From an uncultured Ruminococcus sp. (GTDB lineage: Bacteria > Bacillota > Clostridia > Oscillospirales > Ruminococcaceae): a DNA stretch of 36,880 nucleotides. The position numbers and the translations under genes are program-made. Of this stretch, positions 1-36,880 are shown in pieces. Position 1 is the stretch's first letter; the number at the start of each line of letters is the position of its first letter. The stretch covers positions 1 through 36,880 of the forward strand of contig NZ_CACWPP010000027.1 in assembly GCF_902762735.1 (NCBI RefSeq), in the 5' to 3' direction. The notes below the pieces were generated by a model that saw only the letters and a program-made list of their open reading frames with translations, had not been told where the DNA came from and made no database searches.

Positions 1-471
1 GAGCTTGGATGCAATAAAATTTCTCTCGGTCATCATTTCAATGATGTGACGGAAACGATCCTGATGGGAATGCTCTGGGGTTCGCAGGTGCAGACGATGA
101 TGCCGAAGATACACAGCGAAAACTATGAGGGAATGCAGCTGATACGTCCGATGTATTTTGTGCGTGAGGAGGATATTATCCGCTGGCGTGTGCAGAATGA
201 CTTGCAGTTTATCCAGTGCGCCTGTCGGTTTACCGAAAACTGTACCATGTGTGACAACGGGGGCGGCGGCTCTAAGCGTGAGGAGATAAAAAAGCTGATA
301 AAACAGCTCAAAAAGACAAATCCCGAGGTGGACAAGCATATTTTCAGGAGCGTGGAAAACGTCAATCTGCAAACCATCATATCCTATCATCGCGGCGATA
401 AATACCACCACTTCCTTGATGATTTTGAAGAGGGCAGAAGTGTTCGGGGGACTAAACATGATATACTTTGA
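1..471 (+). CDS. TtcA/TilS-family tRNA thiolation enzyme, C-terminal part (5' truncated by window)
   Basis: The frame is open from base 1, so the gene starts upstream and only its last 156 residues are visible. The visible part opens with KISLGHHFNDVTETILMGML, the segment that follows the ATP-binding PP-loop in the TtcA/TilS family. It continues with an RPMYFVREEDIIRW stretch and a Cys-rich tail (CACRFTENCTMC) typical of the TtcA branch, whose members carry an Fe-S cluster and thiolate a tRNA cytidine. The PP-loop motif itself lies outside the window. Its stop overlaps the start of the cysteine desulfurase gene by 14 bases, which argues for translational coupling and for sulfur delivery from that enzyme. 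The exact tRNA target cannot be read from this fragment; TilS-like lysidine synthesis is less likely given the cysteines. Confidence 0.8.
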   Translation, partial: ELGCNKISLGHHFNDVTETILMGMLWGSQVQTMMPKIHSENYEGMQLIRPMYFVREEDIIRWRVQNDLQFIQCACRFTENCTMCDNGGGGSKREEIKKLIKQLKKTNPEVDKHIFRSVENVNLQTIISYHRGDKYHHFLDDFEEGRSVRGTKHDIL

Positions 472-1579
472 CTACACCGCAGACACACCTCCCGACAGCC
501 GTGTTCTGGAGGAATACATCAGGACAGCACAGATATTTGCCAATCCCAATTCTGCCCATAGCGCAGGACAGGAAGCAAAAAATGAGATCGACACAGGTAT
601 CTCACGTACGGCGGAACGGCTTCATATCAAGCCGAGCGAGATAATTGTGACAAGCGGTGCCAGCGAGGCAAATAACCTTGCCGTCAAGGGGCTGACATTT
701 ACCGACAGGCGCAGGGGCAGACACATCGTTTCTACTTTTCTGGAGCATTCCTCCGTCAGCGGTGCGCTGACATTTTTGCAGGAGCAGGGCTGGGAGATCG
801 ACATTGTTAATGTAAAGCCTGACGGCATGATAGACATTGACCATCTCAGGACGCTTCTGCGTGAGGACACGGTGCTTTGCGCAGTCTGTGCAGTTGACAG
901 CGAGCTTGGGACTGTGCAGCCCATCGGACAGATCGCAGAGATACTGAAAGACTGTCCAAACTGCCGTTTTCATGTAGATGCAACGCAGGCGATCGGCAAA
1001 ATAAAACTTGACCTGACATTTGCAGATACAGCTTCTTTCGCACCTCATAAATTCTATGGCTTAAAGGGCAGCGGAATTCTTTACAAGCGGGAAGAGATCG
1101 TGCTTGAACCGCTGATACACGGCGGTGCAAGCACGACCATATACAGAAGTGGTACGCCCGACACAGCAGCCATCGCTGCGGCGGCAAAGGCACTGGAGCT
1201 TGCTGAAAATGAGTTTGAAGAACGCCTTGCCTATGTCACAAACTTAAATCGTATCCTGCGTGATGAGATACGCAAGATAAAGGGGCTTATCATAAACAGT
1301 CCTGAGAATGCCGTGCCGCATATCCTGAACGTTTCAAGCGCAGGTATCAAGGGCGGCAAGATGCAGGCGCTTTTAAATGAAAAGGGCATCTGCATTTCGG
1401 TGAAGTCGGCTTGCTCAGTGCCGAACACTCCGTCAAGACCTGTCATGGCGATCACCCATGACCGCAAGCGGGCGCTGTCCTCGTGGCGGATAAGCCTTAG
1501 CCATTTGACAACGGAGCAGGATATTGAAGCCCTGATAAAGGCGCTGCATGAGATAATGGAGCAAGAGGTGAGGAAATGA
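458..1579 (+). CDS. Cysteine desulfurase (class V aminotransferase, NifS/IscS type)
   Basis: PLP enzyme that would take sulfur from cysteine, leaving alanine, and hold it as a persulfide for transfer. About 373 residues, normal for the family. Visible motifs: the SGASEANN cofactor-binding stretch, VDATQAIG, the PLP lysine in SFAPHKFYG (about K198), and the catalytic cysteine in the KSACS loop (about C319). I chose the ATG at 458 because GGGGG lies 7 bases before it and the protein then begins MIYFDYTA, the usual start; an ATG at 416 lies inside the upstream gene. The gene overlaps the TtcA-like gene by 14 bases and the rhodanese-E1 gene by 4 (ATGA), so the three form a coupled sulfur-relay operon. 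The C-terminal half is less canonical than in IscS, fitting a dedicated rather than a housekeeping enzyme. Confidence 0.9.
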   Translation: MIYFDYTADTPPDSRVLEEYIRTAQIFANPNSAHSAGQEAKNEIDTGISRTAERLHIKPSEIIVTSGASEANNLAVKGLTFTDRRRGRHIVSTFLEHSSVSGALTFLQEQGWEIDIVNVKPDGMIDIDHLRTLLREDTVLCAVCAVDSELGTVQPIGQIAEILKDCPNCRFHVDATQAIGKIKLDLTFADTASFAPHKFYGLKGSGILYKREEIVLEPLIHGGASTTIYRSGTPDTAAIAAAAKALELAENEFEERLAYVTNLNRILRDEIRKIKGLIINSPENAVPHILNVSSAGIKGGKMQALLNEKGICISVKSACSVPNTPSRPVMAITHDRKRALSSWRISLSHLTTEQDIEALIKALHEIMEQEVRK

Positions 1580-2601
1580 ATGATGGGATAGAGATAACTC
1601 CTGATGAATTTTTGAAACTGCCTAAAGGAAGTTATATTCTGATAGATATGCGAAGCGAAGAGTCTTTCATGCAGGGACATATCGAGGGCGCTGTCTATAC
1701 GCACGAAAATATCAGGTCGGCAGGAGATATAAAGCTGATATTCTACTGTCAGTATGGAATCGAGAGCCTTGAGACCGCAGTATATTTCAGAAAGTGCGGT
1801 TTTAAGGCTTACAGTCTTAAAGGCGGATATGTACAGTGGCTGAAAAAACAGACTGATATGTTTGATATGGAAGAGCTTGAACGCTACGACAGGCAGATAA
1901 CACTTGCACAGATAGGTATGACAGGTCAGGAAAAGCTGAAAAGTGCAGGAGTACTTATAATAGGCGCGGGTGGTCTTGGCTGTCCCTGCGGAATGTATCT
2001 TGCCGCCGCAGGTGTGGGCAGGATAGGCATTATCGACTTTGATGAGGTGTGTCTTTCCAACATGAACAGGCAGGTCGCTCACCGTGAAACAGGCGTGAAT
2101 AAGGCGGTCTCGCTGAAAAACACACTGGTCGGTATCAATGACAAGATACAGGTGACGGCTTACACGGAGCGTTTCGGCGCAGATAATGCCGCCGAGCTGC
2201 TTGATAGATATGACTTTGTGATCGACTGCACTGATACTGCCGAAACAAAATTTATGGTGAATGACCTGTGCGTGGGATATGATAAGCCCTACTGTTACGG
2301 TGGTGTGATCGGCTTTGAAGGACAGGTGATGACTGTCATTCCTCACAAAACAGCTTGCCTGAGATGTATTTTTGAAGAACCGCCCACAGGCTGTGAGACC
2401 TGTGAGAGTCACGGCATCATCGGTGCGGCGGCAGGCATTATAGGCTGTATCCAGGCACTTGAAGCGATAAAATATATCACTTCTCAGGATGATCTTCTGA
2501 CAGATAAGATGTTTATTTTCGATATGCTCACCATGAAAGCCAGAACTGTCGGATTTGGCGGTATCGGTTCAAAATGCAGTATATGTCGGAATAAGCAGTA
2601 A
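1576..2601 (+). CDS. Rhodanese - E1-like (ThiF/MoeB/HesA) fusion protein
   Basis: A 341-residue two-domain protein. Residues 1 to about 92 are a rhodanese domain with an active-site cysteine in FYCQYGIES (about C58), expected to carry a persulfide. Residues about 100-341 are a ThiF/MoeB-type adenylating domain: RYDRQITL start, nucleotide-binding GAGGLG (about 130-135), DFDEVCLSNMNRQ, DCTDT, and a zinc site made of CLRC (about 261/264) and CSIC (about 334/337). In MOCS3/Uba4-type proteins the E1 domain comes first and the rhodanese last; here the order is reversed. Such proteins activate the C-terminal Gly-Gly of a small carrier (ThiS/MoaD type) and load it with sulfur, but no carrier gene is visible after it. 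The start overlaps the desulfurase stop as ATGA. A weak terminator follows at 2807. Confidence 0.88.
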   Translation: MNDGIEITPDEFLKLPKGSYILIDMRSEESFMQGHIEGAVYTHENIRSAGDIKLIFYCQYGIESLETAVYFRKCGFKAYSLKGGYVQWLKKQTDMFDMEELERYDRQITLAQIGMTGQEKLKSAGVLIIGAGGLGCPCGMYLAAAGVGRIGIIDFDEVCLSNMNRQVAHRETGVNKAVSLKNTLVGINDKIQVTAYTERFGADNAAELLDRYDFVIDCTDTAETKFMVNDLCVGYDKPYCYGGVIGFEGQVMTVIPHKTACLRCIFEEPPTGCETCESHGIIGAAAGIIGCIQALEAIKYITSQDDLLTDKMFIFDMLTMKARTVGFGGIGSKCSICRNKQ

Positions 2602-2806
2602 TTAATGGAATGATAATGAAGCAGAGAATGGATCTCAGCATGGTGATGCCGCCTTTCCAAAGATAACATCAACTCAGTTTTTCCTCATTGATAAAGGTAT
2701 TTTGCAGTGGTGTGCTAAAGGGATAGTCATATTGCATATTATTAGGATCATGGAGATATAAGATCAACCCGATGAACTAAGGCTGAGGAGTTGAAAAGAA
2801 TATAAT

Positions 2807-2845
2807 AACGATCAAAAACACATTCAAGGCTGTGTGATCGTTTTT
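2807..2845 (+). terminator. Weak Rho-independent terminator after the sulfur operon
   Basis: AACGATCA (2807-2814) pairs with TGATCGTT (2835-2842) around a 20-base loop and runs into TTTTT. The stem is short and AT-rich, so efficiency is doubtful. It is the first hairpin downstream of the rhodanese-E1 gene. Confidence 0.45.
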
Positions 2846-3004
2846 AGCTCCGCAGCTTTTATATTTTCCAAAAAACGGCAGAGAGATAAAGCCCCCTCAA
2901 CCACAAAGCATAGAAACAGACAAGCTCTTCCCGGCTACGCAGGACAGGCAGAAAAATTCGCTATGGATTATCATATCAGCGCAGTGTGAGGTTAGCGGAA
3001 AATA

Positions 3005-3046
3005 AAAGAGGAACAGCCGTAAAAACTGTTCCTCTTTAGCTTTTTA
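3005..3046 (+). terminator. Rho-independent terminator
   Basis: A perfect 12-bp stem, AAAGAGGAACAG (3005-3016) with CTGTTCCTCTTT (3026-3037), followed by AGCTTTTTA. The flanking A and T tracts would allow action in both directions. No intact gene directly precedes it, which supports a lost upstream gene. Confidence 0.75.
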
Positions 3047-3058
3047 TATCAAATTTTA

Positions 3059-3253
3059 TCATTCCACATAGATACCAAACGTCCTTTGAAAAGCATCTCC
3101 CAATTTTGATGTGTATTGCTGATGATACAAAATGGCTGTTCTTTCGTATTGTTCCCCCGCCTTCGGCGGGGGAACAATATACAACCAAATTGGGATAAAA
3201 GCATTTTTCTCGATGCTTTTAACACTGTCGGGGATAGTTATGCCTGACAGGGA
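3059..3253 (-). pseudogene. Relic of a BspA-type leucine-rich-repeat protein, interrupted by a MITE
   Basis: On the minus strand 3253-3197 translates with ITIPDSVKSIEKNAF, a clear match to the BspA/LRR_5 repeat consensus (TIPDSV..IG..AF). The frame runs exactly to the edge of the inserted element. If the element and one copy of its 8-bp target duplication are removed, the frame continues from GCTTTT into ten more codons and stops at 3059-3061. Upstream of the repeat (towards 3330) the same frame has stops, so only a decayed 3' fragment remains. BspA-type repeats are common on secreted surface proteins of gut Firmicutes; the family assignment rests on one repeat unit only. Confidence 0.5.
3098..3195 (+). 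mobile_element. MITE-like element, full-length copy 1 (98 bp)
   Basis: The ends are inverted repeats of 19 bases differing at two positions: TCCCAATTTTGATGTGTAT at the left and TCCCAATTTGGTTGTGTAT read from the right. The interior holds a perfect GC-rich hairpin, ATTGTTCCCCCGCC with its complement, capped by a CUUCGG tetraloop on this strand. One extra base on each side is followed by the 8-bp direct repeat AAAAGCAT (3089-3096 and 3197-3204), a target-site duplication. It encodes no transposase, so it would need one supplied in trans. The copy at 36783-36880 is the same sequence in the opposite orientation with two differences in 98 bases. Confidence 0.88.
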
Positions 3254-3360
3254 ACGCTTTCAAAAGTACCCTCATGTGGCGATGGGTGCTTGTCTTGCAG
3301 ATGCTCCTTGCGACTTGTGAACCAAGTGTAAAAACAATCATAAAATTGTGTTAAAAAACC

Positions 3361-3389
3361 TTGCTTATTTGCGGGAATAATGCTATAAT
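3361..3389 (+). promoter_or_regulatory. Sigma-A promoter of the yicC-spoVM cluster
   Basis: TTGCTT (3361-3366), a 17-base spacer and TATAAT (3384-3389), with an extended -10 TG at 3381-3382. Transcription would begin about 50 bases before yicC. Confidence 0.85.
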
Positions 3390-3445
3390 ATAATTTGAAT
3401 ATTATGCTTTGAAAAAAATGCATTTTCAGAAAGGAAAGCAGATAT

Positions 3446-4333
3446 ATGGTTAAAAGTATGACAGGATTCGGCAGGGAACATGTCGTGGCGGAGGGCAGAG
3501 AGATAATCGTTGAGATACGCTCGGTGAACCATAGGTATTACGAGTTCACAGCGAGAACTCCCCGTGCTTACGGCTATCTTGACGAAAAGCTGAAAGCGTT
3601 TCTTAAAAACGGTATATCACGCGGCAAGGTGGAGGTTTCTGTCACCATCTATAATCAGGAGGGTACAGATGCCGAGATAGAGATGAACAAGTCGGTGGCT
3701 AGGGGTTATCTCGATGCGCTGCGCGGTGCGGCTGATGAACTTGGGCTGAGCGATGATATGACGCTTTCAAACCTGATGAAACTGCCCGATATTTTCACGG
3801 TGGTCAAAAAGACCGAAGATGAAGAGGTCATATGGGATCAGGTGAGAGGTGTGGCTCAGGTGGCGCTGGACAGGTTCGTTGAGATGCGTGAGACCGAAGG
3901 CAGGAAGATGTATGAGGATATAAGCGGAAGGCTCGACTACATCGAAAAGACAGTCGGTGAGATAGAGGAGCATCAGCCTTCTGTGGCGGAGAGTTACAGT
4001 GAAAGGCTGTATGAGAAGATAAAGGATACTCTCAAATCGGTCGAGCTTGACAGGATAGACCAGCAGAGGATACTGACTGAAGTGGCAATATTCGCTGACA
4101 AGGTGGCTATCGACGAGGAAACCGTAAGGCTGAGAAGTCATATCTCGCAGTTCCGTGACCTGATAGCTTCTGATGAGCCTGTGGGCAGAAAACTGGATTT
4201 TCTGGTGCAGGAGGTCAACCGTGAGGTGAATACCATCGGTTCTAAGGCGAATGATCTTACCATCACAAAAAAGGTGGTAGACCTGAAAGCTGAGATAGAG
4301 AAGATAAGAGAACAGATACAGAATATCGAGTAA
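3446..4333 (+). CDS. yicC: YicC-family endoribonuclease
   Basis: A 295-residue protein, full family length. It begins with MVKSMTGFGR, the signature start of YicC/YloC, and ends with the conserved C-terminal domain (GRKLDFLVQEVNREVNTIGSKAND, split here as KLDFLVQEVNREVNT and GSKAND). Members are RNases; E. coli YicC promotes decay of small RNAs. AAGGAAAG lies 8 bases before the ATG. It is first in the cluster, directly behind a strong promoter, and is followed by remA, gmk and rpoZ, the same order as in Bacillus (yloC-remA-gmk-rpoZ). Substrates in this organism are unknown. Confidence 0.93.
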   Translation: MVKSMTGFGREHVVAEGREIIVEIRSVNHRYYEFTARTPRAYGYLDEKLKAFLKNGISRGKVEVSVTIYNQEGTDAEIEMNKSVARGYLDALRGAADELGLSDDMTLSNLMKLPDIFTVVKKTEDEEVIWDQVRGVAQVALDRFVEMRETEGRKMYEDISGRLDYIEKTVGEIEEHQPSVAESYSERLYEKIKDTLKSVELDRIDQQRILTEVAIFADKVAIDEETVRLRSHISQFRDLIASDEPVGRKLDFLVQEVNREVNTIGSKANDLTITKKVVDLKAEIEKIREQIQNIE

Positions 4334-4342
4334 GGTGATAAG

Positions 4343-4597
4343 ATGCAGCTGATAAACATCGGTTACGGCAACATGGTGTCGGCGGCAAGGGTGATAGCCA
4401 TAGTCGCGCCCGATTCCGCACCCATAAAGCGGCTGATACAGGAGTCGCGCGACAAGGGCACGCTCATAGATGCGACCTACGGCAGAAAGACCCGCGCAGT
4501 CGTCATAATGGACAGCGACCATGTGGTGCTGTCGGCGGTATCACCCGAAACAGTCTGCGGCAGAGCCGCCGAAGAGGAGGTCGAAGAAGATGAGTGA
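4343..4597 (+). CDS. remA: RemA-like regulatory protein (DUF370)
   Basis: An 84-residue protein matching the DUF370/RemA family: [20 protein letters not shown] at the N terminus and the conserved [19 protein letters not shown] segment in the middle. RemA of B. subtilis is a DNA-binding activator of biofilm matrix genes that forms ring-like oligomers; in clostridia the role is mostly unstudied. The tail (EEEVEEDE) is acidic and variable. It sits 9 bases after yicC and overlaps gmk by 8 bases, the usual yicC-remA-gmk arrangement, so it is probably co-translated with gmk. Confidence 0.92.
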
Positions 4598-5237
4598 AAT
4601 CAAAAGAGAGCCTAAGCTGATAATAGTTTCTGCACCGTCAGGCTGCGGCAAGGGAACGATCATGCACAAGGTTTTTAACGATGATGAGGTGTTCTATTCG
4701 GTGTCATGCACTACAAGACCGCCAAGACCCGAGGACGTAGCGGGCGTGACTTATAATTTCCTGACCGTTGAGGAATTCGAGAAGATGATAGCCGAGAACG
4801 GTTTTCTGGAGCATGCATGCTATTCGGGCAACTACTACGGTACACCGAGAAAGCCCGTTGAAGAAAATCTCGCGGCAGGTAAGGACGTTATACTGGAGAT
4901 AGAAACTAACGGCGCGTTTCAGGTCAAGGAGTTGAGAGCTGATGCGTCATCGCTGTTCATACTGCCGCCGTCCATCGCTGAGCTTAACAGGAGACTGCAC
5001 AAGCGTGCGACAGAGGACGAGGAAACTATCAAAAAGCGCGTGGCTCAGGCGGCGGGCGAGATAGAGAAGTCGGACAGATACGACTATGTGATAATGAATG
5101 ACGATCTCGATAAAGCGGTGATAGACTTCTGTGCCGTGATCGACGGCATCAGGGGCATAAAAGATCCCGCTGTGAGATTTGATCCAAAAAATGAAGATAT
5201 TAAGAAAATGATACGAGAGGTGCTTGAAAATGCTTAG
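4590..5237 (+). CDS. gmk: Guanylate kinase
   Basis: Phosphorylates GMP to GDP with ATP, an essential step of guanine nucleotide supply in the cytosol. About 215 residues. Visible motifs: P-loop [10 protein letters not shown] near residue 13-22, the GMP-binding [11 protein letters not shown] and [10 protein letters not shown] stretches, GNYYGTP, and the lid region [14 protein letters not shown] chose the ATG at 4590 over an upstream frame extension because GAGGAGG lies just before it and because [18 protein letters not shown] is the normal length of leader. It overlaps the remA stop by 8 bases and rpoZ by 8 bases. Confidence 0.96.
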
Positions 5238-5436
5238 ACCTGCAATTTGTCAGATTTTGAAGAACAATGAGAGTTATTATTCACTGGTTATCGCCGTAGC
5301 GAAGCGTGCAAGAGAGATAACCGATGAAGCCAGCAAAAACGAGAAGCCGCTGGAAGAGAAGCCTGTAAAGACTGCGGTAGATGAGTTCGCGGCAGGGGAA
5401 TACAGGATAGTTGAAGATCCATCACTTAAAAACTGA
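5230..5436 (+). CDS. rpoZ: RNA polymerase omega subunit
   Basis: A 68-residue protein. [30 protein letters not shown] aligns with the omega family start (split motifs: MLRPAI, YYSLVIAVAKRARE); the second half (EEKPVKTAVDEFAAGEYRI) keeps the conserved KAV.ALEEI-like position. Omega helps assemble and stabilise RNA polymerase around beta-prime. The ATG at 5230 is preferred over the in-frame TTG at 5224 because it matches the family start. It overlaps the end of gmk by 8 bases and the two are probably coupled. In Bacillus coaBC follows; here priA follows directly after 31 bases. Confidence 0.92.
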   Translation: MLRPAICQILKNNESYYSLVIAVAKRAREITDEASKNEKPLEEKPVKTAVDEFAAGEYRIVEDPSLKN

Positions 5437-5467
5437 ATTTTAGATCGGCTTTGCGGAGGTCAGAAAA

Positions 5468-7921
5468 ATGGGGAATACAGGTGCTGTTGCGATGGTGGCG
5501 CTGAGTCACGCGGCATACAGCTTTGATGCGGAGTACAGCTACCTTGTACCCGAAAAATTCAGACAGAAGCTAAGAGCGGGCATGAGGGTGTTCGTGTCCT
5601 TCGGGCGGGGAAACAACCGTGTTATCGGGCTGGTGACGAGGCTCTGCGATGATGACGGGAGCGGCAGAAAGCTGAAACCGATACTTGCTGTCGTTGACAG
5701 CGAGTGCCTTGTGACTGACGAGATACTGAAAATTATCTTCTGGCTGAAGGAGAATACCTTCTGCACATATTACGATGCTTTCAGGACGGCTGTGCCTACG
5801 GGCTTTTCGTATAAGGCTGATCTGCATTATGCGCTGGTCAACACGTTTATCCGGAAAGAAAGACTTTCACCCGAAGAAGCCGAGATAATCGACTTTCTTG
5901 AAATTACGGAGGATCAGCAGGAGATAGACAAGTTCCTCGATATAAAGGCTTTTCCCGCAAGGAAGAAGCCTCTGGATATGCTGATAGACAAGGGCTTTGT
6001 GGAGGAAACACAGAGTTTCAAGCGAAAGGTCGGGGACGAAAGCGTAAAGATGGCTGCACTGGCTGAGGGCTATGAAGATGCTGAACTTACGCCTAAGCAG
6101 AAAAAAGTCGTTGAACTGCTGGAAGAGTGCGGCGCGGCTTCGGTGAAAGAGCTTTGCTATATGACGGGCTGTACTGCCACCATAATAAAGCGGCTGTGCG
6201 GCAAAAATGCTGTCAGGGTGTACGATCAGGAGGTAATGCGGGATACGCTTGGTGTGATAACCGAGCGGGAAAGTCCCGATGATATAACGCTGAATGAAGA
6301 GCAGACAGCTGCCTTTGACGGCATAATGGCGCTTATCCGCGCGGGCAAGCCTGCGGGGGCACTGCTGTACGGCGTGACCGGAAGCGGAAAGACTTCGGTG
6401 TTCATCAAGGTCATCGACACGGTGCTGAAAATGGGCAGAACAGCGATGATGCTTGTTCCCGAGATCTCGCTGACACCGCAGATGGTGGCGCGGTTCAAAG
6501 TGCTGTTCGGCGAAAGCATAGCGCTGCTGCATTCATCGCTGTCACTGGGGCAGCGTATGGACGAATTCAAGCGTATAAAGCGCGGCGAAGCGAGGATAGT
6601 GATAGGCACCAGAAGTGCAGTATTTGCGCCTGCTTCCGACATCGGTGTGATCATAATGGACGAAGAGGGTGAACAGTCCTACAAATCGGACTCAACACCG
6701 CGTTACCATGCAAGAGATGTGGCTATACAGCGCTGCGGTCACAATGGTGCGCTGCTGCTGCTGGCATCGGCTACACCGTCGCTGGAAACATTCTACTATG
6801 CGCGGACAGGCAGATTTCATATGTTTACGCTCAAACATAGGTACAAGGACGCTGTTCTGCCGAAGGTAGAGATAATCGACATGCAGACAGAGGCGGCTGA
6901 GGGGAATGACAGTCTGCTGAGCAGGAGGCTGGCTGACGAGCTGACAGGTACGCTGCAGCGTAACGAGCAGGCTATACTTCTGCTGAACAGGCGGGGATTT
7001 ACCACCTACATAAGCTGCCGCAGCTGCCGACAGCCTGTGGTATGCCCGAAATGCAGCATACCGCTGACTTATCACCGCAAGAACAACAGGTTCATGTGCC
7101 ATTACTGCGGCTATACGATGGATAACAATGCCGTCTGCCCGAACTGCGGTTCGGATAAGCTGAAGTCCAGCGGTGTCGGTACACAGCGGGTCGAGGACGA
7201 GGTGGCACGCATCTACCCCGATGCGAGGATACTGAGAATGGACGCTGATACCACTACTTCGCGCTATGCGTATGAAGAGAAGTTCAAGGCGTTCGAGAAC
7301 CACGAATATGATATAATGCTCGGCACACAGATGATAGCAAAGGGGCTGAATTTCCCGAATGTGACGCTGGTGGGGGTCATCTCGCTGGACAAAGCGCTGT
7401 TCACGGGGGATTTCAGAAGTTACGAGAGGACTTTCTCGCTGCTGACACAGGTGGCGGGACGCAGCGGCAGGGGCAGCAAGCCCGGCGCTGCATTCATACA
7501 GACTTTCGTGCCCGACCATTATGTACTGAATTTGGCAGCCGACCAGAACTATGACGAGTTCTACGAAGAGGAGATAGCGCTGAGACAGTCGCTGATATAC
7601 CCTCCGTGCTGCGATATATGTGTGATAGGCTTCGCAAGCACGATGGAGAGCAGGGCGATCCGCGCTGCTGACCATGTGACGCAGTTCATAGCGCAGTATA
7701 TTCGCACGAATAAGGTAGATTTCCCGCTGCGCGCCATAGGACCTGCGCCATGCACGCTGGAGGTCATCAACGGCAAGTTCAGGTACAGGCTGATATTAAA
7801 ATCAAAAAATACCAGGCTTTTCAGGCAGATGATAAATGCTGTGCTGAAAGACCTCAATGATAACAAGGACTTTAAGGAAGTCCGTATCTACGCTGATATA
7901 AACGGTGATATAGGGCTTTAG
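5468..7921 (+). CDS. priA: Primosomal protein N' (replication restart helicase PriA)
   Basis: An 817-residue superfamily 2 helicase that reloads the replisome at stalled forks. Domains in order: N-terminal 3'-end-binding domain (about 10-110), winged-helix region (about 195-255), helicase core with Walker A GVTGSGKT (about 302-309) and DEEGE Walker B (about 398), a zinc module of paired cysteines CRSC, CPKC, CHYC and CPNC (about 516-560), then the second helicase lobe with GTQMIAKGLNFPNVT and QVAGRSGRG, and a C-terminal domain. All key residues are present. A GGAGG-like site (GCGGAGG) lies before the ATG. Fifteen bases separate it from def, as in most Firmicutes. Confidence 0.97.
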   Translation: MGNTGAVAMVALSHAAYSFDAEYSYLVPEKFRQKLRAGMRVFVSFGRGNNRVIGLVTRLCDDDGSGRKLKPILAVVDSECLVTDEILKIIFWLKENTFCTYYDAFRTAVPTGFSYKADLHYALVNTFIRKERLSPEEAEIIDFLEITEDQQEIDKFLDIKAFPARKKPLDMLIDKGFVEETQSFKRKVGDESVKMAALAEGYEDAELTPKQKKVVELLEECGAASVKELCYMTGCTATIIKRLCGKNAVRVYDQEVMRDTLGVITERESPDDITLNEEQTAAFDGIMALIRAGKPAGALLYGVTGSGKTSVFIKVIDTVLKMGRTAMMLVPEISLTPQMVARFKVLFGESIALLHSSLSLGQRMDEFKRIKRGEARIVIGTRSAVFAPASDIGVIIMDEEGEQSYKSDSTPRYHARDVAIQRCGHNGALLLLASATPSLETFYYARTGRFHMFTLKHRYKDAVLPKVEIIDMQTEAAEGNDSLLSRRLADELTGTLQRNEQAILLLNRRGFTTYISCRSCRQPVVCPKCSIPLTYHRKNNRFMCHYCGYTMDNNAVCPNCGSDKLKSSGVGTQRVEDEVARIYPDARILRMDADTTTSRYAYEEKFKAFENHEYDIMLGTQMIAKGLNFPNVTLVGVISLDKALFTGDFRSYERTFSLLTQVAGRSGRGSKPGAAFIQTFVPDHYVLNLAADQNYDEFYEEEIALRQSLIYPPCCDICVIGFASTMESRAIRAADHVTQFIAQYIRTNKVDFPLRAIGPAPCTLEVINGKFRYRLILKSKNTRLFRQMINAVLKDLNDNKDFKEVRIYADINGDIGL

Positions 7922-7935
7922 AAAGGAAGAGTTAA

Positions 7936-8403
7936 ATGGCTGTCAGAAATATTTTGAACAAGAGCGATGAAATGCTCCACAAAAAGTGCAAGCCTGTCGA
8001 GAAGTTTGATGAGAAGCTGTGGACATGGCTTGACGATATGCGCGAAACACTGGCACAGGCAAACGGTGTCGGTCTGGCTGCGCCGCAGGTGGCGATACTC
8101 AGGCGCTTCTGCATAATAGATGTGGGCGACGGGAATGTTTATGAACTGATAAACCCCGAGATCACATGGAAGTCTGAGGAAACTCAGTACGTGCTGGAGG
8201 GCTGTCTTTCCTGCCCGAATGAGTGGGGATATGTCACCAGACCAAAGACCGTAAGGTTCAAGGCGCAGGACAGGAACGGCGAGTGGTACGAGATGGAGGT
8301 CAGCGACCTGTTCGCACAGGCTGTTTGCCACGAAACTGCACACCTTGACGGTCACCTGTTTACCGAGATAATCGAGGAATATGCTGAGGTGCAGGAACAA
8401 TGA
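7936..8403 (+). CDS. def: Peptide deformylase
   Basis: Removes the formyl group from the initiator methionine of new proteins. 155 residues. The three family motifs are present: GVGLAAPQ (about 46-53), EGCLS with the metal ligand C90, and HETAH with H132, E133 and H136. The residue before the second histidine is usually aspartate (HExDH); here it is alanine (A135), while both histidines, the catalytic glutamate and the cysteine remain. AAAGGAAGAG precedes the ATG. It overlaps fmt by 4 bases (ATGA), pairing the enzymes that add and remove the formyl group. Activity is expected but the changed motif is worth noting. Confidence 0.94.
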   Translation: MAVRNILNKSDEMLHKKCKPVEKFDEKLWTWLDDMRETLAQANGVGLAAPQVAILRRFCIIDVGDGNVYELINPEITWKSEETQYVLEGCLSCPNEWGYVTRPKTVRFKAQDRNGEWYEMEVSDLFAQAVCHETAHLDGHLFTEIIEEYAEVQEQ

Positions 8404-9332
8404 AGATAGTTTTCATGGGAACGCCCGATTTTGCAGTGCCGTCAATAAAAGCACTGTACGATGCGGGGCATGAAATACAGGCTGTGTTCTGCCAGCCCGA
8501 TAAGCCTAAAGGCAGGGGCTACAAGCTGGTCCCGCCGCCTGTGAAGGTATTCGCGCTGGATAAGGATATACCGATATATCAGCCGAAAAGCCTGAAAAAC
8601 GGCGGTGAGGAGTTCATCAAGGTAATTGAGGACTTTGCACCTGACTGCATCGTGGTGGCGGCTTACGGCAAGATACTGCCGAAAGCGGTGCTGGATATAC
8701 CGCGGCTGGGCTGTGTGAACGTGCATGGCTCGCTTCTGCCGAAATATCGCGGGGCAGGTCCCATACAGTGGGCTGTGCTTAACGATGAAAAGACAACGGG
8801 CATCACCACTATGCTCATGGGCGAAGGGCTTGACACGGGCGATATGCTTCTAAAGTCTGAAACCGAGATAGGCGAGAATGAAACAGCGGCAGAACTGTTC
8901 GACAGGCTGGCTGACATGGGCGCTGAACTTATCGTTGAAACACTTGATAAGCTGGAAAAGGGTGAGATAACCCCTGTCCCGCAGAACGAGGAGGAAGCGA
9001 CCTACGCGCCGATGCTGACAAAAGAACTTTCGCCGATAGATTTCAGTAAGTCGGCAAGGGCTGTCCATAAGCAGATATGCGGACTGTCAGACTGGCCATG
9101 CGCTACTACCACGATAGGCGGCAAGCGTATAAAGGTGTACAGGTCGGAGATAGTGGCAGGAAGCACCGATAAGTCGGCAGGAACAGTTGTCAACGCAAAA
9201 GACTTGACGGTTGCCTGCGGCGATGGAATGGTCAAACTGACCGAAATACAGGCTGAAGGCTCAAAGAGAATGGCAACAGCCGACTATCTGCGCGGTAAAC
9301 CCGTAACAGAAGGTACTGTACTTGGAGAATGA
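8400..9332 (+). CDS. fmt: Methionyl-tRNA formyltransferase
   Basis: Transfers a formyl group from 10-formyl-THF to Met-tRNA(fMet) to permit translation initiation. 310 residues, normal length. The N-terminal catalytic domain shows MKIVFMGTPDFAVPSI, CQPDKPKGRG and the catalytic block NVHGSLLPKYRGAGPIQWA, with GLDTGDML after it; the C-terminal tRNA-binding domain begins near SPIDFSKSARAVH. The start overlaps the def stop as ATGA. A perfect 9-bp inverted repeat begins at its stop codon and lies just before the ribosome site of rsmB. Confidence 0.97.
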   Translation: MKIVFMGTPDFAVPSIKALYDAGHEIQAVFCQPDKPKGRGYKLVPPPVKVFALDKDIPIYQPKSLKNGGEEFIKVIEDFAPDCIVVAAYGKILPKAVLDIPRLGCVNVHGSLLPKYRGAGPIQWAVLNDEKTTGITTMLMGEGLDTGDMLLKSETEIGENETAAELFDRLADMGAELIVETLDKLEKGEITPVPQNEEEATYAPMLTKELSPIDFSKSARAVHKQICGLSDWPCATTTIGGKRIKVYRSEIVAGSTDKSAGTVVNAKDLTVACGDGMVKLTEIQAEGSKRMATADYLRGKPVTEGTVLGE

Positions 9333-9350
9333 CAAGTATCAATACTTGTC
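9331..9350 (+). promoter_or_regulatory. Perfect palindrome between fmt and rsmB
   Basis: GACAAGTAT and ATACTTGTC are separated by only CA, and the sequence begins inside the fmt stop codon. The rsmB ribosome site GGAGG (9355-9359) follows 4 bases later. A two-base loop is too tight, so an RNA hairpin would open to a 4- or 6-base loop; as DNA it could be an operator. It lacks a T tract and so is not a terminator. Confidence 0.4.
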
Positions 9351-9367
9351 AGATGGAGGATAGCTGA

Positions 9368-10657
9368 TTGGGAAATACCAGAAGGTTTACCGTCAAGCTG
9401 CTGACTAGGCTTGACGAAAACAGTTCATACTCTAATATATTGCTTGACGAGGCGCTGACGAGAAGCGATTTCGACAAGCGCGATAAAAAATTCATTTCAG
9501 CGCTGTTTTACGGCGTTATTGAAAGACAGCTGACGCTTGATGCGATAATAGCAGAGCTTTCAAAGAACCCTAAGAACAAGCTGAACCATACGCTGAGGAA
9601 CATACTGCGAAGCGGTCTGTACCAGCTGAAATACATGGACTCAGTGCCCGATAATGCGGCAGTAGATGAGTCTGTGGAGATGGCTAAGAAGCTGAGAAAT
9701 CCTGCATCTGCGGGATTTGTGAACGGTCTGCTGAGGGAGTTTATCAGGCGTGATAAGGCTCTGCCTGAGACTGATACAGAAGTCGGGCGGCTGTCGCTGG
9801 AATATTCCTGTCCCGAATGGCTGGTGAGAAAATGGCTCACTGAATATGGCAAGGAAAAATGCTTGTCACTGCTTAAAAGCTCCATCGGGAGAGCGTCAAC
9901 GACTGTCAGGATAAATAACTTGGCAGGCACTGTTGAGGAAACGCTGGATATGCTGGCGGCTGAGGGCGTTACTTTCGAGCGGAGCAGTATATCAGATCAC
10001 ACAGTGCATCTTGCGAATGCAGGTGCGGTGGAAAAGACGAAGGCTTACAGGCAGGGACGCTTCCATGTGCAGGATATTGCCAGTCAGCTTTGCTGCAAGG
10101 CGCTTGACCCGCAGGCAGGCGATACCGTGCTTGACCTCTGCGCCGCACCCGGCGGAAAGACCTTCACCATCGCCGAAATGATGGGCAACGAGGGCAGAGT
10201 GTTGGCTTTTGACCTGCACCCGAATAGAGTAAAGCTGATAAAAAGCGGTGCTGAAAGGCTGGGACTCACCTGTGTTACCGCAGATGTTAACAACGCAAAG
10301 GTGTTCAATGATAAACTGCCGCAGGCGGACAGGGTGCTGGTAGATGCTCCGTGTTCGGGGCTGGGCGTTATCAGGCGCAAACCTGAGATCAAGTATAAAG
10401 ATCCCGCTGAGTTTGAACGTCTGCCGCAGGTGCAGTATGAAATACTTGACACTGCATCACGATATGTCAAGGCGGGAGGCTTGATGGTCTACTCCACATG
10501 TACTGTGTCACGGGCTGAGAATGATGATGTTGTGAAGAGATTTCTGGCTGAGCATGATGATTTTGAGCCTGACGGTGATGATTTTATGCAGACGATAACG
10601 CCTGAGATGTATGGCTCTGACGGCTTTTTCACCGCAAAGCTGAGAAAGCGGGGGTGA
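9368..10657 (+). CDS. rsmB: 16S rRNA m5C967 methyltransferase RsmB
   Basis: A 429-residue SAM-dependent enzyme that methylates a cytosine of 16S rRNA. The N-terminal NusB-like RNA-binding domain spans about 1-130 (DKRDKKFISALFYGVIERQ), followed by the methyltransferase domain with motif I LDLCAAPGGKT (about 257), the motif IV DAPCSGLGV and the catalytic cysteine of motif VI in YSTCTVSRAEN. The start is TTG at 9368: GGAGG stands 8 bases upstream, and the residues from there match the family start. It is separated from rlmN by only 4 bases. Confidence 0.94.
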   Translation: MGNTRRFTVKLLTRLDENSSYSNILLDEALTRSDFDKRDKKFISALFYGVIERQLTLDAIIAELSKNPKNKLNHTLRNILRSGLYQLKYMDSVPDNAAVDESVEMAKKLRNPASAGFVNGLLREFIRRDKALPETDTEVGRLSLEYSCPEWLVRKWLTEYGKEKCLSLLKSSIGRASTTVRINNLAGTVEETLDMLAAEGVTFERSSISDHTVHLANAGAVEKTKAYRQGRFHVQDIASQLCCKALDPQAGDTVLDLCAAPGGKTFTIAEMMGNEGRVLAFDLHPNRVKLIKSGAERLGLTCVTADVNNAKVFNDKLPQADRVLVDAPCSGLGVIRRKPEIKYKDPAEFERLPQVQYEILDTASRYVKAGGLMVYSTCTVSRAENDDVVKRFLAEHDDFEPDGDDFMQTITPEMYGSDGFFTAKLRKRG

Positions 10658-10661
10658 CGGC

Positions 10662-11708
10662 ATGCTGAGTTATACTGATGACGGCAGGATAGATATTCTC
10701 GGGCTGATGCCCGAAGAACTCGAAGAGCAGATATTGCTGATCGGGGAGAAAAAATTCCGCGCAAAACAGATATTTGAGTGGCTGCATGTCAAAAGGGTGG
10801 ATAATTTCGATAAAATGACTAACCTATCTGTACAATTGAGGGATAGGCTCAAAAAAATATTTTGTCTAAAATCACTATTTATCGTAAAAAGACTTGAAAG
10901 TAATACCGATAATACTGTAAAATATCTGTATAGGCTTCCTGACGGCAACCATGTCGAGAGCGTCATAATGGAGTATAATCACGGCAATACCGTTTGCGTT
11001 TCAACGCAGGTGGGCTGTAAGATGGGCTGTAAGTTCTGCGCTTCTACTATCGCAGGCTATAAGCGTGACCTTTCGGCTTCGGAGATACTTCTGCAAATTT
11101 ATGAGGCTGAACGCGACAGCGGCAGGAAGATAGGCGGTGCGGTGCTTATGGGCATCGGTGAGCCACTGGATAATTACGACAATGTTGTGGGCTTTCTGAA
11201 GGTGCTTTCCTGCGAGGCGGGCATGAATATGTCGCTGAGACATGTTTCTGTATCGACCTGCGGGCTGGTGCCGCGAATATATGAGCTTGCCGAACTGAAG
11301 CTGGGCATAACGCTGTCAGTCTCACTCCATGCCACCAACAACAGGGCGAGGAGTGAGATAATGCCTGTAAACAACAGGTACGACATTGCTGAGCTTATGG
11401 AAGCCTGCAAGTATTATTTCAAGGTGACGGGCAGACGCATCTCTTTTGAATATGCGCTGATCGACGGTCATAATGACTCTCAGGCGGCGGCTGAGGAACT
11501 TGCTGCTCTGCTGAGAGGGTTCGTGTGCCACGTAAATATAATACCCGTCAATAAGATCAAAGAACGCGATTACAGGTCAGACAGAAAGGCGGCGATGAAG
11601 TTTCAGAAGCGGCTGGAGAGTCTCGGGCTGAACGCGACTGTAAGAAGGACACTTGGCGCTGACATTGACGCTGCATGCGGTCAGTTGAGGCGTGAATATG
11701 AAATTTAA
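10662..11708 (+). CDS. rlmN: 23S rRNA/tRNA adenine-C2 methyltransferase RlmN
   Basis: Radical-SAM enzyme that makes m2A in 23S rRNA (and in tRNA in some bacteria). 348 residues. The 4Fe-4S cluster cysteines are C119, C123 and C126 in CKMGCKFC. The methyl-carrying cysteine is in GADIDAACGQLR near the C terminus, and STCGLVPRI and SLHATN are the usual family motifs. The N-terminal region (KKFRAKQIFEWLH) is the RNA-binding part. Family members normally have PMNxxYP; here the stretch reads MPVNNRYD. The ATG is within the typical spacing of GGGGGTGACGG. It starts 4 bases after rsmB. Confidence 0.95.
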   Translation: MLSYTDDGRIDILGLMPEELEEQILLIGEKKFRAKQIFEWLHVKRVDNFDKMTNLSVQLRDRLKKIFCLKSLFIVKRLESNTDNTVKYLYRLPDGNHVESVIMEYNHGNTVCVSTQVGCKMGCKFCASTIAGYKRDLSASEILLQIYEAERDSGRKIGGAVLMGIGEPLDNYDNVVGFLKVLSCEAGMNMSLRHVSVSTCGLVPRIYELAELKLGITLSVSLHATNNRARSEIMPVNNRYDIAELMEACKYYFKVTGRRISFEYALIDGHNDSQAAAEELAALLRGFVCHVNIIPVNKIKERDYRSDRKAAMKFQKRLESLGLNATVRRTLGADIDAACGQLRREYEI

Positions 11709-11726
11709 GGAAAGGCGGTGAGCTGT

Positions 11727-12455
11727 ATGTTTTTGGCGTATGGTACGGATATTGGTCTCAACAGGGAGGAAAATCAGGACAGAGTCAGGGTAGAGTCTCT
11801 GGGCGAAAATATCTGCATCGCGGCTGTTTGTGACGGCATGGGCGGTGCGGCATCCGGCGGTGTTGCCAGTCAGCTTGCTGTGGATAAGTTTATTGGAAGG
11901 GTGCAGGAGAATTTCCGACCCGACATGAATGAGAATTCCATCAGAAATCTGCTCCTCAATGCTGTACATTATGCAAATACCTGTGTGTATGAGAAAAGCA
12001 TTGAGGATATTGATAAAAATGGAATGGGTACGACCTGCGTTGCAGCACTTGTCAACGGTAAAAACATATTCGTTGTCAATGTGGGCGACAGCAGGGCATA
12101 TCTGCTGAAAAAAGATGGGATCAGCCAGATCACTTCCGATCACACTTATGTGGAAACACTGGTGCAGAGCGGAAAGATCTCAGCTGATGCTGCAAAAGTT
12201 CACCCGATGAGAAATGTGATTACCAGAGCAGTCGGCGTTGAGCCTGACGTTGAGGTGGATTATTTCGAGTGCTACGAGTCGGATAATTTTGCAGTTGTGC
12301 TGTGTTCGGACGGATTATCGGGGTATTGCAGTGATGAGTTTATCTATTACACTGTTTTCGGGAATAATCTTGATGAAGCGGTAAAGAAGCTCATTGACTA
12401 TTCAAATGAATGCGGAGGCAGAGATAATATAACCGCTGCCATTATAGCAAACTGA
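11727..12455 (+). CDS. stp: Stp/PrpC-type PP2C protein phosphatase
   Basis: Manganese-dependent Ser/Thr phosphatase that opposes the PrkC kinase encoded next to it. About 242 residues. PP2C motifs: GLNREENQDR, CDGMGG (metal-binding aspartate near residue 36), GDSRAYLL, ITSDHTYVE, VITRAVG, LCSDGLSGY and GGRDNITA. I prefer ATG 11727 over the GTG at 11718 because the AAGGCGG ribosome site then lies at normal distance. It follows rlmN by 18 bases and precedes prkC by 33, the standard Firmicutes order. Confidence 0.95.
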   Translation: MFLAYGTDIGLNREENQDRVRVESLGENICIAAVCDGMGGAASGGVASQLAVDKFIGRVQENFRPDMNENSIRNLLLNAVHYANTCVYEKSIEDIDKNGMGTTCVAALVNGKNIFVVNVGDSRAYLLKKDGISQITSDHTYVETLVQSGKISADAAKVHPMRNVITRAVGVEPDVEVDYFECYESDNFAVVLCSDGLSGYCSDEFIYYTVFGNNLDEAVKKLIDYSNECGGRDNITAAIIAN

Positions 12456-12488
12456 TGAGACAATAATTTAGTTTAGGAGTTGAATAAA

Positions 12489-14732
12489 ATGGATTCTAAT
12501 ATCGGTAAGAAGCTGGATGGCAGATATGAAATTACCGAGCTTATAGGCGTTGGCGGAATGGCTGATGTCTATAAGGCGCAGGACGTTATGGAGAACCGTC
12601 CTGTGGCTGTGAAGATCCTTAAGCCTGAGTTTTCGGGCAACGAGGAATTCCTGAGAAGATTCAGGAACGAGAGCAAGGCGATAGCAGTGCTTTCCCACCC
12701 GAATATCGTGAAGATATACGATGTGGGTTTCACTGATGAGATACAGTTTATCGTCATGGAGTATATCGACGGTATCACTTTGAAAGAGTTTATCGAACAG
12801 CAGGGCGTGCTTAAATGGAAAGATGCTCTGCACTTTATAACACAGATACTTCGTGCGCTTCAGCACGCTCACGATAAGGGCATAGTTCACAGAGACATCA
12901 AGCCGCAGAATATCATGCTGTTTACCGATGGCACGATAAAGGTCATGGATTTCGGCATCGCGAGATTTTCAAGGATCGACGGTAAAACGCTTTCCGATAA
13001 GGCTATCGGCTCTGTACACTACATCTCGCCCGAGCAGGCGCAGGGTGAGATGACCGATGAGAGATCGGATATTTACTCGGTGGGCGTTATGCTCTACGAG
13101 ATGCTGACAGGCAGAAAGCCTTTTGACGGTGATACTGCTGTGAATGTTGCTCTCAAGCATATGCAGGAGACCGCTATCCCGCCAAGAGAGATAATGCCCG
13201 CTATCCCTGAGGCTCTGGAAGAGATCGTTATACATGCGATGGAAAAACAGCCTGCACAGCGCTATCAGTCGGCTGCTGAGATGATAAGGGATATTGATAC
13301 ATTCAAACTCAATCAGTCTGTTGTATTCGGATATAAGAACGGTGCTGTTCCTGTGGCTGACAATGCGGGATTTTATCCTGTTAATGACAATGTCAACAGA
13401 AAACCCGTCATCAACGATGAGTATTATGAAGAAGATGATGAATACTATGACGAAGATGACGATTATGATGAAGATGAATATGATGATGAGGACGATGATG
13501 ATGATGAGGAGGAAGGCAAGAAACGCTCTTATGTAGTGCCTATACTTCTGGCAGTCACAGTTGCTGTTGTTATAGTTGCTGCATGTATCATCGGCTGGAC
13601 TGTTATCAAGGCTTTCACTAATGACGGTACGACAACGGGCATACACACAAGCAACGTTACACTGCCCAATTTTGTTGGCAAGAACATCGTTCAGGTACAG
13701 CAGGACTGGAATGATAAACTCCAGTTTGACCTTGTGAACGAATACAATGTCGAGTATGAAGAAGGTAAGATCTTCTGGCAGAGCCAGTCAGCAGGTAAGG
13801 CTGTCAAGGAAGGCACTACTATCACATTGAAGGTCAGCAAGGGTAAGAGAATGGCTGTTATCCCTGATGTTTCGGGTTCTGAATCCGAAGTTGCCGAGAG
13901 CGGACTTATTGCCGCTAACTTCAATGTCGTTCTCAGAACTCTGTTTGATGACAATACTCCTGAGGGCATCGTTATCAAGACCGAGCCTCCCGCAGGTACT
14001 GAGTTCGCTGAGGGCGGTAATGTAACGCTGTATGTCAGCAAGGGCCCGCTGAACACTAAGAAGAAAGTTCCTAATGTCGTTGGTCTGACCAAAGAAAAGG
14101 CTATCACTATCCTCAAGGAGAATAAGCTGGTCGCTGATGTTCAGGATCTTCCTCACGACGGTGACAAGGGCAAGGTCATCGACCAGTCCATTGAACCTGA
14201 TAAGCTGGTGGATCAGGGTACAGAAGTTACCATCTACGTTTCCACAGGCGAGACAGATCCTATAACCATTACTCTTAGTATCGAGATGCCTGAGGGTCTG
14301 CATGGTGCATATTCCATTGAGATATACAAGAACGGCAACGTTGTCGGTACACAGTCCGTTTCTAATGCCGAGACTGTTGCAGGCTCAAGACTTAACATTG
14401 AAGTTAAGGGTAAGAAGAAAGAAACACTTACCGTTTCTATCAGAAATGAAGAAACAGGTAAATCTGTAAACTACGGTGTATTCAATGTCAATTATGATGA
14501 AGGCACGGTAGAGACAGTTGGTTCGCTCAATAAGGATGGTCTGCTGGCTATAACACCGACCACCACAGCATCCAGCACTTCGGAGAGTGAAACTCAGTCA
14601 ACACAGCCGGAAGAGTCTCAGCCTACTGATACACAGCAGCAGACTGAAGCTCCTCAGCAGACAGATGCACCTCAGCCGACAGATTATCCGTCCACTGAGG
14701 CACCTGTAAACGGCGAAACTCCTGCTCAGTAA
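12489..14732 (+). CDS. prkC: PASTA-domain Ser/Thr protein kinase PrkC (PknB/StkP family)
   Basis: Membrane kinase sensing cell-wall fragments. About 747 residues. The kinase domain spans about 10-270 with GVGGMADVYKA loop, catalytic lysine in VAVKIL (about 42), HRDIKPQN (D136) and DFG (D154). An extremely acidic Asp/Glu/Tyr juxtamembrane stretch follows (about 315-343), then one membrane helix (about 348-377) and three PASTA repeats (about 390-592). After them come an extra beta-rich extracellular segment (about 595-690) and a Thr/Ser/Gln/Pro tail that could reach through the wall. ATG 12489 is preferred because AGGAG lies 9 bases upstream; an in-frame TTG at 12480 overlaps that site. The acidic stretch and the long tail are unlike Bacillus PrkC. 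Confidence 0.95.
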   Translation: MDSNIGKKLDGRYEITELIGVGGMADVYKAQDVMENRPVAVKILKPEFSGNEEFLRRFRNESKAIAVLSHPNIVKIYDVGFTDEIQFIVMEYIDGITLKEFIEQQGVLKWKDALHFITQILRALQHAHDKGIVHRDIKPQNIMLFTDGTIKVMDFGIARFSRIDGKTLSDKAIGSVHYISPEQAQGEMTDERSDIYSVGVMLYEMLTGRKPFDGDTAVNVALKHMQETAIPPREIMPAIPEALEEIVIHAMEKQPAQRYQSAAEMIRDIDTFKLNQSVVFGYKNGAVPVADNAGFYPVNDNVNRKPVINDEYYEEDDEYYDEDDDYDEDEYDDEDDDDDEEEGKKRSYVVPILLAVTVAVVIVAACIIGWTVIKAFTNDGTTTGIHTSNVTLPNFVGKNIVQVQQDWNDKLQFDLVNEYNVEYEEGKIFWQSQSAGKAVKEGTTITLKVSKGKRMAVIPDVSGSESEVAESGLIAANFNVVLRTLFDDNTPEGIVIKTEPPAGTEFAEGGNVTLYVSKGPLNTKKKVPNVVGLTKEKAITILKENKLVADVQDLPHDGDKGKVIDQSIEPDKLVDQGTEVTIYVSTGETDPITITLSIEMPEGLHGAYSIEIYKNGNVVGTQSVSNAETVAGSRLNIEVKGKKKETLTVSIRNEETGKSVNYGVFNVNYDEGTVETVGSLNKDGLLAITPTTTASSTSESETQSTQPEESQPTDTQQQTEAPQQTDAPQPTDYPSTEAPVNGETPAQ

Positions 14733-14738
14733 CGTAAC

Positions 14739-15620
14739 ATGACAGGAATAATAACGAAAGCTATCGGAGGTCTCTACACAGTAGATGCCTCCGACGGCAT
14801 ATATGAATGTAATGCGCGGGGCGTTTTCCGCAAGAAGAAGATCTCGCCCATGTGCGGTGATCGTGTGAATTTTACGGCGGCGGGCGAGGGCTTTGTGATC
14901 GAGGAGATACTTCCCAGAAGCTCTGAACTTATCAGACCTCCGCTGGCTAACCTTGACTTGCTGGTGTTCGTGTCATCGACCGTCGAGCCGCGCCCAAATA
15001 CGCTTCTGCTTGATAAGTTTATCGCTATCGCCGTGTTCAAGGGCATAAGACCTGTGGTAGTGTTCACGAAAGTGGATAAGCAGTCAGGCGCAGAACTGGC
15101 TGAGATATACCGCAGTGCGGGAATAGATGTTTTTGAGTGCGACAATGTAACGGGCGAGGGCAGTGCTGAGGTCAAGGCTATGTTACAGGGCAAGCTGTCA
15201 GCTTTTACAGGCAACACGGGCGTTGGAAAGTCCTCACTGCTCAACAATATGTTCCCCGAACTGGAGCTGGCAACCGGTGAGATAAGCAAAAAACTGGGCA
15301 GGGGCAGGCATACCACCCGTCATGTACAGCTCTACAAACTGGAGGGCGGCGGCTATATCGCTGACACACCGGGATTTTCGTCCTTTGACACTAACAGGTA
15401 CGATATTATTTTTAAGGATAAGCTGGCGGGCTGTTTTGTGGAGTTTGCTGACTTCACCGACAAGTGCCGCTTCCCCGATTGCAGTCACACTAAGGAAAAG
15501 GGCTGTGCGGTGATAGAGGCTGTTAAATCGGGGGAGATACCGCAGTCGCGGTTCGACAGCTATGTGCAGATGTATGAAGAAGCCAAACAGCTTAAAGAAT
15601 GGGAGTACAAAAATGATTGA
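14739..15620 (+). CDS. rsgA: Ribosome small subunit-dependent GTPase RsgA (CpgA)
   Basis: Circularly permuted GTPase that aids 30S maturation. 293 residues. An N-terminal OB-fold (about 1-65) is followed by the GTPase motifs in permuted order: TKVD (G4, about 110), GNTGVGKSS (G1, about 158-166), then RHTT (switch) and DTPG (G3). A C-terminal zinc site has CRFPDCSHTKEKGC (about 243-256), giving Cys, Cys, His and Cys ligands. It begins 6 bases after prkC and overlaps thiN by 8 bases. In Bacillus rpe lies between cpgA and thiN; it is missing here. Confidence 0.96.
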   Translation: MTGIITKAIGGLYTVDASDGIYECNARGVFRKKKISPMCGDRVNFTAAGEGFVIEEILPRSSELIRPPLANLDLLVFVSSTVEPRPNTLLLDKFIAIAVFKGIRPVVVFTKVDKQSGAELAEIYRSAGIDVFECDNVTGEGSAEVKAMLQGKLSAFTGNTGVGKSSLLNNMFPELELATGEISKKLGRGRHTTRHVQLYKLEGGGYIADTPGFSSFDTNRYDIIFKDKLAGCFVEFADFTDKCRFPDCSHTKEKGCAVIEAVKSGEIPQSRFDSYVQMYEEAKQLKEWEYKND

Positions 15621-16242
15621 GCGCTGTATTATTTTTGCGGGCGGCGATGCTGTCAGGGCGGATAATGTTTCTGCTGAGGTCATAAACGGTGCGTTCGTCA
15701 TATGCGCTGACAAGGGGCTGGCGCTGGCGGAAAGTCTTGGCATAAAGGCTGACCTTGTGCTGGGCGATTTCGATTCGCTGAACTACAAGCCTGAGGGTGA
15801 GAACGTAAAAGTCTACCCCGTCGAAAAGGACGATACCGACCTTATGCTTGCTGTGAGAACAGCGCTGGGCATGGGTTACAGGGAGTTCTTCATATACGGC
15901 GCGTGCGGCGGCAGACTGGATCACATGATAGGAAATATAGCTTGCCTTGCGATGATAGCCGACAACGGCGGCAGAGGTGTTATTATCGGTGATGATGATA
16001 TAGCTGAGATCTATGACAGCGGGTGTCACAAGATACCCTATAAAGAGGGCTTTTCGCTTTCGCTGTTCGCATATTCTGCTGAGGTAAAGGGGCTGACCAT
16101 CAGGGGCACGAAATACCTTGCCGAGAATGTCACCCTCACTGATGCGGTGACGCTTGGTGTCTCAAACGAGATAACCGCCGACTTTGCCGAAGTGGAGTTC
16201 ACAGACGGCAGACTGCTTGCGATACAGTCGCGGGTGAGGTAG
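15613..16242 (+). CDS. thiN: Thiamine pyrophosphokinase
   Basis: Converts thiamine to thiamine pyrophosphate with ATP. About 209 residues. Family motifs: CADKGL, the GDFDS metal/substrate motif, VEKDDTDLM and YGACGGRLDH(M)IGN. I set the start at ATG 15613, overlapping the rsgA stop, because MIERCIIFAGGD is the normal N terminus. Its position between rsgA and spoVM is the conserved Firmicutes order. Confidence 0.94.
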   Translation: MIERCIIFAGGDAVRADNVSAEVINGAFVICADKGLALAESLGIKADLVLGDFDSLNYKPEGENVKVYPVEKDDTDLMLAVRTALGMGYREFFIYGACGGRLDHMIGNIACLAMIADNGGRGVIIGDDDIAEIYDSGCHKIPYKEGFSLSLFAYSAEVKGLTIRGTKYLAENVTLTDAVTLGVSNEITADFAEVEFTDGRLLAIQSRVR

Positions 16243-16325
16243 TCACCAAAAACATGACCGCAGAATAGTATATACCGAGCCTGGTGAACAGCACAAGGCA
16301 TGTCAGTTGACAGGAGGTAATACTT

Positions 16326-16409
16326 ATGAAGGTTGTTGTGGTAAAAAGCCCGAAGATCTTGTCGGGCATACTGAGAATGATTTTCGGCATCGACAAAGAG
16401 GACAGATAA
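16326..16409 (+). CDS. spoVM: Stage V sporulation protein M (SpoVM), 27 residues
   Basis: A very short amphipathic peptide that in Bacillus marks the curved forespore membrane and recruits SpoIVA for coat assembly. The peptide reads MKVVVVKSPKILSGILRMIF then GIDKEDR. B. subtilis SpoVM (26 residues) has the same M1-K2, K7, P9-K10, L12, G14-I15, R17 and G21 positions, including the proline that bends the helix. A strong AGGAGGT site at 16312-16318 stands 7 bases before the ATG. It lies 83 bases after thiN, the canonical location. A conserved intact copy suggests the lineage makes, or recently made, spores, unless the peptide has another role. Confidence 0.9.
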   Translation: MKVVVVKSPKILSGILRMIFGIDKEDR

Positions 16410-16425
16410 ATAATTGTAAAAAAGC

Positions 16426-16468
16426 ATTCAGCGCTCGCAGACACTTTTTGTGGCTGTGAGCGCTGAAT
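16426..16468. terminator. Hairpin between spoVM and the GH130 gene
   Basis: A 15-bp stem, ATTCAGCGCTCGCAG (16426-16440) with CTGTGAGCGCTGAAT (16454-16468), with one G.U pair. An A tract precedes it (T tract on the minus strand), so it would act best on minus-strand transcripts; on the + strand it lies 16 bases after spoVM. Confidence 0.6.
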
Positions 16469-16494
16469 TACATGAGATCTATTTCGTTTAACAT

Positions 16495-16531
16495 AAAACA
16501 GCACCGACTTCACGTCAGTGCTGTTTTGCTT
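16495..16531. terminator. Bidirectional Rho-independent terminator
   Basis: AAAACAGCACCGAC (16495-16508) pairs with GTCAGTGCTGTTTT (16514-16527) with one mismatch. It ends transcripts from the spoVM side (TTTTGCTTTATTT) and lies at the stop codon of the minus-strand GH130 gene. Confidence 0.75.
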
Positions 16532-17706
16532 TATTTGTTCAGAAATTTCAGATTTTTCTCGATAAGTTCGCATCTCTGCTTTACGCAGTCCACCGACCTC
16601 AGCGGGTCAGACGGGGTGTTGAAGGTGTAGTCCACCAGCTTGTCGATGGTGGTAGCGGCTACATGCACTCTTGTGTCGCTGGAAGCGTAGTAGATGTAGA
16701 CCTCGCCCTTTTCGTTGACCACTGCGCCGTTGGTGAAGCAGACATTCGATACATCGCCCACCCTTTCACGCCCGTGAGGAGCGATAAACACGCCCGATGG
16801 TGCGGCAATCAGCTTTTTGGGGTCGTTGAGGTCGGTTGCAAAAACGTAGATGACATATCTGAGACCTGCCGCAGTGTTGCGAACGCCGTGTGCGATATGT
16901 ATCCAGCCCCTTTCGGTCTTGATGGGCACTGCGCCAGCGCCGTTCTTTGACTCGGTGATGGTGTGGTATATTCTTGGGGAGACCACAACTTCTTCTGTGC
17001 ATATTACGGGGTCGGTAATATCCTCGCAAAGCCCGAAGCACACGCCTCCGCCCGAACCTGTTTCGATGAAATCGTCCTGCGGGCGGGTGTAGAACGCATA
17101 TTTGCCTTCAACAAATTCGGGGTGCAGAACAACGTTCCTCTGCTGGGGTGACTTTGATCTCAGGTTCGGCAGACGCTCCCACGTTTTCAGGTCTTTGGTC
17201 CTGACAATGCCCGCCTGCGCAACAGCGGCGGAAAGGTCGTTCACCGACTTGTCCTTGCTCTCAGAACAGAAAACGCCGTATATCCAGCCGTCCTCGTGCT
17301 GAGTAAGGCGCATGTCGTAGACGTTTGTTTCATCGGGTTCGGTATCGGGAAGCTGAACAGGGAAGTCCCAAAAACGGAAACCCTCTGTGGGCGACTCGCT
17401 CTCAGCTACCGCGAAAAAGCTCTTTCTGTCGTTGCCCTCAACTCTTGCAACCAGGTAATATTTGCCGTTCATGTAAATAGCGCCCGAATTCAGCACCGCG
17501 TTAATGCCAAGTCTTTCCATAAAGTAAGGATTGGAAGCGGGGTCAAAGTCATAGCGCCATATCAGCGGGGCGTGGGCGGCGGTAAGTACAGGGTGTACAT
17601 ATCTGTCATAGATGCCGTTATAGCTGCCCGAGACCTTGTTAGGGCGGGTTATGAGCGCTTCATAGCGGGCGTTCTCTCTTGCGAAGTTAGTTTCAAAAAT
17701 ACTCAT
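16531..17706 (-). CDS. 4-O-beta-D-mannosyl-D-glucose phosphorylase (GH130 subfamily 1)
   Basis: Phosphorolyses mannosyl-1,4-glucose to mannose 1-phosphate and glucose, the last step of beta-mannan use; it lacks a signal peptide, so it acts in the cytosol. 391 residues. Visible features of the subfamily: [39 protein letters not shown], and [21 protein letters not shown], in which D131 aligns with the catalytic aspartate known for the Bacteroides fragilis enzyme. R. albus has well-studied enzymes of this type. It stands alone here: no mannobiose epimerase, mannanase or transporter adjoins it. It has its own promoter and a LacI/CcpA-like operator upstream. The start codon is preceded by GAGG. 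Specificity for mannosylglucose over mannooligosaccharide is inferred from subfamily motifs. Confidence 0.9.
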
Positions 17707-17744
17707 TGATGCACCTCATTCTCATAATTTAACGTATGTGTCAT

Positions 17745-17773
17745 AGTATAGCGCAATTTTTCCGAAATTGCAA
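17745..17773 (-). promoter_or_regulatory. Promoter of the GH130 gene
   Basis: Read on the minus strand: TTGCAA (17773-17768), 17-base spacer, TATACT (17750-17745). Confidence 0.75.
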
Positions 17774-17787
17774 GGGGGTAATCTGCA

Positions 17788-17801
17788 AGCAATCGTTTAC
17801 A
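17788..17801 (-). promoter_or_regulatory. LacI/CcpA-family operator candidate (cre-like)
   Basis: The minus strand reads TGTAAACGATTGCT, which fits the cre consensus TGWAARCGYTWNCW with one mismatch. It sits 14 bases upstream of the -35 box, a position compatible with activation or with a local LacI-type regulator. This is a sequence match only. Confidence 0.5.
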
Positions 17802-17824
17802 CCCGAAATTTTGTCAAATGCACA

Positions 17825-17850
17825 AACGAGGGCTGTATTTAGCCCTCGTT
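17825..17850 (-). terminator. Terminator of the sortase operon
   Basis: AACGAGGGCT (17825-17834) pairs perfectly with AGCCCTCGTT (17841-17850) around GTATTT. It is the first hairpin after the sortase stop on the minus strand; the following T tract is short (TTT). Confidence 0.6.
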
Positions 17851-17886
17851 AAATATATTATATCACAATTTTTCATATTGAAAGAA

Positions 17887-17932
17887 TCCCAATTTGGTTG
17901 TGTATCATCAGCAATACACATCAAAATTGGGA
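17887..17932 (-). mobile_element. MITE-like element, internally deleted short copy (46 bp)
   Basis: Identical at both ends to the 98-bp element but lacking its central 52 bases, including the GC-rich hairpin. The first 19 bases equal the right end of the copy at 3098 read inward, and the last 27 equal its other end with at most one difference. The missing segment is flanked in the long copies by a TGTAT direct repeat, which could explain the deletion. One extra base on each side is followed by TTGAAAGA (17878-17885) and TTGAAATA (17934-17941), an 8-bp target duplication with one mismatch. It lies 23 bases downstream of the sortase stop. Confidence 0.85.
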
Positions 17933-17955
17933 GTTGAAATAATAGTGTGCGATCG

Positions 17956-18621
17956 TCATTTTTTGAGAACACATCGGCAGGTAACACGGCTGTAACCGCT
18001 CCATGTGCAGGTGAACAGGGTCATATCCCAGTCGGTTTTTGCCCCTGCGAACATTTTGTTGCCGTCCCAGCCGCTGATAAGCTCGGTATAGCTTATCTCG
18101 TAGGTGAATTTTCTGCCATTCAGGTCAGTGAATATAACCTCATCTCCCGTGCGAAGTTCTTCGAGACTGTCAAAAAAACCTGCGTAATTATGTGAGCATA
18201 TGATAAGGTCGCGCCCTGCCCGTGTGCCGCTGTACTGACACGGTGCTATGTTCATATCGTCATAGCTCCAGCCTTTTATGACAGGAAATTCCTGCCCCAG
18301 TGTGGGCATGGTCAACAGTCCCATATAGATCCTGCCGTCAATATCGACAGTGGGAGCTTCCTCTTCAGCGGGCGGCTCAGGTTCATCTGTGTGCGATATT
18401 TCTTCCTGTTCAAACACAGCGAACGGCGATGCGCTTTCGATATTATCTTCCTGCTGAGGCTGTTCGGGTATCTTGTTTTCCAGTTTGACAAGCACGTTGT
18501 CCATTGCAGCTTTGCTTTTTGATTCGTGATAGTAATTATACGCAACAAGGAGCAGCGCTGCGGTTATCAGCGCTGCTCCCAGAACTATCATTATGCGTCC
18601 GATAATGCGTCTTTTAGCCAT
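17956..18621 (-). CDS. Sortase (membrane transpeptidase)
   Basis: Cuts the LPXTG motif of surface proteins and links them to peptidoglycan or to pilin subunits. 221 residues: a lysine/arginine-rich start, one N-terminal membrane helix (about 8-28), a variable acidic linker, then the sortase barrel. The catalytic triad is visible: H144 in ICSHN, C205 in TLFTCT and R212 in SGYSRV. It follows its likely substrate by only 15 bases in the same operon. It is shorter than pilus-type class C enzymes and has no C-terminal membrane helix, so class D/E-like or class B-like; I cannot decide between them. A terminator lies about 105 bases beyond the stop. Confidence 0.9.
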   Translation of the reverse strand: MAKRRIIGRIMIVLGAALITAALLLVAYNYYHESKSKAAMDNVLVKLENKIPEQPQQEDNIESASPFAVFEQEEISHTDEPEPPAEEEAPTVDIDGRIYMGLLTMPTLGQEFPVIKGWSYDDMNIAPCQYSGTRAGRDLIICSHNYAGFFDSLEELRTGDEVIFTDLNGRKFTYEISYTELISGWDGNKMFAGAKTDWDMTLFTCTWSGYSRVTCRCVLKK

Positions 18622-18636
18622 TATTCACGCTATCCT

Positions 18637-19833
18637 CTAGTTTCCTTTTTTTCTGCTCACTCTAAGACCTGCCGCCATAAGCAGTAAGCCTGCGCCTGCC
18701 ATTATCGGTACAGGCCACCAGAGTGAACCTGTCTGCGGCAGGGAAGTATTAGTTGTGCCTCCGCCTGTGCCTGTTCCCGTACCTGTAACAGAGTCAGACT
18801 TGCTGTCGTTAGGTTTCGAGCTGTCCCGACTGCTTACAGCCGAGTCCTTAGAACTGCTGTTGTCCTCACTTGTGATCTGTTCAGTGTTTGACGAGTCTCC
18901 TTGAGGTTTGTGGCTGTCAGCTTCTGAGGTGATGATCTCTCCGCTGTTGTCAGAATTGGTCGCACTGTCCTTATTGCTGCTGTCATCGGGCGTGTGTATG
19001 TCGCTGCTGCCCGAATCATAGCCGTCAGGCAGGCTCGAATCATCAGTATAGGTGTTTTCTATCCTGAAAACTGTACCCGCTTCCTTATAAATAACAGTAC
19101 AGCCGTCGGGTATCTCGGTTTCCTTGACGTTCCATACAGCCCTGCTGTCACCTGTCCAGTAATACTTCCAGCCATTTTCCTTATTCAGCGTGACCGTTTC
19201 TGCAAGCACGTTATCTTTGTAGATCTCAACACTTATGCTTTCGGGCAGAGTTCTTGTCTCAGCGTTCAGCCATATCTTTTCAACGCCGTATTCAGAGGTC
19301 TCAGCTGTAATATCCTCTGTTGAGAATTTTGCATAGATATTGATATTTCCGCTTTTCAGCTGATCTTCGCTGAATTCCGTCAGCATCGACGCAGGTATGA
19401 ACTTTTTGTTTTCGACAATGACCTCACTGCCGACTACCAGAAAAATGCCTTCCCCAACACCTGTCAGCACAGCGCTGCCATTTTCGTCGGATGCCGCTTC
19501 TGATAAGGCTTTCAGCTTATCGAGCTTTGCATAATTTGCCAGCGTGTTAGCCGCGTTCTGCACCTCAGAAGTTGTGCTTGCTTTGCTCAGGTCAACAGGG
19601 TAGCCCGCGAAATCACCTGTCAGCATATAGACCGAGCCGTTTTTTTCACCGACCCTGAACAGCTGCCACTGCACGCCCTCAATGCCTTTATCATGCTGTT
19701 TTGCAATAATATTTAGCTCAGCCTGTGCCGCCTTTGCAGGAAGCGCCAAAAAGTTTATCATACACATCAATATCGCCAGCACGCACATTAACGCGCCGCT
19801 TATTTGCAGAAATTTTGCTTTTTTGTGTGTCAT
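18637..19833 (-). CDS. LPQTG-anchored Cna-B/SpaA-like surface protein
   Basis: A 398-residue secreted, wall-anchored protein. Signal peptide about 1-35 (ALPAKAA), a pilin-like N-terminal domain (about 37-180), a Cna-B domain (about 190-285) beginning YGVEKIWLN and ending IENTY, with lysine and asparagine placed for an isopeptide bond. Then a Ser/Asp/Thr-rich stalk (about 286-360), LPQTG (365-369), a membrane helix and the tail RKKGN. The N-terminal part (GVQWQLFRVG, YMLTGDFAGYPVDL) resembles a second SpaA-type domain. It is the first gene of a two-gene operon with the sortase, behind a perfect promoter. It may be a minor adhesin or pilus-like subunit; no other pilin gene is nearby. Confidence 0.9.
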   Translation of the reverse strand: MTHKKAKFLQISGALMCVLAILMCMINFLALPAKAAQAELNIIAKQHDKGIEGVQWQLFRVGEKNGSVYMLTGDFAGYPVDLSKASTTSEVQNAANTLANYAKLDKLKALSEAASDENGSAVLTGVGEGIFLVVGSEVIVENKKFIPASMLTEFSEDQLKSGNINIYAKFSTEDITAETSEYGVEKIWLNAETRTLPESISVEIYKDNVLAETVTLNKENGWKYYWTGDSRAVWNVKETEIPDGCTVIYKEAGTVFRIENTYTDDSSLPDGYDSGSSDIHTPDDSSNKDSATNSDNSGEIITSEADSHKPQGDSSNTEQITSEDNSSSKDSAVSSRDSSKPNDSKSDSVTGTGTGTGGGTTNTSLPQTGSLWWPVPIMAGAGLLLMAAGLRVSRKKGN

Positions 19834-19915
19834 ATCATACTGCTCCTTAACAATTATAAAGTTTAAATACGAATTAATTACTAAAAATGTAAAAAGGTAC
19901 TAATCTATTAAATAA

Positions 19916-19944
19916 ATTATAGCATTTATCGTTTGATTTGTCAA
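19916..19944 (-). promoter_or_regulatory. Promoter of the LPXTG-sortase operon
   Basis: Minus strand: TTGACA (19944-19939), 17-base spacer, TATAAT (19921-19916), a perfect consensus. The untranslated leader is about 75 bases. The remainder of 19834-20080 shows nothing else. Confidence 0.88.
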
Positions 19945-20078
19945 TAGTATTTTATTAAGCACATAAGATGTGTTCATGCTTCATTAATTTTCTTTGGAGA
20001 ATAACACGTAAATACGCCGTTTTCAATAGTTAAAATATGCTATCAATTATAGAACAAATGTAAATTTTTTATGAATGC

Positions 20079-20108
20079 AAAAAGCCGACCTTTGATCGGG
20101 TCGGCTTT
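20079..20108 (-). terminator. Terminator of the beta-helix gene
   Basis: AAAGCCGACC (20081-20090) pairs with GGTCGGCTTT (20099-20108); on the minus strand it is followed by TTTTTGC. It lies 23 bases beyond the stop of the beta-helix gene. Confidence 0.8.
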
Positions 20109-20130
20109 GTAATATTTTGTATGATTTTTG

Positions 20131-22608
20131 TCAGAACCACAGCCCGTAGAAAGGAATATCGCTTGTGGTATTCAGCCTTCGTGAATAAATGCGCAGGCTG
20201 TTTATGTTCTTGGCGTTGTCGAGCGCTCCCAGCAGTTCCGAATTTTCGTTGGGTTTTCGTATCTCGCTGTTCAGCGAAGGTGCGGCGCTTATGGTCTTGA
20301 CCTCGTATTTTTCACTTGATCTTCCTGTCAGTACCATAGAAGTGTTTGTGCCTGCGCTGACAGTCGAACCTTTTGTCAGGCTGATATTAAAATCGAATTC
20401 CTTAAAACCGTAAAATTCACCGCAGCCTGTAATTACAGCAGTTGCCTTGCCTGCTGCAAGATTATTGTAGTACTTGACTTTGTAATCAATATCCTTCTGA
20501 AGTTTCTGTCCCTCCAGGCTTAAATTGAAATCAGGTTCTATCCTTTTTCCGCTGTATCTGTATACCTTTCCTATATCGGAAGTGCATTCATTCAGCGGAG
20601 CTTTAGTTCTGACAGTGATCGTATCCGAACTGCTTTCAGTCCGCTCACTGCCTGTATCGAGAATTGAATCCACCCTGTATTCAAACTTAGTTTTTGAGGG
20701 CAGCATCTCGTCGATATAGCTTGGTGTGCTGACCAGTGCCACTTCCTCAAATACATCATCTGTGTCAGCTTTTCTGCGCTTTACAGAATAACCGTCTGTA
20801 CTGCCTTTGCTTAGCCATGAGATCTGTACATGATCTCCGTAAACGCCGTCAGCAGTCAGTGCTGTTACAGGCATGGCGAATATCTGTCCCGCATATTTTG
20901 CACTGTTGTTATCTGTAAAGTCATTATTGTTGACAAACGCAGTGGAATTCTCTCCTGCGCTGATGCCTGCCGTGACACAGCCGCTTATGGTATTTCCTGT
21001 TATATTAATATCAGTCGTATCTTCTATCTGTACACCGCTTGCGTCACTTCCTGTTATTGTATTGCCCTTTATCGCGGCATCTGAACCTCCGTTAACAGCG
21101 ATGGCGCTTTGAACGGAGTTCTGTATGGTGTTGCCCGTTATTTTCAGCGAAGCGTTTTTATCGACCGATATTCCGCTTGCGGCACTGTTCATGCAGTTGT
21201 TTGACTCCAAAACGTTGCCAGCCCCTCCCACAACTGCTATCGAATGGTAATTACTGCCTATCATGCTGTTATTTTTTACGGTAACTTCGTTGGAGTATTT
21301 GACGTTTATCAGGTTGTTCTCATATAAATCGCCGTCAGCCGCAGTGCCAAGAACGTTAGAATCAACTATAACGCCCGATGCATCGGTCATCTGTAAAGCG
21401 GTTCCCGCTGTGGTGATGTTGTTTGACTCTATCAGAACGCCCTCAACTTTATAATCGTGGTCGGGGAAAGTGCTGTTCTGCACCAGTTTTCCATACAGGT
21501 TCACGCCGAACGGTTTCGGACATTCATCAGTGACTGTCGTAACTATATTGTTGCCTTTTATAATAGTATCCGAAAAATCGTTTATCTTGTCATACACCCC
21601 GCCGTAGCCTGCAACAGGTGCGTTATACCCCGATACTTCCAGATAAGTCATGTTTTTGAAATCAATACCGCTTCCCACGTTAGTCATTGTATTGTTCTCA
21701 ATGGTGCATCTGCGGTAGTTCTCCATTATTATAGCCGAATCATATATGTTATTGAAAGTATTGTCGCTTATCCGAAAATTTGTGTAATACTCACCTATTG
21801 TAGCAGAGTGTGAACCAATACCGCGCATCAGGTCATAAAAACTGTTGTTCTTGATGACCACGTTATCGCATGGCGTATCGTCAAAGGGTTCAAACCCGAC
21901 AAAGAGGTTCTCGTTGTTAAGTATATCGAACTGTATCGCCTCTTTGTATTTAGGACCGTAATACTGGTGAAAACTGCACCCCTCTACCGTGACATTCTTT
22001 ATTCCGCCAAGTTCCAGCAGGTGACAGTTGAAATTGTCTTTGAAATCAACGTTTTTCACCCACAGGTCATGCAGATGTCCCATCCTGATAGTTGAAAACG
22101 CCTTAACGTTTCCGCCGTAGGTGTTGCCGTCAAGACAGCCGCCCTCAATTATAATGTTATGCGTGCTGTTGAAGCCGCCTTTTGAATTCTCCAGGTAATT
22201 CATTATCAGACAGCCGCCCTGAAAATCCTTCCTCAGTGTGGCATTCTGAAGGTAAAGCCATGTGTTTGAGTGAATGTACAGACAGCTTCCTATACTGTAA
22301 GTACCCTCAGGCACGATAACTTTTACCTGTGTTTTGTCGCTTGCATGGTCGCCTGCATAATCAAGCGCTTTCTGAATGGCGGCGGCAGAGTTCTTGCTGC
22401 CTGTGCTGTCTGCCCCGAAGTCTGCAACATTAATGGCAACAGCCGATTCATATCCGCTTATCGAAGCACCTGTCGCATCAGAACCCGAGATGGTGCTGTA
22501 ATCATAAGCGCTTGCAGTCAATAAAAACTGCCCTGACGCAAGCAAGACCGCAGCAAAAATTGCAGCAGTCCACCGAGACAGGGCAAGACCAAATCTGTTT
22601 AAGCCCAC
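20131..22608 (-). CDS. Secreted right-handed parallel beta-helix protein with FN3-like C-terminal domain
   Basis: An 825-residue exported protein. A signal peptide (about 1-34, ending LLTASA) is followed by a pectate-lyase-type beta-helix start (about 58-150: VADFGADSTG, AIQKALDYA, VPEGTYSIGS, with LYIHSNTWLYLQNATL). Many short turns with N-N-x-I/F ladders follow (about 150-570: NNSFYDL, ENNTMTNVGSGIDF, GNTITGSDASGV). An FN3-like domain (about 580-670: ALTADGVYGDHVQISW) comes next, then a small Ig-like segment with YNNLAAGKATAVITG. There is no LPXTG. Proteins of this type bind or cut polysaccharides, but catalytic residues cannot be identified, so the substrate is unknown. The start is GTG behind AAAGGA. 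It has its own perfect promoter and a leader hairpin. Confidence 0.82.
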   Translation of the reverse strand: MGLNRFGLALSRWTAAIFAAVLLASGQFLLTASAYDYSTISGSDATGASISGYESAVAINVADFGADSTGSKNSAAAIQKALDYAGDHASDKTQVKVIVPEGTYSIGSCLYIHSNTWLYLQNATLRKDFQGGCLIMNYLENSKGGFNSTHNIIIEGGCLDGNTYGGNVKAFSTIRMGHLHDLWVKNVDFKDNFNCHLLELGGIKNVTVEGCSFHQYYGPKYKEAIQFDILNNENLFVGFEPFDDTPCDNVVIKNNSFYDLMRGIGSHSATIGEYYTNFRISDNTFNNIYDSAIIMENYRRCTIENNTMTNVGSGIDFKNMTYLEVSGYNAPVAGYGGVYDKINDFSDTIIKGNNIVTTVTDECPKPFGVNLYGKLVQNSTFPDHDYKVEGVLIESNNITTAGTALQMTDASGVIVDSNVLGTAADGDLYENNLINVKYSNEVTVKNNSMIGSNYHSIAVVGGAGNVLESNNCMNSAASGISVDKNASLKITGNTIQNSVQSAIAVNGGSDAAIKGNTITGSDASGVQIEDTTDINITGNTISGCVTAGISAGENSTAFVNNNDFTDNNSAKYAGQIFAMPVTALTADGVYGDHVQISWLSKGSTDGYSVKRRKADTDDVFEEVALVSTPSYIDEMLPSKTKFEYRVDSILDTGSERTESSSDTITVRTKAPLNECTSDIGKVYRYSGKRIEPDFNLSLEGQKLQKDIDYKVKYYNNLAAGKATAVITGCGEFYGFKEFDFNISLTKGSTVSAGTNTSMVLTGRSSEKYEVKTISAAPSLNSEIRKPNENSELLGALDNAKNINSLRIYSRRLNTTSDIPFYGLWF

Positions 22609-22639
22609 TAAGCCTCTATCCTTTCGCTTATCTTCTCAC

Positions 22640-22684
22640 AAAAAAAGTCTGTCTGCGGCGTTTTATATTTATCTGCCGTCAGAC
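22640..22684 (-). promoter_or_regulatory. Leader hairpin with T tract (possible attenuator) before the beta-helix gene
   Basis: In the 5' leader, read on the minus strand, GTCTGACGGC (22684-22675) pairs with GCCGCAGAC (22659-22651) with one bulged A. After four more bases comes a run of seven T (22646-22640). This looks like an imperfect intrinsic terminator inside the leader. No anti-terminator partner or known riboswitch motif is apparent. Confidence 0.35.
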
Positions 22685-22708
22685 GAATTAAAATATTTAC
22701 ACAAATAT

Positions 22709-22737
22709 ATTATACCATCAAACCTTTGATTTGTCAA
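22709..22737 (-). promoter_or_regulatory. Promoter of the beta-helix gene
   Basis: Minus strand: TTGACA (22737-22732), 17-base spacer, TATAAT (22714-22709), a perfect consensus, giving a leader of about 95 bases. Confidence 0.87.
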
Positions 22738-22774
22738 GCATTTCGGGCTGTTATGACCTGTTTTCAGCTATTTG

Positions 22775-23137
22775 TCAGTGTTCTTTCACATAATGTATGA
22801 ACTCTTCTTTATGGTCGAGAAGAAAGTACATCTCAGCCAAAGTGACGAACGACTCGGCGGGAGAACTGCCAAATTCTTCCGCCACAGCGTCGATGATATG
22901 CACAGTTTTGCCGTCAGACGCGATGATATATTGATTACCGTCAAGGAAAATGCCGACGCGCTTTGTGTCAGTGTTTAGCATATCACCGTATTTTAGCTTT
23001 TTTTCGGTGTCGTCAGCCGCAAGAAAACCTTTTATCAATGCTATGTCATCGCTGTCGCCCACATCTGCAAAAAGAAAGTCAGCCAGCTTTTCCGAGATAC
23101 TTCTGCCGTATTTTTTCACGATCTCTTCAACAGTCAT
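22775..23137 (-). CDS. Small acidic protein of unknown function
   Basis: 120 residues, cytosolic by appearance: no signal peptide and no membrane helix. It is mostly alpha-helical at both ends (TVEEIVKKYGRSISEKLADFLF and AESFVTLAEMYFLLDHKEEF, quoted in part) with a likely beta-hairpin in the middle (RVGIFLDGNQYIIASDGKTV). I do not recognise a family. The start is well supported by GAGGTGAT 7 bases upstream and by a perfect promoter. It is divergent from gapA and upstream of the beta-helix gene, which has its own promoter, so neither neighbour suggests a role. Confidence 0.75.
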   Translation of the reverse strand: MTVEEIVKKYGRSISEKLADFLFADVGDSDDIALIKGFLAADDTEKKLKYGDMLNTDTKRVGIFLDGNQYIIASDGKTVHIIDAVAEEFGSSPAESFVTLAEMYFLLDHKEEFIHYVKEH

Positions 23138-23159
23138 TTTATCACCTCACATCAATACA

Positions 23160-23188
23160 ATTATATTACAGAAGCGCCGTGATGTCAA
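23160..23188 (-). promoter_or_regulatory. Promoter of the small gene 22775-23137
   Basis: Minus strand: TTGACA (23188-23183), 17-base spacer, TATAAT (23165-23160), a perfect consensus. Confidence 0.87.
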
Positions 23189-23275
23189 CATTATGCCAAA
23201 ATTTCCACCAATACCGATATATACTGAACAGAATGACCAAGTTTTAAAAAATATAAAGTTTTTTTGGAAAAAGAC

Positions 23276-23304
23276 TTGAAAAGTTCGGGCAAATGGTGTA
23301 TAAT
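23276..23304 (+). promoter_or_regulatory. gapA: Promoter of gapA
   Basis: TTGAAA (23276-23281), 17-base spacer, TATAAT (23299-23304). AGGAGGT follows at 23324-23330 before the start codon. Confidence 0.85.
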
Positions 23305-23338
23305 AGATACAGAAATTTTTTCTAGGAGGTACAATACA

Positions 23339-24379
23339 ATGGCAAATGTAAAAGTTGCAATTAATGGTTTTGGTCGTATCGGCCGTCTGGCTTTCAGACA
23401 GATGTTCGGTGCAGAGGGTTATGAGATCGTTGCTATCAACGACCTGACTAAGCCTTCTATGCTGGCTAACCTGCTGAAGTTCGATACCGCTCAGGGCGGT
23501 TACTGCGGCAGAATAGGTGAGAACACTCACACTGTTTCCGCTGATGACGAGGCTAACACCATCACTGTTGACGGCAAGACCCTGCAGATCTACGCTAAGG
23601 CTAACGCTGCTGAGCTGCCTTGGGGCGAGCTGGGTGTTGACGTTGTTCTGGAGTGCACAGGTTTCTACTGCTCAAAGGCTAAGAGCCAGGCTCACATTGA
23701 TGCCGGCGCTAAGAAGGTAGTTATCTCTGCTCCTGCAGGCAACGATCTGCCTACCATCGTTTTCTCTGTTAACGAGAAGACCCTGACTAAGGATGACAAG
23801 ATCATTTCTGCTGCATCCTGCACCACTAACTGCCTGGCACCTATGGCTAAGGCTCTGAACGATTATGCTCCTATCCAGAGCGGTATCATGAGCACTATCC
23901 ACGCTTACACAGGCGATCAGATGATCCTCGATGGTCCTCACAGAAAGGGCGATATGAGAAGAGCCAGAGCTGGCGCTGCTAACATCGTTCCTAACAGCAC
24001 CGGTGCTGCTAAGGCTATCGGTCTGGTTATCCCTGAGCTGAACGGCAAGCTGATCGGTTCTGCACAGAGAGTTCCTGTTCCAACAGGTTCTACCACTATC
24101 CTGACCGCAGTTGTTAAGAAGGCTGACGTTACCGTTGAGGGTATCAACGAGGCTATGAAGGCTGCTGCTTCCGAGAGCTTCGGTTACAACACCGATCCTA
24201 TCGTTTCTTCTGACGTTATCGGCATGAGATTTGGTTCTCTGTTCGATGCTACTCAGACTATGGTTTCTAAGATCGCTGATGATCTGTTCGAGGTTCAGGT
24301 TGTTTCTTGGTACGACAACGAGAACTCCTACACTTCTCAGATGGTTAGAACTATCAAGTACTTCGCAGAGCTGGGCTAA
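23339..24379 (+). CDS. gapA: Glyceraldehyde-3-phosphate dehydrogenase
   Basis: Glycolytic enzyme that oxidises glyceraldehyde 3-phosphate with NAD to 1,3-bisphosphoglycerate. About 346 residues. The Rossmann start [15 protein letters not shown], the catalytic SCTTNC loop (about C161) and [20 protein letters not shown] and WYDNENSY are all present. The ATG at 23339 is behind a full AGGAGGT. Codon use is strongly restricted (GCT, GTT, GGT, AAG, AAC, ATC dominate), unlike neighbouring genes, as expected for a very highly expressed protein. It stands alone, with its own promoter and a strong terminator; the other lower-glycolysis genes are not adjacent. Confidence 0.98.
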
Positions 24380-24403
24380 TCCCCATTATTGCAACAAATA
24401 TTT

Positions 24404-24437
24404 ATCCCCCGAGGCTTCGTGCTTCGGGGGATTTTTG
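24404..24437 (+). terminator. Terminator of gapA (bidirectional)
   Basis: ATCCCCCGAGGC (24404-24415) pairs with GCTTCGGGGGAT (24421-24432) around TTCGT with one G.U pair, then TTTTT. The convergent zinc-ribbon gene ends at its edge. Confidence 0.88.
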
Positions 24438-24842
24438 TTATCTTTGATAGCCACAGCTTCTGCAAAAACGTGCTTGCGAACTGTTTTTTTCGTCACATTC
24501 AGGACATATCCAGTAAGAAGTGTTGTCGGATAAAGATTTTTTAATAGGGGTTTTGGGAGCAGTGTTATTATAATTGTGGGAAACCGGCTGTGACGGAGAA
24601 ACGGTTTTCTTTGCTGTTCCATTGTAATATGCAATATTATTCACGTTTTCGCATAATTCACCGAAAGCATATAATAAAATACTGCTAAGCCAACCAACTA
24701 CTATTCCTGCGGGTATCAAAAGAAGTGTTACCCCACCGGCAGATTTCATACCTATAATTGCTAATAAACAGCTTACAACAACTATGAATCCAAAAATAAA
24801 TTTGGCTAGACCTTTTAGTTTTTGCCCTGCGTTGTCAAACAT
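24438..24842 (-). CDS. Small membrane protein with C-terminal zinc ribbon
   Basis: About 134 residues. Two hydrophobic segments (about 14-36 FIFGFIVVVSCLLAIIG and about 40-62 VTLLLIPAGIVVGWLSSILL) form a membrane hairpin. A Ser/Thr/Asn-rich linker and a rubredoxin-like zinc ribbon at the end follow (WICPECDEKN...RFCRSCGYQR). The ATG at 24842 is chosen because GAGGAGG stands 8 bases before it; a GTG nine bases upstream overlaps that site. Function unknown; zinc-ribbon membrane proteins of this shape are common but mostly uncharacterised. It has its own perfect promoter, divergent from the XRE pair. Confidence 0.8.
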   Translation of the reverse strand: MFDNAGQKLKGLAKFIFGFIVVVSCLLAIIGMKSAGGVTLLLIPAGIVVGWLSSILLYAFGELCENVNNIAYYNGTAKKTVSPSQPVSHNYNNTAPKTPIKKSLSDNTSYWICPECDEKNSSQARFCRSCGYQR

Positions 24843-24888
24843 TTTTTTCACCTCCTCGTCTTTTTATATCCCTTATTGGGTTAATCTA

Positions 24889-24917
24889 ATTATATCATAA
24901 TTCGATTGCAATGTCAA
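24889..24917 (-). promoter_or_regulatory. Promoter of the zinc-ribbon gene
   Basis: Minus strand: TTGACA (24917-24912), 17-base spacer, TATAAT (24894-24889), a perfect consensus. Only about 45 bases separate it from the divergent XRE promoter. Confidence 0.86.
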
Positions 24918-24961
24918 CATCTTTAGAACATATAATCTCAATTAATATATTCCAAAGGTGT

Positions 24962-24990
24962 TTGTATAAACTCTAAACCTGTCGTATAAT
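24962..24990 (+). promoter_or_regulatory. Promoter of the XRE regulator pair
   Basis: TTGTAT (24962-24967), 17-base spacer, TATAAT (24985-24990). The -35 box is weak, which is usual for an autoregulated repressor. Confidence 0.65.
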
Positions 24991-25026
24991 ATAAGAAATA
25001 ATATTTATTGAGTGTGGGGTTGTTCT

Positions 25027-25365
25027 ATGGAACGAAATGAGTTGACAAAGGAGATAGGCAAGAGGATAAGAAATGAGAGGAGAAAGCAGGAGCTAAATCA
25101 GGAAGAACTTGCTTATCGGGCTGGTATCCATACTTCTTATTATGGCTGTATCGAAAGGGGCGAAAAATGCCCTACCATAGAAACTATCATCAAAATTTGT
25201 AAAGCGATGGATATTCCTGTGAGCAAAATTATACCTGAGAATAATGTGCCGAAGTTGTCACCGGAAGAAAGAATGTTATCTGCTCTTCACAAGCTGTCTC
25301 CCGATAAGCAGGAGTATTTTGCAGACATAATCGAAAATATAGCCGAGCTGATATTATGCGATTGA
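25027..25365 (+). CDS. XRE-family transcriptional regulator
   Basis: A 112-residue DNA-binding protein with an N-terminal helix-turn-helix (about 10-65: IGKRIRNERRKQELNQEELAYRAG, quoted in part as RIRNERRKQELNQEELA, then YYGCIERGEKCPTIETIIKI). The rest is a helical C-terminal segment with SPEERMLSALHKLSPDKQEYF, typical of clostridial regulators. I place the start at ATG 25027; the ribosome site (GTGGGG) is weak. Its 3' end overlaps the next regulator gene by 10 bases, so the two are probably co-expressed. Confidence 0.88.
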   Translation: MERNELTKEIGKRIRNERRKQELNQEELAYRAGIHTSYYGCIERGEKCPTIETIIKICKAMDIPVSKIIPENNVPKLSPEERMLSALHKLSPDKQEYFADIIENIAELILCD

Positions 25366-25562
25366 AAGAACTCCGCAAGAAAAAGCACATTACTCAGCTC
25401 AGGCTTGCCATGGATCTGAATATGAACCAGAACACCATCAGCCGCTACGAAACAGGGGAGAGGGAAGCTGACTATAAAACGCTTATCATGTTTGCAGATT
25501 ATTTCAATGTTTCTGTTGACTATCTCCTTGAACGCACCGATGACCCTACATTTCTTAAATGA
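25356..25562 (+). CDS. Small XRE-family regulator (HTH only)
   Basis: 68 residues, consisting of one helix-turn-helix domain: MRLKELRKKKHITQLRLAMD, then NTISRYETGEREADYKTLIMFADYFNVSVDYLLERTD. No effector domain. The start codon lies inside the previous gene, with no good ribosome site of its own, so translation is likely coupled. A terminator follows at 25599. Two small XRE proteins encoded in overlap may form a heteromer or compete for one operator. Confidence 0.87.
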   Translation: MRLKELRKKKHITQLRLAMDLNMNQNTISRYETGEREADYKTLIMFADYFNVSVDYLLERTDDPTFLK

Positions 25563-25598
25563 TACTTTGTAATGAATGTGAAAAACAGACGATAAATC

Positions 25599-25630
25599 AG
25601 GCGGGCAGCAAAACAGCTGTCCGCCTTTTT
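25599..25630. terminator. Bidirectional terminator between the XRE pair and the MATE gene
   Basis: AGGCGGGCAGC (25599-25609) pairs with GCTGTCCGCCT (25616-25626) around AAAACA with one mismatch, followed by TTTT. Confidence 0.8.
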
Positions 25631-25679
25631 ATGCGTATTTGAAATACTGAATATCTACCGTTATTTGCAGTAAAGTGCG

Positions 25680-27053
25680 TTACTGTACAGTCGCGGGAAC
25701 GGCTTTTGCGCCCAAGCTGCGCTCGGCTTTTCTTATGATGAAAACGTAAAGAATGCTGAGCAGAAGCGCAGCTGCCGCCCATGCTATGGGGGAAGCGAAT
25801 ACTGCTGCATTGAATGCATAGCGCGAGATAAAGCCGAATGCAACAATGCATCGTGCAGCAAGTTCCATGCACCCGGCAAGCATTGTTACTGCCGAGAAAC
25901 CCAGTCCCTGCAATAGACTCCTGAACAGGAAAAGCACACCCAGTACGGGGTAGAACAGGCAGGTGACTCTCAGAAAATGGCGCATGTTCTCAAGTATCAG
26001 CAGGTAGTCTGCCGAGTCTTTCTTTATGAATATCTGTGCCAGCACATCGCCGCAGAAGAATACGAATACCGCTATCAGTGAAGAGTAGATAAGTTCTGCC
26101 GCCAGCACTTCACGAGCGCCTTTGTGTATGCGGTCAAACCTGCCAGCGCCGAGGTTCTGTCCGCCGAATGTGGCTATCGTCACACCGAGCGTTTCCATTG
26201 GCTGTGCTATAAAGTTCTGTATCTTCTGACCTGCCGCCATAGCCGCGACGCAGTTTGGACCCAGTTTATTAACAGCTGTCTGCAAGATTATCGAACCCAC
26301 CGCAGTTATCGAAAACTGGAAAGCCATCGGCATACCGATAGTGAAAATATGTACCATCAGGCTGACATCTATTTTCTTGTCATCAGTATCCATTGAAATG
26401 ACAGCAACATTTCGTACCATGTGTCGCAGGCAAAGCAGACCCGCTATAAGCTGAGATGCGATGGTCGCTATCGCTGCACCTGCAACGCCCAGCTTAAATC
26501 CGATTATCAGTGTCAGGTCAAGGACCACATTAAGCACAGAAGAGATAAGCAGATAGCGCAGGGGAGTTTTGCTGTCACCCAGCGCCCTGAGTATACTGCA
26601 AAGCAGATTGTAGAAAATAGTTATCGGTATCCCGAGAAATATCACGAACAGGTATCTGTATGCATGGCTGAAAAGTTCTTTTGGAGTACTCATTATCCTC
26701 AGCAGATCGTCTGCCAGAACTGTTGTCACCGAAGTAAGCACCAGCGCGATGATGCCTGCCAGCACCACAGCGTTGAACAGTGTCCTGCGCATGCCTTTAA
26801 AGTCCTCTGCACCGAAACGCTGTGCTATCGGTATAGAAAAGCCGCTGCACATGCCTACTGCTGTTCCGATAACAAGAAACATCACCGAACCTACCAGTCC
26901 CACTGCCGAAAACGCTTCAACGCCGACGTATTGCCCGACGATTATCGAATCGACCATATTATAAAGCTGCTGGAACAGACTGCCCGCTGTCATTGGCAGG
27001 CAGAAAGCCAGTATGTTTTTGAGCGTACTGCCTTTTGTCATATCCTTTGTCAT
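25680..27053 (-). CDS. MATE-family multidrug/Na+ antiporter
   Basis: A 457-residue membrane transporter with about 12 hydrophobic segments. It begins MTKDMTKGSTLKNILAFCLP, with the family stretch MTAGSLFQQLYNMVDSIIVG and a second half repeating the pattern (GMPMAFQFSITAVGSIILQ). Members export cationic drugs or metabolites using a Na+ or H+ gradient. I chose the start at 27053 because GGAGG stands 8 bases upstream; an ATG at 27077 lacks one. It has its own promoter. Substrate unknown; it is convergent with the XRE pair, so direct control by it is not indicated. Confidence 0.93.
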   Translation of the reverse strand: MTKDMTKGSTLKNILAFCLPMTAGSLFQQLYNMVDSIIVGQYVGVEAFSAVGLVGSVMFLVIGTAVGMCSGFSIPIAQRFGAEDFKGMRRTLFNAVVLAGIIALVLTSVTTVLADDLLRIMSTPKELFSHAYRYLFVIFLGIPITIFYNLLCSILRALGDSKTPLRYLLISSVLNVVLDLTLIIGFKLGVAGAAIATIASQLIAGLLCLRHMVRNVAVISMDTDDKKIDVSLMVHIFTIGMPMAFQFSITAVGSIILQTAVNKLGPNCVAAMAAGQKIQNFIAQPMETLGVTIATFGGQNLGAGRFDRIHKGAREVLAAELIYSSLIAVFVFFCGDVLAQIFIKKDSADYLLILENMRHFLRVTCLFYPVLGVLFLFRSLLQGLGFSAVTMLAGCMELAARCIVAFGFISRYAFNAAVFASPIAWAAAALLLSILYVFIIRKAERSLGAKAVPATVQ

Positions 27054-27082
27054 TATTATCGCCTCCGTATTTAGCATATCAT

Positions 27083-27111
27083 ATTATAGCAGAAAGCTCC
27101 AATGAATGCAA
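27083..27111 (-). promoter_or_regulatory. Promoter of the MATE gene
   Basis: Minus strand: TTGCAT (27111-27106), 17-base spacer, TATAAT (27088-27083). Confidence 0.8.
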
Positions 27112-27337
27112 CAGAAAATACGAAAAAACTTTTACAAACATTTCGATGCATTTAGCCGTTAATGTGGGCGTTTTTGCGGTAACAACACATAGTAGCTTAC
27201 GAAAATTCATACTTTTTTCGTAAATTATCGAAAATGTAAATGCAATAAGAGGATATGATATATAAGACCACGCTGTTTACAGCGCTGATACGCAGTACAG
27301 CATTATAGATATGATAAAATCAATGCTGTAAAAAGTA
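27112..27337. other. Intergenic region with repeated TACGAAAA motifs and small hairpins
   Basis: No open reading frame with a ribosome site. TACGAAAA occurs near 27119 and 27198, and its complement TTTTTCGTA near 27213, forming an inverted pair with the second copy. This may be an operator upstream of the MATE promoter. Further on are the palindrome CGCTGT-TT-ACAGCG (27271-27284) and TACAGCATT (27296-27304) pairing with AATGCTGTA (27322-27330). No convincing + strand promoter for a small RNA was found. Confidence 0.35.
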
Positions 27338-27367
27338 AAAGGCTGTCAGCAATAGCCGACAGCCTTT
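27338..27367 (-). terminator. Terminator of the J-like gene
   Basis: AAAGGCTGTC (27338-27347) pairs perfectly with GACAGCCTTT (27358-27367); the T tract on the minus strand is short. It begins 11 bases beyond the stop. Confidence 0.75.
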
Positions 27368-27377
27368 GAATGTTTTA

Positions 27378-29432
27378 TTACAGCCAGAATACCAGTACGC
27401 CTATAAGCAGACCTACCAGTGCTATAAATCCGAATACCTTGAACATAGAAGCAGAGAGCTTTTTCTCGGCTTTTTTGTACTTTACATATTCTTTAATAGC
27501 ATCTTCGTGATACTCTCTTTTGAGGGTGTTGCCGACAGTAGGATTGAGCATATCGCTTATATTGACATTCTTGTACTTAGCCTTGATCGCATCAGCTGCA
27601 TGGGCTTCGTCATATCTCTTGTAGCCGTATGCCGAATCGAGATTTGAGCTGTCAGCTTTTTTCAGGTCGATGTCGTCCATAGTAACATCGGGACCTTTAT
27701 TCTCGGAAGTTGCACCGCCGTTGATGAAAACGTGTGTAGTATCGACCTCTTTCATCATCTTGCTGGAACGGTTGGAACGCAGCAGCTTGATAAGTGTATC
27801 GGTGTACAGCTCGTCCTCGATCTCCTGCTCTTCAAGAAGCTGATCGGTGGTCTCTTCGGTCATCGAGTCTACTTCGTTTATGAGGTGTGTCAGTGAACGG
27901 TTGCTGATCTCACGCTCTTCCTCAACGACTTCTTCTTCCACAACTTTTCTTGAACCTGTCGGAGCAGTGAACTGCATTTCGACACGCTCTTCCGCTATGT
28001 TCTCACCTGTGCCGTCAAGACCTGTCAGGTTGACCTGCTTGCGCTTTGTGCCCGTAGCTATGCTGCCTTCGTCAACAATAGCCCTGACACCGCTGCCTGA
28101 TGATGCGAACGGATCGACTGCTTCCAGTGTCCTCTCGCCGACATTGGCAGTAGGCAGGTCGTTATTATCGGGAACATGATAAGATACAGGACCCATTTTC
28201 TCCTTGGGCTTACTGTATTCATCGGGCTTGGCATTTATAGTGAACTTGTCCATCAGACCTTCATCAGAAGGAATATCGAACACGCCTGGAGTATTTGTAG
28301 TAGCTGACGGCTGCTTAGGTTTTGTCGTGTTGACAACAGGTCTTCTTCTCGGCTGGAGACCGTCGATAGCTTCAACATGCTTTACGGGTATCTCTTCTTC
28401 TACCAGTGAAGTTCTGTTATTAGAAGAACTGCTGCTCTGTGAGCTTCCCTGATTTGCAGAAGATGCAGCTGCCTGTGCCGCGATAGCGTCATCAACAAGG
28501 CTGACTTTATGCTCCTCCTGCGGTCTCTGCGGCTGAACAGGTGCAGGCTGCTGAACAGATTCAGCGTGCTGTACAGGCTGAGGTCTCTGCTGCTGTACTG
28601 CTTTTGCCGCAGGTCTGACAGCGGGCTTGGGTGCTTCTTCACTGATTATAGCATCAGCGGTGATAGCAGAAGCGGAAGCCTCGAATGTGTGCTGTTCTTC
28701 GGTCTTAGCGGCAGCGCCTGCTATCTCTCTTGACGCTATCCTCAGTTTTGAGCCTGCGCCGTTTGCCTGACCTATATTCGGTGTAGGATATACCTTGTTC
28801 ACATCTATCTTTGCAGCCTGGAGTATCTGTGTGGCAGTGGTGCATCTCATCGAACCTCTTACCATCTCTTTCAGCGGCAGAAGAATAATGTCTTTAAAAG
28901 TAGTATGCAGTTCAGCAAGAAGCTGATCCCCGCTTGCCGACATGACCGAGGCAGGGAAGCGGTTGTCGAACAGTCTTTTCCATTCGCTCTGCTGAGAAGC
29001 TATCAGCTTGTCTATGTACTTTGCAAGAAGCACCCAAAGATGCGGCTGCTCAAAGCTGCGGTCATTTGTGATGAGCCACATGTAGCATCTCAGGAATGCA
29101 TCATAGCATGTGACATTCTGAAGATTGAGCAGAACATCATTCTCATTGAGTGACTGTGAAAATACACCGTCGGAAAAAGCAAAGCAGCGATAGCCGTTGC
29201 TGGCGAGCTTTGCATAAGCTGTCCTCAGTGTGAGATCATCTCTCTTGAATGGCGGAAGGGCGTTCTGAAAATCAAAATCGGTGGTGTAGCCCTCTGCGCC
29301 GCCCATTGAAAGCAGCTTTTTGTAGGTCGCTGTAAGCTCCTCATCTTCTGCTGTGACAGGCAGTCCGAGTATCCTGAAAGGATTGCAAGCGAACAGCTCG
29401 TTAGCGGTAACTCCAAGTTTCTGGTTTGCCAA
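27378..29432 (-). CDS. Tail-anchored protein with a degenerate J-like N-terminal domain
   Basis: 684 residues in three parts. The N-terminal part (about 1-215) starts like a J domain (NPFRILGLPVTAEDEELTATYKKL) but has no HPD motif, so DnaK stimulation is not expected; the remainder is helical. The middle (about 240-600) is low-complexity: Pro/Gln/Ala/Ser-rich, then acidic. The last 22 residues are a single hydrophobic helix (FKVFGFIALVGLLIGVLVFW), so the protein is probably anchored in the membrane by its C terminus with the bulk in the cytosol. The start is TTG behind AGGGGGAG. I do not know a function; the layout suggests a scaffold or adaptor. It is divergent from the 29797 operon. Confidence 0.78.
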   Translation of the reverse strand: MANQKLGVTANELFACNPFRILGLPVTAEDEELTATYKKLLSMGGAEGYTTDFDFQNALPPFKRDDLTLRTAYAKLASNGYRCFAFSDGVFSQSLNENDVLLNLQNVTCYDAFLRCYMWLITNDRSFEQPHLWVLLAKYIDKLIASQQSEWKRLFDNRFPASVMSASGDQLLAELHTTFKDIILLPLKEMVRGSMRCTTATQILQAAKIDVNKVYPTPNIGQANGAGSKLRIASREIAGAAAKTEEQHTFEASASAITADAIISEEAPKPAVRPAAKAVQQQRPQPVQHAESVQQPAPVQPQRPQEEHKVSLVDDAIAAQAAASSANQGSSQSSSSSNNRTSLVEEEIPVKHVEAIDGLQPRRRPVVNTTKPKQPSATTNTPGVFDIPSDEGLMDKFTINAKPDEYSKPKEKMGPVSYHVPDNNDLPTANVGERTLEAVDPFASSGSGVRAIVDEGSIATGTKRKQVNLTGLDGTGENIAEERVEMQFTAPTGSRKVVEEEVVEEEREISNRSLTHLINEVDSMTEETTDQLLEEQEIEDELYTDTLIKLLRSNRSSKMMKEVDTTHVFINGGATSENKGPDVTMDDIDLKKADSSNLDSAYGYKRYDEAHAADAIKAKYKNVNISDMLNPTVGNTLKREYHEDAIKEYVKYKKAEKKLSASMFKVFGFIALVGLLIGVLVFWL

Positions 29433-29796
29433 AATAACTCCCCCTTATGGTAAATTGTAAAAAATATCGGGATAAAAATTTAAACGGTTAAAAAATTATA
29501 CATTTCATCTGCATAGTTATAGTCTAATACCTTATCGAAACAATTATATCAAATATTATGTCAATATATATCACTATTTGTGAAATGTTTTGTGAACTAA
29601 CTGTTAACTTAGGTGAAAATGACTAAAATTTTCTCTGAAAATTATCTCATTTCCCCTACAAAAAGTATTTGCATTTTTGTGCAAAATATTGTATAATTAG
29701 AATGTATAGATGATTTGTGCAATTTTGGTATCTGCGCCGTCTGTTATTTTGCAGATGACAATTATCTGTCATTCTTTATTTTAGGGGGAAAAAACA
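29433..29796. other. AT-rich divergent promoter region
   Basis: 364 bases separating the J-like gene (minus) from the 29797 operon (plus). Apart from the + strand promoter at 29669-29697 it is AT-rich without clear repeats. A TTGACA for the minus strand lies near 29560 (TGTCAA on the + strand) but without a TATAAT at 17 bases, so no minus-strand promoter is called. Confidence 0.5.
29669..29697 (+). promoter_or_regulatory. Promoter of the 29797 operon
   Basis: TTGCAT (29669-29674), 17-base spacer, TATAAT (29692-29697). The leader is about 92 bases, ending in AGGGGGAA before the ATG. Confidence 0.8.
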
Positions 29797-30516
29797 ATGG
29801 GTCTTTTCAGTAAAAAGAAACCCGCTGCACCCGCTGCAGCGCCAACACCAAAGCCCGTCGATCCTGATGATATTTGGAACACTCCTTCACCAAAGCGCAG
29901 GCAGACAGTGATCGTTAAAGAGTCTAAGTATGATGACCCGATGCCTGAAAATCTCGAGGTCGAGTCTGTTGATCCCGAGATGATAAAGTCAAAGATGGCT
30001 CAGCTCGAGGCAGAACTGGAGGAAAAGAAGAACCAGCCTATAAAGACGCATGCTGATTACGGCACAAGTACTGTTGCTGCCGAAGAGATAATCGATGCGC
30101 AGACAGAGTATGAGAGATTGTATGAGGTCGAGCATGAGAAATATGTGAAGTCTCATCAGGAGGAGATCAGTGTCGCCAAAGAGCAGGGCATGGCGGAGAA
30201 GATGGAAGCTATGTATGCCGAACATGAGGCGAAGGTCGCTGAGGTCGAGAATACTGATTTTGAATTCAGCGAGGTAGGTCAGGCTGAGGTAGACAAAAAG
30301 ATGATAGATCTGCCTTATGCCAAAAAGCCTGAGGATTATCCTGAGTATAAGGATATTGCGGCTGTTTCGGCAGAACCCGATCAGGCTGAGCTTGATAAGC
30401 TCGGTGTGATAGATCACAGTGAAGATCCTGATAATATCGGTAACGTTGATGAGGAGCTGCTCGCCAGAAAAGTAGAGGAGTTCGAGGCTAAGTACGGCGA
30501 CCGCAAGAAAGCCTGA
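29797..30516 (+). CDS. Acidic, partly coiled-coil protein of unknown function
   Basis: 239 residues. A short basic head (MGLFSKKKP) is followed by an Ala/Pro linker, the stretch DPDDIWNTPSPKRRQTVIVKE (quoted in part as DDIWNTPSPKRRQ) and a long Glu/Lys/Ala-rich helical region (about 65-170) likely to form a coiled coil. A charged tail ends GDRKKA. There is no membrane helix or signal peptide. I recognise no family. It is first in a run of four + strand genes and faces the tail-anchored J-like protein across the divergent promoter region; both are low-complexity adaptor-like proteins. The MGLFSKKK start is followed by no lipidation motif. Confidence 0.72.
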   Translation: MGLFSKKKPAAPAAAPTPKPVDPDDIWNTPSPKRRQTVIVKESKYDDPMPENLEVESVDPEMIKSKMAQLEAELEEKKNQPIKTHADYGTSTVAAEEIIDAQTEYERLYEVEHEKYVKSHQEEISVAKEQGMAEKMEAMYAEHEAKVAEVENTDFEFSEVGQAEVDKKMIDLPYAKKPEDYPEYKDIAAVSAEPDQAELDKLGVIDHSEDPDNIGNVDEELLARKVEEFEAKYGDRKKA

Positions 30517-30550
30517 TCTGATCGGTCATTTATGGATAGTTTGGGAGCGG

Positions 30551-31096
30551 ATGATTTTGAATATCAATACTGATAATCCGATTATTAAATATTCAGATGT
30601 TGGGAAGAATTTCCCGTATGACAAGCTGTTTTACGCAACTGTCAACGATTATATCCTTGAGTATAAGAATGCACGTCTCGATAAGCTGACTGACCATGAT
30701 GCATCTGTTTGTCTCGCGAGGATAATCAGACGCATGGAAGTCAACGGTGTACCTGTGCAGCAGTACTTTAAAGAAGAACTCGATGCCTGGACAGATGTTC
30801 CTAATTACACAAGGGTACTGCGTTTGTGTGATCTGATGGCAAGGGATATTTTCTGCTGTTTTGATAAGAACAGATATGATGATGCGGGAAACTTTGCAAG
30901 GGTAAACAGGTTCTACTGTGTGAACACTGACGGCAAAAAGGATTTCTTCACACTTGATGAAAAGGTAAAGTCAGGGCTTTTCAAGAAGAAAAGAACACCC
31001 GAGAGCGAGTATTTCATGGATCTGCAGAAAAGATATGATGCAGGTCTGCTTCCTAAGTCGAAGGAAGATGAGCGCAGGCTTTACGGCGAAGAATAA
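30551..31096 (+). CDS. Soluble protein of unknown function
   Basis: 181 residues, mostly helical, without signal peptide or membrane segment. Recognisable internal features are a Tyr/Asp-rich first part (YDKLFYATVNDYILEYKNAR) and a C-terminal basic patch FKKKRTPESEY. The family is unknown to me. GGGAG stands before the ATG. It follows the coiled-coil gene by 34 bases and precedes the cyclophilin gene by 24, so it probably belongs to the same transcript. No enzymatic motif is visible. Confidence 0.7.
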   Translation: MILNINTDNPIIKYSDVGKNFPYDKLFYATVNDYILEYKNARLDKLTDHDASVCLARIIRRMEVNGVPVQQYFKEELDAWTDVPNYTRVLRLCDLMARDIFCCFDKNRYDDAGNFARVNRFYCVNTDGKKDFFTLDEKVKSGLFKKKRTPESEYFMDLQKRYDAGLLPKSKEDERRLYGEE

Positions 31097-31120
31097 TATG
31101 ATCTGAAAGGAAAGATAAAA

Positions 31121-31594
31121 ATGGTTAAAATAGAAATGGAAAACGGTAAGGAGATACTTATCGAGCTTTATCCCGATGTTGCGCCCATAACGGTCGCTAA
31201 CTTTGAAAAGCTGGTCGGTCAGGGCTTTTATGACGGTCTTATTTTTCACAGGGTCATCAAGGGCTTTATGATACAGGGCGGCGATCCCGAAGGCACGGGC
31301 ATGGGCGGCTCGAATGAGAAGATCAAGGGCGAGTTCAGGTCAAACGGTGTTGCAAATGACCTGAAACATACCAGAGGCGTGATCTCTATGGCAAGGTCAA
31401 TGATGCCTGATTCTGCAAGTTCGCAGTTCTTCATCATGCACGAGGATGCGCCGCACCTTGACGGCAACTATGCTGCTTTCGGAAAGGTGGTCAAGGGTAT
31501 CGAGGTCGTTGACGAGATTGCTTCTGTAAAGGTCGATTTCAATGACAAACCCCTTGAGCCACAGGTGATGAAGAAAGTCACTATCGTAGACTGA
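31121..31594 (+). CDS. Cyclophilin-type peptidyl-prolyl cis-trans isomerase
   Basis: Accelerates cis-trans isomerisation of peptide bonds before proline. 157 residues, single-domain, no signal peptide, so cytosolic. Family motifs: VANFEKLV, DGLIFHRVIKGFMIQGGDPEGTG (quoted in part: FHRVIKGFMIQGGDP), the SSQFFIM active-site stretch and GNYAAFGKVVKG. The catalytic arginine is in FHRVI. It is embedded in the 29797 operon. This is the most clearly identified gene of the run and may help fold the proline-rich neighbours, but that is only inference. Confidence 0.95.
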   Translation: MVKIEMENGKEILIELYPDVAPITVANFEKLVGQGFYDGLIFHRVIKGFMIQGGDPEGTGMGGSNEKIKGEFRSNGVANDLKHTRGVISMARSMMPDSASSQFFIMHEDAPHLDGNYAAFGKVVKGIEVVDEIASVKVDFNDKPLEPQVMKKVTIVD

Positions 31595-31687
31595 TATGAA
31601 CTGATCTGCTGCATATGCCTCTGTATTGCAAAAATATAGAGGCTTTTGCGGTGTATGCCCATTATTTGATTTTCGGGAGTGGTAAAT

Positions 31688-33019
31688 ATGAATTTTAGAA
31701 AAGCAGCTGCGATATTTGCTGCGGTCATGACTGTTTCATCAGCAGCACCCACAGCTTATGCGGCTTATGACTACGGGTACGATCAGGGATACGATTACAA
31801 TTATAATTACGACTACAACTACGATTATAATAACGGCTATGACAACGGTTATGGCTATGATAATGGTTATGGCTACGACTATGGCTATAACGAATGGGAC
31901 GATACGACGACAACTACTGCACCTGTACCGGACTTCGATCCTGCACAGTCGGCGGGTAATGAAGTCACAAGCATGCAGATAAAGACAACGACTCTCGTTC
32001 CCGATAAGCCGACCTCAGCTCCATCAAGAGTGTATCTTCAGGCGGGTACTTTTGATAATAACGAGATCATACCTGTTGAGCTGAAGATAGAAGCTGATAC
32101 AGATGTCTCCAACGCACTTATATCTGTTTCTTTTGATACCGAGCTTTTTCAGCTGGTGAGTACCGAGCTTAATGAGGAAGCAGGCGGCAAGGCTGCTGAA
32201 AACAGCTTTAACGGCAAGTACGTGCTGAACTATACAAATGATGCAGGCAGTAAGTTCAAAGGAACATATGCAACACTCTATTTCAGGCGGCTGGATAAGA
32301 GCTTTGTGTCGTCAACGGTGTTCCTTTCGGTGACAACACTTGATAACAAGACGGGTATACCGATCTCATATACTGCCGAAAACTGCATCATAACAAATCC
32401 CGACAGCACAACTTCTCAGCCTGTTGAGACAGAACCTGTTAAGCTCAACAAGCAGCTTACCCTGCTGATGAGCAAGGGGCAGTGTGAACCATCCGAGCTG
32501 GGGCTGGAGAATATCAGGAATATCGTTGTGGCTGATACTGATGTTATCAGTTATGAAAACGGCGTTATCAAGATACTTTCAGCAGGTCAGACAACTTTTG
32601 ATGTGGTTTTTGAGAATAACGAGCTTGAGACATACGATGTTGTCGTTATGGACGATACCGTTGTTACAGCCTCAGAAGATGCAGCCGTGGATCTGACTAA
32701 AGATCAGCCTGTCGATAACAGTAAGCGAAACCTGTTAATAATCATCGCTGTTGTTGTGGCACTTGTTGTGCTGGTAGTTGAATATCTTGTTATTATGAAG
32801 CCTATCAGCAGAGGCAAAAAAAAGCTGGCAGAGGCAGAAGCGTTCTTTGAGAATGAAAGTCTCGAAGAGGACGATGAAGACGAGGAAATGCGTGCTGAAC
32901 TGCAAAAGGCATTTGCCGCCCGCGATGCCCGCCGCAAAGCAGCAAATGAAGAAGATGCTGATGAGACCGCCGATGCTGATGACGGATCTGACGCAGAGTC
33001 CGATGAGGGCGAAGAATAA
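31688..33019 (+). CDS. Secreted, membrane-anchored cohesin-like protein with Tyr/Asp-rich repeat
   Basis: About 443 residues. A signal peptide (1-25, ending AYA) is followed by a Tyr/Asp/Asn/Gly low-complexity stretch (about 27-70). A Thr-rich linker leads to a beta-sandwich (about 118-240) that resembles cohesins or related carbohydrate-binding folds (GTFDNNEIIPVELKIEAD, ALISVSFDTELFQLVS, YATLYFRRLD). A second small beta-domain (about 250-325) precedes one membrane helix (about 347-370) and a 73-residue strongly acidic cytosolic tail. I prefer ATG 31688 (GGGAG 8 bases before) over GTG 31679. It ends the four-gene run at a terminator. True cohesins bind dockerins; whether this one does is unknown. 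Confidence 0.78.
   Translation: MNFRKAAAIFAAVMTVSSAAPTAYAAYDYGYDQGYDYNYNYDYNYDYNNGYDNGYGYDNGYGYDYGYNEWDDTTTTTAPVPDFDPAQSAGNEVTSMQIKTTTLVPDKPTSAPSRVYLQAGTFDNNEIIPVELKIEADTDVSNALISVSFDTELFQLVSTELNEEAGGKAAENSFNGKYVLNYTNDAGSKFKGTYATLYFRRLDKSFVSSTVFLSVTTLDNKTGIPISYTAENCIITNPDSTTSQPVETEPVKLNKQLTLLMSKGQCEPSELGLENIRNIVVADTDVISYENGVIKILSAGQTTFDVVFENNELETYDVVVMDDTVVTASEDAAVDLTKDQPVDNSKRNLLIIIAVVVALVVLVVEYLVIMKPISRGKKKLAEAEAFFENESLEEDDEDEEMRAELQKAFAARDARRKAANEEDADETADADDGSDAESDEGEE
31766..31897 (+). repeat. In-frame Tyr/Asp/Asn/Gly low-complexity repeat
   Basis: Tandem irregular units of TAYGAC, TAYAAY and GGYTAY encode about 44 residues of mostly Tyr, Asp, Asn and Gly (units such as YDYNYDYN and NGYDNGYG). 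Both alternating codons are used, so the bias is at protein level and not only simple nucleotide slippage. Confidence 0.85.
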
Positions 33020-33032
33020 GCAGAATATTTTT

Positions 33033-33063
33033 GGCTGCGCCGTTTTTACTGCGCAGCCTTTTT
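33033..33063 (+). terminator. Terminator of the 29797-33019 run
   Basis: GGCTGCGC (33033-33040) pairs perfectly with GCGCAGCC (33051-33058), followed by TTTTT. It lies 14 bases after the stop. Confidence 0.88.
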
Positions 33064-33110
33064 GCATATCACATCGGAATATACGGCTTGCAATACCATT
33101 CGGCTGACAC

Positions 33111-33229
33111 GAGAGCTTTATAGCAATCCGCCTTAAAATTCAGACAAAATCCAGTCACAAAACCCATAGATCCTAGCTTTTGCGACTGGATTTTGTGAAT
33201 TTAAACAGTTGGATTGCTATAAGGCTTTC
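33111..33229. repeat. 119-bp near-perfect hairpin element (MITE-like)
   Basis: The outer arms (33111-33129 and 33211-33229) are 19 bases with 17 matches, including the perfect TATAGCAATCC / GGATTGCTATA. A second block, AAATTCAGACAAAATCCAGTC, continuing to CACAAAA, pairs with TTTTGCGACTGGATTTTGTG then AATTT with few differences. The total is a long foldback of about 50 bp per arm with a loop near 33165-33176. TA lies at each outer end of the strict arms (33119-33120 and 33220-33221), as left by TA-targeting IS630/Tc1-type elements. It encodes no protein. There is no second copy in this window. Confidence 0.7.
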
Positions 33230-33262
33230 CCTGCATTATTTAAAACAGATACCCATATAGAA

Positions 33263-33303
33263 ATAATGCCCCGAAGCATGTCAAAAGTGCTTCGGGGCAT
33301 TAT
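33263..33303. terminator. Strong terminator, bidirectional
   Basis: ATAATGCCCCGAAGCA (33263-33278) pairs with TGCTTCGGGGCATTAT (33288-33303), a perfect 16-bp stem. It lies 13 bases beyond the stop of the minus-strand gene 33316-33795. Confidence 0.85.
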
Positions 33304-33315
33304 ATTTTATAGTTA

Positions 33316-33795
33316 CTAAGATAGATCGAAATTTTTGCAGTATTTGTCAAATAGCATTTTCACGTCTGATAATATAAAGTGAACACCCATCTGATTAGAA
33401 CAATCTTCCTCCATATCTTCAATATGTTCATACTGATTAAAATGCTTTGGAAGAAGCGGATCTGCACCATTTTTGAGAAGATACTCAATGTATTCCAGTT
33501 CCATTGGAGCAGGTTTGTAATTATGATCTTTTGGAATATCTAAATTATCAAATATCTCTCCGTTCTCATTGACAACAGTGTTAAGGCACATCTCAACGGC
33601 TGTTTCAAGCATAAGGTAAGCGTATTCATCCGTAAACAGACTTCTATTGGCTTCAATAAATCTGATACAATTGCGAAGATCATCATTATAGTTCAGTTTT
33701 CCTAAAATCCTATAATGAAGCGGAATAGAGGGATCATAGCTCATTACTTTCTGAACATCATTCAATACTTCATCATCTAAATCTAAAAGATCCAT
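33316..33795 (-). CDS. Acidic protein of unknown function with an ankyrin-like segment
   Basis: 159 residues, cytosolic by sequence. The stretch EYIEYLLKNGADPLLPKHF reads like one ankyrin helix pair; the rest is helical and acidic. Such short proteins are sometimes immunity proteins of polymorphic toxins, but no toxin gene adjoins it, so this is only a possibility. The start is secured by TTTGGAGGAGCAG upstream and a perfect promoter. Base composition is more AT-rich than the neighbouring housekeeping genes, in line with transfer. Confidence 0.72.
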   Translation of the reverse strand: MDLLDLDDEVLNDVQKVMSYDPSIPLHYRILGKLNYNDDLRNCIRFIEANRSLFTDEYAYLMLETAVEMCLNTVVNENGEIFDNLDIPKDHNYKPAPMELEYIEYLLKNGADPLLPKHFNQYEHIEDMEEDCSNQMGVHFILSDVKMLFDKYCKNFDLS

Positions 33796-33834
33796 TATTG
33801 CTGCTCCTCCAAATCCCGAATTATGTCATTAATA

Positions 33835-33863
33835 ATTATAGCACTGCCTTGCTTTTGTGTCAA
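33835..33863 (-). promoter_or_regulatory. Promoter of 33316-33795
   Basis: Minus strand: TTGACA (33863-33858), 17-base spacer, TATAAT (33840-33835), a perfect consensus. Confidence 0.88.
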
Positions 33864-34036
33864 TAAAAACGCCGCAGTTTATCCTATATCAGCACCGCAA
33901 GAAAGATAGGTAGGTTGTATTCGGGTCATATCGTACAAGTACTTATCTTACGAATTGTATATCATGCCGATTTTTCGTGAATGTGTTGAGTTTTCGGGCG
34001 GAATAAGCGATTATATTACAGGGAGGTGCAAAGCAT

Positions 34037-34504
34037 ATGCGAAGAAACGATCCCGCTATACAAGATCTTGAAATGACAATGAGTAAATACAAACGTACCG
34101 TTTACGGCATAGCTGTCACACAGCTGAACAACAGGCATGAAGCTGATGATGTATTTCAGGAGGTCTTTCTGCTGTACTTCAGCAAGCGCCCTGTTTTTCA
34201 GACCGAAGAGCAGAAACGTGCATGGCTGATAAGGGTGACGGTCAACAAATGCAGGCAGTACAATTTCGGCAAATGGAATTTGCATGTTGACCGCACTGCC
34301 GAGCCTGAAATATCTGCCGAATTTGAAAGTCGGGCTGACAAAGAACTTTACGCCGCGGTAAAAGAACTTCCGCATCGGTGCGGATGCCGCAGGTCGGATA
34401 ATAGATCATATCAGCGCAACTGGTCATACCATCTGATAAAAAACGCCCGTTCTCTGTATGGGAACGGGCGTTGCGCTTCACGAAAAAATCAGATAATAGA
34501 ATGA
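34037..34504 (+). pseudogene. Truncated ECF sigma factor (region 2 kept, region 4 lost)
   Basis: The frame encodes 155 residues. Residues about 8-75 are a good sigma-70 region 2 (QLNNRHEADDVFQEVFLLYF, then RAWLIRVTVNKCRQ). From about residue 113, where LP should lead into region 4 with its helix-turn-helix, the sequence changes to LPHRCGCRRSDNRSYQRNWS and does not resemble a sigma factor in any frame. In another frame the same bases read RIGADAAGRIIDHISATGHT then stop, as if the end of a different gene had been joined on. Without region 4 it could not recognise a -35 box. GGGAGGTG precedes the ATG, so it may still be translated. No anti-sigma gene follows. Confidence 0.75.
34437..34472 (-). 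terminator. Minus-strand terminator hairpin inside the broken sigma gene
   Basis: AACGCCCGTTC (34442-34452) pairs perfectly with GAACGGGCGTT (34462-34472). The A tract at 34438-34443 gives a T tract on the minus strand. No minus-strand gene ends here, so it is probably a remnant or acts weakly on the + strand. Confidence 0.6.
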
Positions 34505-34528
34505 TAAGTAAAATGTCAGATTTTGGAC

Positions 34529-34557
34529 TTGACAAATCAGGAAAAATGTTGTAAAAT
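34529..34557 (+). promoter_or_regulatory. Promoter of the T-box transcript
   Basis: TTGACA (34529-34534), 17-base spacer, TAAAAT (34552-34557). Confidence 0.87.
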
Positions 34558-34559
34558 AA

Positions 34560-34817
34560 ACTAAATGCTATGACGGAATGAAGTAGCCGTTGAAACGACT
34601 TCCAGAGAGCCTGCGGGTGGTGTGAGCGGGCAGTGTACAGCGGTGAAGTTACCTTCCTGAGCAGTCTGCCTGAAATATTTCAGTAGGGTGTGACCGTTTT
34701 GCCGCGTTAAGGTCAAAGAGGTCGGTGTTTGCCGATAAACTGAGGTGGTACCGCGTTAAGCGTTAGCTGATAACGCCCTCAGAGGACTTTGTGTCTTCTG
34801 AGGGCTTTTATATTTTT
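34560..34817 (+). ncRNA. T-box riboswitch leader
   Basis: A tRNA-sensing leader. Stem I features are present: AGTA (34582-34585), the AGAGAGC block with GGTGGTGTGAG after it, and the AGTA/GAA loop-E pair with GAA at 34645-34647. The specifier directly after it is most likely GTT (34648-34650, Val); if one base is skipped, TTA (Leu). The T-box proper, AGGTGGTACCGCG, is at 34743-34755; its TGGT suits a tRNA with discriminator A. CTGAGG before the T-box can pair with CCTCAG of the terminator's 5' arm, making the anti-terminator. The terminator is a 13-bp stem (34775-34787 and 34793-34805) with a T tract. The gene behind it is a GNAT acetyltransferase, not a synthetase or transporter. Confidence 0.93.
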
Positions 34818-34837
34818 ATGTGCGAGGTGTCGTTTGC

Positions 34838-35329
34838 ATGAACAGTGTCAGACTTGTCAAAGCATTCCGTGAAGATGCAGAACTTCTGCATGGGCTTCAG
34901 CGCGATGCTTTTATGCCGCTGTATGAACGATACCGCGATGACGATACCAGTCCCGCGCTTGAAAGTACAGAAATCGTTGCCCGCAAGATAGCTGACTCGG
35001 ATTTTTTCATCATATATATTGATGATGTTCCGTCAGGCGGTGTGCGGGTAAGGCGTTCGCGGAATGATGGTGAGAATGTCTGTCGGATAAGTCCGATATT
35101 TCTTCTGCCTGCGTGCTGTGACATGGGTATGGGCACAACTGTTATGGAAATGCTGTTTGATATGTATGCTGATGCTGACAAATGGTCGCTTGCGACTATT
35201 GCGCAGGATAAAAGAAACTGCCATTTCTATGAAAAAATGGGCTTTGTGTACACAGGGGAAAGCACTGTCATCAATGAACGCATGACTATCATCGGCTATG
35301 AAAAAAGGTGCAGGCGATGGAATACGTAA
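34838..35329 (+). CDS. GNAT-family N-acetyltransferase
   Basis: Acetyl-CoA-dependent acetyltransferase of 163 residues. Beta-strand pattern and motif A of the fold are visible: FFIIYIDDVPSGGVRV, ISPIFLLPACCDMGMGTTVME (quoted in part, with the GMGT loop) and the motif B end NCHFYEKMGFVYTGE. The substrate is unknown. I chose ATG 34838 because GAGGTG stands 8 bases before it; GTG 34820 lies at the end of the T-box terminator. It is the first gene behind the T-box. It overlaps the next gene by 13 bases, so both are likely under the same leader. A role in acylating an amino acid or a derivative would fit the control, but is only inference. Confidence 0.88.
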   Translation: MNSVRLVKAFREDAELLHGLQRDAFMPLYERYRDDDTSPALESTEIVARKIADSDFFIIYIDDVPSGGVRVRRSRNDGENVCRISPIFLLPACCDMGMGTTVMEMLFDMYADADKWSLATIAQDKRNCHFYEKMGFVYTGESTVINERMTIIGYEKRCRRWNT

Positions 35330-36201
35330 GCGTTAAAAGCATTCTGCACAGGTGCAGTGACAATTCATGGTTCGGCAGTGACTACAATATGAACCTCTAT
35401 CGCGGCTGTTGTCACGGCTGTATCTATTGCGACAGCAGAAGCGAGTGCTATCACATAGAGAACTTTGATAAAGTTCGCGCCAAGAAAGATGCGGCGGTGA
35501 TACTGCGTGGTGAACTCAGGCGCAAGCGCAGGACAGGTGTGATAGGCATGGGGTCAATGTCTGACCCTTACAATCCCTTTGAGAGGACTGAAAGGCTCAC
35601 CGAAAAGGCGCTTATGCTGATAGATGAATTCGGTTTCGGCGTGAATGTCGATACGAAGTCTGCACTTATCACAAGAGATGCGTCGCTGTACCGAAGTATA
35701 GCACAGCATTCGCCTGTGCTGTGCAAAATGACGATAACTGCGGCTGATGACAGTCTTTGCAGACTTATTGAGCCGCATGTCAGCACGAGCAGTGAGCGTT
35801 TTGCGGCGCTTGAAAAGCTGTCTGCGGCGGGGGTAAAGACTTGTATTCTTATGAACCCGATACTGCCGTTCATGACCGACAACGCCGAGAACATAACTGC
35901 CATAGTAAGGCGTGCGGCAGAAGTCGGCGTGATGGGGATATTCACTTATCTGGGTGTGACACTCAGGCAGAACCAGCGCGAATACTTTTATGACCGACTT
36001 GACGAGCGCTTTGCGGGACTTCGCACAAGATACGTAAGGCAGTTCGGCGGTGCTTATGAGTGTTTTTCACCGAACAGCAGTATGCTTTGGAAAGTATTCA
36101 TCAGTGAATGCGAAAAACATAATATACTTTATGATATGAATGATATAACAGCGGCATACAAGTCGGGCTATGGCGACAGCCAGCTCAGCTTTTTTGACTG
36201 A
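35317..36201 (+). CDS. Radical-SAM protein related to spore photoproduct lyase (SPL-like)
   Basis: About 294 residues. The radical-SAM cluster binding cysteines are C31, C35 and C38 in CCHGCIYC, after NMNLYRGC. The rest has the SPL-like pattern: IGMGSMSDPYNPFE, the LTEKAL helix and the RFAALEKLSAAGV stretch; the end, GYGDSQLSFFD, is typical of this branch. These proteins are widespread in Firmicutes and most have no proven substrate; true SPL repairs spore DNA, but this one belongs to the larger uncharacterised group. It starts inside the GNAT gene (ATG 35317, AAAGGTG 6 bases upstream), so it is part of the T-box operon. Confidence 0.87.
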   Translation: MEYVSVKSILHRCSDNSWFGSDYNMNLYRGCCHGCIYCDSRSECYHIENFDKVRAKKDAAVILRGELRRKRRTGVIGMGSMSDPYNPFERTERLTEKALMLIDEFGFGVNVDTKSALITRDASLYRSIAQHSPVLCKMTITAADDSLCRLIEPHVSTSSERFAALEKLSAAGVKTCILMNPILPFMTDNAENITAIVRRAAEVGVMGIFTYLGVTLRQNQREYFYDRLDERFAGLRTRYVRQFGGAYECFSPNSSMLWKVFISECEKHNILYDMNDITAAYKSGYGDSQLSFFD

Positions 36202-36279
36202 TGCTGCGCTTTGAAAGGTCGTGATATAAATGATATTCCCCGCGGATGTCATTGTTTATGAAAAGGGGAGGTCTGCATA

Positions 36280-36756
36280 ATGTTCAGAGAAATGCTGAGA
36301 AAAAAGCAGGCGCTTTCCGAAGAGGAGTGCATAGCAGTCCTGAAAACGCAGAAAAGGGGAGTGCTGGCGGTGCTGGGCGATGAAGATTATCCATACGCTC
36401 TGCCAATAAACCATTATTATAATGACGAAGACGGTCACATCTACTTTCACGGTGCGAAGTTCGGTCATCGTGTGGACGCGGTAAAGCGTCACGATAAGGT
36501 CAGCTTTTGCGTATATGACGAGGGCTTCCGCCGTGAGGGCGAGTGGGCGCTGAACATAAAAAGCGTCATAGTTTTCGGCAGACTTGTGCCCGTTGAGGAC
36601 GAGGATAAGATGATAGACCTCTGCCGCAGGCTGAGCCATAAATTCACCGATGACGAAAGCTACATCGAGGACGAGATAAAACGTGCAGGCTTCCGCACAC
36701 TGATGTATGAGCTTATACCCGAACATATGTCGGGCAAGCTGGTAAACGAAGCGTGA
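36280..36756 (+). CDS. Pyridoxamine 5'-phosphate oxidase-fold flavoprotein (Nim-like)
   Basis: 158 residues, a split-barrel FMN-binding fold. N-terminal MLRKKQALSEEECIAVLK is followed by RGVLAVLGDEDYPYALPINH, IYFHGAKFGHRVDAV and VSFCVYD, the order found in NimA-type proteins (5-nitroimidazole reductase family). Function is not fixed by sequence; members bind FMN or heme. The ribosome site GGGGAGG stands 8 bases upstream. Its ATG overlaps a 16-residue mini-frame as TAATG. It lies 78 bases behind the radical-SAM gene and may share its transcript. Confidence 0.85.
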   Translation: MFREMLRKKQALSEEECIAVLKTQKRGVLAVLGDEDYPYALPINHYYNDEDGHIYFHGAKFGHRVDAVKRHDKVSFCVYDEGFRREGEWALNIKSVIVFGRLVPVEDEDKMIDLCRRLSHKFTDDESYIEDEIKRAGFRTLMYELIPEHMSGKLVNEA

Positions 36757-36782
36757 TGCTGACAGTAAAGCAAATAAATATA

Positions 36783-36880
36783 TCCCAATTTGGTTGTGTA
36801 TTGTTCCCCCGCCGAAGGCGGGGGAACAATACGAAAGAACAGCCATTTTGTATCATCAGCAATACATATCAAAATTGGGA
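36783..36880 (-). mobile_element. MITE-like element, full-length copy 2 (98 bp)
   Basis: Reverse complement of the copy at 3098-3195 with two differences in 98 bases. The 19-base end repeats and the perfect GC-rich hairpin are intact. The window ends exactly at its last base, so only the left flank is visible. By analogy with the other copies, one extra base (A, 36782) is preceded by the presumed target ATAAATAT (36774-36781). It lies 26 bases after the stop of the Nim-like gene and could also act as its terminator-like 3' end. Confidence 0.88.

What the first reader, a model, noticed from the sequence alone, without database searches (positions are those of the whole stretch)
3098..36880. 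A MITE-like family with 19-base inverted ends, a UUCG-capped hairpin and 8-bp target duplications
Two 98-bp copies at 3098-3195 and 36783-36880 lie in opposite orientation and differ at two positions. The first is flanked, after one spare base on each side, by AAAAGCAT twice. The ends are imperfect inverted repeats beginning TCCCAATTT. The centre is a perfect stem with a CUUCGG loop that could also end transcription or stabilise RNA. No transposase is encoded. Near-identity suggests recent spread. I know no published family with these ends, but I cannot search.
Basis: seen in the sequence. Interest (0 to 1): 0.72.

Follow-up and report, generated by a model that had tools for sequence, protein, structure and literature searches.

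The report
Abundant hairpin jumping element in Ruminococcus
This Ruminococcus genome carries a very short, non-coding jumping element in some two hundred places; its insertion scars are clear and include an unusual one-letter change, but the enzyme that moves it was not found.

Summary
Besides the two 98-bp copies the window has a third, hairpin-less 46-bp copy at 17887-17932. The genome has 236 left ends. In 878 kb of stretches fetched around listed copies, 139 places have both ends; of 137 with readable flanks, 104 carry an 8-bp duplication matching at 7/8 or 8/8, against 1.2% for shuffled flanks. The 'spare' bases belong to the element (C...T), which is thus 100 bp. Copies nested in other repeats show the empty targets. 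Relatives with the same ends, some with other interiors, occur in Ruminococcus albus 8 and other Ruminococcus, and once in another genus. No autonomous partner was found; an IS256-like element is a weak lead. Unexpected: at the right junction the first base of the duplication is C instead of T at 19 of 56 T-first sites, 0 of 48 A-first sites, and 2 of 328 T's elsewhere in it. A relative, G002, shows it (5 of 13 T-first), R. albus 8 does not (0 of 10). I read it, tentatively, as a repair scar.

The parts
3089..3096 (+). left copy of the 8-bp target duplication, AAAAGCAT (copy 1)
3097..3196 (+). copy 1, 100-bp element (C + 98-bp core 3098-3195 + T)
   Evidence: near-constant C and T
3098..3118 (+). 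left terminal inverted repeat TCCCAATTTTGATGTGTATTG
3146..3180 (+). central hairpin, 16-bp stem, UUC loop
3175..3195 (-). right terminal inverted repeat, read on the - strand TCCCAATTTGGTTGTATATTG
3197..3204 (+). right copy of the target duplication, AAAAGCAT
17878..17885 (+). duplication beside copy 3, TTGAAAGA
17886..17933 (-). copy 3, hairpin-less form (46-bp core 17887-17932); no element at the corresponding place in R. albus 8
17934..17941 (+). duplication beside copy 3, TTGAAATA (7 of 8)
36774..36781 (+). expected duplication ATAAATAT beside copy 2; its partner lies beyond the window end
36782..36880 (-). copy 2 (core 36783-36880), at the window end

Best explanation
[quoted passage not shown] Shown: dispersed near-identical copies, 8-bp AT-rich target duplications, empty targets for nested insertions, no room for a gene, relatives with the same ends and other interiors. 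Inferred: a DDE-type transposase binds the ~22-bp end repeats, joins both ends to target strands staggered by 8 bases, and host repair fills the gaps. Hairpin-less 46-bp forms probably arise by loss of the hairpin between register-matched ATACA repeats (two main junction types). The C for T at the right junction is most simply a repair scar: one extra base on the 5' strand (G) that can be kept opposite T but not opposite A. That last step is a hypothesis, about 0.3 likely; the MITE reading is the confident part.
For: 236 left ends and 141 hairpin right ends in the own genome with up to 3 mismatches, 0 in the reversed-pattern controls. 139 places with both ends in 878 kb; of 137 with flanks, 72 match 8/8 and 32 match 7/8; shuffled flanks do so in 0.44% and 0.79%, a control run on the 141 end pairs before double calls were removed. 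The matching diagonal runs exactly from -9..-2 to +2..+9. In relatives 45 of 70 copies match 8/8 and 13 match 7/8. Four copies sit inside other repeats at the offset expected for element plus 8 bp, with 32, 31, 6 and 2 alignment places on uninterrupted copies. Copy 3's place is empty in R. albus 8, while other sites are shared with it. Same end motif and 8-bp duplications, other interiors: G075, 418 bp, TTATCTTT twice; three G018 elements at 8/8, 7/8 and 7/8, read by eye.
Against: No transposase with these ends was found in the sequence held, nor a carrier in plasmids, phages or viral contigs. 33 of 137 places lack a good duplication; age or rearrangement could explain that, but it was not shown. 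Not every nested copy is a clean insertion: L009 has a damaged left end and 10 bases missing instead of 8 duplicated. The immediate target of copy 3 is too diverged in R. albus 8 for a clean empty-site alignment.
Confidence: 0.93

Rival explanations
1. The partner is an IS256-family (Mutator-like) transposase: the element is a deletion or mimic of an IS256-like element such as the one in R. albus 8 and in G023.
For: That element's left end GAGTCAATCCCAAATTCTGTGTAAAC scores against the MITE ends as 0 of 2000 base shuffles do, its right end as 21 of 2000 do. 2 of the 5 distinct copies whose ends I read have exact 8-bp duplications (GATTATCC, GCACAGGC), one matches 6 of 8, two do not match.
Against: Its tip lies 6 bases further out than the MITE's. 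Seven transposon ends were compared with two MITE groups, so some selection is built in. The own genome has only a fragment of an IS256-family gene, at a contig start, and G002 and G020, which carry the MITE, have no match, while G023 has three copies and no MITE match.
Confidence: 0.25
2. A REP/REPIN-type palindrome moved by a RAYT (Y1/HUH) transposase.
For: Short, mostly intergenic, palindromic, some two hundred copies.
Against: 8-bp duplications at 104 of 137 places and exact ends; REPINs are not known to make them (recalled). Y1_Tnp was not searched.
Confidence: 0.03
3. The copies are kept as working RNA hairpins (terminators or mRNA stabilisers) and spread by selection rather than as selfish DNA.
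For: Very stable hairpin; 6 double changes in the stem, 5 of them paired, against 1.2 expected if sides vary independently.
Against: Stem no more conserved than the other parts outside the loop (2.6% against 1.5-3.2%). 46-bp hairpin-less forms persist (13 of 139). In tandem spacers 19 copies point with and 27 against the genes. No U-run. No Rfam match at gathering score in the window except a T-box elsewhere.
Confidence: 0.05
4. The C at the right junction is not a repair scar but a second form of the element, 101 bp ending GGGATC with a 7-bp duplication.
For: It describes the 19 sites equally well one by one.
Against: It does not by itself explain why C is seen only where the target begins with T (19 of 56 against 0 of 48, Fisher p about 3e-6).
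Confidence: 0.2

Closest known systems
Bacterial MITEs in general, e.g. the Correia, ERIC, Chunjie and QMITE families (passages of the review PMC10969869 read)
   Same: Short, non-coding, inverted ends, target duplications, size variants; copy numbers of tens to hundreds (ERIC 711 in Photorhabdus luminescens, as stated there).
   Different: No sequence relation was tested. This family is shorter than those whose full length the passages give (about 190-400 bp), has a GC-rich central hairpin and a 46-bp hairpin-less form. The word Ruminococcus does not occur in that review.
IS256 (Mutator-like) family of insertion sequences
   Same: 8-bp duplication in 2 of 5 copies read; an end motif ATCCCAA..TT..TGTGTA shared with the IS256-like element of R. 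albus 8 and G023.
   Different: Tip differs by 6 bases, and presence in genomes does not follow the MITE.
Second MITE group of the same genome (here B/C/D, ends TRTGRYTATCCC)
   Same: 8-bp AT-rich duplications (48 of 92 exact), often a CCCCGCC...GGCGGGG hairpin (51 of 92).
   Different: No spare base, other end sequence, no T-to-C change at the first base (0 of 34 T-first).

Membership tests
MITE | short, with terminal inverted repeats | tested here: met
MITE | target duplication of fixed length | tested here: met
   8 bp; 104 of 137 at 7/8 or better, control
MITE | no transposase encoded | tested here: met
   98-100 bp, no room for one
MITE | insertion into formerly empty sites | tested here: met
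   nested insertions against uninterrupted copies
MITE | an autonomous element with the same ends | tested here: inconclusive
   none found; three transposase families searched, the others not
IS256-derived MITE | same terminal bases as an IS256-family element | tested here: not met
   for the IS256-like elements read: internal motif similar, tip different
ISL3-derived MITE | ISL3-type partner in the genome with the same ends | tested here: not met
   no ISL3 match in the own genome; an R. albus 8 copy has GGCTCTTTCC near its tip
REP/REPIN | no target duplication, RAYT partner | tested here: not met
   8-bp duplications; RAYT not searched
intrinsic terminator | stem followed by a run of U | tested here: not met
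   the stem is followed by ACAACC

The most novel reading that the evidence does not exclude
The MITE's unknown transposase leaves one extra base on the 5' (non-transferred) strand at the right end; repair keeps it when it can form a G-T pair with the target and discards it otherwise, so a large set of fossil junctions records second-strand cleavage and repair in living cells. If right, junction statistics of MITEs could read out a step otherwise studied in vitro.
Probability: 0.27. Interest if true: 0.65.

Novelty: new member of a known kind. Interest (0 to 1): 0.47.

Why it matters
It adds a recently active MITE family, with a form of only 46-48 bp, to a genus important in fibre digestion. 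Copies are frequent enough to coincide with contig ends in a draft assembly and to differ between neighbouring species. The same ends with changing interiors let the transposase's recognition site be read directly. The base-selective junction change is testable evidence on how transposon ends are repaired.

Tried and rejected
Autonomous partner: PF01609, PF00872 and PF01610 were searched in 8, 8 and 11 genomes. End motifs were sought in all loci of the first two searches and inverted ends around 17 selected loci of all three; no transposase had the MITE's ends. A scan of all sequence then held (1.48 Mb, loci partly overlapping) for TCCC-like/GGGA-like ends with identical 8-mers 0.5-5 kb apart gave 77 raw pairs, one with end similarity (12 of 22) and no resemblance to these ends; that scan would miss mutated ends such as those of the composite below. 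Wider end searches: 2 of 197 genomes in the family sample (own genome and G075); 1 of 394 in the order sample, the own genome, with a pattern for the 325-bp type of end that few 98-bp copies fit; 0 viral contigs, and 3 with a laxer pattern, read as chance. Plasmid and phage matches were short and weak.

Composite element: in G007 (Ruminococcus sp. RGIG5054) two short copies bracket a 502-aa membrane-protein gene with AAAACAGA outside both. One case in a draft metagenome contig; reported, not built on.

RNA role: covariation too slight to count. A link of the T-to-C change with interior variants was not seen beyond p 0.048 at two positions, not corrected for the nine tested. Gene-context numbers come from a crude ORF caller applied to 148 element calls that include a few double calls; 38 fell inside ORFs, many of 80-140 aa and probably spurious, and 23 had no gene called on one side.

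Rows dropped: 148 end pairs became 139 places after removing double calls; 2 lacked flanks; 4 of 87 98-bp copies were excluded as aberrant; junction tests use the 105 of 137 with at least 6 of 7 inner bases matching, and 59 of 70 in relatives. The counts of uninterrupted copies are of alignments at one chosen offset; the same flanks also gave alignments at other offsets.

Full report
Observation. A third copy, 46 bp and without the hairpin, lies at 17887-17932 with TTGAAAGA/TTGAAATA beside it. The single strand folds far better than its shuffles, z = -6.35, 0 of 200, with a 16-bp stem and a UUC loop rather than a UUCG tetraloop. The inverted ends are 21 bp with 2 mismatches in consensus copies and 3 in the window's first copy. 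The first copy lies between a ThiF/rhodanese gene and a YicC-like gene, the third between a sortase-domain gene and a GH130 gene, the second just behind a pyridoxamine-phosphate-oxidase-like gene.

Copy number. In the genome of the window (4.06 Mb, 242 contigs, 97% complete by the tool) the left end occurs 236 times and the hairpin right end 141 times with up to 3 mismatches; the reversed-pattern controls give 0. The merged set of fetched own-genome stretches, taken mostly around listed copies, is 100 pieces and 878 kb, so the density in it is not the genome average. It holds 139 places with both ends: 87 of 98 bp, 13 of 46 bp, the rest between 55 and 143 bp; 36 further left ends have no right end within 170 bp.

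Target duplications. On 105 copies with distinct flanks the left and right flanks match on one diagonal only, -9..-2 with +2..+9, at 74-90% per position. On the larger set, 72 of 137 places match at all 8 bases and 32 at 7; shuffled flank pairs do so in 0.44% and 0.79%, a control run on the 141 end pairs before double calls were removed. The 46-bp forms do it too, 12 of 13 at 7/8 or better, and copies in relatives, 58 of 70. The base just outside the core is C on the left in 98 and T on the right in 98 of 105, so the element is 100 bp. Both ends of the 8-mer are nearly always A or T. 33 of 137 places lack a good duplication.

Empty targets. Four copies interrupt other repeats at the offset expected for an insertion with an 8-bp duplication and one extra base at each end. 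In L094 the interrupted sequence is ...AAGGATAA-C[..]T-AAGGATAA..., and the uninterrupted copies printed read ...AAGGATAA... once. L002 has 32 alignment places at that offset, L094 31, L048 6 and L065 2. These are alignments chosen for that offset; some loci overlap, some lie in R. albus 8, other offsets occur too, and the L065 comparison is poor. Against a simple picture, one more nested copy, L009, has a damaged left end and lacks 10 bases of the host repeat. At the place corresponding to the window's third copy R. albus 8 has no element, although the bases right at the target are too diverged for an exact comparison. Four sites are occupied in both genomes (L092/L119, L144/L185, L058/L114, L090/L116), so some insertions precede the split; the empty place suggests that others follow it.

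Age and shape. 83 98-bp copies differ from their consensus by a mean of 2.47 and a median of 2 bases. The 46-bp copies have two main junctions, GATACACAACC in 6 and GATACAAAACC in 5 of 13, and GATACACAGCC in 2; the first two follow from exchange between the register-matched ATACA repeats on either side of the hairpin, so I read them as repeated losses of the hairpin, not one lineage. Whether the short form moves by itself is open.

Spread. In a relatives sample of 41 genomes 9 match: besides the own genome, G002 (24 matches), G020 (25) and G024 (39) have full copies, G007 one 79% match, and four others (G003, G005, G012, G018) only short partial matches, mostly of the hairpin. Contig lengths and positions against the record titles identify G024 as R. 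albus 8, G002 as Ruminococcus sp. RGIG4311, G020 as an uncultured Ruminococcus, G007 as RGIG5054 and G237 as UBA3800. G023 is probably R. albus 7, judged from its size and five contigs (recalled, not confirmed); it has no match. Other Ruminococcus have similar ends around unrelated interiors. In the family sample of 197 genomes only the own genome and G075, of another genus, match; G075's 418-bp element has TTATCTTT on both sides one base out. In the order sample of 394, searched with the pattern of the 325-bp type of end, which few 98-bp copies fit, only the own genome matches, once.

The junction change. Where the left copy of the 8-mer begins with T (56 copies), the right copy begins with C in 19; where it begins with A (48), never (Fisher p about 3e-6). 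T-to-C at the other seven positions is 2 of 328, and the mirror change at the left end 1 of 48. In other genomes together it is 6 of 28 T-first against 0 of 29 A-first, but unevenly: G002 5 of 13, one G017 copy 1 of 1, G020 0 of 4 and R. albus 8 0 of 10. The closest relative thus does not show it, which a general property of the enzyme would not predict; a few C-flanked source copies would. The L048 case shows direction: the five uninterrupted copies printed read TTATTTTG, the left duplication TTATTTTG, the right one CTATTTTG. The second MITE group shows none (0 of 34 T-first). My preferred reading is a G carried on the 5' strand at the right end, tolerated opposite T and removed opposite A; this is inference, no enzyme is known, and a 101-bp form of the element is a rival.

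Partner. None found. PF01609, PF00872 and PF01610 loci that were read lack these ends. The IS256-like element of R. albus 8 and G023 has internal end similarity that 0 of 2000 (left) and 21 of 2000 (right) base shuffles reach, but a tip 6 bases further out, and its presence does not follow the MITE. It is a lead only.

Function. 38 of 148 element calls fall inside ORFs, many of them short and doubtful, while 84% of the sample is coding by the same caller; in tandem spacers 19 point with and 27 against the genes. The stem is not better conserved than the rest. I see no sign of a kept RNA role, and none of a terminator.

Literature. Searches, all seen as listings with starts of abstracts: MITE with Ruminococcus (1 paper, unrelated title); insertion sequence/inverted repeat/MITE/Ruminococcus, three of four terms (20 of 174 listed, none of those with Ruminococcus); R. 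albus with MITE/transposable elements/repeat, three of four (15 of 2,009 listed, none of those with R. albus, so uninformative for that species); R. albus 8 genome (15 of 32 listed). None listed appears from title or abstract start to describe this family; the library holds open-licence papers only. Of the review PMC10969869 I read the passages found.

Noticed in passing
own genome, many places; half of one at window about 2659-2731: A second MITE group (ends TATGACTATCCCTTTAGCACACCA / TGTGGTTATCCCGCTGACACACCA), 92 end pairs in 878 kb, 8-bp duplications exact in 48 of 92, hairpins of the same CCCCGCC...GGCGGGG kind in 51, and chimeras with the first group.
   Followed up: partly
L183 1319-3106 (G007, Ruminococcus sp. 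RGIG5054): Two short copies bracket a 502-aa membrane protein gene (PMT_2-like, 25.8 bits, just under the 26.1 cut-off) with AAAACAGA outside both: possibly a composite transposon.
   Followed up: partly
L103 585-731 (own genome C10): One copy has its right end expanded into an 18-bp tandem array (CCAATTTGGTTGTGTATT repeated).
   Followed up: no
own genome contigs, e.g. C35, C41, C53, C62 (ends), C7, C10, C26, C110 (starts): Draft contigs begin or end in copies of the element, as does the window itself: the family seems to break assemblies.
   Followed up: no
L243, L241, L252-L257: 325-bp type elements in other Ruminococcus share the ends and carry inner repeats with AAACCTTTCT..AGAAAGGTTT and GGGGGC arms.
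   Followed up: partly
window 34561-34783: T-box leader, 124 bits, on the + strand.
   Followed up: no
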